From Desulfobacula sp. (lineage in GTDB: Bacteria; Desulfobacterota; Desulfobacteria; Desulfobacterales; Desulfobacteraceae): 64,000 nucleotides of DNA. The stretch covers positions 1 through 64,000 of the forward strand of contig NZ_JAQYWD010000001.1 of assembly GCF_030145145.1 (NCBI RefSeq), in the 5' to 3' direction. The notes under the pieces were generated by a model. That model did no database searches, was not told where the DNA came from, and saw only the letters and a program-made list of their open reading frames with translations. Numbering within the stretch: position 1 is the stretch's first letter; the number at the start of each line of letters is the position of its first letter. The position numbers and the translations under genes were made by a program. This document shows positions 1 to 64,000 of this stretch, in pieces.

Positions 1-1
1 C

Positions 2-190
2 GCTCTAAAATTTCTCACTGACCAATTTTCAAAGATCAAAAAAAAACTCCCCGAGGACACTCAAACCGTCTCTCGAGAAGACCGGCAGATAATGCATGAA
101 TTTTTTACTTCTGTCAAACCTTTTTTTAAAATAAAATCGATTAATTTTTATCTGTCTGAATTCATGAGTGATTCATGTATGGCCGATTAA
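2..190 (+). CDS. C-terminal end of an unidentified protein (partial)
   Basis: An open frame runs from the left edge to a TAA at 188-190, giving 62 residues without a start in the window. It is lysine- and phenylalanine-rich and looks helical. I recognise no family. The absence of stops from the edge and the protein-like composition are the only support, so this could be a chance open frame. Confidence 0.4.
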   Translation, partial: ALKFLTDQFSKIKKKLPEDTQTVSREDRQIMHEFFTSVKPFFKIKSINFYLSEFMSDSCMAD

Positions 191-338
191 AGTGTTACAT
201 CCCAACGGACTCGGCGGCAAGAAGTTTGCTTTGCCGGATTCCCGATATTGCCAGGCATTAAGAACCAGACGGATAAAATATAAAACCAGGGTCTTTGATC
301 CAATGCCGCAAAGCATCCGCGCTTGCCTGCGTCACTGC

Positions 339-839
339 TCACTCTTTATTTACAATGCGGAGGGATGCCTCAAACTCCTTGAAAAATTTATCTTTTTTCT
401 GCCAATCCGGTCCAAATCGTCGGTTAAAATAATTTTCAAACTTGTCAAACATCTTTTTCCAAAGGGGTTTGCCCTCATTGAGGACAACTTGTTCTAAAAA
501 CTCTGTGAGTTCAGATAATTTTTCTTTTGGAAGAAAAAAGACCGCCCCCAACTTTATCGATTTTTTTATAGCCTCGGGGGTTATGGCATAGGCAGACAGC
601 ATCGTTGTGGGAAATCCTCTTGAAACGGAATCTTTCAGCAATTCAAAGCCATTTACCCCCATGATATCTAAAATCACAATATCATAAGAGTAACTTAACA
701 GATATTGAAGTGCTGTTTCATAAGTTTTTGCCGTATGAACGATGCACATGTCCAATTCGTCCTTTATCGATTCCAGGACATCCGTTTCATCATCAACTGC
801 CAGGATCAGTTTATCTTTTAAGGGGCTTTGTTTTATCAT
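339..839 (-). CDS. Stand-alone response regulator receiver protein
   Basis: A 166-residue single-domain two-component receiver. The acidic pocket (VDDE near residue 17), the phospho-acceptor aspartate (VILDIMG near residue 57), the switch Ser (MLSAYA) and the conserved lysine (LPKEK) are all visible, so it should accept a phosphoryl group. After about residue 120 comes a charged helical extension of about 45 residues with no output domain that I recognise. No partner kinase lies beside it. It is separated from the divergent ABC transporter operon by 476 bases. Its role is probably a diffusible phospho-relay component; the target cannot be read from the sequence. Confidence 0.85.
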   Translation of the reverse strand: MIKQSPLKDKLILAVDDETDVLESIKDELDMCIVHTAKTYETALQYLLSYSYDIVILDIMGVNGFELLKDSVSRGFPTTMLSAYAITPEAIKKSIKLGAVFFLPKEKLSELTEFLEQVVLNEGKPLWKKMFDKFENYFNRRFGPDWQKKDKFFKEFEASLRIVNKE

Positions 840-1054
840 TTGTATCCTCCATATTCAAATACCGTGTGATTTTATAGCAGGTTTGAAATTTGGGTTTATG
901 GGCGAAGTTCGTTGTCGGTTAAGCGGCTTTAATACGGATTCTTTAAGCGCTCTTTAAGCCAATTGTCCGATCCACCCGTCCAATTATTATCACAGGGTTT
1001 TTAAGATGAAAACATCTTTATTTTAGACAACCCTCTTATTTCCTTTCTTATGAA

Positions 1055-1100
1055 CTCAACTTTCGGGGTTGGCCATTTAAAACTGAAGATCGAAAAATGA
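1055..1100. repeat. Collapsed copy of the CTCAACTTTCGG inverted-repeat element
   Basis: The segment begins with CTCAACTTTCGG and, read in reverse complement, its other end matches the left end of the 22208-22349 element (TCGAT.TTCAGTTTTAA.TGG). Both ends are present but the long GGGGTCAGGC hairpin core is missing. It is therefore best explained as an internal deletion derivative of the same small element, lying in the 476-base gap upstream of the ABC transporter. Confidence 0.6.
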
Positions 1101-1106
1101 ATTATC

Positions 1107-1132
1107 TTTTTTTCAAAATGAGAATTGAAAAA
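1107..1132 (+). promoter_or_regulatory. Candidate enhancer site for the sigma-54 activator
   Basis: An imperfect inverted repeat (TTTTTCAA ... TTGAAAAA) centred about 130 bases upstream of the -24 element at 1253. It shares AATTGAAAAA with the palindromes placed 111-113 bases upstream of the mftA and alcohol dehydrogenase promoters. Position and sequence fit an upstream activating site; the match is short and AT-rich, so it is a candidate only. Confidence 0.35.
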
Positions 1133-1252
1133 CCAAAGTGAAAGAATCTTTATGAAAATTAAAGTGATTAATCGGTTTTTACATCGTCTATATCATCAAT
1201 TAATCCATTAAAATAAGCATGTTATATGATTGACTGTCCAAAAACCACACTA

Positions 1253-1268
1253 TGGCATACATATTGCT
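1253..1268 (+). promoter_or_regulatory. Sigma-54 (-24/-12) promoter of the ABC transporter operon
   Basis: TGGCAT-ACATA-TTGCT matches the -24/-12 consensus with the required 5-base spacer. It differs by only one base from the mftA promoter at 22579-22594. It lies 48 bases before the first ATG at 1316, which has a strong GGAGGAG ribosome site. The operon should depend on RpoN and an activator ATPase, most plausibly the AcoR-like protein encoded at 26060-28012. Confidence 0.8.
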
Positions 1269-1315
1269 GAATATAATGAAGATGTCCAACATAAACTAAG
1301 GAGGAGAGCAAGCGT

Positions 1316-2608
1316 ATGAAAAAATCAGAAAGCACACATGGGACTGCAGCATTTTTATCAGGTTTGGCATGGGCTTTACTTATCACCTTGATCTGCAGTA
1401 TCAGCATGGGAAACGCCTTTGCAGCTGATACAATCAAGATCGGGTATATCAGCCCGATCACGGGCAGCCATGCTGAATTCTCTGAATCTGACCCGTACAT
1501 GATTTCAAAAGTTAAAGCCCTGTTAAAGGATGGACTGGTTATCAAAGGGAAAAAATACACCGTTGAAATTCTTCAAAAGGACAGTCAGTCCAGTCTGGAT
1601 AGAGCCGCAAACCTTACAGCACAGTTGATCTTGAAAGACGAAGTAGACTTGCTTTTGGTCCAGGACAGCCTAAGCTCGATTACGGCAGCTGACCAGGCTG
1701 AAATTAATGAAGTCCCGTTGGTCTCCACCATGATGCCCTGGCAGGCCTGGATGTTTCCGAGAAAAGGAGATCCGGCTGTTGGATTTGACTGGACATTCCA
1801 TTTTTTCTGGGGTCTTGAAGATGTAATGAAGTGTTATACAGATATGTGGACCTCTGTTGAGACCAATAAAATAGTTGGGGGATTGTATGCAAACAACCCG
1901 TCAGGCCAGGCTTTTGCCAACAGGGAATTTGGCCTTCCAGCAGCCATTGCATCTATCAAATATAAAGAAGTTGATGGTGGCTTGTTCATAGAAGGGGCCC
2001 AGGATTACTCTCCTTTTATTGCTAAATTTAAAACCGGGGATACCGATATTATTACCGGGCTTTCTTATGTTCAGGACTGGGCCACGTTCTGGAGCCAGGC
2101 TGCTCAACAGGGTCTTAAACCAAAAGTAGTTACCATGGCCGCCTGCCTGCTATTTCCATCTGGGCTTGAAGTTTTGGGAAACCGGGGTGATGGTCTTACA
2201 ACGGAAATCTGGTGGCATCCCAATGTGCCGTATAAATCTTCTTTAACTGGTGAAAGCGCTGCACAACTGGCAGCCGCCTATGAGAAAGAGACAGGGCGGC
2301 AGTGGACTCAGCCCCTGGGCTATGCCCATGCTATCTGGGAAATCGGTATTGAGGCATTAAAACGGGCCGGCGATCCACATGATCGAGACGCTGTTCGTGA
2401 AGCGCTGGCTAAAATGAAGATGGACACCATTGTTGGGGGCATCAACTGGGCCGACACGCCGATTAAAAATGTTTCCAAAACGACTCTGGTCGGCGGGCAA
2501 TGGCGCCTGGGCGGCAAATACAAATATGAGTTGTTGATTGTCAATAATAATGCAGCGCCTCAAGTTCCGGTTCAAGCGGAGTTAAAACTGATGACAGATC
2601 TCAAGTAA
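1316..2608 (+). CDS. ABC transporter periplasmic substrate-binding protein, LivJ/amide type
   Basis: A 430-residue type I periplasmic binding protein. A charged N-terminus and a hydrophobic stretch ending in AFA-AD form a Sec signal peptide cleaved near residue 37. The mature protein starts TIKIGYISPITGSHAE, the usual opening of branched-chain amino acid, urea and amide binding proteins. It is the first gene of a five-gene import operon with both ATPases and both permeases. The ligand is not readable from sequence. The shared sigma-54 promoter type links it to the mycofactocin island, so the ligand may be the substrate, or a precursor of the substrate, of the alcohol dehydrogenase there; that is inference. 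Confidence 0.9.
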   Translation: MKKSESTHGTAAFLSGLAWALLITLICSISMGNAFAADTIKIGYISPITGSHAEFSESDPYMISKVKALLKDGLVIKGKKYTVEILQKDSQSSLDRAANLTAQLILKDEVDLLLVQDSLSSITAADQAEINEVPLVSTMMPWQAWMFPRKGDPAVGFDWTFHFFWGLEDVMKCYTDMWTSVETNKIVGGLYANNPSGQAFANREFGLPAAIASIKYKEVDGGLFIEGAQDYSPFIAKFKTGDTDIITGLSYVQDWATFWSQAAQQGLKPKVVTMAACLLFPSGLEVLGNRGDGLTTEIWWHPNVPYKSSLTGESAAQLAAAYEKETGRQWTQPLGYAHAIWEIGIEALKRAGDPHDRDAVREALAKMKMDTIVGGINWADTPIKNVSKTTLVGGQWRLGGKYKYELLIVNNNAAPQVPVQAELKLMTDLK

Positions 2609-2627
2609 AAAACGCAGGAAGGCATCA

Positions 2628-3353
2628 ATGCTTAAATTGGAAAATATCCAGAAAAGCTATGGCAGTCTTAAAGTCATACACAATATGTCCTGCGAATTAT
2701 CCCAGGGTGAGATGCTCGGGATTATCGGGCCGAATGGCGCTGGTAAAACAACGCTTTTTTCGGCCATATCCGGCCAGATTTCTGTGGACGGCGGAAAAAT
2801 ATTTTTTCTGGGAGAGGATGTAACAGGCCTTCCTGCATTTAAACGGTGCATGGCCGGTATCGGACGAAGTTTCCAGATACCACGGCCTTTTCATGGGATG
2901 ACCATTTTCGAAAATGCCCGTGTGGCTGCCAATTTCGGAGCTGGTTTGAGCGGAAAAACAGCAGATAAATTTGCCATTCAGGCCATTGAACTCAGTGGCT
3001 TGGCCGACCAGTTGAATACCCCGTGTTCATCCTTGTCTTTATTAGACAGAAAACGCCTTGAACTGGCACGGGCCCTGGCAACAGATCCCAAATTATTGTT
3101 GCTTGACGAGATTGCCGGAGGTCTGGTTGAAAGTGAAATACATGATTTGATTGATATTTTAAAAGAAATTGGCCGAAGAGGAATCTCGGTTATCTGGATA
3201 GAACATATCGTACATGCGTTGACCTCGTGTGTGGATCGCCTGTTGGTCATCAATTTTGGTGCCAAGATAGCCGACGGCGATCCAAATACCGTTATGGCGT
3301 TGCCCGAGGTCCATGAAATCTATATGGGACTGGATGTAGAAGATGCTTCTTGA
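2628..3353 (+). CDS. ABC transporter ATP-binding protein, LivG type
   Basis: A 241-residue ATPase. Walker A is GPNGAGKTT (near residue 35), Walker B is LLLLDEIAGG, and the H-loop is IWIEHIV. The signature motif is LSLLDRKRLELARAL rather than LSGGQ, a variant seen in parts of the LivG family. It ends with the short C-terminal tail typical of LivG. It follows the binding-protein gene by 19 bases and overlaps the next ATPase gene by 11 bases, so translation is probably coupled. It should pair with the 3343-4038 product to drive the two permeases. Confidence 0.92.
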   Translation: MLKLENIQKSYGSLKVIHNMSCELSQGEMLGIIGPNGAGKTTLFSAISGQISVDGGKIFFLGEDVTGLPAFKRCMAGIGRSFQIPRPFHGMTIFENARVAANFGAGLSGKTADKFAIQAIELSGLADQLNTPCSSLSLLDRKRLELARALATDPKLLLLDEIAGGLVESEIHDLIDILKEIGRRGISVIWIEHIVHALTSCVDRLLVINFGAKIADGDPNTVMALPEVHEIYMGLDVEDAS

Positions 3354-4038
3354 GATTAAAGAGTTGAAGGCAGGTTATGGTGAAATACAAGCATTGTTTG
3401 GCGTGGAATTATCATTGGAAGAAGGCTCAACCCTTGCCCTGATCGGTGCCAATGGGGCAGGGAAGAGCTCTTTGCTCCGCTGTATTACCGGTTTAATCCG
3501 CCCCACTGGCGGTCAGATTCTTTACAACAAAAAAAATATTGCAGCATACAGGCCCTATGATATCTCGGCCATGGGCATCGCCATGGTACCCGAGGGTCGG
3601 AGACTTTTTCCGTCCCTGACAGTGGAAGAGAATTTGATCATGGGCCAGTGTAATAAGCGGGAACAGGAGTGGACCCTGGAAAGGGTCTATGACCTGTTCC
3701 CCCCTCTCAAGGGATTTAGAAAAAGAATGGGAACCGAACTTTCCGGTGGACAGCAGCAGATGGTTGCTGTTGGGCGGGCACTCATGTCTAATCCCCGGTT
3801 GCTGTTGTGTGATGAATTATCTCTGGGTCTGGCACCTGTGGTGATAAAAGATATTTACCGAACCCTTGAAACCGTCACAAAAACAGGACTCAGCCTGATC
3901 ATTGTGGAGCAGGATATCAACCAGGCGATTGCAGCAAGCAACTCTTTTCTATGCATTCGAGAAGGGGAAATTGTCCTGTCCGGAACCCGGGAAAATGCAG
4001 ATAGAAACCTGATTGCAAAGGCATATTTCGGTAATTAA
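3343..4038 (+). CDS. ABC transporter ATP-binding protein, LivF type
   Basis: A 231-residue ATPase with Walker A GANGAGKSS, signature LSGGQQQMVAVGRAL, Walker B LLLCDELSLGL and H-loop IIVEQD. Length and motifs match LivF. The start overlaps the LivG-type gene. It is the second nucleotide-binding subunit of the importer; the transport substrate is unknown. Confidence 0.92.
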   Translation: MLLEIKELKAGYGEIQALFGVELSLEEGSTLALIGANGAGKSSLLRCITGLIRPTGGQILYNKKNIAAYRPYDISAMGIAMVPEGRRLFPSLTVEENLIMGQCNKREQEWTLERVYDLFPPLKGFRKRMGTELSGGQQQMVAVGRALMSNPRLLLCDELSLGLAPVVIKDIYRTLETVTKTGLSLIIVEQDINQAIAASNSFLCIREGEIVLSGTRENADRNLIAKAYFGN

Positions 4039-4073
4039 ACAACAATCTTTTACAAAATAAAAAGCGAGAATTT

Positions 4074-4946
4074 ATGATAGCATGGATAGATACCTTGATT
4101 CAGGGTGTATTGCTGGGTGGATTTTTTGCATTGTCAGGCCTTGGACTGTCTTTAAGTTTTGGCATCATGCATATCGTCAATATTGCACATGGTGATTTTT
4201 TAGTAGTGGCCGCCTATTTATGCCTGGTGATCTGTGGACTGTTCGGTTTAAATCCCCTGCTAGCCATTATTATCGTTATCCCGTTGATGTTTCTCTTCGG
4301 ATATGCCCTTCAAAAAACGATTTTAAACAAGGGGGTTGATGGTGGTGAACTCAGCCCCTTGTTGATTACATTCGGATTATCCATCATTTTACATAATTTA
4401 CTTCAGGAGTTCTTTTCTGCCGATGCCAAAAGTCTTGATGTGGGGGCTTTTGAAGTGGCAAGCCTAAATATTGGGCCACTCCATATCGGGTGGCTGCCCA
4501 TCACCATACTTGTCACCACACTGGTGGTTTACTATATTCTGCACCAGATCATGGAATCTACCAAGTTTGGTATGATTGTCAGGGCGACGGTTGATGACCC
4601 TGAAATCACGAGTTTAATGGGAGTGGATACAAAAAAAATCAATTGCCTGGGGATGGGGTTGTCCATGACAATTGTCGGAATTGCAGGCACCCTTTTCGGT
4701 ATCAAGTCCTCCTTTTTCCCCCTGGCCGGAGGACTCCAGCTGCTGTTTGCCTTTGAGGCAGTCATTATCGGAGGTATGGGCTCCATCTGGGGCACATTGC
4801 TTGGCGGAATGTCCCTTGGTATTGCCCAGACCATTGGATACCGGATCGGATCCGGTTGGGGCGAGTTTGCCGGCCATCTTGTCTTTTTTCTATTTTTATT
4901 GTTAAAGCCTTCAGGACTTTTATCAAAGGAAACCCAGCATGCCTGA
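4074..4946 (+). CDS. ABC transporter permease, LivH type
   Basis: A 290-residue integral membrane protein with about eight hydrophobic segments. It opens with the LivH-like GVLLGGFFALSGLGLSLSFG and VNIAHGDF motifs and contains the RATVDDPEITSLMGVD cytoplasmic loop and the GGMGSIWGTLLGG stretch near its end. It overlaps the next permease gene by 8 bases. It forms half of the transmembrane channel of the importer. Confidence 0.92.
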   Translation: MIAWIDTLIQGVLLGGFFALSGLGLSLSFGIMHIVNIAHGDFLVVAAYLCLVICGLFGLNPLLAIIIVIPLMFLFGYALQKTILNKGVDGGELSPLLITFGLSIILHNLLQEFFSADAKSLDVGAFEVASLNIGPLHIGWLPITILVTTLVVYYILHQIMESTKFGMIVRATVDDPEITSLMGVDTKKINCLGMGLSMTIVGIAGTLFGIKSSFFPLAGGLQLLFAFEAVIIGGMGSIWGTLLGGMSLGIAQTIGYRIGSGWGEFAGHLVFFLFLLLKPSGLLSKETQHA

Positions 4947-5952
4947 TACACCTCAAGTAAAATCCTCTTTTTCATGGCAGATAAAAAAACCAATTGCCGG
5001 TCCTATTATTCTGGCCCTGGCAGCAGTGTTCTGTGCTGTTTTTCCGTTATTCGGCAGTACCGGTACGCTCCGCTTGATGAATGAGATTATGGCCCTGATG
5101 ATTATGGCCCAGGCCTGGAATTTACTGGCAGGATTTACCGGATTTGTATCTATCGGGCAGCAGGCATTTATTGGCATCGGTGCCTATGGCCTGTTTGTCA
5201 CCTCTATCGAAACAGGGTTGAATCCCTTTGCTGCCGTTTTTCTTGGTGGTTTGGCTGCCGCAGTGGTCGGCATTCTATCCGCACCGGCCCTGTTTCGTCT
5301 TCGCGGACCCTATTTTGCCATTGGGACCTGGGTTCTGGCCGAACTATTCCGAATTGTGATATTAAATACTCAAAAATTCGGCAGTGGATCCGGTCTTACC
5401 CTTGCCCGGGTGATCAAGACCATACCCAGGGAATACAGGACCAGCGGAACTTACTGGGTTGCATTGTTCCTGACTGTTTTTACAATTTTCCTGGTTTATT
5501 TCCTTCTTCGGTCCCGATTCGGACTGGCTGTCAGAACTGTCAGAGACAATGAGGCCAGTGCTGAGAGTGTTGGGGTTAATATTCTGCGGATTAAATTTAT
5601 TGTTTTTATCATTTCCGCTTTCCTTACCGGATGTGCCGGGGCCATATCTTATTTAAACACCATGTTTATCAATCCATATGCAACCTTTTCTGTTGAATGG
5701 TCGGCCCTGTTAATTTTTGTCGTGATCATTGGCGGCATTGGAACCATTGAAGGTCCTTTTATCGGTGTATTATTCTATTTTTTCCTCAGGGAAACCCTGT
5801 CTGATTTCGGTACCTGGTATATCATTGCGCTGGGCCTTGTGGCGATTGCCATGATGTTGTTTGTCCCCAACGGACTGTGGGGAATGGTAAGCAAACGGTT
5901 TAATATCAACCTGTTCCCGACCGGTGCCACCGTGGTCATGAAAAAGGGATAA
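4939..5952 (+). CDS. ABC transporter permease, LivM type
   Basis: A 337-residue membrane protein with 8-10 hydrophobic segments. The LivM signatures NLLAGFTGFVSIGQQAF, the RLRGPYFAIGTWVLAE segment and the RDNEASAESVGVN loop are visible. It is the last gene of the operon that starts at 1316. After its stop there are 143 bases with no clear terminator before the exchanger-like gene. Confidence 0.92.
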   Translation: MPDTPQVKSSFSWQIKKPIAGPIILALAAVFCAVFPLFGSTGTLRLMNEIMALMIMAQAWNLLAGFTGFVSIGQQAFIGIGAYGLFVTSIETGLNPFAAVFLGGLAAAVVGILSAPALFRLRGPYFAIGTWVLAELFRIVILNTQKFGSGSGLTLARVIKTIPREYRTSGTYWVALFLTVFTIFLVYFLLRSRFGLAVRTVRDNEASAESVGVNILRIKFIVFIISAFLTGCAGAISYLNTMFINPYATFSVEWSALLIFVVIIGGIGTIEGPFIGVLFYFFLRETLSDFGTWYIIALGLVAIAMMLFVPNGLWGMVSKRFNINLFPTGATVVMKKG

Positions 5953-6095
5953 CGACAGTTTTAAAGACAAAACCATCACAAAAAAGCATGCATAGTGTCT
6001 AAAACACTGAGGATCTAAAACTTTTTCGAACCCGTGAATCTGCTTGATTTCCCGCCTGCAATCTTTTATTCATTCACAACACATTACGCTTAATT

Positions 6096-7139
6096 TTGGG
6101 AATCTTGGGATTGCATTATTTAACCGCACAGGGCGCAGCTTTTCTTGACAATATCAAAACCGTTGAAGGTCTTTACAGGCTCATGGCCCTGTTGCTGACC
6201 CCCGGATGGTGGCAGGTGTTAATCTGTTTTATGGCCTGCTCCCTATTAATGATCGTGGGGCTCAATGCCGTTGAAAAAAACGGATTCCAAGGAACCCTTA
6301 TCGGGACCCTTATCATGCCCTATTTCAGCGGATTTCCCAACCTGTGCTTTGCCTATCTTCTTGCCAGGCAAGGTTCTGACGGTGCCCTGGTTCTTGAAAA
6401 CTGCCTGGTGAACAATGTGACGACCCTGACCCTTGTTCTTGCTTTTCCCGCCATGCTGTGGGGACTGGATCTTTTCCAGACGGGCAAAAGGATCGGTAAT
6501 GAAACAAAAATAAACCACTTATCCCTTTTATTAAGTATTCTGGCCCTGGTATTTTTCAGTCTATCTGTCTTTTTTGTATCAAAGGATGGAAGGATTACGG
6601 CTGCCGACGGAATGCTGCTGGTGGGGATCTTTTTTTTCTGGCAATTGGTCCCCATGTTTGATGTATTAAAAAATAATACCCGAAGGTCAAAAACCATTAA
6701 AAAAAGAATATTTTTAGATCTCCTGCTTATCGGCATCTGCGCCTGGGGCATATTTTCAAGTATTGAAACGCTTATTCAATGGATCTCAACCCACGGCAGG
6801 GGGTTTTTCTCCAAAGCCAACCTGGGGCTTTTAAGCGGCCTTCTCATGGTCCTTCCCAATGCATTTTTAGCTGTGTATTACTCGGCTGTTCACCGTTCCG
6901 ACATTGCATATTCCTCCCAGATCGGTGACTGCCATATCTGCATCCCTTTCTGCATAGGGCTTTTTGCCTTATTTTCGCCCATCACGGTGTCCCCGTCATT
7001 TGAACTGGCCATTTTCATTATTATGGGGGCTTCAGCCGGACACTTTTTATTCATGGCTTTTTTCGGTAAATTACCGCGGCTTGCCGGAATAGTTTTGATG
7101 GGTCTTTATGGCTTTTTTATTTATGGAGCGATCATTTAA
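6096..7139 (+). CDS. CaCA-like (sodium/calcium exchanger family) membrane protein
   Basis: A 347-residue, roughly ten-helix membrane protein with internal duplication. Two related re-entrant segments, around residues 75-115 (SGFPNLCFAYLLARQGSDGA, then a LVNNVTT stretch) and around residues 250-290 (MVLPNAFLAVYYSAVHRSDI, then GDCHICIPF), correspond to the alpha repeats of cation exchangers, though the usual NxxGSN core is altered. It starts at a TTG; the ribosome site is weak, so the true start may differ. It may not belong to the ABC operon. The cation is unknown, and the family call rests on repeat architecture. Confidence 0.5.
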   Translation: MGILGLHYLTAQGAAFLDNIKTVEGLYRLMALLLTPGWWQVLICFMACSLLMIVGLNAVEKNGFQGTLIGTLIMPYFSGFPNLCFAYLLARQGSDGALVLENCLVNNVTTLTLVLAFPAMLWGLDLFQTGKRIGNETKINHLSLLLSILALVFFSLSVFFVSKDGRITAADGMLLVGIFFFWQLVPMFDVLKNNTRRSKTIKKRIFLDLLLIGICAWGIFSSIETLIQWISTHGRGFFSKANLGLLSGLLMVLPNAFLAVYYSAVHRSDIAYSSQIGDCHICIPFCIGLFALFSPITVSPSFELAIFIIMGASAGHFLFMAFFGKLPRLAGIVLMGLYGFFIYGAII

Positions 7140-7143
7140 TATC

Positions 7144-7461
7144 ATGACACCTGTTTATACCGATGCCTCATCCGCCATTCTCCTGGAAAGAATCAAATTG
7201 TTTGAACCATTGACCCGGGTATTTAAGGTTGTCCTGGCAACTTCCGTATTTTACGAGATCACAAAACCAGGAAAATACGGCGCAACATCCTTTACAGAAG
7301 GCCTTCGTCAAGGCCAGTTTGTCGTTTATCCCCCTTTTAACTCTGAAAATTTTAAGGCCTCCCCTGACACAGAACATCTGGACAGGGGAGAAAAGGAGAA
7401 TAAAAATTTCAACGGAATAGAATTCACCCGGTTTGTCGCTGACTTACCACAACGGGGTTAA
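7144..7461 (+). pseudogene. Truncated PIN-domain protein remnant
   Basis: About 105 residues resembling the first two thirds of a PIN-domain ribonuclease: YTDASSAILL with the first acidic residue, then a VVLATSVFYEIT segment, then a LDRGEKE segment. After that the frame loses resemblance and runs into the end of mftF on the opposite strand, with which it overlaps. The last catalytic acidic region of a PIN fold (usually 130-150 residues) is missing. No antitoxin gene is nearby. The likely reading is a decayed gene; a short functional protein cannot be excluded. Confidence 0.45.
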
Positions 7462-8902
7462 CCGCACGGAAAGACTTGTGTTGAATACATCCAAACCACA
7501 CGCCTAGCTGATAGGAAATCTGTTCCAAGGAAAAATAAAACAGAAATCCAAAAATATTCAATTCCGGTTTTTTTAAAACATACTCTGTCAGACCCGATAG
7601 GCAATGGACAAAAATAAAGAGGATGGACACCCATGGAAAGATCAACAGCACCGGAACAAACCAGATTAAATAATACCGGGAAACAAATGAACAGCAATGA
7701 TAAAATAATGCGGCATAACTACGAACAATGGCTGAAAAAAGGTCAAATGCACGAACAGGTATCCGGCCCTGCTTGATTTGGGCCTGTTTTGTCATCCCCT
7801 CTGCAAGAACGATGAGGGGGCAAAGGAATAAGAACGGCAGATATGAAAAAACAATGGACAGCAGGACCACAGACCAGAACAATGATCCCCAAACAGGTAA
7901 AAAGAACTGCTTTCTCCGATTCTGATGCAATATCTGTAAAAGGGGTTCTGAGGTACCATACTCAAACCGTCTGCGGCAGAAAGGACGTATCTTGTTGCGG
8001 TGCCTATGAAAAATTTTGCCAATGGGCCTGAATTCCACCGGATGGCCTGCATCCTGCAATCGCCAACACAAGTCAACATCCTCTCCCACCACAAGCGCCT
8101 CATTAAACCCGCCAATGTTAAGAAACAGATCCCGCTTTACCAGAAGATTGCACGAGGGAACATAAAAAAAATTTTCATTTTCCCGGGATCTTTTTGCATG
8201 GGTTCCCATCATCAAGGATGACTTGACCTGTTCATATTTATCCAGGGGACTTGTGTGGAAAAAACTGTCTACCCGGCCCCCAACAGCACCGATAGAAGGG
8301 TCTTTAAAGGCGGGAATCAATTCAGATAACCATAGGGGATCCGCCGTACAATCTGAATCTATAAACGCCAGAATATCCCCTTTGGCTTTTTGAGCTGCCA
8401 GGTTCCGGCAGAACGGGGCTTTTTTGTTTTCCGCTAACGCGATAAGATGGACATTAAATTTTTTGATGATGTCCGGTGTATGGTCGGTGGATGCATCGTC
8501 CACCACAATGATTTCAATTTTTTCCGAAGGATAGGTCAGCCGGGCCAAAGACTCAAGGCAGGCAGTGATTTCTTCCGGTCGGTTTTGAACAGGAATAATG
8601 ACAGACACATACGGATACGACGTCATCCGAGCAATCCCTTCCTGTTCAAGAAATCCTTTGCGAACCAGATCATTTAAAAAAAGTTCAACGCTTTCAGGAT
8701 CAATGGCCCTGCAGCCGCTCACAATTTTTTCCAGCGGGATAAACCTGTTGGACGACAACAGCGCAAAAGCCCCCTTCCAGGCAGCATGAAGCCGTATGGA
8801 TTTTAAAGGAAAACTTCTGACCAAAACCAAAGACGTATCGTTTTTTTGACAGCTCACTTTTTCAGGCAGTTTATATGCCAGTGGTTTTAAATATGGATCC
8901 AT
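7424..8902 (-). CDS. mftF: Mycofactocin biosynthesis glycosyltransferase MftF
   Basis: A 492-residue membrane-anchored family 2 glycosyltransferase. In mycobacteria MftF adds glucose units to the mycofactocin core. A short N-terminal winged-helix-like region (residues 1-90) precedes the GT-A domain, as in other MftF proteins. The catalytic domain opens with VSVIIPVQNRPEEI near residue 98, and shows VDDASTD, the metal-binding FIDSDCTAD and the VGEDVDLCWRL loop. The last third has several hydrophobic helices. It is the final gene of the minus-strand operon starting with mftA, 12 bases after etfB. The call rests on architecture plus the presence of mftA, mftB and mftC. Confidence 0.85.
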   Translation of the reverse strand: MDPYLKPLAYKLPEKVSCQKNDTSLVLVRSFPLKSIRLHAAWKGAFALLSSNRFIPLEKIVSGCRAIDPESVELFLNDLVRKGFLEQEGIARMTSYPYVSVIIPVQNRPEEITACLESLARLTYPSEKIEIIVVDDASTDHTPDIIKKFNVHLIALAENKKAPFCRNLAAQKAKGDILAFIDSDCTADPLWLSELIPAFKDPSIGAVGGRVDSFFHTSPLDKYEQVKSSLMMGTHAKRSRENENFFYVPSCNLLVKRDLFLNIGGFNEALVVGEDVDLCWRLQDAGHPVEFRPIGKIFHRHRNKIRPFCRRRFEYGTSEPLLQILHQNRRKQFFLPVWGSLFWSVVLLSIVFSYLPFLFLCPLIVLAEGMTKQAQIKQGRIPVRAFDLFSAIVRSYAALFYHCCSFVSRYYLIWFVPVLLIFPWVSILFIFVHCLSGLTEYVLKKPELNIFGFLFYFSLEQISYQLGVWFGCIQHKSFRAVNPVVVSQRQTG

Positions 8903-8914
8903 CTGCCAGCTGTA

Positions 8915-9790
8915 CTATTTTGATTTCTGAGTTTGTGCAGGGGTTAAAAAACCGTGTTCCTTTAAAAAAGAAATCATGCCGGTCACCTGAAATTCAGGGC
9001 TGCCATCTAATATTTGGGTCTTTTTTTTCATCCGACTACCGGTCAACAACAGTTTGATACGATCAAATGATGCTAAATCACTGTCGGGAGCAAGCGTTCT
9101 TTTCGTCCGTGGGCAAGGAGGAGAAATATAAGACGTCACCATACTTTTCCCCGTAGAAGCATCGGAAAGACCCGTCACGTGATGAACCGGCTGGATATCG
9201 GCCCTTGCCTGGGCCTTTAACGTCGGCATTCTGAACCCATAAGCCCCCATGTCCACACTAAAAACCGCCGGCAGACACGATTGAAGGATTTGTCTGGCAC
9301 CCCGACCGCAGCTTCTTTGCACAACCGCCGTCTTGTTATCATTAGACATGTTAAGGGTCTCTATGGCGGAGACAAAGGGCTGGTTTAAAAATTCGGCTAA
9401 AAAACATGCCACCTGGCCATTTTGACGATCCATGGATTCCTTGCCGCACAATACCAGATCAGGGGCCAGCGTCTCTAATGCCCTGGCCAGAAATTTCGCC
9501 TTGTCCTGAGATCCCAGAGAGGCGCTTTGCTCAATCTGATAGAGATAATCCGCTCCCAGGGCCAGGCATCTCTTCAGTTCATCTTCTACGATAACAGGTC
9601 CCAGGATCAAAAGGATAATTTCAATATCCGGGTGTTTATCTTTTAAGGTTAATGCGATCTCCAATGCGGCTTCATCATAAGGATTTATCCGAAAAATTTG
9701 ATCTTCAGGAGCCAAATAATGTGTTTCAGCATCCACCCCTGTTTGTGCATAGGTTTGACAAATCTGTTTGATGCAGACAATTATTTTCAT
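8915..9790 (-). CDS. Electron transfer flavoprotein beta subunit, mycofactocin-associated
   Basis: A 291-residue EtfB-type protein beginning MKIIVCIKQI, with the INPYDEAALEIAL segment of the family and the GKESMDRQNGQVACFLAE nucleotide-binding region near residue 115. ETF accepts hydride-derived electrons from flavin dehydrogenases and passes them on. Here its alpha partner is encoded 6 kb away at 15863-16930, on the other side of the Hmc genes, an unusual split within one operon. The setting suggests it links the flavoenzymes at 16986-20887 with the fused HmcE-HmcF-like subunit encoded just upstream; that direction of flow is inference. Confidence 0.88.
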   Translation of the reverse strand: MKIIVCIKQICQTYAQTGVDAETHYLAPEDQIFRINPYDEAALEIALTLKDKHPDIEIILLILGPVIVEDELKRCLALGADYLYQIEQSASLGSQDKAKFLARALETLAPDLVLCGKESMDRQNGQVACFLAEFLNQPFVSAIETLNMSNDNKTAVVQRSCGRGARQILQSCLPAVFSVDMGAYGFRMPTLKAQARADIQPVHHVTGLSDASTGKSMVTSYISPPCPRTKRTLAPDSDLASFDRIKLLLTGSRMKKKTQILDGSPEFQVTGMISFLKEHGFLTPAQTQKSK

Positions 9791-9820
9791 GCAACCCCCA
9801 TTCTTTTGTTTCTTAACTTC

Positions 9821-11776
9821 TTATCCAATGGATGATGCCACCATCTCAATAATATCCACTGCCTCGACCGGTTTTTTGGGTTCAGCGGCATTGATGCCGT
9901 CATCCAGCATGGTCAGGCAATACGGGCAGGCAGTGACGACCATATCTGCCCCTGAATCAACAATTTGCTCGGCCCGGATATGATTGATATGACGTCCAAT
10001 AGAATCATGGAGCCACATTTGACCGCCACCGGCACCACAACAGAACCCATTCTCACGACGGTGTTCAAGCTCTTTAATCTCAATCCCGTCAATGGCCCTG
10101 CTGATTTTTCGGATTGGCTCAACTATTTTATTCACTCTTCCCAGGTAGCAGGGATCATGAATCGTCAGCAAACTTTTCCGGGGATATCTGGGTGTAATTT
10201 TATTTTCCTTGATTAAGGATTGAACCAGTTCACTGGCATGCATCACATCAAACTGCCCGCCAAGGTCCGGGTACTCATGTTTAAGACTATGAAAACAATG
10301 CGGACACAGGGTCACGATTTTTTTAAACGTATATTTTTTTATTTCATGGATATTGTTCTTAGCCAATGAATTAAACACGGTTTCCTGCCCTAATCTTCTG
10401 GCTTGATCACCGCAGCAACGTTCCTTTTTCCCCAAAACCGCAAATTCAACCCCTGCATGAATTAAAATCCTTACCATGGAACGGTAAACTGTTGTGTATC
10501 TCGGGTTGAATGCGCCGGAACACCCCACCCACAACAGCACATCTGTTTGAAAATGATCCCTGGATAACACAGCAACCTCATTATCTTGGATCCAGTCAGT
10601 CCTGTGGGCCGGTCCTTTTCCATGGGTGTCACCAAACAGCTCCAGATTACGAATCATGGGCCGCACTTCTTTAGGTAAAGCGTTCTCACACATCGTCTGG
10701 TGCCGTCGCAGATCAATGATTTTATCCACAGGATCCGTATAAACAGGGCAGTGATGGACACAGGCCATGCAGGTTGTGCAGGACCAGATCTCGTCATTGC
10801 TGATGATGGTATTCAAACCCTCCGTATTTTTCCCATTGCCTTGTTTAATTTGTCCAAAAATTTTCTGTAATATTTTTTCAGGATACAGGGGTTTTCCGGC
10901 AATGACGGCAGGACAGTTTTCAATGCATTTACCGCAGGACACGCAGGCTTCAGCATCCAGAAGCTGTTTCCATGAAAGACTGGCAATGGTATTGAAACCT
11001 GTTTTTCCCTTTGCAATGGTACCCAGTTTACCCATCTGACGTTTGGGCCAGTATACTATATTTATGGTGGATGCAGACACATGGCGCAAAAAACCGGATG
11101 GCATTAAAACCGCGGCCCCTGCCAACACAAGAAAAAAATGAGCGTTAAGGATGAACTGCAAGCCTGGCGAAGACCGGGGCAGGATAAGTGACGCCATCGA
11201 ACCAACAGGCCATGCCCATTCCGGCCCTTTTGCATAAAAACCGGTTATGACCAGACAAAGACCCATCAAACCGGCAATCAAAAAACGATGGAAAATAATT
11301 TTCTCATAATTAAATTTTTTATTTAAATATCTAAGGATAAATAAACCAATGCTGAGCAAAAGCGTAACCAAAAGGATCTCTCCTGAAAGGATGTGAAAGA
11401 CCAGCCAGAAATGATAATTATCCGTATGATGGTGTGCGAGAAATCCCGTTATAAAAGGTGCGGCAGCCAGGAGCAAAAGCCAATAGTTAGATGCGCCTGT
11501 TAAGTCGTTGATGTTTCTTAAAACAAGCCGTCGTATTAAAAAAATAAAACAGCAGATAATAACCAACAACGTTAAAGCATCCGTAACGCTTTCGGGTAAG
11601 CTTGGCCAGCCAAACCCCCATGTGGTTTTCAGCAGGATAACATGGGCGTTTAAAAAAAAGGGTATTACAATAAACCCTGCATGAAAAATTAACGTTGCCA
11701 CCGTCATAACAGGACGTTTTATCGTCCAGTGCAGTATGGATTTCAAACTGTATTTTAAACTCATAACAGGATACAT
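9821..11776 (-). CDS. Fused HmcE-HmcF-like membrane iron-sulfur subunit (NarI plus HdrD domains)
   Basis: A 651-residue protein with two parts. Residues 1 to about 240 hold six hydrophobic helices of NarI/HmcE type. From about residue 277 come two 4Fe-4S motifs (CVSCGKCIENCP and, near residue 330, CTTCMACVHHCP), then two CCG-type cysteine domains (CCGDQARRLG near 453 and CCGAGGGQMW near 580), as in HdrD/HmcF. Such proteins move electrons between soluble carriers, quinone or thiol-disulfide couples and the membrane complex. In Desulfovibrio the Hmc operon encodes these parts as separate genes. Its position between hmcD-like and etfB genes suggests it is the cytoplasmic docking point for ETF. 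Confidence 0.88.
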   Translation of the reverse strand: MYPVMSLKYSLKSILHWTIKRPVMTVATLIFHAGFIVIPFFLNAHVILLKTTWGFGWPSLPESVTDALTLLVIICCFIFLIRRLVLRNINDLTGASNYWLLLLAAAPFITGFLAHHHTDNYHFWLVFHILSGEILLVTLLLSIGLFILRYLNKKFNYEKIIFHRFLIAGLMGLCLVITGFYAKGPEWAWPVGSMASLILPRSSPGLQFILNAHFFLVLAGAAVLMPSGFLRHVSASTINIVYWPKRQMGKLGTIAKGKTGFNTIASLSWKQLLDAEACVSCGKCIENCPAVIAGKPLYPEKILQKIFGQIKQGNGKNTEGLNTIISNDEIWSCTTCMACVHHCPVYTDPVDKIIDLRRHQTMCENALPKEVRPMIRNLELFGDTHGKGPAHRTDWIQDNEVAVLSRDHFQTDVLLWVGCSGAFNPRYTTVYRSMVRILIHAGVEFAVLGKKERCCGDQARRLGQETVFNSLAKNNIHEIKKYTFKKIVTLCPHCFHSLKHEYPDLGGQFDVMHASELVQSLIKENKITPRYPRKSLLTIHDPCYLGRVNKIVEPIRKISRAIDGIEIKELEHRRENGFCCGAGGGQMWLHDSIGRHINHIRAEQIVDSGADMVVTACPYCLTMLDDGINAAEPKKPVEAVDIIEMVASSIG

Positions 11777-11836
11777 CTTTCTTTACCATTCACCTGTAAA
11801 AAGGGATTTTGATTCTGTAAATAAGAGGGCATATAC

Positions 11837-11971
11837 TTATTCATCTTCTTGGTTTCCTGTTAAAAAGAACCAGAACCAAACCATACCGATCAATGACATT
11901 CCCATAATAATATAGAGTGTATTTTCCGTATGCAGCATGTAATCTTGAAGCGTATACATCATGTTTTCCAT
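11837..11971 (-). CDS. 44-residue membrane peptide, HmcD-like
   Basis: A small gene, ATG at 11971 and TAA at 11837-11839. The product has a short polar N-terminus, one hydrophobic helix (LYIIMGMSLIGMVWFWFFL, residues 19-37) and an acidic end, NQEDE. It lies 18 bases after the NrfD-like gene and 60 bases before the HmcE-F fusion gene. That is exactly where the Desulfovibrio Hmc operon has the tiny hmcD. Sequence similarity in such short peptides means little, so the assignment rests on size, topology and position. Confidence 0.7.
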   Translation of the reverse strand: MENMMYTLQDYMLHTENTLYIIMGMSLIGMVWFWFFLTGNQEDE

Positions 11972-11989
11972 TTGTCTTGTTCCGGCGTA

Positions 11990-13195
11990 TTAATGGTTAT
12001 TTGTAAAATCAGGGTGGTCATAAAAAACCGGCATTCTTGTAACAATAAATCTGAAAACAAGAACCAGGCAGGTTACCATAAAGATAGAAAGCATCACTTC
12101 CATCCAGGAGGGAATATATTTTTCACTTAACGGCTTTTGCCAGTTAAAGGTTATGATGCTCACATTAAGCCTGTTTAAAACAATGCCAATAATGGATAGA
12201 ATTGCAGCAGATTTTATAAAACCAGGGTTTTTATCCCGAAAGCCGATGGTAAAAAGAAGACAGGGTAAGGCAACAAAGCCAAACACTTCCACAAGAAACC
12301 AGATGCCATAAGGGGTCCCAAGAAGGGTCCAGTGATTGCCGGCGGCAACGCCCATCAGTTTTATGATAAAATATCCAAATAATACCAGGGCCGCTGCTTT
12401 TGCATATCCAAAAACAAGGGGGTCATGCGCTTCAAGATAGGGCTTACCCATGTTTGAATGAAATGCCCTATGGGAAAGGGAACTTTCAAAGATGACCATT
12501 GATAACCCTGCAATGATACTTGATACAAAGAAGAATACGGCAATATATGGCGAATACCAGAGGGGATGAACCTTTGATGGCGCTATCAGAAAAAGCGCGC
12601 CAAGGGAGGACTGGTGTAATGTTGATAAAACAACGCCAAATATGGTGAGCATTATGGTTAATTTTACGGCAATGGTACGGGCTTTTCGCAATCCCAGCCA
12701 TTCAAGGGGTATGGGCGAAAATTCAAGAAAAAGAACCAGAAGATAAAGCATGACACACAACCCCACTTCAAATAAAAGAGAGGTTGTCCCCTGCTGCACA
12801 ATAAAAGGATATGCCATGATCAGACGATCCGGACGTCCCACATCATATAACAAAGATACCAGTACGGTTGCATATCCGAGAAACCCGGTTAAGATTGCAG
12901 GTCTTACAGCAGAATGATATTGTTTCATTCCAAACAGATAACAGGCGGCAGATGTTGTATACCCACCGGCTGCAAGGGCAACGCCACACATAAGATCAAA
13001 GCCGATCCAAAGACCCCATGGCTGGGTGTTGGAAAGGTTTGTCACCGTACCAAGGCCCTTTGTAAACCTTAAAATCGTAAGCAGGAGTCCCACGATTACA
13101 ATCCCCCCGGCAATCACATTAAAGGGCGTAAAAAAAACGTTTTTTTCGTCCATGGCGCCATTTTCTTGTGTTGCAACACCGTCTTGCTCAGACAT
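11990..13195 (-). CDS. NrfD/HmcC-type integral membrane subunit
   Basis: A 401-residue protein with about ten membrane helices, beginning its core with VTNLSNTQPWGLWIGFDLMC and AAGGYTTSAA, motifs of the NrfD/PsrC/HmcC family. These subunits exchange electrons with menaquinone in the membrane. A short acidic N-terminal segment precedes the first helix. Its stop is followed closely by the 44-residue membrane peptide gene, and its start shares one base with the end of the ferredoxin-like gene. Together they make the membrane module of an Hmc-like complex. Confidence 0.9.
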   Translation of the reverse strand: MSEQDGVATQENGAMDEKNVFFTPFNVIAGGIVIVGLLLTILRFTKGLGTVTNLSNTQPWGLWIGFDLMCGVALAAGGYTTSAACYLFGMKQYHSAVRPAILTGFLGYATVLVSLLYDVGRPDRLIMAYPFIVQQGTTSLLFEVGLCVMLYLLVLFLEFSPIPLEWLGLRKARTIAVKLTIMLTIFGVVLSTLHQSSLGALFLIAPSKVHPLWYSPYIAVFFFVSSIIAGLSMVIFESSLSHRAFHSNMGKPYLEAHDPLVFGYAKAAALVLFGYFIIKLMGVAAGNHWTLLGTPYGIWFLVEVFGFVALPCLLFTIGFRDKNPGFIKSAAILSIIGIVLNRLNVSIITFNWQKPLSEKYIPSWMEVMLSIFMVTCLVLVFRFIVTRMPVFYDHPDFTNNH

Positions 13196-14265
13196 CAGGA
13201 GTCCTCCTCAGATTTTGGCGTATCTGTTTTTGTAAGAGCCGCTTTAACCGCTTTTTCTTTTTCTGCCTGGGCTATTATTAACGCATTTTCCTGCTGAATT
13301 TTTGCCGTTTCCATGGCGTGTAAAAGTTGGTCAGCCGCCTTAGTCTCAGCTTCTTGTACTGCCTTTGCAACAGCATGGGCTTTTTCAACAGCTGCTATTT
13401 TCTCCCGCCTTTTTGTCATGCCATACATTCCTGTCAAAAACACCGGCCATAACGCCACAACCATTGGAACAACATGCAACGCACCGGACGTTAATTTTGG
13501 TGCCGGCGTGTTCCCAAGATCCTCTCTCATTCCGGTTTCTTCAAAAGGAACATCGGAAACGTACATCCAGCTTGTTCCGCCCATCTCTTTTTCGCCATAA
13601 ATATGATCAACATAGTGATCCGGATCTTTGCTTATTCTTTGTCTTGCAATTTTAATCAGGTCATTGCGTTTACCAAAGGTTAACGCCTCTTTGGGGCAGA
13701 CTTCCACACAGCCGGGAAGCTCACCTTTTTCAAGCCTGGGAGCGCACATGGTACATTTTACAACTTCCGGCGTAAACGCATCATTATATTGGTATGCCGG
13801 CACTTCAAAGGGGCAGGCAATCATACAATACCGGCATCCAACGCACACACTGGGGTCATATGTAACAGCACCGGACGGCTGTTTTGAAAAAGCGGTTACA
13901 AAACAGACAGAAGCACATGCCGGTTCAAGACAATGGTTGCATTGAATTTTTCTAAACCGAACGCCTTTTGACGTTTCATATTTATTGACAACCGTATAGG
14001 AATCTTCATCTGGTCTGCGTTTGTCATTTAAAATTGACGTATCCTTAAACGGTTTTTCAGGTTCGGGCAGGTTGTTAATCCGATGGCATGCGTCTTCACA
14101 GGATCTACAGCCAACGCATCTTGTTTCATCATGCAAAACACCCAGGCTGTCCGGGTAGCCGGCAAATTCCTTTCCAGCAGATGCATGGGCATTCTTTTTG
14201 CCACTTGTGGTTCCTACACCCACAGCTCCAAGCCATCCTAAAAATTTTCTTCGCGTTATGGCCAT
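13195..14265 (-). CDS. HmcB-type four-cluster ferredoxin subunit with Tat signal
   Basis: A 356-residue protein. The N-terminus has a twin-arginine signal ([15 protein letters not shown]). The core carries four cysteine groups: [38 protein letters not shown] and [16 protein letters not shown] with CVEVCPK, enough for four 4Fe-4S clusters. Near residue 275 is a hydrophobic segment ([18 protein letters not shown]), then an Ala/Lys/Glu-rich coiled coil of about 70 residues. In Hmc complexes HmcB carries electrons between the periplasmic cytochrome and the membrane subunit. The long coiled-coil tail is unusual. Confidence 0.9.
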
Positions 14266-14304
14266 ATCGTCATCTCGTTAATGTATAAAAACTGCATCCT
14301 GATT

Positions 14305-15870
14305 TTATTGTTTTTCCTTGTGGCAGTCCGTGCAGCCCACCTGGTCTATCTTCATCCGGGTATGGCATCCCATACACTGGATATGATATGCACCCATAAT
14401 TCCCGGTCTATCCATGGTGTTTCCATTAAACGGCTTGCCATGACAACTTTTACACCGGCTAGGCGTGTCTGTGGCAGGGGAATGATGGTGGCATCCCAGG
14501 CACAAGGTGCCCGTATCAGCATGGAAATATTGCGCCAGTTTATTCTCTTTTATATTCCGGGCAATGGTGTTGACTATTTTTCCATGGGGGAAGTTGACGG
14601 GTTCATATGTATCAACAAGGTCTTTTAAAATGATGGTTTCCGGGATATTTTTTATATCAATACGTTTAGCTTGAGTGGCCCGGGCTCGCTGTTCAATTAT
14701 TATAGCAGCTGCATTTTCATCCAACGCCTCATCTGTCAGCGGCTGGGTGTGACACATCAGACATGAAGCATTATCAGACTTTCCGGTTTTAGAAAAAAAG
14801 GAATGGCACCCTGCACAATCTATATCATCCTGCATTTTTTGATGGCACCCGGCACAGCTTTGATCCCTGTCCATTTTATGCATTGCCTGCTCCAGGGAAA
14901 CCCCTTTACTTTCCATGGACCCTTCCAGGGTGTGGCAGGTATTACAGGCCGACATTGTCTGGTGATGACACACCCGGCAGGTATCATTATCCTTTTCATG
15001 GCCTTTATGATTAAACGATACAAAATTCATTCTGTTTTTACCTGATTCATCAAGCTCCCTGTTGCCTGTTTTCATGTTCACTACATCCGGCTGATTTCTT
15101 TCCAACCGGGGGACAGGGAAAATTTTTTCTATCCCTTTTTGTGCCAATGGATCATGGCACCCGCCACACCTGAAAGGGCCGGTCTCTTTTTTTTCAGCCG
15201 TTCTTGCGATATGACAATTGATGCAGACGTCATGAACAGCCTGTTCCAGGGAAATGACATTGTTTTCAGACAATTTTTTTTCATGACAGTGTCTGCAGGT
15301 TGTTTCTTCACCTTTTTTATACGTATCGGTTTTGCAATCCGTATGACAGACCTCACATTTTTTATCATAGGCCGTCAAGTGGCGGTAATGAAGAGAGTTA
15401 TCCATTCCCATGGGCGTCCGTGAAGACAAAACCTGAGGATCGGGATCATGACAGTCAGCACATGCAACAGGACCGGTTTTTTGATTTCTGGTTGTATTGT
15501 CTTTATGGCATCCAATACAATTGTCATGAAACGTATCCATGGCATCTTTTCCATTTGTATATTGATACGCCATGAATGTTTGTAATACTTTATCCTCTTT
15601 GATTTTATGACAGGTTTTGCAATCACCCCCTGTCTTTTCAATGGCATCCGTGTGCCTGTCGTGGGGAAAAAAAACCTCTGGCCGCTCAAGATCACCAAAC
15701 GTTTTCATGACATCTATGCGTATCATATCAGATCCCGGGGGGAGGCGTACTGAGGTTGATTCAATGCCTTTTGCAACAGCAACAGCAACAAACAAGATGA
15801 CAATCAAAACCACCAGATTGTGTCGTTTTAATAGTGTTTTAGCGTAGTTTACCATTGTTGCGCTATCCAA
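14305..15870 (-). CDS. Sixteen-haem periplasmic cytochrome c, HmcA type
   Basis: A 521-residue protein with an N-terminal membrane anchor or signal (LVVLIVILFVAVAVAKG) and sixteen CxxCH haem-binding motifs by my count, the same number as in the HmcA cytochrome of Desulfovibrio, which is of similar length. It should lie in the periplasm, where Hmc exchanges electrons with type I cytochrome c3 or hydrogenases. Its gene overlaps the end of the ETF alpha gene by 8 bases and precedes the ferredoxin subunit gene. That tight order ties a periplasmic multihaem wire to the mycofactocin enzymes. Confidence 0.93.
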   Translation of the reverse strand: MDSATMVNYAKTLLKRHNLVVLIVILFVAVAVAKGIESTSVRLPPGSDMIRIDVMKTFGDLERPEVFFPHDRHTDAIEKTGGDCKTCHKIKEDKVLQTFMAYQYTNGKDAMDTFHDNCIGCHKDNTTRNQKTGPVACADCHDPDPQVLSSRTPMGMDNSLHYRHLTAYDKKCEVCHTDCKTDTYKKGEETTCRHCHEKKLSENNVISLEQAVHDVCINCHIARTAEKKETGPFRCGGCHDPLAQKGIEKIFPVPRLERNQPDVVNMKTGNRELDESGKNRMNFVSFNHKGHEKDNDTCRVCHHQTMSACNTCHTLEGSMESKGVSLEQAMHKMDRDQSCAGCHQKMQDDIDCAGCHSFFSKTGKSDNASCLMCHTQPLTDEALDENAAAIIIEQRARATQAKRIDIKNIPETIILKDLVDTYEPVNFPHGKIVNTIARNIKENKLAQYFHADTGTLCLGCHHHSPATDTPSRCKSCHGKPFNGNTMDRPGIMGAYHIQCMGCHTRMKIDQVGCTDCHKEKQ

Positions 15871-16930
15871 TATCCTTTAATTGAATTAATCGTTTGATCA
15901 AAAGCGGCAGGATCAGGTCAAAGTCACCAACGATACCAAGAGATGCAAATCTGAATATCCTGGCCCTGGCATCCGTGTTTATGGCAATAACCTGTTTTGA
16001 TTTCTCAATGCCTGCAGTGTATTCATTTGCACCTGAAATCCCACAATTGATAATCAGACGTGGCGTGACAGTCTTACCGGTTTGGCCGATCTGCCGTTCA
16101 AAAGGCAGATCACCCCTGTCAATAACCGGCCTGGTGCCGGCAACGGATGCACCCAGAAGACGTGCCAGCTCATAAACGGAATCCAGAGCGGTTTCATTGC
16201 CAGCCTGTTTGCCAACCCCTCTTCCTATTGCAAGTATGATATCTGCCTCGGTAATATCCAGGTTTTCAGGCTCAGCTTCAATGGTGCTGATAATTCTGGT
16301 TTTAAAATCTTGTTCCTCGTTTTGCTGTAAATCGATTTGATGGATCACTATATTATTTTTCTCGTCCCGATATCGTTCCTGGTCCGGTTCACGTCCTGAT
16401 GACACCAGCACATTTGGGAGAAGTGTTACAATTAAAGACGTCCTGCAATTGTAAGTCCGTGTTTCAAACAGATGGCCGTTGGCTATGGGGCGTACCGCTG
16501 TTGGAATTTGATCATTAACACTCAGATCCACCGCCCGGGTAACAACCTGCAGTTGTAACATTGCAGCAAGCCTGGGGGCTAAATCAGCCGTGTCCGCATC
16601 ATGGGCCATGAGAAAAAATAGGGGTCTCTCTTTTTCCATCACCCCGGACAAAGCGCGGGCAACAGACTCACCATGATATGTTGACGCTGAAGATCCCTTA
16701 AACTGAATGACCCGATCAACGCCACATCCACCCAGTAAATTTAACGGGTTGGCATTTTCCTGATCATCATCCAATGGGTCGTTTAAATCAATTCCCATGG
16801 CAATGGCCACAATGGAAACCGTATCCGCCATATCAGCTGCCAGTTCTCTTGCTTCCTGCACAAGCCCAAAGGTGATATCATCAATCAGACCATCTCTTTG
16901 ATGGATCCAGATCCAAATAGTATTTTTCAT
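15863..16930 (-). CDS. Electron transfer flavoprotein alpha subunit, mycofactocin-associated
   Basis: A 355-residue EtfA-type protein. The C-terminal FAD domain is clear: GTRPVIDRGDLPFERQIGQT, then CGISGANEYTAG, then AINTDARARIFRFASLGIVG. The N-terminal domain is more divergent and begins KNTIWIWIHQRDGLIDD. The beta partner lies 6 kb downstream at 8915-9790. It follows the OYE gene by 55 bases and overlaps the 16-haem cytochrome gene. ETF in this setting probably accepts electrons from the flavoenzymes or from reduced mycofactocin. Confidence 0.9.
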   Translation of the reverse strand: MKNTIWIWIHQRDGLIDDITFGLVQEARELAADMADTVSIVAIAMGIDLNDPLDDDQENANPLNLLGGCGVDRVIQFKGSSASTYHGESVARALSGVMEKERPLFFLMAHDADTADLAPRLAAMLQLQVVTRAVDLSVNDQIPTAVRPIANGHLFETRTYNCRTSLIVTLLPNVLVSSGREPDQERYRDEKNNIVIHQIDLQQNEEQDFKTRIISTIEAEPENLDITEADIILAIGRGVGKQAGNETALDSVYELARLLGASVAGTRPVIDRGDLPFERQIGQTGKTVTPRLIINCGISGANEYTAGIEKSKQVIAINTDARARIFRFASLGIVGDFDLILPLLIKRLIQLKDIG

Positions 16931-16985
16931 AAAAATAGTTCCGTATTCACATGATCAGATATCATCATTCACCATTCTAGTAAAA

Positions 16986-18944
16986 TCATAAACGCCTGCC
17001 GATACGATGTCCATCTGTAATGGCACTATCTGTTAATCTCGGTGCAAGACAGTCCCCAATACGATAAATTTCTTTACCCGTATCTTTTAACTCAAAATAA
17101 AGACGGTCGTCTGCCATATTTCCGGCAATACAGACAATGGTGTCATACCCCTCAAAATCTATCATTTCATTGGAATAAACGTTAAGCCCCTTGACCAGTG
17201 TCCCCTGGATTTCCAAAACCGCAATATCAGGGGTACAGGTAACCCCTTTTCGGGCCAGGCGCTGACTGGTCAGAAACAGATCCTGCAAGGGTCCCAAAGC
17301 GGATCCGGGGAAAAGGGATGGCACCAGCATATGGACTTTCCTTCCCTGGTTTGCAAGAAATTCTGCTGTGCCAGTGCCATGGTGATGCCCATTTAAGTCA
17401 ATGACCAGAACCGCTGGTCCGGCCATGACCTGACCGGTCAGGATCTGTATACTGTTCACCACCTGGGGGAACTGGTACTGCCCGGGAAACGGATTGTTTT
17501 TTGGCGTTGAACCGGTTGCCACAACAATGGCATCGGGATTTTCTCGTAAAATCATTTCAGCATCAGCCCTGCACCCAAGTCTTACATCAATATCCAATTT
17601 ATTGACCTGGCTGCTCAGCCACCGGGTCACCCCCTGGATCTCCTGACGTCCCGCAGCCTTGGCAGCAATCAGATTCTGGCCCCCCACCGCATCATTCTTA
17701 TCAAACAAAATGACCTGGTGTTTACGCAATGCCGCAACCCTGGCAGCTTCCAGTCCTGCAGGTCCTGCGCCAATGATCACCACCTTTTTGGGAACATCGC
17801 ACAAACTCAAGGTCCCTTTACCCAGCGTTTGTTCATTTCCGGCACACGGTGTCTGCATACAGCCGATGGTGTATCCCATTCCCATGCGGCCAATACATCC
17901 CTGGTTGCAGGCAATGCAGTGACGTATATCTTCTGACTTGCCATAACGGGCCTTGTTGGGAAGGTCCGGATCTGCAATGAGCGCCCGCACCATATTCACC
18001 ATATCTCCCTGACCGTTTTCCAATATTTTTTCGGCAAGATGGGGGTCATTGATGCGATTGGTTGCATACACCGGCAGATTCACCACAGAACGAATACCCG
18101 CAGAAAGCGGGGTGGTATATGCCAGAGGGGTATGCATGGAACCCTCTACAAGGAAAAGGTTATGAAACGTTCCAAGACTGATGTTGATAAAGTCTATCAA
18201 CCCGGCATCATCCAGGCATTTGGCCACTTTTTTTGCATCACGGTGGGTAAGTCCCCCTTTGGGGTGCATCTCATCCGCATTTAACCGGACACCCAGGGTA
18301 AACTCATTTCCAATCGTTTTTCGAACAGCGGCTATGACCTCAAGACAAAACCGCAATCGGTTGTCAAAACTGCCCCCATATTCATCTTCCCTGAAGTTGG
18401 ATGCCGGTGAAAGGAACTGCCGGATCAGGGAACTGTGACCCAGTTGAAGTTCAATACCGTCAAACCCGCCCTCCACGACATATCGGGCACTTTTGGCAAA
18501 ATAGGCGATACATTCTCGGATATCTTCTATTTCCATGGCTTTAGCCATTTCACGGAACAGGGGATCTTTTCCCGGAGAGGGTCCCCAAACCGGCAGTCGG
18601 GAAATTTTTCCGTCCGCCTGCATGCCGTTATGGTTGAGTTGGGCAAATATTTTGGTATCGGTTCCATGAATCGCCCGGGTCAGTTTTAAGAATCCGGGAA
18701 TCACTTCAGGTACAAACGCATCCACTAACTTCGCATAGGCCAGATCAGACGGATGCACGGTCAGTTCTTCGGTGGTGATCAGTCCGCACCCGCCGTTTGC
18801 CCGCTCCATGTAGTAATGGATATGCGCATCACTGATTTGATGGTTTTCAGACAGATTGGTCAGATGGGCTGCAAAATTGATCCGGTTGGGTATGATGGTG
18901 GATCCGATTTTCAAAGGAGAAAAAAGATAGGGATACTCACTCAT
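16986..18944 (-). CDS. FadH/OYE-family flavin and iron-sulfur oxidoreductase, mycofactocin-associated (paralog with four cluster cysteines)
   Basis: A 652-residue protein of the 2,4-dienoyl-CoA reductase/Old Yellow Enzyme type. An FMN barrel (residues 1-340, with RQFLSPASNFREDEYGGSF) is followed by a 4Fe-4S motif (CIACNQGC near 350 and another Cys 12 residues on) and a Rossmann domain (VVIIGAGPAGLEAARVAA). Two OYE families are known to occur only with mycofactocin systems, and this is one of such a pair. The catalytic-loop Tyr that follows the conserved His in FadH is Ser here (LGHSSLIRQ). It overlaps its upstream paralog by ATGA, so the two are translationally coupled. Substrate unknown. Confidence 0.88.
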   Translation of the reverse strand: MSEYPYLFSPLKIGSTIIPNRINFAAHLTNLSENHQISDAHIHYYMERANGGCGLITTEELTVHPSDLAYAKLVDAFVPEVIPGFLKLTRAIHGTDTKIFAQLNHNGMQADGKISRLPVWGPSPGKDPLFREMAKAMEIEDIRECIAYFAKSARYVVEGGFDGIELQLGHSSLIRQFLSPASNFREDEYGGSFDNRLRFCLEVIAAVRKTIGNEFTLGVRLNADEMHPKGGLTHRDAKKVAKCLDDAGLIDFINISLGTFHNLFLVEGSMHTPLAYTTPLSAGIRSVVNLPVYATNRINDPHLAEKILENGQGDMVNMVRALIADPDLPNKARYGKSEDIRHCIACNQGCIGRMGMGYTIGCMQTPCAGNEQTLGKGTLSLCDVPKKVVIIGAGPAGLEAARVAALRKHQVILFDKNDAVGGQNLIAAKAAGRQEIQGVTRWLSSQVNKLDIDVRLGCRADAEMILRENPDAIVVATGSTPKNNPFPGQYQFPQVVNSIQILTGQVMAGPAVLVIDLNGHHHGTGTAEFLANQGRKVHMLVPSLFPGSALGPLQDLFLTSQRLARKGVTCTPDIAVLEIQGTLVKGLNVYSNEMIDFEGYDTIVCIAGNMADDRLYFELKDTGKEIYRIGDCLAPRLTDSAITDGHRIGRRL

Positions 18945-20887
18945 ATGATCTCCCCTGTTCTTCTGGCCTCAAGAATCGCCATGTCAATCCCTCTTGGGGC
19001 AACACTGTCACCGATTCTATAGAGTTCATTCACCATCCCCTTTAACTGGAAATAAAGCGAGTCGTCTGCTTTATCCCCCATGTCCAGGACAATGGTATCA
19101 TAGTCTTTATATTCAATAAATTCATTGGTATAAATATGTCTGGCATGGACAAGATTGCCGTCAATTTTTTCGACCCTGACATTGGTTGTAAAGGTGACGC
19201 CTTTTTGAAGCAGCCGCTGTCTTGTCAAATAAAGGTCTCCGATGGGCGCAAGCCCAATGCCGATAAACAGGTCACTGGTCACCATATCTATTTTTTTTCC
19301 CTGGTCAGCCAACAATTCCACGGTGGCGGTTGCATGGTGTCCCCCATTTTCATCAACAAACAGCACCCGGTCTCCCACGGGAAATTTTTCTTCAAGCACA
19401 TCCCGGACATTGATGACAAAGGGCGGACCATAATTGCCATCAACGGGTTTCTCACACGGGACAGACCCTGTGGCAATTACCACCACATCCGGTTGACCCT
19501 GTTTGACAAACTCTTTTGTCACCTGTGTTTTTGTGACAACCCGGACATCCCTTTTTCCAAGCCGATACCTCAGATAGCGCACCACTTCTTCCATGGGTTT
19601 TCGGCCGGCCGCTTTGCATTGCAGATTGATCTGGCCACCCAAAACCGTATTTTTTTCGTAAAGGGTGACGGTATGACCGCGATGGGATGCCACCCGGGCA
19701 ACCTCTAAACCCGCCGGTCCTGCCCCGACCACCCATACGGTCTTGAAAACATCCGGTTTGATACGGTTTGTTTTGTCCTGATGCTCAAACCCGACCCCGG
19801 GATTTTGGATGCACCCTAAAATTTTTGACTGGTTGATGCGGCCAATGCACCCGTTATTGTCCCTTACACAACTTCTGATCGCTTTTATATCACCGTTAAG
19901 GGCTTTTTCAGGCATTTTAGGATCACAAATGAGATTTCGAATAAATCCAACAACATCAAAATCTTTTTTTCCAATACCTTCATCCGCCATCTTCGGGGAT
20001 GCCATCTGATATCCGCCAATGACGGGCAGGGCGATGGACCCTTTTATCTGTCGGGTGGTTTCCAAGGCAAACTTGTCCGGTGTATGCATGGACGCCATTT
20101 GCATGTGCAGGTTATAATAGGTCCCCACAGCCACATTAATAAAATCCACCTGGGTTGTGCGTTCAAAAATCTTCGCCATTTCACAGGATTCTTCCGGGGT
20201 TATTGCCCCCCAGAATATTTCATCCGCACACAGCCGGATGCCCAATGACACATCCGGGCCCACCTGTTCCCGGACGGCATGAACAACAGCAAGGGGAAAT
20301 CGCATCCTGTTTTCAAGGCTTTGGCCATATTCATCCTGGCGATGATTGCTCAACGGGGATAAAAATTGCCGCAATAATGAATAGGGCCCCATATCGATTT
20401 CAATTCCGTCAAAGCCCCCCGCTACAGCAAGGGCTGCTGATTGGGCAACCGCCATAACAACTGACCTTATTTCATGCAGTTCCATTGATTTGCCTGTTTC
20501 GCCAAAGGCAATATCTGACTGGGCTGACGGTGCAAGACATGCCTTGCGTGTTATGGCGCCACTGCTTTGAAACCCGTGGTGGTTCAGGTTGGCAAACACT
20601 TTGGTCTCATATTCGTGTATGGCCCCGGTAAGGGTTTGAAACCCTTTGATGACCCGGCTATCATAGGCGTCGATCATGGCCTCCCAGGGTCGATCGTCAG
20701 GGTCGATACAAAGTTCGCCAATGATAATAAGGCCGCATCCGCCCTTTGCTCTTTGTCGGTAATAGGCGGTATGCCGGTCACTGACACACCCTTTTTCGGC
20801 AAAGTTTGTCCGGTGGGCCAAAAATCCAATTCTGTTCGGCAGGACCATCTTACCTAAATCAATGGGGCTGAACAAATGATCAAACAT
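18941..20887 (-). CDS. FadH/OYE-family flavin oxidoreductase, mycofactocin-associated (paralog with altered cluster site)
   Basis: A 648-residue paralog of the adjacent OYE protein, with FMN barrel, cysteine region and Rossmann domain (VWVVGAGPAGLEVARVAS). I chose the ATG at 20887, which has AAGGAAGG upstream and aligns with the paralog, rather than the longer frame reaching into mftC. The cluster motif reads CVRDNNGC followed by a Cys: the second cysteine of the usual CxxC is Asp. The active-site loop reads MGPYSLLRQFLSP, so the usual His is Pro, and DEYGG is DEYGQ. The protein may carry an Asp-ligated or three-iron cluster and a different flavin chemistry. Confidence 0.88.
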   Translation of the reverse strand: MFDHLFSPIDLGKMVLPNRIGFLAHRTNFAEKGCVSDRHTAYYRQRAKGGCGLIIIGELCIDPDDRPWEAMIDAYDSRVIKGFQTLTGAIHEYETKVFANLNHHGFQSSGAITRKACLAPSAQSDIAFGETGKSMELHEIRSVVMAVAQSAALAVAGGFDGIEIDMGPYSLLRQFLSPLSNHRQDEYGQSLENRMRFPLAVVHAVREQVGPDVSLGIRLCADEIFWGAITPEESCEMAKIFERTTQVDFINVAVGTYYNLHMQMASMHTPDKFALETTRQIKGSIALPVIGGYQMASPKMADEGIGKKDFDVVGFIRNLICDPKMPEKALNGDIKAIRSCVRDNNGCIGRINQSKILGCIQNPGVGFEHQDKTNRIKPDVFKTVWVVGAGPAGLEVARVASHRGHTVTLYEKNTVLGGQINLQCKAAGRKPMEEVVRYLRYRLGKRDVRVVTKTQVTKEFVKQGQPDVVVIATGSVPCEKPVDGNYGPPFVINVRDVLEEKFPVGDRVLFVDENGGHHATATVELLADQGKKIDMVTSDLFIGIGLAPIGDLYLTRQRLLQKGVTFTTNVRVEKIDGNLVHARHIYTNEFIEYKDYDTIVLDMGDKADDSLYFQLKGMVNELYRIGDSVAPRGIDMAILEARRTGEII

Positions 20888-20898
20888 GAATGCCTTCC

Positions 20899-21915
20899 TT
20901 AACTTGCTATTTTTTTCAAATTGACCAGACATTCAGGGTCAGGCATATTAATATCATGGTAGGTATGGTAAGCCATGGCCGGACATCCTCCTCGACAGAC
21001 ATCAAACCGGGAACAGGTCATGCAGGTTTCCACATTAAGATTCCGCAGGTTTGAAAAAACCATTGAATTATCCCACATATCCTGAAAATCGTCCTTGCGA
21101 ACATTTCCCGCGTGAAACGGGCTTTCCTGCAGAAAGGCACAGGGATATACGTCACCATTGGGTGAAATGCAACAGGTCATTTTAGCTGCCCCGCACATGT
21201 CCAGTCCCTTTCTTCTGCGTTTTTCAGATGTCAGACAAAAAAACGAATCTCCGGTTCTGACAAGGTCATGGTTTTCCAGCCAAAGGGCAAAATTCTCCAA
21301 TTGCCATTTTTCAGGCCCCAGGGTGTCCACACTGTTTTTTGCCCGTCCGGAAGGACGGAACCGGGACACCCTCATTTCAGAACCAAAAGATGCTGCAATT
21401 TTTCTAAGCGCATCCAACTGGGAATAATTGATCCGGGTCAAAACCGTATTAATGCTGAAGGGAACATGATGACGGGCCAGACATGCCATGGCCTGTAAAA
21501 TTTTTTCATAGGTTCCCTTCCCCCGTATCCCATCGTTCACCTGGGCTGTGGCACCGTCAAGACTGACCTGCAGGTAAAGCATTTTCAACCGGGATAACTT
21601 TTTTGCCAGCCGATCATCCACAAGGGTGCCATTGGTGCTCACACAGGTGACCAGTTGTCGATCATGGGCGTATTGCAGCAATTCAAAAAAATCTTCCCGG
21701 AAAAAGGGTTCCCCCCCACCGATGTTCACCTGGAACACTTTCATGTGGGTCAATTGATCGATCAATCGGCGACATTCTGGGGTCGTTAATTCGTCTGCTG
21801 CTGCCACCCCTGAATCAGACAGGCAATGGGCACATTTCAGATTACACTTTAACGTCATTTCCCAGGTAACATTCACCGGTGCCCGCAGGCCCGTTCTAGC
21901 TAATTTAGAACTCAA
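20899..21915 (-). CDS. mftC: Mycofactocin radical SAM maturase MftC
   Basis: A 338-residue radical SAM/SPASM protein. The radical SAM motif CNLKCAHC is at residues 24-31, followed by the VNIGGGEPFF strand. The C-terminal SPASM region has cysteines at CGAAKMTCCISPNGDVYPC and CMTCSRFDVCRGGC for auxiliary clusters. MftC decarboxylates the C-terminal Tyr of MftA and crosslinks it to the preceding Val. The substrate gene mftA and the chaperone gene mftB are directly upstream, mftB overlapping by 11 bases. Length and motifs match the family. Confidence 0.93.
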   Translation of the reverse strand: MSSKLARTGLRAPVNVTWEMTLKCNLKCAHCLSDSGVAAADELTTPECRRLIDQLTHMKVFQVNIGGGEPFFREDFFELLQYAHDRQLVTCVSTNGTLVDDRLAKKLSRLKMLYLQVSLDGATAQVNDGIRGKGTYEKILQAMACLARHHVPFSINTVLTRINYSQLDALRKIAASFGSEMRVSRFRPSGRAKNSVDTLGPEKWQLENFALWLENHDLVRTGDSFFCLTSEKRRRKGLDMCGAAKMTCCISPNGDVYPCAFLQESPFHAGNVRKDDFQDMWDNSMVFSNLRNLNVETCMTCSRFDVCRGGCPAMAYHTYHDINMPDPECLVNLKKIAS

Positions 21916-22180
21916 GAATCACTCCTTTATCAATTAATTGACCCAGGCTTTTTTCTATTTTTTCAAGATACCCGTCAGAAACCGTTGTTTCCCGGCTTTT
22001 TTGTTCCGCCCATTGCCGAAGCGCGCAGTCACTCGTAAAAAAAGACGGGTCGAGAAACGTCCCCACCGGAAGAAAATAGAGGCGTGGCCCCCTCATGGTA
22101 TAAAAAAGAAGGCCAAAATCCTCCTGTCTCACTTGTGTTCCGGAAGATAACCGGTATTTTTTTTCAGATATACATGTCAT
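21905..22180 (-). CDS. mftB: Mycofactocin precursor-binding chaperone MftB
   Basis: A 91-residue PqqD-like RiPP-recognition protein. It shows the conserved pattern VRQEDFGLLFYTMRGPRLYF typical of MftB (a beta-rich N-terminus that binds the leader peptide), then a helical C-terminus ending in DKGVILEF. It sits between mftA and mftC and overlaps mftC. MftB delivers MftA to MftC. Unusually, a 142-base repeat element separates it from mftA. Confidence 0.9.
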   Translation of the reverse strand: MTCISEKKYRLSSGTQVRQEDFGLLFYTMRGPRLYFLPVGTFLDPSFFTSDCALRQWAEQKSRETTVSDGYLEKIEKSLGQLIDKGVILEF

Positions 22181-22207
22181 AATCGACCTACACTTTTATT
22201 GGGGTAA

Positions 22208-22349
22208 CTCAACTTTCGATTTTCAGTTTTAATGGACGGGGTCAGGCTTTTTTATGGTGTTTTTTATCACTATTTTATGACTATACGGTTAAAAAGTGCC
22301 ATAAAGAAAGCCTGACCCCATGTAAAAATGACCCAATCCGAAAATTGAG
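22208..22349. repeat. MITE-like inverted-repeat element, copy between mftA and mftB
   Basis: The element is bounded by CTCAACTTTCG and its inverted copy CGAAAATTGAG. Inside are long imperfect arms: GGGGTCAGGCTTTTTTATGG (22238-22257) and the matching stretch AAGTGCCATAAAGAAAGCCTGACCCC in broken form (22291-22319). It can fold into a long hairpin and encodes nothing. A second full copy is at 36161-36301 and a collapsed one at 1055-1100. In the transcript it lies between mftA and mftB and could act as a processing or attenuation site. Confidence 0.8.
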
Positions 22350-22364
22350 GGGTAACTTATTAAA

Positions 22365-22490
22365 TCAATAAACACCACAAATGCCATCAATGGCCATCTC
22401 TTCAATTTCAATCTCTTCTGTGTCAAAAATATCCTCTGTCTTTTCAATATCCGCTTTGATGTCATTCATCTGATTGTCTTGCTCTTTCAT
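22365..22490 (-). CDS. mftA: Mycofactocin precursor peptide MftA
   Basis: A 41-codon gene, ATG at 22490 and TGA at 22365-22367. The peptide has an acidic, Ile/Glu-rich leader and ends in AIDGICGVY. The IDGxCGVY end with C-terminal Val-Tyr is the hallmark of mycofactocin precursors; those last two residues become the redox-active core. A ribosome site (AAAGGA) lies 11-12 bases upstream. The gene follows a sigma-54 promoter at 22579-22594 and heads the operon with mftB, mftC and eleven further genes down to mftF. It is too short for ordinary gene callers. Confidence 0.95.
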   Translation of the reverse strand: MKEQDNQMNDIKADIEKTEDIFDTEEIEIEEMAIDGICGVY

Positions 22491-22578
22491 TATTTTACGT
22501 ATCCTTTATATTATTATTGTATTTGAAATATCCAAATGACCACACCCCTGTTTGTCTGAGAAAACAGATAACTTAAAC

Positions 22579-22594
22579 AGCAATATATATGCCA
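22579..22594 (-). promoter_or_regulatory. Sigma-54 promoter of mftA
   Basis: On the minus strand TGGCAT (22594-22589), five bases, TTGCT (22583-22579): a full -24/-12 match. It is 89 bases before the mftA start. The same hexamer, spacer and -12 element are found before the alcohol dehydrogenase, within a duplicated region of about 190 bases. Confidence 0.85.
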
Positions 22595-22705
22595 TTTTCT
22601 ATGTCTCTTTGCTCTTCTTTCTTAACCCAATGATATTTAAAGAAATTTTTTCGTAGGAGGGATACAGTAGACAAACTTTTTAAAACCAGCGCAATATTTT
22701 TTTTT

Positions 22706-22798
22706 TCAATTTGAAATTGTTTTTCTCATAATGGTATACGGCTTATTAGGTTCCATATCTGCTTTAGTGTCATCCATGTGATTGTTTTGCCTGTCCTT
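22706..22798 (-). pseudogene. Chimeric remnant: degenerate mftA 5' end joined to alcohol dehydrogenase codons
   Basis: Read on the minus strand, 22798-22751 aligns codon by codon with the first 16 codons of mftA (about half identical residues; start ATG replaced by AAG). It then continues as EPNKPYTI, identical to residues 10-17 of the alcohol dehydrogenase encoded at 24697-25839, and then runs into the same AT-rich palindrome that stands before both real genes. The mycofactocin core residues are absent. It is a relic of the duplication that spread the regulatory region. Confidence 0.75.
22707..22719 (-). promoter_or_regulatory. Palindromic candidate activator site upstream of mftA
   Basis: CAATTTGAAATTG is a perfect odd palindrome 113 bases upstream of the -24 element. 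The identical 13-mer is found 111 bases upstream of the alcohol dehydrogenase promoter. Distance and symmetry fit an enhancer for the Fis-type activator at 26060-28012. Confidence 0.55.
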
Positions 22799-22826
22799 TT
22801 TATAATTATTGTCCCGGGAATATCCA

Positions 22827-22859
22827 GATGATCAAGACACTCTGAGATGCTTGATCATC
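22827..22859 (-). terminator. Inverted repeat after the aldehyde oxidoreductase gene
   Basis: GATGATCAAG and CTTGATCATC are perfect 10-base arms around a 13-base loop, extendable with mismatches. It lies 58 bases past the stop of the gene at 22918. No strong U-run follows on the minus strand, so terminator is the likeliest reading but an operator is possible. Confidence 0.45.
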
Positions 22860-22917
22860 CGGAATATTCACCCGTATACCCTATGGTGAATCCTGCGCTT
22901 TAATTCACCTCACTTAT

Positions 22918-24636
22918 TTAAAAATTTAACGCCGTGTCCAGTTCTTCAGGACTGATTAAGACGACTTTATTGTGCGGCGGAAGCGGTTCCGTATAAAAGA
23001 ATTCCGGCAACCGGTCATCCGCATTGGTTAATCCGGCTTTGCGGTTAAATTCCAATTCTTCTTTTAACACCCTGACGCCCATGGCCGGTATATCGTCCGG
23101 TCCTAACTGGGTGCCAAACTTGGCATTCATGACCTTTAAAAAGGCTTCTCCGCCCTCCGGTGTTGTCAACGCAAAGCTTGCCAGCAGGCACAGGCCTGTA
23201 CAATCCACCGCTGCCATGGCAATCTGTGTGTTTCTGGATGCTTCGACCTGACCTTCAGGTTTCAAGGGATCAAGGGCCCCGGACATATACTCTCCCAAAA
23301 CATTCCCAGCCGTATGATCCGCTCCCATGGGGGAAGTGGCATAGGTCACCGCGTTTCCCTGCATGCCCCGGGGATCATAGGCGGCAATACTTTGCCCCTT
23401 AACAGTGGGGACCCGTTTATGATTGAAATGGTTGCCCACGGCATCAGGGCCATTCCCTATAATTTTTCCCAGTTCCGTTCCCTGTCCGATCTGTTCGAGC
23501 ATATCAATGGCTGCCTCACCATCACCAAAGTTTATTTTTCCGGCATCCATGGCAACGCCTATGGCCACGCCAGTGTTCATGGTATCTACCCCCATGTCAT
23601 CACATAGCCGGTCCAGCCGGGCAATGATATCCAGATCATCAATGCCGGTCATTCCTCCCATTGACCAGATGGTTTCATATTCAAGGGAGGAGGTGACAAA
23701 CGCCCCTTTTGCATCTACAATCTCATTGGAACACCGTATAATGCATTGAGAACACCCTAAATGGGAATTATTGCCCCCTCTTTTTCCGTTCAGCTCGGCA
23801 AGGGCTTCACCACTGACTTTTTCCCAGCCGTCCATCACCCCCTTGGTGGCATTGAGACTGGGAAAAGCCCCCATGGAATTCACCGCGCCCACTAAACCGG
23901 CTGTACCCAGAGCCGGCAGCAACTGTCCTGTAAAGGGGTGGGCTTTGACAGACTGGGCAAAGGCTTTTGCCGCTTGTTTAAACCCTTCCGGATCGGCAAT
24001 GGCATCAGCATTTTTCCCTTGTTGATCAATGACAATGGCCTTTATTCCCTTTGCCCCCATCACTGCTCCCATGCCTCCCCTGCCGGCTGCCCTGCACGGT
24101 CGGCCATCCACATCCGAAGCCTGGATGGAAGCGGATGCCAATTGATATTCACCTGCCGGACCAATGACCAGAATGGACGATTTTTCTCCATAGGTTTCAA
24201 GCAAGGTTTCGGTGAGGGCATAGGTTTTCATCCCTCTATATTCCGTTGCAGGGACAAGACTTGCCGCTCCCTGGCCGTCAATCCTTAATATATATAATTC
24301 GTCATCCGTTGTCTGACCCTCAATGATAATGGCCGTAATACCCAGATGTCCCAAAGCAGCCGCTGTTGTGCCACCGGCATTGCTTTCTTTTATGCCGCCG
24401 GTTAATGGACTTTTCGCCCCAATGGAAACCCTGCTGGTGTTGACCAGACTGGTTCCGCTTAACGCACCGGGTGCAATGATCAGTTTATTGTCCGGTCCAA
24501 GGGGATCACATGTCGCTGGGACCTCTGCATTGATTATTGTTGAGGTAAGGCCTCTGCCGCCAAGCCCCAGATATTTCTCTGGGACGTCACCAATAGCAGT
24601 AGACTTATCGGTCATATTGACCTTGATAAATTTCAT
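22918..24636 (-). CDS. Aldehyde:ferredoxin oxidoreductase family protein (tungsten/molybdenum pterin enzyme)
   Basis: A 572-residue protein of the AOR family, which oxidises aldehydes to acids using a bis-pterin tungsten or molybdenum site and a 4Fe-4S cluster. The N-terminal domain shows YLGLGGRGLTS and the SPLTGGIKESNAGG segment. Cluster cysteines are CSQCIIRC near residue 290 and the distant VDCTGLC near 485. I prefer the ATG at 24636 (AGGA upstream) to the one nine codons earlier. It lies 60 bases downstream of the alcohol dehydrogenase gene and is almost certainly cotranscribed, giving an alcohol-to-aldehyde-to-acid route. Confidence 0.9.
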   Translation of the reverse strand: MKFIKVNMTDKSTAIGDVPEKYLGLGGRGLTSTIINAEVPATCDPLGPDNKLIIAPGALSGTSLVNTSRVSIGAKSPLTGGIKESNAGGTTAAALGHLGITAIIIEGQTTDDELYILRIDGQGAASLVPATEYRGMKTYALTETLLETYGEKSSILVIGPAGEYQLASASIQASDVDGRPCRAAGRGGMGAVMGAKGIKAIVIDQQGKNADAIADPEGFKQAAKAFAQSVKAHPFTGQLLPALGTAGLVGAVNSMGAFPSLNATKGVMDGWEKVSGEALAELNGKRGGNNSHLGCSQCIIRCSNEIVDAKGAFVTSSLEYETIWSMGGMTGIDDLDIIARLDRLCDDMGVDTMNTGVAIGVAMDAGKINFGDGEAAIDMLEQIGQGTELGKIIGNGPDAVGNHFNHKRVPTVKGQSIAAYDPRGMQGNAVTYATSPMGADHTAGNVLGEYMSGALDPLKPEGQVEASRNTQIAMAAVDCTGLCLLASFALTTPEGGEAFLKVMNAKFGTQLGPDDIPAMGVRVLKEELEFNRKAGLTNADDRLPEFFYTEPLPPHNKVVLISPEELDTALNF

Positions 24637-24696
24637 GTTTGTTCCTTTTTTTGGATGATTCAAAAATCTATTGATACCAATGATGTTGAATGTCTT

Positions 24697-25839
24697 TTAA
24701 TCAAAATCACACATCCAGCGGCCCTTGATCTCTCTTCTGCCCATGGCATCAGCCACATCATTGATATCTTCCAGTTTAAATCTCTCTGATATCAATTTAT
24801 CAAGTTTTAAATCATGGGTTTGGGCCATACGGGTTATCCTCGGGATATCAATGTGGGTAGAAATAGAGCCGTAAAGGTTGCCCAGAAGGCTTTTCTGGTG
24901 AAGGGTAAACAGCATCAAATTGAGAGACGTTGCCTCATCATGGGGAGTGATACCCGGCAAGGCAAGCTTTCCGCCGATATTGGTGGACCAGTACGCCTGG
25001 GTCTGGGCTCCCGAGTCTCCGATGGCTTCAAATGCGCAGTCAACGCCACCACCCATGATGGTACCGTCTTCCATTTCCACACCGCCTGTCGCCAATTGGA
25101 TAACCCTGACCGGATCTTCTTTTGAGTTATCGATAAAATGTGTGGCACCGAACTCCATAGCCAGGTCTCGTTTGCTGCTCTCAAGATCAATGGCAAATAT
25201 CGGGTTGGCATGACGGAGCGCCGCTGCACGCAGGACATTGAGGCCAACACCACCCATACCCCAGATGGCTACCGAATCGCCAGGCTGAATTTTGGCCGAA
25301 TTACAGACCGTCCCCCATCCTGTAGGGACGCAACACCCCATGAGAGCTGCCTGGTCAAGAGGAAAGTCCTTAGGCATGGGAATAACGCCATCTTCTGGTA
25401 TAACATTCGCCGTGGAAAAACCAGAAACAAAATTGCCGTGCCTAACCATTTCTCCATTTGCATCCTTCATCCGGGACGTGCCGTCAAGAAGCATCCCTTG
25501 GAGAAAGTTGCCGAAATTACCACTGCAGATATTCCCTTTTCCCCGGTAGCACTGTTCACACTTTCCGCACGGAATCATCCAGGTTACACCGACATGATCT
25601 CCCGGTTTTACCTTTGTGACGCCGGGACCGATGGCTTCTACAATGCCTGCTGCTTCATGACCTGCTACCAGAGGCATCATGATGGGAATTTCACCTTTCA
25701 GAAGATGATAATCCGAACGGCAGTAGCCCGTGTGTTTATACCGGACAAGAACTTCTCTCTCCTGCGGCGGATCCAGTTCCAGCTCCTCAATGGTATACGG
25801 CTTATTGGGTTCCCTTAAAACAGCTGCTTTGATTTTCAT
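24697..25839 (-). CDS. Zinc alcohol dehydrogenase, NDMA-dependent (mycofactocin-linked) type
   Basis: A 380-residue medium-chain dehydrogenase. Catalytic zinc residues are in GYCRSDYH and AGHEAAG; the structural zinc lobe has four cysteines (CGKCEQCYRGKGNIC); the nucleotide loop is GMGGVG near residue 196. The family of NDMA-dependent alcohol dehydrogenases holds its NAD(H) tightly and needs mycofactocin as external electron acceptor. The neighbouring mft genes, shared promoter and sequence style support that class over an ordinary NAD-dependent enzyme. The alcohol substrate is not identifiable. Confidence 0.85.
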   Translation of the reverse strand: MKIKAAVLREPNKPYTIEELELDPPQEREVLVRYKHTGYCRSDYHLLKGEIPIMMPLVAGHEAAGIVEAIGPGVTKVKPGDHVGVTWMIPCGKCEQCYRGKGNICSGNFGNFLQGMLLDGTSRMKDANGEMVRHGNFVSGFSTANVIPEDGVIPMPKDFPLDQAALMGCCVPTGWGTVCNSAKIQPGDSVAIWGMGGVGLNVLRAAALRHANPIFAIDLESSKRDLAMEFGATHFIDNSKEDPVRVIQLATGGVEMEDGTIMGGGVDCAFEAIGDSGAQTQAYWSTNIGGKLALPGITPHDEATSLNLMLFTLHQKSLLGNLYGSISTHIDIPRITRMAQTHDLKLDKLISERFKLEDINDVADAMGRREIKGRWMCDFD

Positions 25840-25914
25840 GACAACTCTCCTTTAAAATTAAATAATAATGACCACACCCCTATTTGTCTGATAGTGAAAA
25901 CAGACAACGTAAAA

Positions 25915-25930
25915 TGCAATATATATGCCA
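25915..25930 (-). promoter_or_regulatory. Sigma-54 promoter of the alcohol dehydrogenase-AOR operon
   Basis: Minus strand TGGCAT (25930-25925), five bases, TTGCA (25919-25915), a complete -24/-12 match, 76 bases before the ATG at 25839. It lies in a block of about 190 bases nearly identical to the mftA upstream region. Confidence 0.85.
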
Positions 25931-26040
25931 TTCTCTACGTCTCTTTGCTCTTCTTTTTAACCCAATGATATTCAAAGAAATTTTTTTCTAGGAGGGATAC
26001 AACAGATAAAATTTTACCAAACAGCGCAATATAAATTTTT

Positions 26041-26053
26041 CAATTTGAAATTG
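26041..26053 (-). promoter_or_regulatory. Palindromic candidate activator site upstream of the alcohol dehydrogenase
   Basis: CAATTTGAAATTG, identical to the copy at 22707-22719, 111 bases upstream of the -24 element. It lies six bases past the stop codon of the activator gene, in the short gap between regulator and target. Confidence 0.55.
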
Positions 26054-26059
26054 TTTTTC

Positions 26060-28012
26060 TCATTTTGATAAACCGAATTTTTTCATTTTCCGATAAAAGG
26101 TGCTCACCGGAATACCAATATAATTGGCCGCTTCTTTTACATTGCCAAACCGGTCGAGGTTTTCTGACAACATTTGCCGGGTTACGGCTGCCATGGTATG
26201 AACGGTTGTTGATTTATCCTCTGACAAGCCAGCGTTTATAATGGGTAAATTCAGGCTTTCCTGATCAATCTTTTCCCCTTCACAAAAATTAAAAGCGCTT
26301 TCTATGCAGTTCTTTAATTCTCTGATATTCCCCGGCCATGAATAGTTCGACATCAATTCCAACGCATCCGGTTCAATGCCCTGTATGGAACGATGGAATT
26401 TTTCATTCATCTGTTTTATAAAAAAGGAAACCAGCAACGCAATATCATCCTTTCTCTCTTTCAAACAGGGGATATATAATCTGACGACATTCAGCCTGAA
26501 AAAAAGGGCACTGAGAAAATTGCCCTTTTCCACTTGTTCACTTAAATTCTCAGAACTGGCCACAATAAACCTTAGGCTCAAAGAGATCGGGGTGTTTCCC
26601 CCGACCCTGATAACCGTTCGATCTTCTATGGTTCTCAATATTTTCATTTGAGCAGGTGTACTCATGGTATGAATTTCATCCAGGAAAATCGTCCCTCTAT
26701 TTGCCATCTCAAATTTTCCAACACCGCCACTTTTATGGGCACCCGTATAAGCCCCTTTTTCATAGCCAAACAATTCACTTTCAATGAGTTCATTGGGGAT
26801 GGCACTGCAATTAATGGCAACAAACGGACCCTTGCTGAATTGACTGGCATTATGAATCGAATGGGCAAACAATTCCTTGCCGGTACCGGTTTCTCCTTCA
26901 ATCAGAATATTCGAAGATGTTTTTGCTGCTTTTTTTGCTCGATTGACGATATTCAAAAGCCGGCTTGACCTGCCAATAATATTTTCAAAGGTGAATATCG
27001 CTTGTCCAACGGGTCTTTCAGTCTTTAACAGGCCTTTGTTTTCCTGGGTAAATTGCAGCAAATAAGATATTTCATTTCCAGACGGATCAAAGATTGGAAG
27101 GGCTTCCACAGACACTCTTTTTACATCACCGTCAAGCTTAAAATTAAAGACTTGGACGTTTGACGATTTTAAAAGTGAACGAAACAGTATTGAATCCATA
27201 TTCAATACACCTAAAATATTTCTATTGTGAATTTCGTATGGATTGATCCCAAAAAATTTCTTTGCCTTTGCGTTTAAATTAATAATATTCCCTCGTTTAT
27301 TGATGAGGATTAAATTTTTATCCGCATATTTAAACGTAGAGTCAAAATAGGAACTATAGAGTTTAAGCTCTTGAAATTTTTTTTTCATAAAAAACTCGAA
27401 TTGAAAAGAACTGGCTATACTGCAGAAAAGTAGCGTCAACTGTTCGAGTTTATGCCGATTTTCAATCGGGGTGGAAATGTTTAAACATCCTAATATTTTA
27501 TTTTGATGACAGAAAACAGGCACTGCAAAACAACTGGCCCAGTGAAACATTTTAGAGTAGTGTTCTTCACCGCTGATAATAATCGGTCTTTGATTATGAA
27601 GGCTGATACCCGGTGCCGTCGTTCCCACAGAGCTTTCACTCAGGTTGGAACCGACCTTGATCGTTGAATGTTCTGATATTTGTAGAATTTTGTCATGCCC
27701 TTCAATGGACAGAACATAGCCTTCGGCATCTGAGAATAAAATATTGAAGAGAGATAAATCGGTTTCATTCGTGATATTTTGACAATGATATTGAATCAGT
27801 TGATGCAGGTCAACTTTTTCTTCAATTCGTTTTGTGACCATCTCCTGGCCCACTGTTGTCGGAGAGATATCATTTAAAGGGTCAACACCATATTCCCGGC
27901 ATCTTTTCCAGGATTGTCCGATGGTGTCCCTTACACCAGTGGTTGTTCCATCTTTTAAAAAATTTTCCCACGCGCCATAAAATTCGGTTTTTTGAGTTAC
28001 TGACTGAGACAT
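26060..28012 (-). CDS. AcoR-like sigma-54-dependent activator
   Basis: A 650-residue enhancer-binding protein. Order: AcoR-type N-terminus (IGQSWKRCREYGVDP), GAF domain (about 60-215), PAS-like domain (about 225-330), AAA+ ATPase (about 345-580) and a Fis-type helix-turn-helix at the end (NVKEAANYIGIPVSTFYRKM). Walker A is GETGTGKE near 374; the sigma-54 contact loop is GAYTGA rather than GAFTGA, a substitution found in AcoR relatives. AcoR-type proteins respond to small alcohols or ketones. It stands directly upstream of the alcohol dehydrogenase and is the natural activator for the three matching promoters. Confidence 0.92.
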   Translation of the reverse strand: MSQSVTQKTEFYGAWENFLKDGTTTGVRDTIGQSWKRCREYGVDPLNDISPTTVGQEMVTKRIEEKVDLHQLIQYHCQNITNETDLSLFNILFSDAEGYVLSIEGHDKILQISEHSTIKVGSNLSESSVGTTAPGISLHNQRPIIISGEEHYSKMFHWASCFAVPVFCHQNKILGCLNISTPIENRHKLEQLTLLFCSIASSFQFEFFMKKKFQELKLYSSYFDSTFKYADKNLILINKRGNIINLNAKAKKFFGINPYEIHNRNILGVLNMDSILFRSLLKSSNVQVFNFKLDGDVKRVSVEALPIFDPSGNEISYLLQFTQENKGLLKTERPVGQAIFTFENIIGRSSRLLNIVNRAKKAAKTSSNILIEGETGTGKELFAHSIHNASQFSKGPFVAINCSAIPNELIESELFGYEKGAYTGAHKSGGVGKFEMANRGTIFLDEIHTMSTPAQMKILRTIEDRTVIRVGGNTPISLSLRFIVASSENLSEQVEKGNFLSALFFRLNVVRLYIPCLKERKDDIALLVSFFIKQMNEKFHRSIQGIEPDALELMSNYSWPGNIRELKNCIESAFNFCEGEKIDQESLNLPIINAGLSEDKSTTVHTMAAVTRQMLSENLDRFGNVKEAANYIGIPVSTFYRKMKKFGLSK

Positions 28013-28363
28013 AAAACGGTTTCCTTAGAAAAACAGAAAAAGTATTCATTTCAGAGATATGATGATGACAAAAAAGCCATCCCCCCCTAAACGGAAAAAT
28101 AATTTTTTAATGGATTTTTTTTAGGTCAAGCGACTCCCCCCATCTCCTTGTTCCGGTTCCCCCCCCGATAGCTGACCCTTTCACTACAGGCGGCCTGGTC
28201 TAACAAATTTTTAAAAACGCTTTTGATTTCGAACCGTTACCTTAAATAACTATTGAATTTTGTTCAAAATGTCAAGGATATGAAAAATTATAACGGTACT
28301 TCTGGTTCCTCAAATTTTCTGGTATGCTGGATTTGTAACACTTAAAGAGGACTTAAAATTAAA
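28013..28363. other. Intergenic region between divergent activator and Toprim-like genes
   Basis: 351 bases with no reading frame of note and several C- and T-runs. It must hold the promoter of the activator gene (minus) and of the 28364 gene (plus). I see no -24/-12 motif here, so the activator itself is probably sigma-70 controlled. Confidence 0.5.
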
Positions 28364-29023
28364 ATGATAGATCATCTCCGTTTTGACAGGACCGTATGGA
28401 CAAAAAAAGCCATGGCCTTTGTGACCCGGTCTCACCGGCATCTTTGGGGAAAAAACAATGAAGACCCCCAGGCTTTTTTGTTTACCCGGGGTTTTAGCCA
28501 TCAATTTGCAAAAACGCACCTCTTCGGCTGGAACAAATTTGGCCAGGAGCGCCCCCTTCAAAACTGGGGAAATAAAACTGATTCACGTGAAACACAAAAA
28601 TTATTTCTTCCACCGGGCATTGTGATTCCGTTTATTGTAGAAAAAAAATTACAATCCATTTTTATCCACCCCTATGATGAAAACAAAAAAAGCAGCACAA
28701 CCCTCGTGCCCGGAAGTTGGCATCCAACCATGGTGTTAGGGGGAAAAAAACAAAGAATTGCCGTTATCCAAAATATTTTTGACGGTCTGTTTCTTTTCCA
28801 GGAAATGAAGGACTCCTGCTGTGTCATGATTCATCCGGACCCGGATATTCCATTGGCGCGTCCGCTTGCATCCATGGTTAACTCTGCAGATTCTGTTTTT
28901 ATCTTCTCTTCTGGAAAAAAGGAACTCGCCACAAATAAAACAGTATTTCCTGATCTTCCAAACCCTTGTTTTTATCTCTATCAATCAAAAGAAGAAGCGA
29001 AAGAAATTTATTTAACCCACTGA
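28364..29023 (+). CDS. Toprim-like, primase-related protein lacking the zinc domain
   Basis: A 219-residue protein. The middle (LFGWNKFGQER, then LFLPPGIVIPFIV) and the LVPGSWHPTMVLG region resemble the catalytic core of DnaG-type primases found in prophages and integrated elements, followed by a Toprim-like IAVIQNIFDGLFLFQEM segment. The CHC2 zinc finger and helicase-binding parts are missing, and the Toprim acidic residues look altered (QNIFDG where EG.FDA is usual). It stands alone between unrelated genes and overlaps the convergent transporter gene by 12 bases. Function unknown. Confidence 0.5.
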   Translation: MIDHLRFDRTVWTKKAMAFVTRSHRHLWGKNNEDPQAFLFTRGFSHQFAKTHLFGWNKFGQERPLQNWGNKTDSRETQKLFLPPGIVIPFIVEKKLQSIFIHPYDENKKSSTTLVPGSWHPTMVLGGKKQRIAVIQNIFDGLFLFQEMKDSCCVMIHPDPDIPLARPLASMVNSADSVFIFSSGKKELATNKTVFPDLPNPCFYLYQSKEEAKEIYLTH

Positions 29024-29914
29024 TGCCGGCCATTTCCCTGTTTTTAAGTTTACAATGATCACCCCGGTCACGATAAAAGCGCTTGCCGTGGCCAAATGAG
29101 GGGTAATGGTTTCTCCCAGCAGCACCACACCCAACAGGACACCCGCCAAGGGCATGATAAAGATAAAGGAATGCAAAGACGTGGCCCCGAATTTCTGTAA
29201 AAGGGTGTTCCAGACAATAAAACCAAAGGATGCGGTAACGACAGACTGATACAGCAGGGAAGTGATGACCACCGGATTGATCATTTGTATCATTTGATCA
29301 TCCCATAAAAAACCGCCGATAAAAAAGAAAGGGGTGCCGAAAATCATGGGATATATGGTAATTTGAACGGCATTATATTCGGAAATAATTCGTTTGACAA
29401 AAACGGCATTTGAACTCCACAAGTAAACGGCCAGTAGTACAATCAAATCGCCTTTCTTTAAATCCCCCGTCAAGTCCTGTTCATCAAATAACAGGAATAA
29501 AACACCGATAAAACCAAGTGTGATGCCCACCCCTTTTTTTAAGGAGATCCGTTCGCCGGGAATAAAAAAATGGGCCAGTATAAATATAAAAAAAGGCATA
29601 AGATTTGATATCAATGCCCCGTGAGAGGCCGTTGTTCTGGCAAGACCCTGATAAAAGCAGGAGAGCTGGGCAACAAAAATGGCAGAGAGTATGAGCATCT
29701 GAGCCAATTTTTTTTGAGTGAGTCTTAATGGGATGTGTTTAACCCTTGCCCATATAAAAATGACTACCGCTGCAATGGCAAACCGTATTCCCACTGTTGT
29801 AAAGGGCCCTAACCCTGTCAGACAAAATTTAATGGCCACGGGATTGCCACCAAAAAGAATGCAGATAAAAATTGTCAGGATTGATGCCCTGATCGTCAAA
29901 TCATTGTTTTTCAA
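29012..29914 (-). CDS. EamA/DMT-family transporter
   Basis: A 300-residue protein with ten hydrophobic segments in two repeats of five, the EamA architecture. Each half begins in the usual way (FGGNPVAIKFCLTGLGP; LLAVYLWSSNAVFVKRI). The start is a TTG at 29914 with GGAG 8 bases before. Transported compound unknown; the family exports amino acids and other metabolites. Confidence 0.88.
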   Translation of the reverse strand: MKNNDLTIRASILTIFICILFGGNPVAIKFCLTGLGPFTTVGIRFAIAAVVIFIWARVKHIPLRLTQKKLAQMLILSAIFVAQLSCFYQGLARTTASHGALISNLMPFFIFILAHFFIPGERISLKKGVGITLGFIGVLFLLFDEQDLTGDLKKGDLIVLLAVYLWSSNAVFVKRIISEYNAVQITIYPMIFGTPFFFIGGFLWDDQMIQMINPVVITSLLYQSVVTASFGFIVWNTLLQKFGATSLHSFIFIMPLAGVLLGVVLLGETITPHLATASAFIVTGVIIVNLKTGKWPASVG

Positions 29915-29949
29915 TTGATACTCCAGATGGTTGAACTTGTTGCAGGGTG

Positions 29950-31440
29950 TTATTTTTGATGGTCTTTTCCCAGATGATAATTAATCCATGCGGATGTCTT
30001 GTTCAGTTCCCACATTCTCGGGGGAACAAACGCTTTAAGAAAGGTGTCAGATTCATGGGCATGTTTCAAGCGGTCATATGCCCTGACCCAGATGCAGCGC
30101 TTTTCCGGGTATACCTCGCAATATCCGTTCCTGCTGCCGCCGCACGGGCCGTTCCGGGTATGTTTCGGGCAGCCCGATTCCGGGCATTGAAAGGCGGCAT
30201 GGGCGATACCGCAATCGCCACAGCTCTGGCAGGAAAGAAAAATAATTTTTATTGGATCTTCAAGGCCGCGTTTCAATATCCAGCCCTTTTTATGGGTTTC
30301 CAGAAACCGGGCGATGTGTTTATAAACCGGTGCAAACATGGCCTCTTTATCAAAAAAAATTCCATGGGCAGCCTTCAAAAGTCGATAGGGAATGTGGTCG
30401 GCCATTGTTTCTTTCATCCTTTCCACTACAGGCCGTTTCTCATCAAATGCCGCCTGTTTACCAACATAATAGCCGGTATTGGGTGTTGTTCCTTCAAATT
30501 CATCCAGGTATGCCTGCCAGTGGTCTTCTATTTCTTCCATCCGGTCCAGGATCGCCCCCACGGTTTTAAAACTTCTATGAATCCCACCGATATGAATCCC
30601 CCGGTACCCCAGGCCCTTTAAGATGACACCCAGCTTTGCAGCCCGTTCAATGGCAGCGTTCAATCCTGGTCTTGGCTTTTTCCACTCCAGGACAACCCGG
30701 TTAAAAAGATCATCGGACACATGGGCTCCCGGAACCCTTCCTCGATTCATGGCCCTGGCAGATCGGGGGCTCAACAGGAAAACCGAAGCCATCACCGGAA
30801 TCTTTGGGTTATTGGCCGTGTGATGGCGTATGAGTTCATGAAATTTTTTTACATTATACCCCAATTGTGTCACAACAAAAGAAGCGCCGGCTTCAATCTT
30901 CTTGTCCATTTTTTTGTACTGGGCATGGCATTCTGCTTCAGTGGTTTTAAACGGGGATACCGCACACCCTGTTAAAAATTCTTCCGGGTCACCCCAGGCC
31001 AGAAGTTTTTGACTGAGGGTTTTAAACATGGCATTTAACAGAACAGAATCCAGATCAAACACGGGTGCTCCCCTGCCACCAAACCCGCTGCCGGAATAAT
31101 CGCCGGTCAATGCCAGTATATTTTTCATTCCCATGCGGGCCAGCTGAAGGGCCCGGCTTTCCATTCCCACCCGGTTCATGTCCCTGCAGGTAAAATGAAC
31201 AATGACATCCAGTCCATGCTTAAAAATTTCATATCCCAATACATCCGGACTCAAAGACGGATTACCCCCGGGATTATCTGTAATGGAAACGGCTGAGACC
31301 CGGCCGTCAGCAAAGGCATCCTTTGCAATCCCGATGAGTGTATCCGTTGTCCTGCCGAAGGATTCCCGTCCCGGAACCAGTTCAAGGGTGACCACAAAAT
31401 TTTTGGGGTTTAATATCTCATCATTGAAAATGCGCAGCAT
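29950..31440 (-). CDS. Methylenetetrahydrofolate reductase-like protein with cysteine-rich C-terminal domain
   Basis: A 496-residue protein. The N-terminal two thirds is a MetF-type barrel (VTLELVPGR, FTCRDMNRVGMESRALQL, ILALTGDY). The C-terminal part from about residue 400 carries the cluster or zinc motif CQSCGDCGIAHAAFQCPESG followed by the CPKHTRNGPCGGSRNGYC stretch, the MTHFR C-terminal domain found in anaerobes. It probably reduces methylene- to methyl-tetrahydrofolate, a step of the Wood-Ljungdahl route used by many Desulfobacterales. An AGGAGG ribosome site precedes the ATG. No other pathway gene is adjacent. Confidence 0.85.
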   Translation of the reverse strand: MLRIFNDEILNPKNFVVTLELVPGRESFGRTTDTLIGIAKDAFADGRVSAVSITDNPGGNPSLSPDVLGYEIFKHGLDVIVHFTCRDMNRVGMESRALQLARMGMKNILALTGDYSGSGFGGRGAPVFDLDSVLLNAMFKTLSQKLLAWGDPEEFLTGCAVSPFKTTEAECHAQYKKMDKKIEAGASFVVTQLGYNVKKFHELIRHHTANNPKIPVMASVFLLSPRSARAMNRGRVPGAHVSDDLFNRVVLEWKKPRPGLNAAIERAAKLGVILKGLGYRGIHIGGIHRSFKTVGAILDRMEEIEDHWQAYLDEFEGTTPNTGYYVGKQAAFDEKRPVVERMKETMADHIPYRLLKAAHGIFFDKEAMFAPVYKHIARFLETHKKGWILKRGLEDPIKIIFLSCQSCGDCGIAHAAFQCPESGCPKHTRNGPCGGSRNGYCEVYPEKRCIWVRAYDRLKHAHESDTFLKAFVPPRMWELNKTSAWINYHLGKDHQK

Positions 31441-31506
31441 CGCTTTTCACCTCCTGATGGTCGGATGGGACGTGTTATTTTTTGGACCGGCTTATCAATG
31501 GATGGT

Positions 31507-31872
31507 TTAGTCCTTTCCTGCATCATGATACATTTGGACAAAATTATTCAGTTGTCGGGCTTTGTTTGCCATAAATTTTATCCAATAAGACAGCACTTCT
31601 TTGCCTTCATCCGTAATGGTATAAATTCTTTTTGCCGCACCGGCTTGTTTGGTTTCCCACTCCGACTGCACTAAATTGTCATCCTCCATCTGACGCAAAT
31701 GCCTGTAAACCATTCCTGGAGGGGCTTCTCCTTCCACAAACCCATACGACTGAATGGTGCTGATCAATTCATACCCATAGGAGGGCCTCAAACTTAAACC
31801 CAACAAGATTGATGCCTGGATATATCGTTCCTGCCGGCCGGAACCGGGTTTGATATTTTTTTCTTCTCGCAT
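31507..31872 (-). CDS. PadR-family transcriptional regulator
   Basis: A 121-residue winged-helix regulator: LRPSYGYELISTIQSYG, then GMVYRHLRQMEDDNLVQSEW and KRIYTITDEGKEVL, all PadR hallmarks. I choose the ATG at 31872 (AAGGA upstream) because the in-frame ATG at 31902 lies inside a palindrome that looks like the operator. It is divergent from a small conserved gene and is probably autoregulated. Confidence 0.85.
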   Translation of the reverse strand: MREEKNIKPGSGRQERYIQASILLGLSLRPSYGYELISTIQSYGFVEGEAPPGMVYRHLRQMEDDNLVQSEWETKQAGAAKRIYTITDEGKEVLSYWIKFMANKARQLNNFVQMYHDAGKD

Positions 31873-31889
31873 ATATATTATTCCTTGAC

Positions 31890-31910
31890 ATATATCCTTC
31901 AAGGATATAT
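31890..31910. promoter_or_regulatory. Palindromic operator in the PadR divergent promoter
   Basis: ATATATCCTT-C-AAGGATATAT is a perfect 10+10 palindrome. On the plus strand it fills the spacer between TTGACA (31885-31890) and a TATTCT -10-like hexamer, ideal for repression. The PadR protein encoded alongside is the obvious ligand. Confidence 0.65.
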
Positions 31911-31974
31911 TCTACCTGTAATGATATTGACCCGTATCATATCATATTTATTCATTCAACAATAGGAGGGGATC

Positions 31975-32187
31975 ATGAGCAAAATATTTGTCAGGGAAAG
32001 ACGAAAAATCGAAAAAGGAGAAAAAAAACCCCGGTTAAGGATTGTCGGTGTCAATGGGAATGACATTAAACTCTATTCAAAGCATATCCGGAAAGTCGAA
32101 CTTGAAGCCATTGCCAATGAAACCGGCGCACAAATCGTTTATCTGCCGGTCCATGGCACCGGCAATAAGGATGGTTCAAGTAAATAA
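31975..32187 (+). CDS. Small conserved-looking hypothetical protein
   Basis: A 70-residue basic protein with a good ribosome site (AGGAGGGG). It has a charged N-terminus, a beta-like RLRIVGVNGNDIKLYSKHIR segment and a short helix followed by GAQIVYLPVHG. I recognise no family. It is divergent from padR, sits behind the palindromic promoter and ends before a strong hairpin, so it may be the PadR target. Confidence 0.6.
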   Translation: MSKIFVRERRKIEKGEKKPRLRIVGVNGNDIKLYSKHIRKVELEAIANETGAQIVYLPVHGTGNKDGSSK

Positions 32188-32191
32188 TCAA

Positions 32192-32235
32192 TGTCCGGCA
32201 CGATTTACAAACCGGCTGTGACATCGTGCCGGACA
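32192..32235. terminator. Bidirectional stem between convergent genes
   Basis: TGTCCGGCACGAT (32192-32204) and ATCGTGCCGGACA (32223-32235) are perfect 13-base arms around an 18-base loop, 4 bases after one stop and 8 bases before the opposing stop. No U-run follows on either side. Confidence 0.7.
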
Positions 32236-32243
32236 GGACTGGG

Positions 32244-33095
32244 TTATTTGTAAATAATCGTACCGACTTGTTTTCCTTCCAGCGCGTCCCGAATAAACTC
32301 CGGATGGTTCAGGGCATCAATGATCTGTAGTTCTTTCAGGCATTTTGAAAATTTCAGCATCTGTAAAATAGGACGTTCAATGATCAGGTCATCCAGATCC
32401 AGTTCTATTAATTCATCCACAGAAATTTTACCATAAAATTTTAAATCTTTGGCATTTTTTCCGGCTTTTTTCGGATCATTTTCAAAAAGGCCGGTTTCAT
32501 CTTTCAGGTAAATAAGAGACCGGGCGCCAATGTTTTCTGCCAGCAGAAATGCACCGCAGTCGGTTCGATGGGGGGGGATGGAACCGAATTCGGCCGGTTG
32601 TTCAAAAAATCCATAGGGCGGGATACCCGTGGTGATGGGAAGATACCCTTCCTTGCAGAACATGGTCAATTGTTCCAGGTGATCCCCGTGGCCAATTTTT
32701 ACGCCGCCATGCTTTGCCAGAAGGACAGACAGAATTTCTGCATTCTGCCAGGAAACCTTATCCCCCAGTTTTGATAACACACCCGTGGGCATGCCCAAGT
32801 CCACACCGATATTGTACACATGCCTTGCCCGGGTCCCCCCGCCGGTCATTAATAGTAATTTGTATTCATCTTTCAGTTTTACCAGTTCATCAACAATGGG
32901 AAAAATGGCTTTTCGTCCCCGGTCCATGATACTTTGACCGCCGATTTTCAGGATATTGATATCCGGATGCATCCTGAAATATTCCTTGGATTCGGTTGTT
33001 TTTAAAAACTCTTTGCTCACAAGCGATTCACCCATAAGCGGTGTATCAATATGCAATCTGCCCTTATCATCATTTTCTTTGATTAATTTTCCCAT
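32244..33095 (-). CDS. Molybdenum storage protein-like amino acid kinase-fold protein
   Basis: A 283-residue protein of the amino acid/uridylate kinase fold: ILKIGGQSIMDRG, then LLLMTGGGTRARHVYNIG, and a nucleotide-binding LIYLKDETGLFENDP region. The pattern and the IPPHRTDCGAF segment resemble the MosA/MosB subunits of molybdenum storage protein, which pack polyoxomolybdate or tungstate clusters using ATP. Those proteins usually come as a gene pair; only one gene is here. A true uridylate kinase is shorter and would sit with translation genes. The link to the AOR enzyme in this window is possible but not shown. Confidence 0.65.
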   Translation of the reverse strand: MGKLIKENDDKGRLHIDTPLMGESLVSKEFLKTTESKEYFRMHPDINILKIGGQSIMDRGRKAIFPIVDELVKLKDEYKLLLMTGGGTRARHVYNIGVDLGMPTGVLSKLGDKVSWQNAEILSVLLAKHGGVKIGHGDHLEQLTMFCKEGYLPITTGIPPYGFFEQPAEFGSIPPHRTDCGAFLLAENIGARSLIYLKDETGLFENDPKKAGKNAKDLKFYGKISVDELIELDLDDLIIERPILQMLKFSKCLKELQIIDALNHPEFIRDALEGKQVGTIIYK

Positions 33096-33199
33096 GATTC
33101 CCTCCGATTATTTATTATCGTCGTTTCAGCGCTCAAACCATTCACCAGATGGGCCCATCCCAAGCATAAACCCTGGTATTCCGGAAGCCCGGTCCAGTG

Positions 33200-33679
33200 T
33201 TAAACAAATCGGTCATCCGACTTTAAAGACATTGCCTTTTTATAATTTTTTTCAAGCCATCCGGTGGCAGTCACCTCCTTTGCATCAAATCCGGGAACAT
33301 AGGGTTTGATATCAATCAGCGGGGTTTTGTTCACCACATCAATACCTTTGATGGTCAATCGGTTTGTTTCACGTTTGATCAGCTGGACAATGGATAATCC
33401 CACAGGATTGGGCCGTCGGGGTGCCCGGGTGGAAAAAAGACCTCTTTCATGATCGTCCATAAACGGTTTCACCATCAAATCATACCCGTTTGACTGATGA
33501 AAATGGTACAGAAGAATGATATGGGAAAATCCTTCCAGATCGTTTAACCCCTGTTCATATTCCTTGTCAATAACAATGGTACCTATTACATTGACGGCAC
33601 CCGAAGGTTGAATGGGCATGCCTTCCAATTTATCAAAAGGGGTTTCAATGATACCAATTGGCCTTATTGTGAACGCCAT
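33200..33679 (-). CDS. TrmO/TsaA-type SAM-dependent tRNA methyltransferase
   Basis: A 159-residue protein of the YaeB/TrmO family, which methylates threonylcarbamoyladenosine 37 in some tRNAs. It shows IGIIETPFD, the VIDKEYEQGLNDLEGFSHI stretch and the signature FSTRAPRRPNPVGLS. It follows the GGDEF gene at a 3-base gap on the same strand. In some genomes family members lie beside molybdenum genes, as here; that may be chance. Confidence 0.8.
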   Translation of the reverse strand: MAFTIRPIGIIETPFDKLEGMPIQPSGAVNVIGTIVIDKEYEQGLNDLEGFSHIILLYHFHQSNGYDLMVKPFMDDHERGLFSTRAPRRPNPVGLSIVQLIKRETNRLTIKGIDVVNKTPLIDIKPYVPGFDAKEVTATGWLEKNYKKAMSLKSDDRFV

Positions 33680-33682
33680 ATA

Positions 33683-34744
33683 TTATTCTCCTTTAAACAG
33701 AGTGGTTCTATTTCTTCCATTTTGCTTGGATTCATACAGGGCCTTATCTGCCTGGCGGATCCAGTCCGTGGCTGTCTGTATACCTGGGTCTCGATATAAT
33801 CCGGCTATCCCGAAAGACATGGTAATATTTAAATATTGATGATCCAGGGGCTTTCCTGTTCTATCCGCCTGTTCAAACGGTGTTTGTTCAATGGTTTTTC
33901 GAAGCCTTTCAATAATGTGAAAAGCCTGGATTTCATCGGTTTCATCAAAAATAAGTAAAAATTCTTCCCCCCCATATCTTCCGGCTACATCAAAGACCCC
34001 CCGCAGGGAATTGGACAAAAGATCCCCCACCTTTTTTAAAACCAGATCCCCCTGAATATGGCCATAGGTATCATTGATTCGCTTAAAAAAATCAATGTCT
34101 CCCATGGCGATACAGGCAGTTGAAACGGGTTTTCTTTCAAACCGCTTTAACAGGGTTTCAACTTTTTGTTTGATCTTGCCGCTATTGAAAAGCCCGGTGA
34201 GATCATCATATTCTGCCTGTTGCTTAAACTGGGTTTTCAACAAAATAGCACTTAAAAAATTACACATAATTTCAACACTGGCCACTTCATAATCTTTGAT
34301 GGAAGACTCGTGTCCACAGAAATCACCACCAAAAAGATAGTCCCCCCCAAAGCTTTCCGGCAAATAAACATATCCGATAATATCGCATCCCTCGCCCGGT
34401 ACATTGATGTGCGAAATTCTTTTATTTAAAAATGCCATGACCTCATTGACATGGGTTTTATCCGGCTTATCCAGAAAAAGTCTCAGTTTCCTGCCCTCTT
34501 TTAAATCCGGTCGCAGACCGTCAGGGTCCAAAATTTTTACAATTTCCAAAATCAACCGGTTCCCAATGACGTTGGAAATTTTATACAGCACGCTGACATC
34601 AAACAGCATGTTTTTCTGGAGAATTTCCATGGGCAGGTCAAAACAACCGGTTTTGCCGCCATTGGCATTCAGGCCCGTTAAATAATCGGACAAGCCGCCC
34701 AGGCGTGTCAAAATCGTTTTTGCGTCTGATTTATGCTTTTTCAT
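33683..34744 (-). CDS. Diguanylate cyclase with N-terminal sensor region
   Basis: A 353-residue protein. The C-terminal GGDEF domain (about 185-350) has the active loop GRYGGEEFLLIF and the metal/substrate motif MGDIDFFKRINDTYGH, so it should make cyclic di-GMP. The first 180 residues look like a GAF-like sensor but I cannot assign them firmly. No inhibitory RxxD site is evident. It is cotranscribed with the TrmO-like gene. Confidence 0.85.
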   Translation of the reverse strand: MKKHKSDAKTILTRLGGLSDYLTGLNANGGKTGCFDLPMEILQKNMLFDVSVLYKISNVIGNRLILEIVKILDPDGLRPDLKEGRKLRLFLDKPDKTHVNEVMAFLNKRISHINVPGEGCDIIGYVYLPESFGGDYLFGGDFCGHESSIKDYEVASVEIMCNFLSAILLKTQFKQQAEYDDLTGLFNSGKIKQKVETLLKRFERKPVSTACIAMGDIDFFKRINDTYGHIQGDLVLKKVGDLLSNSLRGVFDVAGRYGGEEFLLIFDETDEIQAFHIIERLRKTIEQTPFEQADRTGKPLDHQYLNITMSFGIAGLYRDPGIQTATDWIRQADKALYESKQNGRNRTTLFKGE

Positions 34745-34954
34745 GTGGTTTCATTATAATTGACCTTGTGTTAAAGGTTATTTACTTTTTATTTTAGCTG
34801 TGATTAAATACCATTTTTTTCTTATTATTTGCAACTGCTTTCAAATTCGGTCAACCCCATTGGTAAGACCTTTTTTTTCTTTTATTAACCGTTAAAAATC
34901 TGATATAATACCCGATTTAAAATAACAAATTAACATTAACAAAGGAGTGCTGCT

Positions 34955-36154
34955 TTGGAAGATAATGGTATAATTCGTTTTGCAAGCCGTATGGATCAAC
35001 TTCCCCCTTATTTGTTCGGAATGATCAATAAGATGAAAATGGAAAAAAGACGAAACGGGGATGATGTTATTGATCTGGGTATGGGAAATCCCATGGACCC
35101 CACCCCCAATGCGGTTATTGAAAAACTGGTTGAAGTGGCCCAAGACCCCAAAGCACACCGGTATCCGGAAAGTTCAGGAATGCCCCACTTGAAAATTGAA
35201 ATCTCAAAATATTACAAACGGCATTACAATATTGATCTAGATTCTGAAACAGAAACTTACTTCACCATTGGTTCCAAAGAGGGAATATCCCATCTGTGCC
35301 TGGCCATAATGGGTCCGGGAGATTTGGTTCTGGTGCCGGCCCCTGCATTTCCGGTGCATATCTATGCCGCCGTTATTGCCGGGGCCACTGTTATGAAAAT
35401 ACCCATTGAACCCAAAAAAAGTTTCCTTGACCGCATCATCAATATTTGTGAGTCCTGTTATCCGAAACCCAAGGTTCTCATGCTCAATTACCCCCATAAT
35501 CCAACAGGGGTTGTCACAGATAAAAATTTTTTCAAGGAAGTGGTCAAGCTTGCCAAACGGTTTAAATTCATGGTCATAAATGACTTTGCCTATTCAAAAA
35601 TAACCTTTGATGGGTATGTGGCACCCAGTTTTCTTGAAGTTGAGGGCGCAAAGGATGTCGGGGTTGAATTCGGATCCTTTTCAAAATCCTATAACATGGC
35701 CGGATGGAGAATTGGATATTGTGTCGGTAACGCTGAAATTGTTCAGGCCCTTGGAAAAATAAAAGGCTATTTTGATTATGGTATTTTTTCGGCCATCCAA
35801 GTCGCCGGTATTATTGCTTTACGGGATTGTGATGACACCATACCTGAATTGTCAAAAATCTATGAACACAGAAGAGATGTCCTGTGCAATGGTCTTGAAA
35901 AAATCGGATGGAATATTCAGAAACCAAAAGCCGGCATGTTTGTATGGGCAAAAATACCGGAGCCCTACAATAAAATGGGTGCCTTTCAGTTTGCCATTGA
36001 AATGATGAACAGGGCCAATGTCGCCGTTGCACCCGGAACAGGATTCAGTGAAGAAGGGGAAGGATATCTGCGGCTGGCACTGGTGGAAAATGAGGAGCGG
36101 TTAAAACAGGCGGTACGTCAAATGAAAAAAGCCATGGAAAGTATATCTGTTTAA
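34955..36154 (+). CDS. Class I aminotransferase, AlaC-like
   Basis: A 399-residue PLP enzyme. The PLP lysine is in SFSKSYNMAGWRIGY, and substrate-binding signatures LNYPHNPTGVV and VNDFAYSKI are clear. The sequence style (VIDLGMGNPMDPTP) matches the AlaC/glutamate-pyruvate aminotransferase branch. The start is TTG at 34955 with AAAGGAG seven bases before. It is monocistronic; the small repeat element follows directly after its stop. Confidence 0.85.
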   Translation: MEDNGIIRFASRMDQLPPYLFGMINKMKMEKRRNGDDVIDLGMGNPMDPTPNAVIEKLVEVAQDPKAHRYPESSGMPHLKIEISKYYKRHYNIDLDSETETYFTIGSKEGISHLCLAIMGPGDLVLVPAPAFPVHIYAAVIAGATVMKIPIEPKKSFLDRIINICESCYPKPKVLMLNYPHNPTGVVTDKNFFKEVVKLAKRFKFMVINDFAYSKITFDGYVAPSFLEVEGAKDVGVEFGSFSKSYNMAGWRIGYCVGNAEIVQALGKIKGYFDYGIFSAIQVAGIIALRDCDDTIPELSKIYEHRRDVLCNGLEKIGWNIQKPKAGMFVWAKIPEPYNKMGAFQFAIEMMNRANVAVAPGTGFSEEGEGYLRLALVENEERLKQAVRQMKKAMESISV

Positions 36155-36160
36155 TGTTCA

Positions 36161-36301
36161 CTCAACTTTCGGACATCCGCTTTAATGGATGGGGACAGGC
36201 TTTTTTTATGGCACCTTTTATCATTATTTCATGATCAGACAAACAAAAAGTGCCATAAAAAAAGCCTGACCCCATGTAAACTGCCAACACCGAAAGTTGA
36301 G
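36161..36301. repeat. MITE-like inverted-repeat element, second full copy
   Basis: CTCAACTTTCGG (36161-36172) and CCGAAAGTTGAG (36290-36301) are perfect 12-base terminal inverted repeats. Inside, GGGGACAGGCTTTTTTTATG (from 36191) pairs with the complementary arm at 36245-36273. It is 141 bases, against 142 for the copy at 22208-22349. It separates convergent genes and ends three bases before the stop of the kinase-like gene. Confidence 0.85.
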
Positions 36302-36304
36302 AGG

Positions 36305-36964
36305 TTAAGCAATGGCACACTTGATGATTTGCACTGCTTTTTCAACGGAAAAGGTCCCGGTATTTAAGAGCAGGTCATAATTTGACGCATCGTTTGCATC
36401 ACAATTCATATATCTTTTTACAAAAGCAATTCTATTGGCATCAGTGCTGACGATATGTTTGTGGGCATCTTCTTTAGTTAAACCAAGGCGTTTTTGAATC
36501 CGGTCACGCCGGATCAAAACAGGCGCGATCATCCTTACCCTGAGGGCCTTTTGTTTGTTTAAAACACTATTGGCACCTCTTCCGAGAATCACCGCATTTC
36601 CATGTCTGGCAATGGTGGTCAATATCTTGAACAGCAGTTTTGAATATTCATCCGCCCATAAATGGTGATCGTTCACAAAATTGGATACAATATCATCCAC
36701 GATGTTCATTGCCCGCTCATCCAGGGTTTCTAAAAGGGCCCGGCTGTTCTTTGAGGTTTCTATCATGGCCTCGATAATTTCGTTATGAAAAAGATCAAAC
36801 CCTGTCTCCTGGCAAAGTTTTTCTGCAACCTCATGTCCCAGGCTGCCGGATTCTCTGGAGATGGTAATAACATTGATGGCTTCCTGAACAGGTGTATCTT
36901 CTATTTTCCCCATTTGCCATCTTCTGATCTGCTCCTCAATTATTTTTTGAATAGATTTGCCCAT
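36305..36964 (-). CDS. Cytidylate kinase-like family protein
   Basis: A 219-residue P-loop protein of the Cmk-like family common in anaerobes. After a 30-residue basic helix come VITISRESGSLGHEVAEKL (P-loop region), a LFHNEIIEAM segment and the VILGRGANSVLNKQK strand with later LRVRMIAPVLIRRDRIQKRL (lid). Substrate unknown; a true CMP kinase is not certain. Its C-terminus abuts the repeat element, so the last residues may have been altered by that insertion. Confidence 0.75.
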   Translation of the reverse strand: MGKSIQKIIEEQIRRWQMGKIEDTPVQEAINVITISRESGSLGHEVAEKLCQETGFDLFHNEIIEAMIETSKNSRALLETLDERAMNIVDDIVSNFVNDHHLWADEYSKLLFKILTTIARHGNAVILGRGANSVLNKQKALRVRMIAPVLIRRDRIQKRLGLTKEDAHKHIVSTDANRIAFVKRYMNCDANDASNYDLLLNTGTFSVEKAVQIIKCAIA

Positions 36965-37057
36965 GATACCCTCCTTTTTTAATAAATACGCGAAAAAGAA
37001 TTTATTATTGAAGTGTATTAACAGAATAAATTAATTTCATAATCCTGTCAATGAGGA

Positions 37058-40599
<3,542 letters not shown>

Positions 40600-40909
40600 G
40601 TAAGGCCCTTTTCTTAAAATTATACATCCATCAATATTTATATCAAATCCATTGAATTATCAATTGATAAATTTGAAATTTCCAACTCACAGTTCATGGG
40701 CGACCAAGGTTTGTTTGTTAAATTATTTTATAAAAGATTAATCTTAATAATAAAGGATGTTTAAATGTTTAAAAGTTTATAACTTTCTTAATTTATTCGT
40801 CTTAGCTTTAACTTTTGGTGTTGAATACTGGTGTAATTTTTAAATAAAACCGGTTTGTTTTATCGTTTTATTTTCAGGTGTTCAAAACTGCCAGGTTTTG
40901 AACATTTTA
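40600..40909. other. AT-rich intergenic region upstream of dnaN
   Basis: 310 bases, strongly AT-rich, holding the dnaN promoter. I looked for DnaA boxes of the TTATCCACA type and found none, so it is not supported as an origin. It contains the hairpin at 40879-40904 next to the neighbouring gene. Confidence 0.5.
40879..40904. terminator. Hairpin just past the stop of the 40910-41443 gene
   Basis: TGTTCAAAAC and GTTTTGAACA are perfect 10-base arms around a six-base loop. The hairpin begins 5 bases downstream of the minus-strand stop. The T-run (TTTTATT) is on the plus-strand side, so termination of the minus transcript is plausible but not certain. Confidence 0.5.
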
Positions 40910-41443
40910 TTAAAATGATCCAATCCAGTTCTTAATATCCTGTAATCCTTTATGATTCCACTCATCTGATGCTCTTTGTTCAATATAGTTTAAAAACAGG
41001 GTGTCAATAATTGAAAAAATTTTAAAACAAAAAAATGATTTTTCCACCACCAGGCCCTCAAGTTCATCCTCGTTATGAGACAGATCTGTTTTTGGGGTTT
41101 TAAGACCGGTGATATTAAAACTGTCGCCTTTAATGGTAAATTTATATTCATCTTCATTTATTTTACAGATCAGGTTAATCTGGGTAACAAAGGCCCCTTT
41201 CTTTAAAGCGGTGGTGCCTTCTTCAAGACCGGCCTGGTCGCCTTTGATGGAAATTTTTTCCTTTGATTTATCCCCCAGGTTATTTTCAAGAACAATTGAA
41301 TTACCCACTTCAAGTGTTACAGCATCTTTTGAATTTAAAAGGGCGGAAACAGAATGGTCGTTTTCAATTAAAAACCAGATCCAGGTTAAAAACTCATTGC
41401 CAAGAAATTGGTATTTATTATACGCGGTTGCAATATCAAGCAT
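40910..41443 (-). CDS. Hypothetical protein, partner of the RdgC-like gene
   Basis: A 177-residue acidic protein starting MLDIATAYNKYQFLGNEFLT, with alternating strands and a helical C-terminus. No recognised family. It follows the RdgC-like gene by five bases on the same strand and is surely cotranscribed. That placement suggests a role with recombination or nucleoid protein function, but nothing in the sequence shows it. Confidence 0.7.
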   Translation of the reverse strand: MLDIATAYNKYQFLGNEFLTWIWFLIENDHSVSALLNSKDAVTLEVGNSIVLENNLGDKSKEKISIKGDQAGLEEGTTALKKGAFVTQINLICKINEDEYKFTIKGDSFNITGLKTPKTDLSHNEDELEGLVVEKSFFCFKIFSIIDTLFLNYIEQRASDEWNHKGLQDIKNWIGSF

Positions 41444-41448
41444 AAAGA

Positions 41449-42063
41449 TTACCTCGAATATTTTACAGGGACAAGGGAGAGCACTTTGTCTTTCTGCGGA
41501 TTTAAAAAATTTGATTTGGTTTCAACAATGGTATAAGGAAACAGTCTGATGGGCTTTAAATTAAAGGATTTCAAAAACAGGGTTTCAAAAAACTCATTGG
41601 CTGCTTTCTGTGTGGTATACAAATAGAGATTGCTTTCTTCATAATTCCAGAGCACATCATATATACTGGGGATAGAAGGTATTTTATGCATTAAAATATC
41701 AATGACCATTTCTTTTATTTCTGATTTTTCATTTTTAGAGACAAAATCTCTGCCTGATTTCTCCTTCTTTTTTTCAATTTCAATGGCCATGTGTTTTTGA
41801 ATGACTTTAGCTGGAATGGACCGTTTATCAATTCTCAGTGAAAAAAGAAAATAGGTTGCAAATTGAAACGAAAATTTTTCAAAATCCGGATTATACGGAC
41901 TTTCAACCGGGGTCCACCCGGCAGATATTTCATCATATTCATTCTCTGTTTTTGGGATGGAATGTTTGATTAAACCGTTTCGCACTTCTTCTGTTATTGA
42001 ACCCTCAAATTGTCCATCAATATGATACCGACTGACAGAGTGTGTTGAAGAGATTAATCCCAT
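41449..42063 (-). CDS. RdgC-like recombination-associated protein
   Basis: A 204-residue protein matching the short, anaerobe-type RdgC relatives: MGLISSTHSVSRYHIDGQ at the start, an ATYFLFSLRIDKRSIPAKVI strand, a SKNEKSEIKEMV helix and a LKPIRLFPYTIVE end. RdgC proteins form a ring that binds double-stranded DNA and limits RecA. E. coli RdgC is about 300 residues, so this is a compact form. Co-location with dnaN and gyrB fits a DNA-transaction role. Confidence 0.7.
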   Translation of the reverse strand: MGLISSTHSVSRYHIDGQFEGSITEEVRNGLIKHSIPKTENEYDEISAGWTPVESPYNPDFEKFSFQFATYFLFSLRIDKRSIPAKVIQKHMAIEIEKKKEKSGRDFVSKNEKSEIKEMVIDILMHKIPSIPSIYDVLWNYEESNLYLYTTQKAANEFFETLFLKSFNLKPIRLFPYTIVETKSNFLNPQKDKVLSLVPVKYSR

Positions 42064-42236
42064 ACTGTATCCTTAGTTAATATTTGGTTATAAATAATTA
42101 TTTTTATACATAAATAATGTTCTTCGTGTACCGGGTCTTTTTATCATAGTTTAATCAAAATAAACAGAACTCTTCTGGTATCCCCCAAGGGCATCCGGTA
42201 TTTGGTTTAATATGTTTTTTACCAGATAGTTAAGCA

Positions 42237-45855
<3,619 letters not shown>

Positions 45856-45881
45856 CGCTTTCGTCAAATCCTTCATATCTT

Positions 45882-45916
45882 AAAACGGGCCGGAATACAG
45901 ATTTCCGGCCCGTTTT
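45882..45916 (+). terminator. Rho-independent terminator of nifJ
   Basis: AAAACGGGCCGGAA and TTCCGGCCCGTTTT are perfect 14-base arms around a 7-base loop, 27 bases after the nifJ stop. The stem ends in a T-run. Confidence 0.9.
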
Positions 45917-46014
45917 AAATCTAAAACAGTCCCAGTCCCATCTTGAATCAGGTGAAAATTTTCTTTACTAAAGATACGGGGTTGTATATGGTATCGGAAA
46001 TTTAGCTTTAACAC

Positions 46015-47265
46015 ATGATGAATGGAAAGAAAATTATGGTTAGAAAAAAGGGTGTTTGTGTGCTGTTATTTATCGGCATTTTTTTTACCCTTTACAGTAA
46101 CCGTGGATGGGCTTCAACCCTGGTTCATCATTCTCATACCCCTTCTTCCATTACCCTGCCGGACATTCAAATTGTAAAAGGCATCATAAAACAGGGCGAT
46201 ACCGTATCTTCGTTATTGAATAAATACCTTCCGTTAAAAACCATATATGAGATCAGCCGGCGCAGTTCAGATATTTTTAGTCTGGCCCGTATCAGGAAGG
46301 GAAAGCCGTATAAAATTATTTTTCAGGAGAACAATCTGATTGGATTTGAATATGAAATCGATAAAAAGAACCGATTGGTCATTCAAAGAAAAAAAGATAT
46401 ATTTTCCATAAACCGATTGCCCATTGAATATAATGCGCATCTTGAAGTAATATCTTCCACCATCACATCCAGTTTGTTTGAAGCTGTTAAAAAATCAGGA
46501 GAGCACATCAAACTGGCATTGAACCTGGCGGATATTTTTGCCTGGGACGTTGATTTTATAAGGGATATCCAGCCCGGAGACCAACTCAAGGTTCTTGTGG
46601 AAAAACACTATCGCGATGGAAAATTAGTGGGGTATGGCAAAATTCAGGCTGCGTTTTTTACAAATAACGGTAGGCTTTTTAAGGCCTTTTTATACAAAGA
46701 TTCAAATGGGGTATCAGGATATTATGATGAGAATGGCGTATCTCTTCAAAAAGCATTTTTAAAAGCCCCCCTTGAATTTTCACGGATTTCATCCAGATTT
46801 ACCAAAAAAAGACTGCATCCCATATTAAAAGAATATCGCTCTCATCCGGGCGTAGATTATGCGGCACCAAAAGGAACCCCCATTAAAACGGTTGGAGACG
46901 GTATCATCACGGAAATCGGCTATAACAAGGGAATGGGAAATTATATTAATATCCGCCATTACAATGGATATATTACCCAATATAATCATATGTGCAAGTT
47001 TGCCAGTGGTATGAAAAAAAAGAAAAGCGTGCTTCAGGGGGATGTGATCGGATATGTCGGCATGACCGGTTATGCCACAGGCCCCCATCTGGATTTTAGG
47101 ATGAAGAAAAATGGAAAATTAATTGATCCGCTCAAGCATAGACCGGTATGCGCAAAATCGGTCAAACCGGATGAAATGCGACTGTTTATGGCCATAACAC
47201 ACAAATTGTCCACAAAAATTTTAGCCGTTCACACGCCTGAAGCATCCGATAAAACGCCCACGTAA
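46015..47265 (+). CDS. M23-family peptidoglycan endopeptidase-like protein
   Basis: A 416-residue exported protein. A Sec signal ends near residue 34 (NRGWA-ST). Residues 45-130 form a LysM/OapA-like region (IVKGIIKQGDTVSSLLNKYL). The M23 domain is at about 275-375: SHPGVDYAAPKGTPIKTVGD gives the first His and Asp zinc ligands. The final motif reads GPHLDFRM instead of GPHLHFE, so one zinc-binding His is Asp. It may be a cell-wall hydrolase or an EnvC-like activator. Confidence 0.85.
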   Translation: MMNGKKIMVRKKGVCVLLFIGIFFTLYSNRGWASTLVHHSHTPSSITLPDIQIVKGIIKQGDTVSSLLNKYLPLKTIYEISRRSSDIFSLARIRKGKPYKIIFQENNLIGFEYEIDKKNRLVIQRKKDIFSINRLPIEYNAHLEVISSTITSSLFEAVKKSGEHIKLALNLADIFAWDVDFIRDIQPGDQLKVLVEKHYRDGKLVGYGKIQAAFFTNNGRLFKAFLYKDSNGVSGYYDENGVSLQKAFLKAPLEFSRISSRFTKKRLHPILKEYRSHPGVDYAAPKGTPIKTVGDGIITEIGYNKGMGNYINIRHYNGYITQYNHMCKFASGMKKKKSVLQGDVIGYVGMTGYATGPHLDFRMKKNGKLIDPLKHRPVCAKSVKPDEMRLFMAITHKLSTKILAVHTPEASDKTPT

Positions 47266-47400
47266 AAAATAAAAAAGAATTGCTGCATCATCTATCCGCA
47301 CATAAATTGAAAAAAAATCCCGCCGTGATGTTTGGGGTGTTACGGTGATAAAGAAAACAATAGGATCCAGTATCCATTAATTGAAAATGGAGGCCTCTAA

Positions 47401-48927
47401 TTGTCTAACGAATCCATCAGCGAGCGGTTTGAGAATATTTTTAAACTGTTTGCCCGTAAAATAGCCCTCACGTTTTTCCGGAACGGGGTCATTGAAACAC
47501 AATTAACCTATGATCAATTACATCATGATATGAATCTGTTTTCCAATTTTTTTTCGGCCAGGGGTCTGGAAAAAGGAGACCGGGTTATCCTGCTGCTTGA
47601 AAAGTCAGTGATCAGTGTTGTGGCTCATCTCGCTTTATTAAAAACAGGTCTTGTGGGTGTTCCCCTGAATCCAGGGTTTAAAAAAAATGAACTGAAATAC
47701 CTGCTCAAGGATGCCCAGGCAAAAATGATCCTTGTGGACCCGGATAAAACAGAACGGATAAACGCCATTGATCCTCACATAACCCTGGTCGAAATACCAA
47801 CCCATCGTCCCTATGCAGCGATCAATTTTTTCAGATCTCATGGATCCTCTTCCCCGGATTCAGACATATCACAAAGCGATGCGGGGTTGATTGTTTATAC
47901 GTCAGGCACAACCGGTCATCCAAAAGGCGCTGTCCTGACCCACGGCAACCTGGTTTGTGATGCAGAAAATATTATTTCAATCTGGAAAATATCCCCAACA
48001 GACGTCCTTTGTCATGCCCTGCCCCTGTTTCATGTACATGGGCTTTGCTTTGCATTGAATACAGCTTTGCTGAGCGGTTCCCACGTGCTGATGCTGGACC
48101 GTTTTACGCCCAGGACCGTCCTGGAAAGACTATCGTCAAAAAATCCTGCCACCACCTGCAGCATTTTTATGGCTGTTCCTGCCATGTATTCAAAACTATT
48201 GGATTTTTTAGGGGATCAAACCATTGATGTGTCTCATATACGGTTATGGGCCTCTGGTTCAGCGCCTCTTCTGGAAAAAGAATTTGACCGGATCACACGA
48301 AAATTTGGTAAAAATCCAGTGGAAAGAGAAGGCATGTCAGAAACCGGCATGAATTTTTCAAATCCGTTAAATGGTGAAAAAAAACCGGGAAGTATCGGGC
48401 TTCCCCTGCCAGGGGTGTCCGTAAAAATCGTGTCTCCTGAAACCGGCAGGGGTGTTAAATCCGGGGAGACGGGTGAAATCCGGCTGAAAAGTTCTTCTAT
48501 TACCAGAGAATATTGGCAAAAGCCGGCTGAAACAAAGGCAGCCTTTACAGATGGTTGGTTTAAGACCGGTGATCTGGGAAGAAAAGATACAGACGGGTAT
48601 TATTATCTGACAGATCGGATAAAACACTTGATTATCACGGGGGGGGAGAATGTTTCCGCCAAAGAAGTGGAAACCGTTATCCTTTCTGTGGAAGGCGTGA
48701 AGGAAGCATCTGTGGTGGGGATACCGGATGAAACCTGGGGGGAACGCGTGGTGGCCCTGATCGAAAAAAAAACCGGATCTGACTTGAGCGCGTCTACAAT
48801 TAAATGTGTGTGCAAACAACAATTGCACGACTTAAAATGTCCAAAAGAAATTCTGTTTACAGACCATATTCCTAAAAATACAATGGGTAAGGTGTTAAAG
48901 AAACAGGTGAAACAGTATTTTCAATAA
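47401..48927 (+). CDS. AMP-forming acyl-CoA ligase
   Basis: A 508-residue member of the ANL superfamily. Motifs in order: IVYTSGTTGHPKGAVLTHGN (ATP loop), EGMSETG, TGDLGRKDTDGYYYLTDRIK and KNTMGKVLKKQ with the catalytic lysine. The start is TTG at 47401 with GGAGG seven bases before. It is close to short/medium-chain and malonyl-type ligases, but the acid is not predictable. It is followed at 16 bases by a MaoC hydratase, suggesting a small acyl-CoA pathway. Confidence 0.9.
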   Translation: MSNESISERFENIFKLFARKIALTFFRNGVIETQLTYDQLHHDMNLFSNFFSARGLEKGDRVILLLEKSVISVVAHLALLKTGLVGVPLNPGFKKNELKYLLKDAQAKMILVDPDKTERINAIDPHITLVEIPTHRPYAAINFFRSHGSSSPDSDISQSDAGLIVYTSGTTGHPKGAVLTHGNLVCDAENIISIWKISPTDVLCHALPLFHVHGLCFALNTALLSGSHVLMLDRFTPRTVLERLSSKNPATTCSIFMAVPAMYSKLLDFLGDQTIDVSHIRLWASGSAPLLEKEFDRITRKFGKNPVEREGMSETGMNFSNPLNGEKKPGSIGLPLPGVSVKIVSPETGRGVKSGETGEIRLKSSSITREYWQKPAETKAAFTDGWFKTGDLGRKDTDGYYYLTDRIKHLIITGGENVSAKEVETVILSVEGVKEASVVGIPDETWGERVVALIEKKTGSDLSASTIKCVCKQQLHDLKCPKEILFTDHIPKNTMGKVLKKQVKQYFQ

Positions 48928-48943
48928 AAAAGGAAAAAAGGGC

Positions 48944-49468
48944 ATGGCAAATCCGATCCGATTAACGGCAGTCAAGGGGCTTAAACCCGGAGATACATTT
49001 GTGTATCAAAAAACATTCACAAAAGCAGAAACTGTGATATTCGGCGATATGACAAGGGATTACAACCCGGTTCATTATGACCAGCGCTGGACAGACGAAA
49101 AAGGGTTTAACGGGTTGATCTGTCATGGACTTCTGGTCGGCTCAATGATCTGTGAATTTGGGGGCCAGGTGGGATGGTTGGCCACTGGCATGGGGTTTAA
49201 ATTCATCCGTCCTGTCTATTTTGGAGATACGATCCAGTGTGTTGTAACCATTACCCAAATTGAAGAAACCGGCCGGGCAGAAGCAACAGCGGTCTTTACG
49301 AATCAGGACAAAAAAAAGGTCTGTGATGCCCATATGACAGGTCGCCTGCCCATGAAAAAAGCAAAAGAAATTCTTAAAGCCATGATAGAGGAGGGTGATC
49401 CGACCAATGCATTGGCTGACAAACAATATCCGTTAATGGGACCTTCTTTTGAACCTGGTATTTCTTAA
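48944..49468 (+). CDS. MaoC-family hot-dog hydratase
   Basis: A 174-residue single hot-dog protein. The FGDMTRDYNPVHYD motif holds the Asp and His of the R-specific enoyl-CoA hydratase active site, and GLICHGLLVGSMI continues the family pattern. It is cotranscribed with the acyl-CoA ligase. The likely step is hydration or dehydration of an acyl-CoA. Confidence 0.88.
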   Translation: MANPIRLTAVKGLKPGDTFVYQKTFTKAETVIFGDMTRDYNPVHYDQRWTDEKGFNGLICHGLLVGSMICEFGGQVGWLATGMGFKFIRPVYFGDTIQCVVTITQIEETGRAEATAVFTNQDKKKVCDAHMTGRLPMKKAKEILKAMIEEGDPTNALADKQYPLMGPSFEPGIS

Positions 49469-49630
49469 CGTGTCCTTTTTTTTCCAACATAAGGGGAAAA
49501 TTTAATTATAGAAATATCCGGATAAGCAGTCGTGTTCAAGATCATTTTATAGCCTTGATCTCATAGTTTCATCGTGCTAAACTTTTTTTAATTTTTTTAA
49601 AAAAAGGAACTGCTGATCGTTAAAGCGGAA

Positions 49631-50251
49631 ATGGCCCAACAGATGTTGCCGAAAATGGATAATAAAGTAAAAGAAGAAGTGGCTGCTCTCAACCTGGGCA
49701 ATAAAATCAGAAATCTTCGTAAACTAAGAGCATTAACCCTTCAGGAAGTTTCAAATCTGACCGGGCTTTCCAAACCCTTGCTCTCCCAGATTGAAAACAA
49801 CATTGCAGCCCCCCCCATTGCTACATTGATTAAGATTTCCACAGCGCTGGGGGTTAAAATAAACCATTTTTTTCGGGATCATGAAATGGGAGACCGGATT
49901 GTGGTGGTAAAAAAACAGGAGCGGTATAGTGTAAAAAAATTATTTCATCATAAAAATGAATCCACGGTTGGATATCGTTGGGAGTCTTTAGCCTATCCCA
50001 TGGTCGGAAAACAGATGGAGCCGTTTATTGTGGAAATAGAGCCCAGAAAAAAAGAGGCACTGCTGTATAATGACCACAAGGGAGAAGAGTTTCATTTTGT
50101 ATTGGAGGGTACGCTTGAGTTCCGAAGTGCAGAACAGGCCCACGTGCTCGAAAAAGGGGACAGCATTTATTTTGACTCGAGTATTCCCCATGCCCTGCGG
50201 GGGATTAATGGTATGGCAAAAGCATTGATTATTATCTATGCATCCAAATAG
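49631..50251 (+). CDS. XRE-type regulator with C-terminal cupin
   Basis: A 206-residue protein. Helix-turn-helix at about 25-80 (LRKLRALTLQEVSNLTGLSK); cupin at about 130-200 (HKGEEFHFVLEGTLEF, LEKGDSIYFDSSIPHAL). This MerR-unlike XRE-cupin layout is common for regulators of amino acid or acyl-CoA metabolism. It follows the ligase-MaoC pair on the same strand after 162 bases and probably controls it. Confidence 0.88.
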   Translation: MAQQMLPKMDNKVKEEVAALNLGNKIRNLRKLRALTLQEVSNLTGLSKPLLSQIENNIAAPPIATLIKISTALGVKINHFFRDHEMGDRIVVVKKQERYSVKKLFHHKNESTVGYRWESLAYPMVGKQMEPFIVEIEPRKKEALLYNDHKGEEFHFVLEGTLEFRSAEQAHVLEKGDSIYFDSSIPHALRGINGMAKALIIIYASK

Positions 50252-50369
50252 AAAAGGGTCTACCATGAGATATCCCATTTTTTCAAAGAACATAAAAGAT
50301 ATAGTATCCCTTGTCATACCTAGCGGCAGGTGAACTGTAAGGCCAATCGTTTCATCAATGGAGAAAAAT

Positions 50370-51395
50370 ATGACCCACAATTTTCTAAAGGAAATTGTCA
50401 CTTTGTTTTTGAGAATGGACCAATATGCCATCGATATTTATCAAAATTTTTCACTTTCTTCAGACAACAGGGAGTTAAAAAAATTCTGGGAACAAATGAT
50501 GCAGGAAGAATCACGACATGTGGTTTTCTGGAAAGACCTGTTAAAATTGGTAAAGGATAATGGGATCCCCCAAATTTTTCACCACCCGGACATAACATTA
50601 AAAGAGTTAAAAGAAAATTTTAATAAAATACTGGCCCTTTCAAAAAAAAGCTCAGCATCCACAGGGATATCAGAAAGTTTTGTTTTAGCATTTCGCCTGG
50701 AATTTTATATGCTTCATCCTGCCCTTGAACAACTTTGGCATTATTATGGCATTATTCGAAAAGACGCGTATACTCCCGGTCAAGCGTATGGGCATCATTT
50801 ACAAGGATTTATTGGTGCGATGCGTAAATTCGGTAAGGCGTCAATTGAATTAGAAGCACTGGGGGAAACGGTTGAACGAATGTGGGTGTATACGAAAAGC
50901 ATGGCGCAACAAACAAATATCGATGAGCTGACGGGAATTTTAAACCGGCGGGGACTTTTTGATACCATGACATCATCAGCGTATCTGGCAAAAAGGAATA
51001 CATTTAATTCAGCGGTTTTAATGATCGATATCGATCATTTTAAACAGGTTAATGATACCTTTGGTCATCAAAAAGGAGATATCGTGTTAAAACAGGTTGC
51101 TGATATTATACGAACAAATATCCGGACCAGTGATATTTTTGGCCGGTTTGGAGGCGAGGAGTTTTTAATTTTCTTTCCTCAAGTTGAACAAGAGAGTATC
51201 CACCCGCTTGCCGAAAAAATAAGGCTGTCCATTCAAGAAGGAATGCGACACAGTGTCCCTGTCACTGTCAGCATTGGGTGCGCGACTGCAAAAATTGCCG
51301 GAATCGTTGAGGATGAAATTCATGAACTTGTAAAACAGGCGGACACCCATATGTACGCGGCTAAAAGTATGGGAAGAAATAAAGCGGTCTGTTAA
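50370..51395 (+). CDS. Diguanylate cyclase with ferritin-like N-terminal sensor
   Basis: A 341-residue protein. Residues 1-165 form a four-helix bundle with FWEQMMQEESRHVVFW, the ExxH pattern of rubrerythrin/ferritin-like di-iron proteins, and later LEFYMLHPALEQLWHYYG. The GGDEF domain (about 180-340) has MIDIDHFKQVNDTFGH and GRFGGEEFLIFF, so it should be active. The ATG at 50370 has GGAG before it and is preferred over one four codons earlier. It may couple oxygen, peroxide or iron sensing to cyclic di-GMP. Confidence 0.85.
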   Translation: MTHNFLKEIVTLFLRMDQYAIDIYQNFSLSSDNRELKKFWEQMMQEESRHVVFWKDLLKLVKDNGIPQIFHHPDITLKELKENFNKILALSKKSSASTGISESFVLAFRLEFYMLHPALEQLWHYYGIIRKDAYTPGQAYGHHLQGFIGAMRKFGKASIELEALGETVERMWVYTKSMAQQTNIDELTGILNRRGLFDTMTSSAYLAKRNTFNSAVLMIDIDHFKQVNDTFGHQKGDIVLKQVADIIRTNIRTSDIFGRFGGEEFLIFFPQVEQESIHPLAEKIRLSIQEGMRHSVPVTVSIGCATAKIAGIVEDEIHELVKQADTHMYAAKSMGRNKAVC

Positions 51396-51435
51396 TGGCC
51401 GCAGCAATATTTTTTCAAAAATAAAAAGGAAAATA

Positions 51436-52176
51436 ATGTCAGATTTAAAAACTGAAAAATTAGCCGTACTTATAGATGCAGAGAATGCCCAACCGGCTAT
51501 TGTTGAAGGATTATTGACGGAAATCGCAAAATATGGAACTTCAAATGTAAAGCGGATTTATGGGGATTGGACATTGCCGGACCTGAAAGGATGGAAAGAG
51601 GTTTTGTTGCGCTATTCCATCCAGCCCATCCAGCAATTTAGATATACCACAGGAAAAAATGCCACGGACAGTGCCATGATAATAGATGCAATGGATTTAC
51701 TTTACACGAAAAATTTTGATGGTTTCTGTGTTGTTTCCAGTGACAGTGATTTTACAAAACTGGCATCAAGGATAAGGGAAGCCGGCCTTATTGTTTATGG
51801 CTTTGGAGAAAAAAAAACACCGGAACCGTTTGTTTCAGCCTGTGATAAATTCATCTTCACCGAAGTTCTCCGATCAAAAGATGAGGATGCCTTAGGGATT
51901 AATCGAAAAACAACATCAGAATTAAAGCAGGATACAAAGTTGGTGAATGTGTTGAGAATGGCGGTTGAAAATTCTTCTGATGATAGTGGGTGGGCCCATT
52001 TGGCCTCTGTTGGCAGCCATATTGCCAAACAAGCCCCGGAGTTTGATCCGAGAAATTATGGGTATAAAAAATTAGGTGAGCTCATAACCGCAACAAAATT
52101 ATTTCAGATTGAGGAAAGAGAAGTGGGTGACGGACATTCAAAGGCGTTATACTTAAAAGATATCCGAAAAAAATAA
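51436..52176 (+). CDS. NYN-domain nuclease-like protein with C-terminal LOTUS/OST-HTH domain
   Basis: A 246-residue protein. The NYN (PIN-like) domain at 1-150 has LAVLIDAENAQPAIVEGLL, then the DSAMIIDAMDLLYT and FCVVSSDSDFTKLASRIRE segments with the acidic residues. The rest (about 170-245) has the LASVGSHIAKQAPEFDPRNYG pattern of OST-HTH/LOTUS RNA-binding domains. Such proteins are thought to process RNA. Confidence 0.85.
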   Translation: MSDLKTEKLAVLIDAENAQPAIVEGLLTEIAKYGTSNVKRIYGDWTLPDLKGWKEVLLRYSIQPIQQFRYTTGKNATDSAMIIDAMDLLYTKNFDGFCVVSSDSDFTKLASRIREAGLIVYGFGEKKTPEPFVSACDKFIFTEVLRSKDEDALGINRKTTSELKQDTKLVNVLRMAVENSSDDSGWAHLASVGSHIAKQAPEFDPRNYGYKKLGELITATKLFQIEEREVGDGHSKALYLKDIRKK

Positions 52177-52273
52177 ACCCATTTCCGAGTCCCATATTAC
52201 ATTTTGCCGAATTTAAGGGCTGCTGTCATTGGCCGCTGATATTTTTTTAGACCAATGTCCGGGATGGGTATCC

Positions 52274-52468
52274 TTATACCTTGGAAATTTTGAAAATTTT
52301 TTCCAGGATGGTTTCCATGGGACAAAGGTTTGTAAAAGCAGATTGTAAAAGGTTCAGCCCCACAAAGGCCGTAAAAAGGAGCCAATAGTGGGAATGAAGC
52401 TGTCCAAGGATTAAAGATACGAGAATTAATGTGCCGGCAATGGCTCTGATATATTGTTCCATTTTCAT
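52274..52468 (-). CDS. YgaP-type transmembrane (DUF2892) protein
   Basis: A 64-residue protein with two hydrophobic helices and the NLLQSAFTNLCPMETILEKI end typical of the DUF2892 family, which often accompanies rhodanese domains. None is fused here. It is 37 bases downstream of the NifA-like gene and probably cotranscribed. Confidence 0.8.
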   Translation of the reverse strand: MKMEQYIRAIAGTLILVSLILGQLHSHYWLLFTAFVGLNLLQSAFTNLCPMETILEKIFKISKV

Positions 52469-52505
52469 GATTTACCTCATGTGTTTGTTTTAGAACCCCC
52501 GGGGG

Positions 52506-54032
52506 TTATTTCTGTCTATAATCTTTATAATTGATACCATATTTTCCAGCCTTATAAGAAAATTTACGGACGGTAATGCCAATGAGTTTTGCTGCCGCAT
52601 GAATATTTCCCCGGGTATTTTTCAAAGAATCCATGAGTATTTCTTTTTCAAGATGTGTCACCGCATCTTCAAGGGAGAGGGGAAGGGTTTTGGATTTGTT
52701 TCCGGTTTGAAGGGTGGCGGGAAGATGATAACTGTGGATGGCGCCTTCATTACAGAGGATGACGGCTCGCTCTATACAGTTTTCAAGCTCTCTTACATTT
52801 CCCGGCCAATGATATTCCATCATCATGTCAATGGCCGGGGTCGTGATCCGTTTGATTTGTTTTCCATGTTCTTTTTTGTATTTTTCAAGAAAGTGATCGG
52901 CCAATAGAATGATATCGGTTTTCCGCATTCTCAGGCTGGGAATATAAATAGGGAACACGTTCAGCCTGAAATAAAGATCATCCCTGAATTTGCTTTGCTG
53001 GACCATCTCTTCAAGGTTTGAATTGGTGGCCGCCACTATTCTGACATTGGATTTAATGGGTTTGTATCCCCCTACCCGTTCAAATTCTTTTTCCTGCAGT
53101 ACTCTCAACAGTTTGACCTGGGCAGAAAGGGACATATTCCCAATTTCATCTAAAAAGATGGTGCCTGTATCCGCCACTTCAAATTTCCCTTTTTTCTGTT
53201 GGGAAGCCCCGGTAAACGCACCTTTTTCATGGCCAAACAATTCACTTTCGATAAGGTTTTCCGGGATGGCGGCACAATTAATTTTGATAAAGGGTTTCTG
53301 GTTTCTTTCACTGTTATAATGGATGGCATTGGCAACCAATTCTTTTCCTGTCCCACTTTCTCCCCGGATGAGAACCGTTGCTGAAGAAGAAGATACCTGG
53401 GAGATCATTTGAAGCACTTCTCGCATCTTGTTGGAATTTCCAATAATATTGGTAAAACTGTATCGATTTTCCAGGGCTGATTTCAGGCGGATGTTTTCGG
53501 TTTTGAGCTGTTCTTTTTCCACCCGGATGGTTTCAATATGGATAACATGATGGGCCACCATGGTGGCCACAACCGACAAGAGTTTTTCTCCCTTTTCCAG
53601 GGACTGTTTGCCTTCAAAGGGTCGATCCGCACTGATGGCACCCACCACCCGGTTGTCTTTTTTTATGGGCACGCAGATAAAAGAATACTCCCGGCCTTCT
53701 ATAATATCCCTTGAATGGGTTTTATCAAGAAACAGCGGTTCCTTACTGATGCGGGGAACCACCGCGGACTCTCCATTTTGGATGACCCTTCCAATAATGC
53801 CTTCACCGGGAAGATATTTGATTTGACGCGTGGTCTCTTCGGAAATGCCATGGGCCATTTCAATCCGTATTTCTCCGGTTTCAGAGTTGATCAAAAAGAT
53901 GATCCCCCGGACCAGATCCATGGATTCCGATAGAACACTTAATACCTTGAACAGGGATTTTTTCATGTCCATGTGTTGGTTCAGTGATTCACTGATTTGA
54001 TATAAAAAAGAGACTTCTTCAGAAAAATTCAT
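52506..54032 (-). CDS. NifA-like sigma-54-dependent activator
   Basis: A 508-residue protein. GAF domain (about 5-165), AAA+ ATPase (about 195-430) with GESGTGKE near 221, GAFTGA near 272, and Fis-type helix-turn-helix at the C-terminus ([20 protein letters not shown]). It keeps every feature needed to activate sigma-54 promoters. The GAF-AAA-Fis order is that of NifA, but no nitrogen-fixation genes are here. The target is unknown; only the DUF2892 gene is adjacent. Confidence 0.92.
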
Positions 54033-54333
54033 TTATTGTCGTCCGTATAATAAGTTACAAGTTCAGCGCTTACTCTCATCCTATTATTGTCATACTTTAT
54101 TCATACACAAGGCTGTCCGGATAGTATTACATAAAATCTGATACCAGAACAAGGGATAATGTTTTGCCGGGTCTAAACCGGCGACGCCCGGATGGAAATC
54201 CGTTTTCGGATACAGGGGAGGCGCAGACCAACGACCCGTTTGCCCGCCGGGATTTTTCTTGATAAAAGTAAATATTAATGGAATAATACGACCTTTTTTA
54301 TAAAGATTTAAATAAAAAATCAATAACAGGATT
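54033..54333 (+). other. Structured leader region upstream of cobU
   Basis: 301 bases. The GC-rich part (54166-54254) can form GCCGG-CCGGC (54166-54182) and then either CGGAT-GGAA-ATCCG (54189-54202) or ATCCG-TTTT-CGGAT (54198-54211): two mutually exclusive stems sharing the same five bases. It ends in CCGGGATTTTT. It lacks the cobalamin riboswitch box that I know, so a riboswitch is only a possibility. Confidence 0.35.
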
Positions 54334-54336
54334 GTG

Positions 54337-54912
54337 ATGGGAAAAGATCGATCTGTAAACATAGAGAAGAAACGAGATTCCGGCAAATGTGTAACATTTG
54401 TGATCGGGGGCTGCAGAAGTGGGAAAAGCACTTTTGCCCTGGATCAGGCCAACCGGGTGCAGGGCAAAAATAAAATTTTTATTGCCACATCCGTGCCAAC
54501 CGATTCTGAAATGGAAGATCGGGTAAAAAAGCATCAACAAGAGCGGGGAAAAGACTGGCAGACCATTGAAGAACCCGTGAAAATTCATGAAACAATAAAT
54601 AAATTTTCTTCAAAAGCAGGTGTCATCCTTGTGGACTGCCTGACACTCTGGGCGTCCAATCTTTTGTTTCAGTCATATACGCCGGATCAAATTGATGGGG
54701 CGCTTCAACAACTGGAAACGTCTCTTGAGCAGTGCCAGTGTCCGGTATTTCTGGTTTCCAATGAAGTGGGCACCGGGATTGTTCCGGAAAACAGGCTTGC
54801 CAGACGATTCAGGGATGTTGCCGGGCTGGTCAATCAACGGACGGCAAAAACGGCAGATAAAGTCGTGATGATGGTTGCCGGAATTGACTGTCAGATAAAA
54901 CCAACCCCCTAA
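54337..54912 (+). CDS. cobU: Adenosylcobinamide kinase / adenosylcobinamide-phosphate guanylyltransferase
   Basis: A 191-residue CobU/CobP. P-loop GGCRSGKSTFALDQA; ATSVPTDSEMEDRVKKHQ; ILVDCLTLWASNL; and VSNEVGTGIVPENRLARRFR are all family signatures. It activates the lower-ligand attachment step of cobamide synthesis. A GTG three bases earlier is an alternative start. It heads the cobamide cluster. Confidence 0.93.
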   Translation: MGKDRSVNIEKKRDSGKCVTFVIGGCRSGKSTFALDQANRVQGKNKIFIATSVPTDSEMEDRVKKHQQERGKDWQTIEEPVKIHETINKFSSKAGVILVDCLTLWASNLLFQSYTPDQIDGALQQLETSLEQCQCPVFLVSNEVGTGIVPENRLARRFRDVAGLVNQRTAKTADKVVMMVAGIDCQIKPTP

Positions 54913-54997
54913 ATCAAAGGAAACCGGTTAACCGTGCAGAAAAAACAGCCCCACAGAGGAACCGCAATGTTTAACCATCACAAGGAAGTAAATATCC

Positions 54998-55942
54998 ATG
55001 CAATATAAGTATATTTTCGGGCCGGTGCCGTCTCGGCGGCTGGGTCTCTCCCTGGGGGTTGATCTGGTTCCCCATAAAACCTGCAGTCTGGACTGTGTCT
55101 ATTGTGAGTGCGGGAAAACCACCCGGTTAACCCTTGAGAAAAAAGAGTATGTCCGGTTTGCCGAGGTGAAAAAAGAACTGGATCATTATTGGCAGCACAA
55201 TGCAGATCCGGACTATATCACTTTTTCCGGGTCGGGCGAACCCACATTAAACAGCAAGCTTGCCCAGGTGATTGAGTATATTAAGAAAACAAAACCACAG
55301 ATTAAGGTGGCGGTTCTGACCAATTCAACCCTTTTTTCTGATCCAACCGTGCGGCATGCAATGTTAAAAGCAGATTTGGTGGTGCCGTCTCTTGATGCGG
55401 TTTCAACATCGGCATTTATCAGGATTAACCGGCCCCGGAAAGGGTTGGAGATCCATGAAATTATAAGGGGTATTGAACGGTTTGCAGCAGAATATACGGG
55501 ACGTATCTGGCTGGAGGTGTTTGTTCTTCCAGGGATGAATGACAGCCGGTCTGATTTGCTGCTGCTGAAAGATGCGATACAACGGATTCAACCGGATCGG
55601 ATACAGATCAATACCCTGGATCGGCCGGGAACTTTAGCCGGAATTGAACCGGCATCAAGGTCACAACTTGAACGCGTGATCCGGATTCTGGGGTTCCCCA
55701 ATAGCGAAATTATCGCAAAGGTGGATGGAGACATCCAGGCCCGGATACACAGAGAAGATATCAGGGCCGCCATCGTGGAAACCATTCATCGAAGGCCCTG
55801 CACAAAGCAGGATTTGCTGCAGATGCTGGGGGTTGAAAAACACGTGCTGGATGCCTGTATCCATGGTCTTGAACAGGAAAAGAAAATTATTGGAAAATCC
55901 CAGGAACGGGGTGTTTTTTATCAGACAGTAAAAAAATCATGA
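54998..55942 (+). CDS. Radical SAM protein, COG0731-like
   Basis: A 314-residue radical SAM enzyme with the CSLDCVYCECG motif near residue 28 and a FGPVPSRRLGLSLGVDLVP opening. The C-terminal 60 residues look like a winged helix (RRPCTKQDLLQMLGVEKHVL). This family is widespread in anaerobes, function unsettled. It sits in the middle of the cobamide genes, which may mean a role there or simple hitch-hiking. Confidence 0.82.
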   Translation: MQYKYIFGPVPSRRLGLSLGVDLVPHKTCSLDCVYCECGKTTRLTLEKKEYVRFAEVKKELDHYWQHNADPDYITFSGSGEPTLNSKLAQVIEYIKKTKPQIKVAVLTNSTLFSDPTVRHAMLKADLVVPSLDAVSTSAFIRINRPRKGLEIHEIIRGIERFAAEYTGRIWLEVFVLPGMNDSRSDLLLLKDAIQRIQPDRIQINTLDRPGTLAGIEPASRSQLERVIRILGFPNSEIIAKVDGDIQARIHREDIRAAIVETIHRRPCTKQDLLQMLGVEKHVLDACIHGLEQEKKIIGKSQERGVFYQTVKKS

Positions 55943-56026
55943 TAACAAATACGGTTATACGAGCGTTAAGCGGTGCGATTTTGTTTTTACAACCAGGGCA
56001 TTAATCGCTGAAAAGGAACAGATGAA

Positions 56027-57112
56027 ATGATACTCGGCCATGGTGGAAATATTAAGGAACTGGCAAAAACAATGGGCTGCAGCGATAGTGATATTATTGA
56101 CATGAGCAGTAATTTAAATCCGCTGGGACCGCCGGAAACAATAGAAAAAGTCATTTGCGACAATTTAATGGACATCAGATCCCTTCCTGAACCGGATGCA
56201 GAGACCATGAGAAAAGGGTTTGCCGGATTTCACGGGATAGACCACAATACCGTTGCAGCAGGCAATGGCACCACCTGGTTTATTTACACCATCCCCAAAG
56301 CCCTGGGATCAAAAAAGGTATTAATTGCCGGCCCCACCTATTCGGATTACAAGGATGCCTGTCTCATGCATAATATTACTTTTACCCATTGCCTTGCAAA
56401 AGCCTCAGAACTATTTGTTCCGGATATGGATGACCTGTCCCGGATGGCCCAGGAGGCGGATACGGTTTTTATCTGCAATCCCAACAATCCCACCGGCTCA
56501 CTATTGTCACGGGAAAAACTGGTGTACCTGATTCAAAAACATAAAGATACGATTTTTATCATTGATGAATCCTATCTTCCGTTCGTGGATCAGGCCCGGG
56601 AGATTTCCCTGGTATCATACACGGGATACGAGAATCTGATCGTGCTGTCCTCCATGTCAAAAATATTCAGGATACCCGGGCTTCGTACCGGGTTTTTAAG
56701 TGCCGCCAGGGGGCTGATTGAACAGATCATGGTCTATTACCAGCCATGGAGTGTGAATGCACTGGCCCAGGCAGTGATCAACCACATTTTTGACCATCCT
56801 GAAAGGATAGAGCCCTTTTATCAACGGACAAGGGATTTTATCACATTAGAAAAGCAGGTGTTCCTTGAAAGCCTTAAGGATATTAAAGCGTTACAATGGG
56901 TGGATTCCTGCACCTATTTTCTTTTAGCCCGTTTGACCGGTGACATAACCTCAACGGCGTTTTGCCGGCGGATCGGGCAGCACAAAATACTGATCCGGGA
57001 TTGTGCTAATTTTATAGGGTTGTCAGATCAGTATGTCAGATTTTCGCTAAAAAAAAGACCCATCAATGCCCGTCTGGCAGATCTGATAAAACAGGTGGTT
57101 AACCATGATTGA
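56027..57112 (+). CDS. cobD: Threonine-phosphate decarboxylase-like aminotransferase-fold enzyme
   Basis: A 361-residue PLP protein of the HisC/CobD group. It starts ILGHGGNIKELAKTMGCSDS and has DMSSNLNPLGPP, FICNPNNPTGSLLS and the PLP lysine in LSSMSKIFRIPGLRTGF. CobD makes aminopropanol phosphate for the cobamide side chain. The HGGN opening and the overlap with cbiB support CobD over histidinol-phosphate aminotransferase. Confidence 0.88.
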   Translation: MILGHGGNIKELAKTMGCSDSDIIDMSSNLNPLGPPETIEKVICDNLMDIRSLPEPDAETMRKGFAGFHGIDHNTVAAGNGTTWFIYTIPKALGSKKVLIAGPTYSDYKDACLMHNITFTHCLAKASELFVPDMDDLSRMAQEADTVFICNPNNPTGSLLSREKLVYLIQKHKDTIFIIDESYLPFVDQAREISLVSYTGYENLIVLSSMSKIFRIPGLRTGFLSAARGLIEQIMVYYQPWSVNALAQAVINHIFDHPERIEPFYQRTRDFITLEKQVFLESLKDIKALQWVDSCTYFLLARLTGDITSTAFCRRIGQHKILIRDCANFIGLSDQYVRFSLKKRPINARLADLIKQVVNHD

Positions 57113-58061
57113 TCTTCACTGGACCATTATACCGGCCGCGTTTATTCTTGATGTTCTCCTGGGGGATCCAAAAAGATTACCCCACCCGGTCATTTACATG
57201 GGCAAAGCCATCTCTTTTTTTGAAATCCGGTTCAGGCGCTATGTCAAACCGCCCCTGGTTTCAGGATTTTTCTTTGCCGGCAGCCTGATTCTCTCTACAT
57301 GGCTCATCGCCTTTATCACCATTCGAGTGAGCATGGGGGTTCATCCTGTTTTTGGATATGGTGTCCAGGCGATCCTGCTGTTTTTCTGTTTTTCATCAAA
57401 AAGCCTTGAAAGAGCTGCGTTAGATGTTTTGGCCGCCCTGGAAAAAAAGGATATTGAAACCGCCCGGGAAAAGGTCTCCAGGATTGTCGGCCGGCAGACG
57501 CAACATCTGGATCAAACGGCCATCACAAGGGCCAGTGTGGAAACCGTGGCTGAAAATTTTGTGGACGGGTTTTTATCTCCCTTGTTTTTTGCCGTGATCG
57601 GGGGCGTGCCGTTGGCCCTGGCTTACAAAATGGTCAACACCCTGGATTCAATGGTGGGATATAAAAATCACACGTATCTTTATTTTGGCCGGGCGGCTGC
57701 TCGAATGGATGATGTGGCCAATTTTTTCCCGGCAAGGCTCTCGGTCCTTATCATTGCCTTGAGTGCAGGTCTCCTGTCGTTTAAAAACGGTATGCTGGCA
57801 TTAAAAACCGGTATTTTCCAGGGGTCTCTCCATAAAAGTCCCAATGCCGGATATCCGGAAGCCGCTTTTTCAGGTGCCCTTGAAATAAAGCTGGGGGGTC
57901 CCAATATGTACCATGGCGATCTGGTTGAAAAGCCGTTTATCGGAAAAGAATTTAAAGACCCGGAAAGTAAAAAAATACAACAGGCCTGTGACCTGATGAT
58001 GTTCGGTTCATTGATTGCCACCCTGATATCATGCGGTATTGCGTATGTTTTTTCAGGTTAG
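57105..58061 (+). CDS. cbiB: Adenosylcobinamide-phosphate synthase
   Basis: A 318-residue membrane protein of the CbiB/CobD family: FILDVLLGDPKRLPHPVIYMG, IVGRQTQHLD, VETVAENFVDGFLSPLFF and YKMVNTLDSMVGYKN are clear signatures. It attaches aminopropanol (phosphate) to adenosylcobyric acid. It overlaps cobD by 8 bases. Confidence 0.95.
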   Translation: MIDLHWTIIPAAFILDVLLGDPKRLPHPVIYMGKAISFFEIRFRRYVKPPLVSGFFFAGSLILSTWLIAFITIRVSMGVHPVFGYGVQAILLFFCFSSKSLERAALDVLAALEKKDIETAREKVSRIVGRQTQHLDQTAITRASVETVAENFVDGFLSPLFFAVIGGVPLALAYKMVNTLDSMVGYKNHTYLYFGRAAARMDDVANFFPARLSVLIIALSAGLLSFKNGMLALKTGIFQGSLHKSPNAGYPEAAFSGALEIKLGGPNMYHGDLVEKPFIGKEFKDPESKKIQQACDLMMFGSLIATLISCGIAYVFSG

Positions 58062-58072
58062 GGGGATTACCG

Positions 58073-58942
58073 ATGCCTGATTTAAAACCAGCTGATTCCC
58101 CAATGATGGAAAAACGGTTCAAACTTGGCACCACGTCTTTTATTTTTCCGGATCATATCATCCCCAATGTTAGAAAACTGGGGGCTTTTTTTGATGAAAT
58201 TGAATTGCTTGTTTTTGAAAGCCAACCCGAAGATGTCCTGCCATCAAATGAAGATGTGCAAACCCTTTTATCTTTATCCCAACAGCTGAATTTGACTTAC
58301 AATATCCACCTTCCCTTTGATGTGAGTCTCACCGGCGCGTCTCTGGAAAAAAGACAAAAAGCGGTTGACACGCTTTTAGGGGTCATTGATCGGTTTGCAC
58401 CCTTGACACCCACCACCCACACCCTTCACCTTGACATGCCGCCGGAAATGAAAAAGGAAATCCCCCATCAGCGGTTGCTGAAAAAGTGGCAGCAAAGAAC
58501 CCGAAAAGGCCTTGATTCACTGCTCACCAAACTGGCCCATCCGGGAATTATTTCCATTGAAACCCTTGATTATCCTTTTTCCCTGGTGGAAGATCTGGTT
58601 GCTGAATTTAACCTGTCCGTGTGTATTGATGCCGGCCACCAGATAAAGTATGGACACAACCTTTTGGAAACGTTTGAGAAACATCAGTCCAAAACCCCTG
58701 TTATCCATTTGCATGGGGTATCATTCGCCCATGGGCCGGTGAAAGATCATACCGCTCTTGACAAGTTGCCGGACCATCACTTCAGACAAGTTCAGACGAT
58801 TCTGGAAAAATTTACAGGGGTGGTCAGCCTTGAAGTGTTCAATTTTGAGAACCTGAACCGCTCTTTAACCTTTCTTTCAAGGCGGTTTAAAAACATCCCT
58901 CTGCCAAACTGTCACACACAAGCAAGATCGCCTTTACTTTAA
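58073..58942 (+). CDS. cbiR: CbiR-like cobamide remodelling enzyme (TIM-barrel)
   Basis: A 289-residue xylose-isomerase-like barrel protein: FKLGTTSFIFPDHIIPNVRK, an IELLVFE strand, YNIHLPFDVSLTG, and VCIDAGHQIKYGH with metal-ligand His/Asp/Glu residues. CbiR, described from Akkermansia, removes the lower ligand of cobamides so a new one can be fitted. Position just after cbiB strongly supports it. I prefer the ATG at 58073, seven bases after AGGGGG, over the earlier ATG overlapping cbiB. Confidence 0.78.
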   Translation: MPDLKPADSPMMEKRFKLGTTSFIFPDHIIPNVRKLGAFFDEIELLVFESQPEDVLPSNEDVQTLLSLSQQLNLTYNIHLPFDVSLTGASLEKRQKAVDTLLGVIDRFAPLTPTTHTLHLDMPPEMKKEIPHQRLLKKWQQRTRKGLDSLLTKLAHPGIISIETLDYPFSLVEDLVAEFNLSVCIDAGHQIKYGHNLLETFEKHQSKTPVIHLHGVSFAHGPVKDHTALDKLPDHHFRQVQTILEKFTGVVSLEVFNFENLNRSLTFLSRRFKNIPLPNCHTQARSPLL

Positions 58943-59362
58943 AATTCAAAGTGTATATTGAACAAATGAAATATGAGTACCTGCAGGGTTTATTGTCGGC
59001 TGCCAAAAGCAAACATTTCAGAATCCTTTGAACGCCCTGGCCTTTCAAGAAGTCGACTTTACTGTCTGATGCAACATTATAATTTGAAAAACAATTGAGG
59101 TTTGTCTCTCCTTTGCGACAGTCCCATTTTTGCATCAAATTTTAAAAATCATTAAATTTTCTTATAAGTTCAGTTAGTTGTCACTTCTGCACAGTAAATA
59201 TATTCCAACTTATCTTAATCCCGCGACAAAATAAAAAAACGATATATTTTATAACTATCTGAAATTTAAAAAACATTTATTTTTTTGTATTGGCATAAAA
59301 ATTGTAATAACTAAAACATGTCATTATGTAAGAAATATTATTAAAGGTATTCTAGGAGAATT
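58943..59362. other. Intergenic region before the chemotaxis cluster
   Basis: 420 bases with no supported gene. A minus-strand open frame (58887-59138) overlaps cbiR and is not convincing. The only signal is the -24/-12-like motif at 59291-59306. Confidence 0.45.
59291..59306 (+). promoter_or_regulatory. Possible sigma-54 promoter of the chemotaxis cluster
   Basis: TGGCAT-AAAAA-TTGTA: -24 perfect, -12 with T for C. It lies 57 bases before the first gene of the cluster. No upstream palindrome like those of the mft promoters was found. Confidence 0.4.
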
Positions 59363-59773
59363 ATGAACATTATCCTTTTCATTCATCAGAACTCTTCCAA
59401 AAAAGGAGCGATCTTTAAACACGTTATTGATCATAATTTTAATCAGATTGAAATTCAAATATTTCAGACCGTTAAAGCGTTCAAAACAAGATTGAAACAA
59501 GCTTTGATTTTCGAGAAAGAAATTTATATTATATTTATAGATTCTGAAAATAGATTAAAAGAATTAACCTTGTTGATTGATTTGCTGGAAAACAAACGCA
59601 TTCTTTTAATTCTTCCGACTGATTTAAGTGCCATTTTATCTGTCGCCCATCAATTTTTTCCAAGGGTTTTTACTTTTATAAATGACACCTATGATGACCT
59701 TTGTGCCGTACTAACAAAGATGATCAATCAAGAAACAAAAAATATAATGTCATATGGTAAGGGAGGAAATTAA
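59363..59773 (+). CDS. Degenerate receiver-like protein of the chemotaxis cluster
   Basis: A 136-residue protein with the alternating strand/helix pattern of a receiver (IILFIHQNSSK, then EIYIIFIDSENRLKELTLLI, then RILLILPTDLSAIL). The usual DD pair at strand 1 is absent and the strand-3 acidic residue sits in IFIDSE, so phosphorylation is doubtful. A GGAG ribosome site precedes it. It precedes the broken cheW by one base. The call rests on fold pattern and position. Confidence 0.5.
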   Translation: MNIILFIHQNSSKKGAIFKHVIDHNFNQIEIQIFQTVKAFKTRLKQALIFEKEIYIIFIDSENRLKELTLLIDLLENKRILLILPTDLSAILSVAHQFFPRVFTFINDTYDDLCAVLTKMINQETKNIMSYGKGGN

Positions 59774-59774
59774 G

Positions 59775-59983
59775 ATGGCCCAATTGGTTGAAACAATGAA
59801 CCAGGCAATTAAGGCGACAACGATCAAAACTGGGAAATACCTGACCTTTACTTTGGAGACGGAAGAATATGGAATCGGTATTCTTAAAGTCAAGGAAATC
59901 ATCGGTATGATGCCGAGCCGAGCACTTTTGTTCCAAGAATCCTGGAATTTGTAAAAGGGGTTATCAATGTTAAATTCCAATGA
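59775..59983 (+). pseudogene. cheW: Broken cheW (frameshift and C-terminal loss)
   Basis: The first 46 residues read as CheW (KYLTFTLETEEYGIGILKVK then EIIGMMP). After MMP the frame slips: 14 bases stand where CheW needs a multiple of three, and the continuation VPRILEFVKGVINVKFQ, unmistakably CheW, is in the +2 frame, closing at a TGA at 59981-59983. The remaining roughly 90 residues of the scaffold are missing; cheA starts 24 bases later. CheA here must couple through another CheW or its own CheW domain. Confidence 0.85.
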
Positions 59984-60007
59984 GCGTTTGAAATAAGGAC
60001 CGTCATA

Positions 60008-62524
60008 ATGGCTTATGAAAGTATCAATGAAGTGTTAGATAAATTTTCTTGTGAGCTTGTTCTTGTAGATTCCGGAGAACCAAAAAGCTTATCTGCTTTA
60101 TTGCCCATTCTTAAACAACTCCATTCTCAATGCATGAGATTGTCATTAAACGCTGAGGCAAAAAAGGTTTTAAAATCAAAAAATATTATTTATGACGGTG
60201 TAAAAAATAATTATCAAAATGTAAGTGAGCAAATAAGTGAGTTAGAAACGTTTATATCTGAATTATCAAAATCTATAAAAGGCTTAAATTTTAATGAGCA
60301 GATTTCAAAAATTCCGGAAAATAATACCGTAAAAACCGAAGACAGTTTAAATTTTCATGATTACCAAACATTAGACATAAAACTGGATGAACTCACACTG
60401 CTGATCGGTGCTTTTTGTCCAGGAGATATACCGGCTTTTGGGGTAATGTTAAATTGTCTGGATGCCCTTATTAACGCCTCAAAAATAATTGAACCGCCTA
60501 CCTTTTATCACATATCCGGTGTTTGCAAAAAATATATGGAAAACATGATGCTGGAAAATATTAACAATACCAAACCCATAGAGGAAGCCGTGGTATTGTT
60601 AAAAGCTATTTTAAGCCATCTAAAAAAAGGAGAGGTCTTTGCCTTTGATTATGCAGATGTTCTTGAAGTATTGGGAGTAAAAGTTTTAGAAGAACAAAGA
60701 CCTAAAAAAAACGAACCAAAAGAAGTGGCGCCTGTCATCGAAGTTCAAACAGAATTGAAAAAAGTATCAGACGATGATATGGAAATTCTGATTGATTTTG
60801 TATCTGAAGCCTGGGAAAATTTGGATACCATTGAGGTAAACCTGATTGATCTGGAGCAGGACCCGTCGAATAAGGATATTATCAACGATATTTTCCGCCC
60901 CTTTCATACCATTAAAGGTGTGTCTGGGTTTTTGTCCCTCACCAAAATAAACAAACTTGCTCATACCACAGAAAATCTTTTGGATAGTGCTCGCAGTGGA
61001 GAATTTTTGATTAATGATACGGCCACAGATGCGATTCTTGAATCCGTGGACACATTAAAAATACTTATTACCAGGGTCCGTCAGGCAACAGAGACCGGGT
61101 TCATACAGCCAGATGATGATATTGACGTTAATGGCTTGCGAGAGAGGCTCCAAACGCTTCAGGTTGCGTTAACAAAAAACGATAAAGAGCCTTTGGGTGC
61201 AATTCTGATCAAGAAAAATATGGTTGATCAGGATTCCCTTGATCAGGCCCTTAAGACCCAGAAAAATCAACCGGGAAAAAAAATTGGGGAGATTCTGGTT
61301 GAATCAAAAAAGGTCCAACCCAAACAGATTGCCTCAGCCCTGATGGATCAAAATGTAGCTAAACGGAAAGCAGATACCCAGGTCAAGGTGAGCACTCAGA
61401 AACTCGATGACCTGGTGGATTACGCAGGCGAACTGGTGATTGCCCAGTCCATGCTAAAACAGAAGACCATACATGACTCGTCATTGAGTCAAAATGTATC
61501 TCAATTGGGGCAAATTGTTACCAATATGCAGACCATCGTCATGTCCATGCGTATGATTCCCATTAAAGCCACATTTATGAAAATGATACGGCTTGTCAGG
61601 GATTTAGCAAAAAAATCAGGTAAAGAGGTCAATTTGGTCATGGCAGGAGAAGATACGGAAATCGACAGAAATGTAGTGGATGCCCTATATGAACCCATGG
61701 TCCATATGATCCGAAATTCTGTCGATCACGGGATTGAAGCAACATCAGACCGTCTTGCACAAGGAAAACCCGCCCAGGGTGAAATTGTTCTCCGTGCGTA
61801 TCATAAAGGCGGACATATCATTATAGAAATAGAGGACGATGGTAAAGGACTTGATAAGGACGGAATTCTTGATAAAGCGAAAAACACTGGGCTTATCACC
61901 GGGGGCGAGAAAATGACCGATGCCCAGGTGTATGACCTGATCCTTCAGCCCGGGTTTTCCACTGCAAAACAGGTTACGGATGTGTCCGGCAGAGGCGTGG
62001 GCATGGATGTGGTCAAGTCTGGAATAGAAAAATTCAGGGGGCAGTTGAATATTGAATCTTTTATAGGAAAAGGAACAAAATTTACCGTTAGTCTGCCCCT
62101 GACGCTTGCGATTATTGATGGTATGCTGGTCGGCGTGGATGTCGAAAAATATGTTATCCCAACCAGTGCTATTCAAAAAGTGTTCAAACCCGGTAAAGAT
62201 GACTATTTCACGGTGGAGGGAAAAGGCGAGATGGTTATGGACCGTGGCAGACTGATTCCCGTCATCCGGCTGAATGAAATTTTTAATAGCAGCAGTCAGA
62301 AAAAATCCCTTCAAGACTGCCTTGTTGTCGTGGTTGAATCCAAAGGAGAAAAAAGAGCCCTTCTTATTGATGAGCTTTTAGGTAAAGACGAGTATGTCAT
62401 TAAAAGCCTGGGCAATCGTCTTGAGGATATTGAGGGGCTTGCTGGAGGAGCGATTCTTGCTGACGGTCGTGTGGGCCTCATCCTTGACATCCATGGAATC
62501 TTCAGTATTGTTTCGAAAGCGTGA
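60008..62524 (+). CDS. cheA: Chemotaxis histidine kinase CheA with atypical N-terminus and inserted MshEN-like domain
   Basis: An 838-residue kinase. Residues 1-250 match no domain that I recognise. The Hpt domain (about 258-365) has the phospho-histidine in FHTIKGVSGFLSL. Residues about 394-445 (LGAILIKKNMVDQDSLDQAL, GEILVESKKV) look like the N-terminal domain of type II/IV pilus ATPases, which can bind cyclic di-GMP. Then come the dimer helices, the ATPase (HMIRNSVDHG near 564, EDDGKGLD, GRGVGMDVV) and a CheW domain. It phosphorylates the downstream CheY. Confidence 0.93.
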   Translation: MAYESINEVLDKFSCELVLVDSGEPKSLSALLPILKQLHSQCMRLSLNAEAKKVLKSKNIIYDGVKNNYQNVSEQISELETFISELSKSIKGLNFNEQISKIPENNTVKTEDSLNFHDYQTLDIKLDELTLLIGAFCPGDIPAFGVMLNCLDALINASKIIEPPTFYHISGVCKKYMENMMLENINNTKPIEEAVVLLKAILSHLKKGEVFAFDYADVLEVLGVKVLEEQRPKKNEPKEVAPVIEVQTELKKVSDDDMEILIDFVSEAWENLDTIEVNLIDLEQDPSNKDIINDIFRPFHTIKGVSGFLSLTKINKLAHTTENLLDSARSGEFLINDTATDAILESVDTLKILITRVRQATETGFIQPDDDIDVNGLRERLQTLQVALTKNDKEPLGAILIKKNMVDQDSLDQALKTQKNQPGKKIGEILVESKKVQPKQIASALMDQNVAKRKADTQVKVSTQKLDDLVDYAGELVIAQSMLKQKTIHDSSLSQNVSQLGQIVTNMQTIVMSMRMIPIKATFMKMIRLVRDLAKKSGKEVNLVMAGEDTEIDRNVVDALYEPMVHMIRNSVDHGIEATSDRLAQGKPAQGEIVLRAYHKGGHIIIEIEDDGKGLDKDGILDKAKNTGLITGGEKMTDAQVYDLILQPGFSTAKQVTDVSGRGVGMDVVKSGIEKFRGQLNIESFIGKGTKFTVSLPLTLAIIDGMLVGVDVEKYVIPTSAIQKVFKPGKDDYFTVEGKGEMVMDRGRLIPVIRLNEIFNSSSQKKSLQDCLVVVVESKGEKRALLIDELLGKDEYVIKSLGNRLEDIEGLAGGAILADGRVGLILDIHGIFSIVSKA

Positions 62525-62565
62525 GCACCGGCTGTTAAACGAAAAAGGAAAAAAAGGGAAAAAAT

Positions 62566-62991
62566 ATGTCATATTCAATATTGATAGTGGACGATTCTTT
62601 ACCCATGCGATCGGTTATAAAACGAACATTAAAAGCTGCCGGTTATGGCAGCTCAGAATTGCTTGAAGCCGCCAATGGCAAAGACGCACTTGAGTTGATG
62701 AACAATAGTTGGGTTGATATGATCATAACCGATTACAATATGCCTGTCATGAATGGCCTTGAGTTGATCAAAGCGTTAAAAAAAGATGACCTGTCAAAAG
62801 ACATTCCGGTTGTTGTGGTCTCAACTGAGGGGAATGCGTCAAAAATTAAGGAATTTATGAGTTCCGGTGCACACGGCTATATCACCAAACCGTTTACAGC
62901 TGAGACCATCAGAGATTTAATCGTCACTATTCTGGGAGAAGTAAATTATGAAGAAGATTTTGATGACAGCGATGAAGGCTTTGATTTTTGA
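62566..62991 (+). CDS. cheY: CheY-type response regulator
   Basis: A 141-residue single receiver. Acidic pair SILIVDDS, phospho-acceptor MIITDYNMPVMNG, switch residues VVVSTEG and lysine GYITKPF are all intact. It ends in an acidic tail. It follows cheA by 41 bases. Confidence 0.93.
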   Translation: MSYSILIVDDSLPMRSVIKRTLKAAGYGSSELLEAANGKDALELMNNSWVDMIITDYNMPVMNGLELIKALKKDDLSKDIPVVVVSTEGNASKIKEFMSSGAHGYITKPFTAETIRDLIVTILGEVNYEEDFDDSDEGFDF

Positions 62992-63026
62992 AGTTAATGT
63001 AAGCGAAAACTGGACGGAATCTATTT

Positions 63027-63809
63027 ATGGTATCTGAAACAAATCTCAGTCCTGAACAGCATCAAAAACTTTCCAGGATTGTTTATAAAGAATCCGGCAT
63101 TGTTCTTAATGAAAATAAATACAGCCTTCTGGTGGCAAGGCTGGCCAAAAGAATGAGGATAATGAAAATATCCTCTGTTTCTGATTATATGGATTTGATA
63201 TCGCGTGATCCGGATGAGTTCGGTGAATTTATTGATGCGACCACGACCAATCATACCTATTTTTTCAGAGAAAACAAACATTGCGAATATATGGTCAAGG
63301 GGCTGGACAAAAAAAAACCGTTAAAGATTTGGAGCGCTGCATCTTCCAGCGGTGAAGAAGCGTTTTCCATCGCAATTCAATTGCTGGCCAATTCATTTAC
63401 ATTCAACATTTTTGCGTCTGATGTTTCTGATTCCATGCTGAAACTTGGTCAGCGGGCAATTTATCCAAATGATCGGGTGAAGAATGTCCCCGTATCCCTT
63501 CTGCACACTTATTTCCAAAAAGGGAAAAATATATGGGCGGATCATGTCAAGGTCAAACCCGTGGTTCGGCAATTGGTCACATTTTCAAAATTTAATCTAT
63601 TGTCAGACAAACCTGTAGATACATTTGATATTATTTTTTGCAGGAACGTCATGATTTATTTTGATACGCAGACAAGACAAAAGGTTGTCGACCGCCTTTG
63701 CAGCGCATTAAAGCCGGGTGGCTATTTATTTGTGGGGTTGTCTGAAAGCCTTAATGGGCTTGAGCACACCTTGAAAACAATTCTACCGAGCGGCTATCAA
63801 AAAAAATGA
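63027..63809 (+). CDS. cheR: Chemotaxis protein methyltransferase CheR
   Basis: A 260-residue CheR. The helical N-terminal domain starts LSRIVYKESGIVLNENKYSL. The SAM site has KIWSAASSSGEEAFSIAIQL and the IIFCRNVMIYFDTQTRQKVV motif. It uses SAM to methylate glutamates on chemoreceptors. Receptor genes are not in the window. Confidence 0.92.
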   Translation: MVSETNLSPEQHQKLSRIVYKESGIVLNENKYSLLVARLAKRMRIMKISSVSDYMDLISRDPDEFGEFIDATTTNHTYFFRENKHCEYMVKGLDKKKPLKIWSAASSSGEEAFSIAIQLLANSFTFNIFASDVSDSMLKLGQRAIYPNDRVKNVPVSLLHTYFQKGKNIWADHVKVKPVVRQLVTFSKFNLLSDKPVDTFDIIFCRNVMIYFDTQTRQKVVDRLCSALKPGGYLFVGLSESLNGLEHTLKTILPSGYQKK

Positions 63810-63877
63810 TACAATGAAGGCGACCAATATTGGCGGTATTTTTTTATATCAGTTATTAATTAGATGGAGGTATTTCA

Positions 63878-64000
63878 ATGGCGGAAAAGCCTGTAATAAG
63901 AATTGGTTATTTGAAGATAACAGACCATCTTATCCTGGGTGTTAGTGATCTCAAATTAAAAAAAGGAATGGAAAAATTTGAGCATTGCACACTTGAACCG
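63878..64000 (+). CDS. NrtA/CmpA-like binding protein, N-terminal fragment
   Basis: 41 codons to the window edge, behind a GGAGG ribosome site. IRIGYLKITDHLILGVSDLK matches the first strand and helix of nitrate/sulfonate-type solute-binding proteins. There is no signal peptide, so the product may be cytoplasmic, perhaps a soluble ligand sensor for the chemotaxis cluster. Confidence 0.5.
   Translation, partial: MAEKPVIRIGYLKITDHLILGVSDLKLKKGMEKFEHCTLEP

Follow-up and report, generated by a model that had tools for sequence, protein, structure and literature searches.

A mycofactocin operon with Hmc-type cytochrome genes and a predicted TmcC-like::EtfD-like membrane protein in a Desulfobacula genome

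The stretch analysed here (the window) comprises 64,000 nt, forward-strand positions 1 to 64,000 of contig NZ_JAQYWD010000001.1 (238,543 bp), in the 5.66-Mb, 89-contig RefSeq assembly GCF_030145145.1 of Desulfobacula sp. (GTDB lineage Bacteria; Desulfobacterota; Desulfobacteria; Desulfobacterales; Desulfobacteraceae). Proteins were assigned by profile searches against curated cut-offs, and scores are given in bits with the cut-off in brackets. An earlier note on this DNA had described a single minus-strand run of mft, OYE, etf and hmc genes with several overlaps, and this arrangement is borne out, the gaps from mftB to mftF ranging from -34 to +60 bp and the mftA-mftB spacing, by coordinates, being 184 bp. 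The span given in that note, 7424-22490, omits an upstream aldehyde:ferredoxin oxidoreductase (AOR) family gene, an alcohol dehydrogenase and a sigma-54 activator, which are included in the following list.

26060..28012, minus strand: sigma-54-dependent activator with GAF and PAS domains; PF00158 207.5
25915..25930, minus strand: sigma-54-type site TGGCATATATATTGCA, 75 bp before the alcohol dehydrogenase
24697..25839, minus strand: zinc alcohol dehydrogenase, NDMA-dependent (nicotinoprotein) type; TIGR03989 329 (440, below)
22918..24663, minus strand: AOR family gene; PF01314, PF02730
22579..22594, minus strand: sigma-54-type site TGGCATATATATTGCT, 88 bp before mftA
22365..22490, minus strand: mftA, mycofactocin precursor, ending in EEMAIDGICGVY; TIGR03969 27.4 (25), variant NF040489 32.1 (30)
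21905..22180, minus strand: mftB, precursor-binding chaperone; TIGR03967 44.9 (33)
20899..21915, minus strand: mftC, radical SAM maturase; TIGR03962 374.6 (265)
18941..20932, minus strand: first OYE/FadH-type flavoenzyme; TIGR03997 729.1 (793.15, below)
16986..18944, minus strand: second OYE/FadH-type flavoenzyme, mycofactocin OYE_2; TIGR03997 836.5 (793.15)
15863..16930, minus strand: etfA, mft-type ETF alpha; NF038209 138 (240, below), PF00766 92.6 (27)
14305..15855, minus strand: hmcA, 16-haem cytochrome; NF045713 539.3 (400), 16 CxxCH
13195..14265, minus strand: hmcB, Fe-S subunit with twin-arginine-like N-terminus; NF045715 517.1 (420)
11990..13195, minus strand: hmcC, NrfD-type membrane subunit; NF045714 621.1 (550)
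11837..11971, minus strand: hmcD, 44-aa membrane peptide; NF045712 59.2 (34)
9821..11776, minus strand: predicted chimeric membrane Fe-S protein, 651 aa, TmcC-like and EtfD/EMO-like; profiles, pairwise alignments, motifs
8915..9790, minus strand: etfB, mft-type ETF beta; TIGR04503 97.1 (200, below), PF01012 77.4 (26.7)
7424..8902, minus strand: mftF, mycofactocin glycosyltransferase; TIGR03965 337.6 (280)
1316..5952, plus strand: ABC importer, branched-chain/urea type, with binding protein, two ATPases and two permeases; profile matches
1253..1268, plus strand: sigma-54-type site TGGCATACATATTGCT, 47 bp before the ABC transporter

The identities of mftA, mftB, mftC and mftF are confirmed, each above its curated cut-off. 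Of the two OYE-type flavoenzymes, the second passes its mycofactocin model; the first OYE protein, EtfA and EtfB fall below theirs yet are the top of their kind, the latter two passing the general ETF profiles. No MftD or MftE exceeds the cut-off in the genome itself (best 121.6 against 470.85 and 134.3 against 172, respectively) or in any of ten other mft genomes (0/10 for each, two of the ten being less than 80 % complete), and both models were used without a positive control, as the control set included no mycofactocin producer. Gene neighbourhood and family names suggest that the OYE proteins and ETF act as the oxidants of mycofactocin.

The claim of a complete 16-haem Hmc held for HmcA, HmcB, HmcC and HmcD, which pass their cut-offs in the same gene order as the canonical cluster of this genome, the HmcD-like peptide proving to be HmcD itself. 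By motif scan of the run genes, all CxxCH motifs are confined to hmcA. In contrast to the Hmc complex (HmcABCDEF), the window has no HmcF, HmcE gives way to a truncated TmcC-like segment joined to an EtfD-like part, and the set lies inside an mft/ETF run. The canonical Hmc is encoded on another contig (C26), where HmcC, HmcE and HmcF exceed their cut-offs and HmcA is 38 % identical to that of the window. The likely start of the window hmcA is the ATG at 15855; a TTG-started frame opens at 15870.

The 651-aa protein had been read as a fused HmcE-F, which the profiles do not sustain (HmcE 125.5 (275); HmcF 47.3 (750)). HmcE was rejected because the match covers aa 7-140 alone and this part is closer to a congener TmcC than to the HmcE of the same genome (37 % over aa ~1-140, E 2e-34), and HmcF because only two weak stretches align with the canonical HmcF (27 % over aa 485-626 and 32 % over aa 276-344). 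Residues 1-139 are 60 % identical to the congener TmcC, which itself scores 318 against the cut-off of 240. A full TmcC was not found in the 651-aa protein (129.2 against 240, aa 4-139 alone), nor was TmcB (72.6 against 735), and tmcD is absent between hmcD and this gene; the run likewise lacks a TmcA, its one gene with CxxCH motifs being hmcA. EMO is the EtfD-like ETF:menaquinone oxidoreductase type, and the remainder of the protein (aa ~173-651) resembles it: aa 173-650 are 51 % identical to the EtfD-like homologue of a related operon (L034), and the best solved relative by sequence is M. smegmatis EtfD (9ojn, E 1.4e-85). There are 4Fe-4S motifs at aa 278 and 333, CCG motifs at 454 and 579, and PF02754 in two stretches. 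EtfD/EMO proteins have a five-helix membrane domain with haem b; in the 651-aa protein, hydropathy indicates six hydrophobic segments, and the TmcC-like part takes in segments one to three together with the greater part of segment four. The AlphaFold model is poor (mean pLDDT 58, pTM 0.47). Judged from its sequence, the protein is an in-frame TmcC-like::EtfD-like chimera. It shares with EtfD/EMO the two 4Fe-4S motifs, two CCG domains and an accompanying etfA and etfB, but differs in its TmcC-like first membrane helices and the attached multihaem cytochrome module; it may accept electrons from ETF and reduce menaquinone.

The closest relatives of HmcA-C are encoded by free-standing hmcABC(D)-tmcDCB clusters in two congeners (G383 and G558), neither of which has an MftC above the cut-off. 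In G383, HmcB, HmcC, TmcD, TmcC and TmcB exceed their cut-offs and hmcD is present, while in G558 the matching genes, hmcD aside, are spread over two contigs. Identity to the two congeners is 62-65 % for hmcA; hmcB is 82 % identical to that of G383 and 88 % identical to the incomplete copy in G558, and hmcC is 86 % identical to that of G383. In a 19-row HmcA tree, the window groups with both congeners at 100/100 support. Neither the G383 stretch (19.9 kb) nor the G558 stretches contain any match to the mft, OYE or ETF genes of the window. Window positions 15840-11776 align to G383 DNA in one piece (74 %), after which the alignment skips tmcD and enters tmcC (68 %). Related operons carry etfA, a multihaem cytochrome, an EtfD-like gene and etfB. 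From this comparison we infer that hmcA-B-C-D and a TmcC piece took over from the cytochrome gene and the first membrane helices of the EtfD-like protein, and the order of events is proposed on the same footing. Clusters of the G383 type, taken as the source of hmcA-D and of the TmcC piece, have TmcB rather than an EtfD-like protein as their cytoplasmic subunit. Since the hmc/TmcC parts sit in the place of the cytochrome and the EtfD part is retained, it looks as if the periplasmic partner was exchanged and the ETF-facing part kept.

The earlier note had called for a synteny comparison, which revealed a related multihaem cytochrome after etfA in 23 other OYE/ETF-type loci, but the Hmc-mft join in the window alone. 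In all 15 order loci whose EtfD-like match reaches 500 bits, the cytochrome is flanked by etfA and the EtfD-like gene, and in 8 further contigs it follows etfA; an EtfD-like gene matched at 100 bits or more is present in 20 of the 23. Seven CxxCH motifs occur in one open frame in 18/23 loci, five in three, and in two the frame is unclear. Of these loci, 16 show an mft gene; among the other seven, a contig end limits six on at least one side, and one (L193) is covered on both sides and has none. In L200, the etfA-cytochrome-EtfD-like-etfB set is present and mft is absent. The mft locus with the most similar MftC (L031/L161, 77 %, same genus) and a further one (L033, 74 %) end before the slot between etfA and etfB, and two others (L032 and L034, 74 %) carry a heptahaem gene there. 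Among the compared loci, hmcABCD with the TmcC piece occupies this slot only in the window. Independent occurrence of Hmc and mft genes in relatives was named in the earlier note as a refutation, and the two are mostly apart: HmcA exceeds the cut-off in 198/389 order genomes, and MftC in 9/86 family genomes and 7/198 phylum genomes. Geobacter-type mft loci with FadH/OYE and ETF share mftC, OYE_2, etfA, etfB and mftF in like order; however, of the mft loci of the scan having both etf genes, 38/43 carry a FixC-like gene in the slot, where the window has hmcABCD and the chimera, along with two OYE genes. The FixC-like gene points to quinone rather than to a cytochrome.

The sigma-54-type pattern TGGCATAYATATTGCW occurs exactly at three places in the 5.66-Mb genome, one upstream of mftA, one upstream of the alcohol dehydrogenase and one upstream of the ABC transporter; the reversed control pattern has no match genome-wide. 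From this sequence pattern, the ABC importer is proposed to belong to the same regulon as the mft operon. Alcohol dehydrogenase homologues also lie near mftC in several relatives. Further scars in the region are a duplicated promoter region and relics of mftA and adh before mftA.

The cytochrome slot in 23 loci, the sites common with the dehydrogenase and the fusion make the OYE/ETF-to-cytochrome route put forward earlier the natural reading, whereas the incomplete Hmc, the mostly separate occurrence of Hmc and mft genes and the FixC-like gene in most slots weigh against it. We infer the electron path, its direction and its partners as follows. The nicotinoprotein-type alcohol dehydrogenase would pass hydride from alcohol to mycofactocin, and the aldehyde would be oxidised by the AOR-type enzyme. 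Reduced mycofactocin would be re-oxidised by the OYE-type flavoenzymes, with electrons passing to EtfAB, on to the EtfD-like Fe-S part of the chimera, and from its membrane part via HmcC/HmcB to the periplasmic 16-haem HmcA and/or menaquinone. It is fairly probable that the locus represents an alcohol-oxidation regulon in which mycofactocin electrons leave the cytoplasm via the chimeric membrane conduit (OYE/ETF to chimera to HmcA). Against this explanation stand the occurrence of the join in one genome, the comparison loci in which mft is lacking (L193, L200), the FixC-like gene in most slots, and the scores of MftD, MftE and the dehydrogenase below their cut-offs. More tentatively, a group of Desulfobacterota may possess a dedicated, undescribed branch from OYE via ETF and the EtfD-like protein to a periplasmic multihaem cytochrome, rebuilt in the window by an Hmc/Tmc subunit swap.

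The conduit might instead run inward, with periplasmic H2 or formate electrons entering via HmcA, the EtfD-like part and ETF and driving cytoplasmic OYE reductions. Reductases are indeed among the relatives of the OYE proteins, which score 401 (825) for BaiCD and 338.5 (750) for the long form of bilirubin reductase. In D. alaskensis, moreover, inward operation is inferred for Tmc, the complex type that supplied part of the chimera, while outward operation is proposed for Hmc (PMC4215793). However, the sigma-54-type site common to the operon and the alcohol dehydrogenase and the adjoining AOR gene, with some relatives alike, point to oxidation, and the FixC-like gene in most slots fits discharge to quinone; inward flow is therefore considered unlikely. 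A similarly low probability is assigned to ETF feeding the menaquinone pool in the manner of EtfD/EMO systems, with HmcA-D as a quinone-cytochrome module or a minor contributor. The EtfD of M. smegmatis has been described as a wire that takes electrons from ETF via haem b to menaquinone (PMC13083937), and an interaction with menaquinone has been proposed for other members of the NrfD family, to which HmcC belongs (PMC4215793); the FixC-like gene of most mft loci is in line with this. On the other hand, a multihaem cytochrome occupies the slot in 23 loci with the same etfA type, and its counterpart here arrived with the fusion and is thus unlikely to be idle.

That the join is a non-functional recombination scar, a decaying chance insertion, is suggested by its single occurrence, the absence from the run of TmcD, TmcB and a portion of TmcC, and the other scars in the region, but is very improbable given that all frames are open, the 16 CxxCH, both 4Fe-4S and both CCG motifs are retained, gaps around the inserted genes are -1 to 60 bp, and pairwise dN/dS against G383, which pools selection before and after the join, is 0.21 for hmcA, 0.10 for hmcB and hmcC and 0.21 for the TmcC part. 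An assembly error joining an mft operon to an hmc-tmc cluster, conceivable in a genome of 89 contigs judged from the assembly rather than reads, is just as hard to credit, since both joins are in register (the in-frame fusion and a 7-bp etfA-hmcA gap) well within one contig, there is no orphan HmcC (the two above the cut-off genome-wide are the window and canonical copies), no second EtfD-like protein of the window type was found among the 3 of 38 own-genome candidates scored, and there is no second donor-type tmcD-tmcC-tmcB, the match on contig C67 being a Tmc operon with TmcD, TmcC and TmcB above their cut-offs.

The preferred route, OYE/ETF to the chimera and HmcA, has a parallel in mycobacteria, where MftG links mycofactocin to respiration (PMC11778925). 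Mycofactocinol re-oxidation feeds respiration there, as proposed here for OYE/ETF, but MftG is a GMC flavoenzyme, in contrast to OYE/ETF with a cytochrome conduit. The literature search returned no account joining mycofactocin with Hmc or with electron transfer flavoprotein, and none of mycofactocin electron exit in anaerobes; mycofactocin and multiheme co-occur in the searchable text of a Geobacter genome announcement. A 2014 study describes the cytoplasmic redox partner of Hmc and of Tmc as not known and names DsrC or ferredoxin as candidates (PMC4215793).

If the proposed path is correct, gene content would for the first time identify the cytoplasmic partner of an Hmc-type conduit, namely ETF. 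The apparent natural exchange of the cytoplasmic subunit for one linked to ETF suggests a modular build of Hmc and Tmc, in which the choice of partner lies with this subunit. The cytochrome slot provides a testable candidate exit for mycofactocin electrons in anaerobes, and the export of alcohol electrons would bear on syntrophy and extracellular electron transfer in sediments.

The window comprises bases 1-64000 of contig C23 in a genome of 5.66 Mb in 89 contigs. The run under study is encoded on the minus strand, and its genes occur in the following order:

Minus strand, first half: sigma-54 activator, NDMA-type alcohol dehydrogenase, AOR-family gene, mftA, mftB, mftC, two OYE-type flavoenzymes, etfA
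Minus strand, after etfA: hmcA, hmcB, hmcC, hmcD, a gene for a 651-aa membrane Fe-S protein, etfB, mftF

From mftB to mftF, adjacent genes overlap or are spaced by 60 bp or less. Homologues of gyrB and dnaN lie at 37058-40599 (minus strand) of the window, and the replication origin is possibly near.

In profile searches, HmcA, HmcB, HmcC and HmcD each scored above their own curated cut-off, in agreement with the earlier note. The 651-aa protein (9821-11776, minus strand), which the same note had read as a fused HmcE-F, proved to be a different chimera, and the fused HmcE-F was dropped. The genome's own HmcF matches it in two weak stretches only. Its first 139 residues are TmcC-like, with 60% identity to a congener TmcC vs 37% to the genome's own HmcE, while residues 173-650 are 51% identical to the protein at the same position in the related operon L034. 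The comparison proteins were themselves valid by profile (own HmcE 350.7 bits, cut-off 275; own HmcF 919.8, cut-off 750; congener TmcC 318.1, cut-off 240). Two 4Fe-4S motifs and two CCG motifs are present in the second part. By sequence, the solved structure most closely related to it is 9ojn, the entry of the Mycobacterium smegmatis EtfD paper. In that EtfD, according to PMC13083937, Fe-S clusters and haem b form a wire from ETF to menaquinone. An AlphaFold model of the chimera was too weak for use. Related ETF:menaquinone oxidoreductases of other bacteria go under the name EMO.

The place after etfA (the slot) is filled differently in related loci. A scan of genome contigs for MftC yielded 138 loci, the best 80 of which were taken. 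Matches to hmcA, hmcB or hmcC were absent from these 80 of the 138 loci, from 13 mft loci of other genomes (among 15 regions, the other two being Hmc-type loci of the window's own genome) and from 20 regions around EtfD-like genes, many of the compared loci being incomplete, with the slot in view in part of them only. The joined state was thus found once among the loci compared, in the window, and the idea of a conserved Hmc-mft association was abandoned. The closest MftC in the named collection (77%, among the best 80 of 138 loci) belongs to L031, a MAG filed as Desulfobacula sp., and L161 (G586:C14), which shows the same gene matches as L031, was given as the same genus in the genome search. 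The close MftC group within the same 80 comprises L031-L046 (66-77%), nine loci of which have an etfA match. Directly after etfA, eight of these nine have a gene with seven CxxCH motifs (L032, L034, L035, L037, L038, L041, L042 and L043; 43-50% identity), and in the ninth, L046, whose etfA is distant (30%), the slot is occupied by a FixC-like gene. A separate search added L162, with etfA and a five-CxxCH version of the cytochrome.

The same arrangement emerged from a search with the 651-aa protein among 389 genomes of the order, with up to three candidates scored per genome. Fifteen others scored at least 500 bits, the next scoring 395.6, and in all 15 regions a heptahaem-protein match adjoins the EtfD-like gene on the etfA side, matches to hmcA, hmcB and hmcC being absent; in L199, etfA is present only as a remnant at the contig end. 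Combined with L032, L035, L037, L038, L041, L042, L043 and L162, these make 23 distinct loci; L034 was not added since G403, one of the 15, is the same contig, and L046 is outside the count. The cytochrome frame has seven CxxCH motifs in 18 loci and five in three (L192, L193 and L162), and that of L190 and L197 is not a single open frame. An EtfD-like gene of at least 100 bits is present in 20 loci, the remaining three being cut by contig ends, and 18 of the 23 show an OYE_2 match of at least 400 bits. Sixteen loci show an mft gene (mftC scoring 200 bits or mftF 100 bits), and eight of these had been found through their mftC. Most of the seven loci without one in view are incomplete, and L193 has both sides visible and no mft gene. 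The OYE-ETF-cytochrome-EtfD-like set therefore stands often, not always, beside mft genes. Two of the genomes concerned, G247 and G407, may have mftC elsewhere, as contigs of the same length stand among the MftC loci (L036 and L067). Five second-tier EtfD-like loci (up to 395.6 bits) were examined, all outside the count of 23. One of them, L200 (3100-7191), has the order etfA, heptahaem-type gene, EtfD-like gene, etfB with no mft genes visible, and its genome carries the OYE-type copy L190 as well; L201-L203 gave no heptahaem match, and L204 is too short.

Several relatives have another radical-SAM-like gene beside mftF or etfB, 27-28% identical to MftC across the matched stretch:

L185, 521-1516: second radical-SAM-like gene
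L196, 2664-3662: second radical-SAM-like gene
L189, 16739-17269: second radical-SAM-like gene

The congener L160 (G555) has an mftC merely 54% identical to that of the window, so the genus has at least two mft types. MftD and MftE stayed below the cut-off in the window's own genome and in 10 further genomes of the phylum that carry mft genes, with models that had no positive control here, the MftD model being named for Actinobacteria.

A second, commoner design was apparent in 43 loci having both etf matches, drawn from the MftC contig scan (best 80 of 138) and the regions of a second search. A FixC-like gene (at least 100 bits) lies between etfA and etfB in 38 of them, the five others being L034, L038, L041, L043 and L166, the last on the same contig as L041. 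The loci with FixC in the slot are mostly Geobacter-type, and six (L154-L159) are from another genus of the window's family. The presence of FixC-like proteins of such a kind in the slot, with the family assignment made on the L086 protein, suggests that electrons are discharged to quinone there. The six genomes of L154-L159 have two tandem dehydrogenase genes before mftC, 70-73% identical to the window's.

The Hmc part of the run has its nearest relatives in congeners. With up to three candidates scored per genome, the window HmcA is 64% and 63% identical to those of two congeners, followed by three genomes of another family (52-56%), and in a tree built from 19 HmcA proteins the window forms one group with these two congeners at 100/100. 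This tree and an HmcA identity of 38% rule out that the window's Hmc part is a recent copy of the canonical Hmc of its genome, which is on contig C26; a Tmc operon is on C67. In the congener G383 the gene order is hmcA-hmcB-hmcC-hmcD-tmcD-tmcC-tmcB, with HmcB, HmcC, TmcD, TmcC and TmcB above their cut-offs. The second congener, G558, has the same genes, hmcD aside, split over two contigs, and MftC over the cut-off was found in neither genome (G558 is 78% complete). Context on Tmc is provided by PMC10553843. The window DNA matches G383 at 74% from hmcA to beyond hmcD, then skips tmcD and enters tmcC at 68%, which indicates that hmcABCD and a tmcC piece from such a cluster occupy the place where relatives carry the heptahaem gene and the beginning of the EtfD-like gene. 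Against G383, pairwise dN/dS was 0.21 for hmcA, 0.10 for hmcB, 0.10 for hmcC and 0.21 for the TmcC piece, at synonymous distances of 0.8-1.2, a pairwise measure that does not place selection on a branch. Clusters that combine an Hmc front with a Tmc back half, hmcABC(D)-tmcDCB, occur in L218 (9554-17044), L226, L220 and L221, the family cut-offs having been applied to L218 alone.

Scanned for a sigma-54-type consensus with two mismatches at most, the window gave 45 matches vs 36.3 expected, and this loose scan alone carries little weight since eight of 100 shuffles reached 45; sigma-70 and terminator scans were at chance level. Three matches, each in front of the first gene of a run, are near-identical:

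1253, plus strand: sigma-54-type site, less than 90 bp before the ABC transporter
22579, minus strand: sigma-54-type site, less than 90 bp before mftA
25915, minus strand: sigma-54-type site, less than 90 bp before the alcohol dehydrogenase

Their common form, TGGCATAYATATTGCW, has exactly these three matches genome-wide and two further ones elsewhere with one mismatch (reversed control, 0), a rarity that is no independent test because the pattern was picked after the matches were seen. The sites before mftA and the dehydrogenase are not independent, as a duplication of some 200 bp (86% identity) makes up part of both regions; no 12-mer of either recurs in front of the transporter. At 22690-22830, within 22490-22920 (minus strand), a relic has an mftA-like start, MDDTKADME, followed by PNKPYTI, which resembles the dehydrogenase start. 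This relic and the promoter-region copy before mftA are scars of rearrangement. A branched-chain/urea-type ABC importer and a Na/Ca exchanger-like gene occupy 1253-7139 (plus strand), and the importer, preceded by the common site, may import the substrate.

Mycofactocin has been reported from Geobacter uraniireducens and a small number of other non-actinobacteria (Haft 2011, PMC3023750), and the text of that paper contains none of the terms 'electron transfer flavoprotein', 'cytochrome' and 'old yellow'. In mycobacteria, MftG feeds respiration, according to PMC11778925. OYE and ETF genes are already known as mft neighbours, as NCBI's model names indicate. In the literature searched, which left most subscription journals outside, 'mycofactocin' never stood alongside 'Hmc' or 'electron transfer flavoprotein', occurred alongside 'multiheme' in a Geobacter genome announcement, and alongside 'sulfate-reducing' gave nothing on topic by title.

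Electrons from the alcohol dehydrogenase would pass through mycofactocin and OYE to ETF, and onward from ETF, by way of the EtfD-like part, into the membrane and to HmcA. This path, each transfer step of which we infer, is most likely, and is consistent with the genes present, with the retention of a cytochrome in the slot and with the common promoter type. Alternatively, electrons may flow inwards through the conduit. The replacement of one multihaem cytochrome by another, with the ETF-facing part kept, is what would be expected of a cytochrome with a real function.
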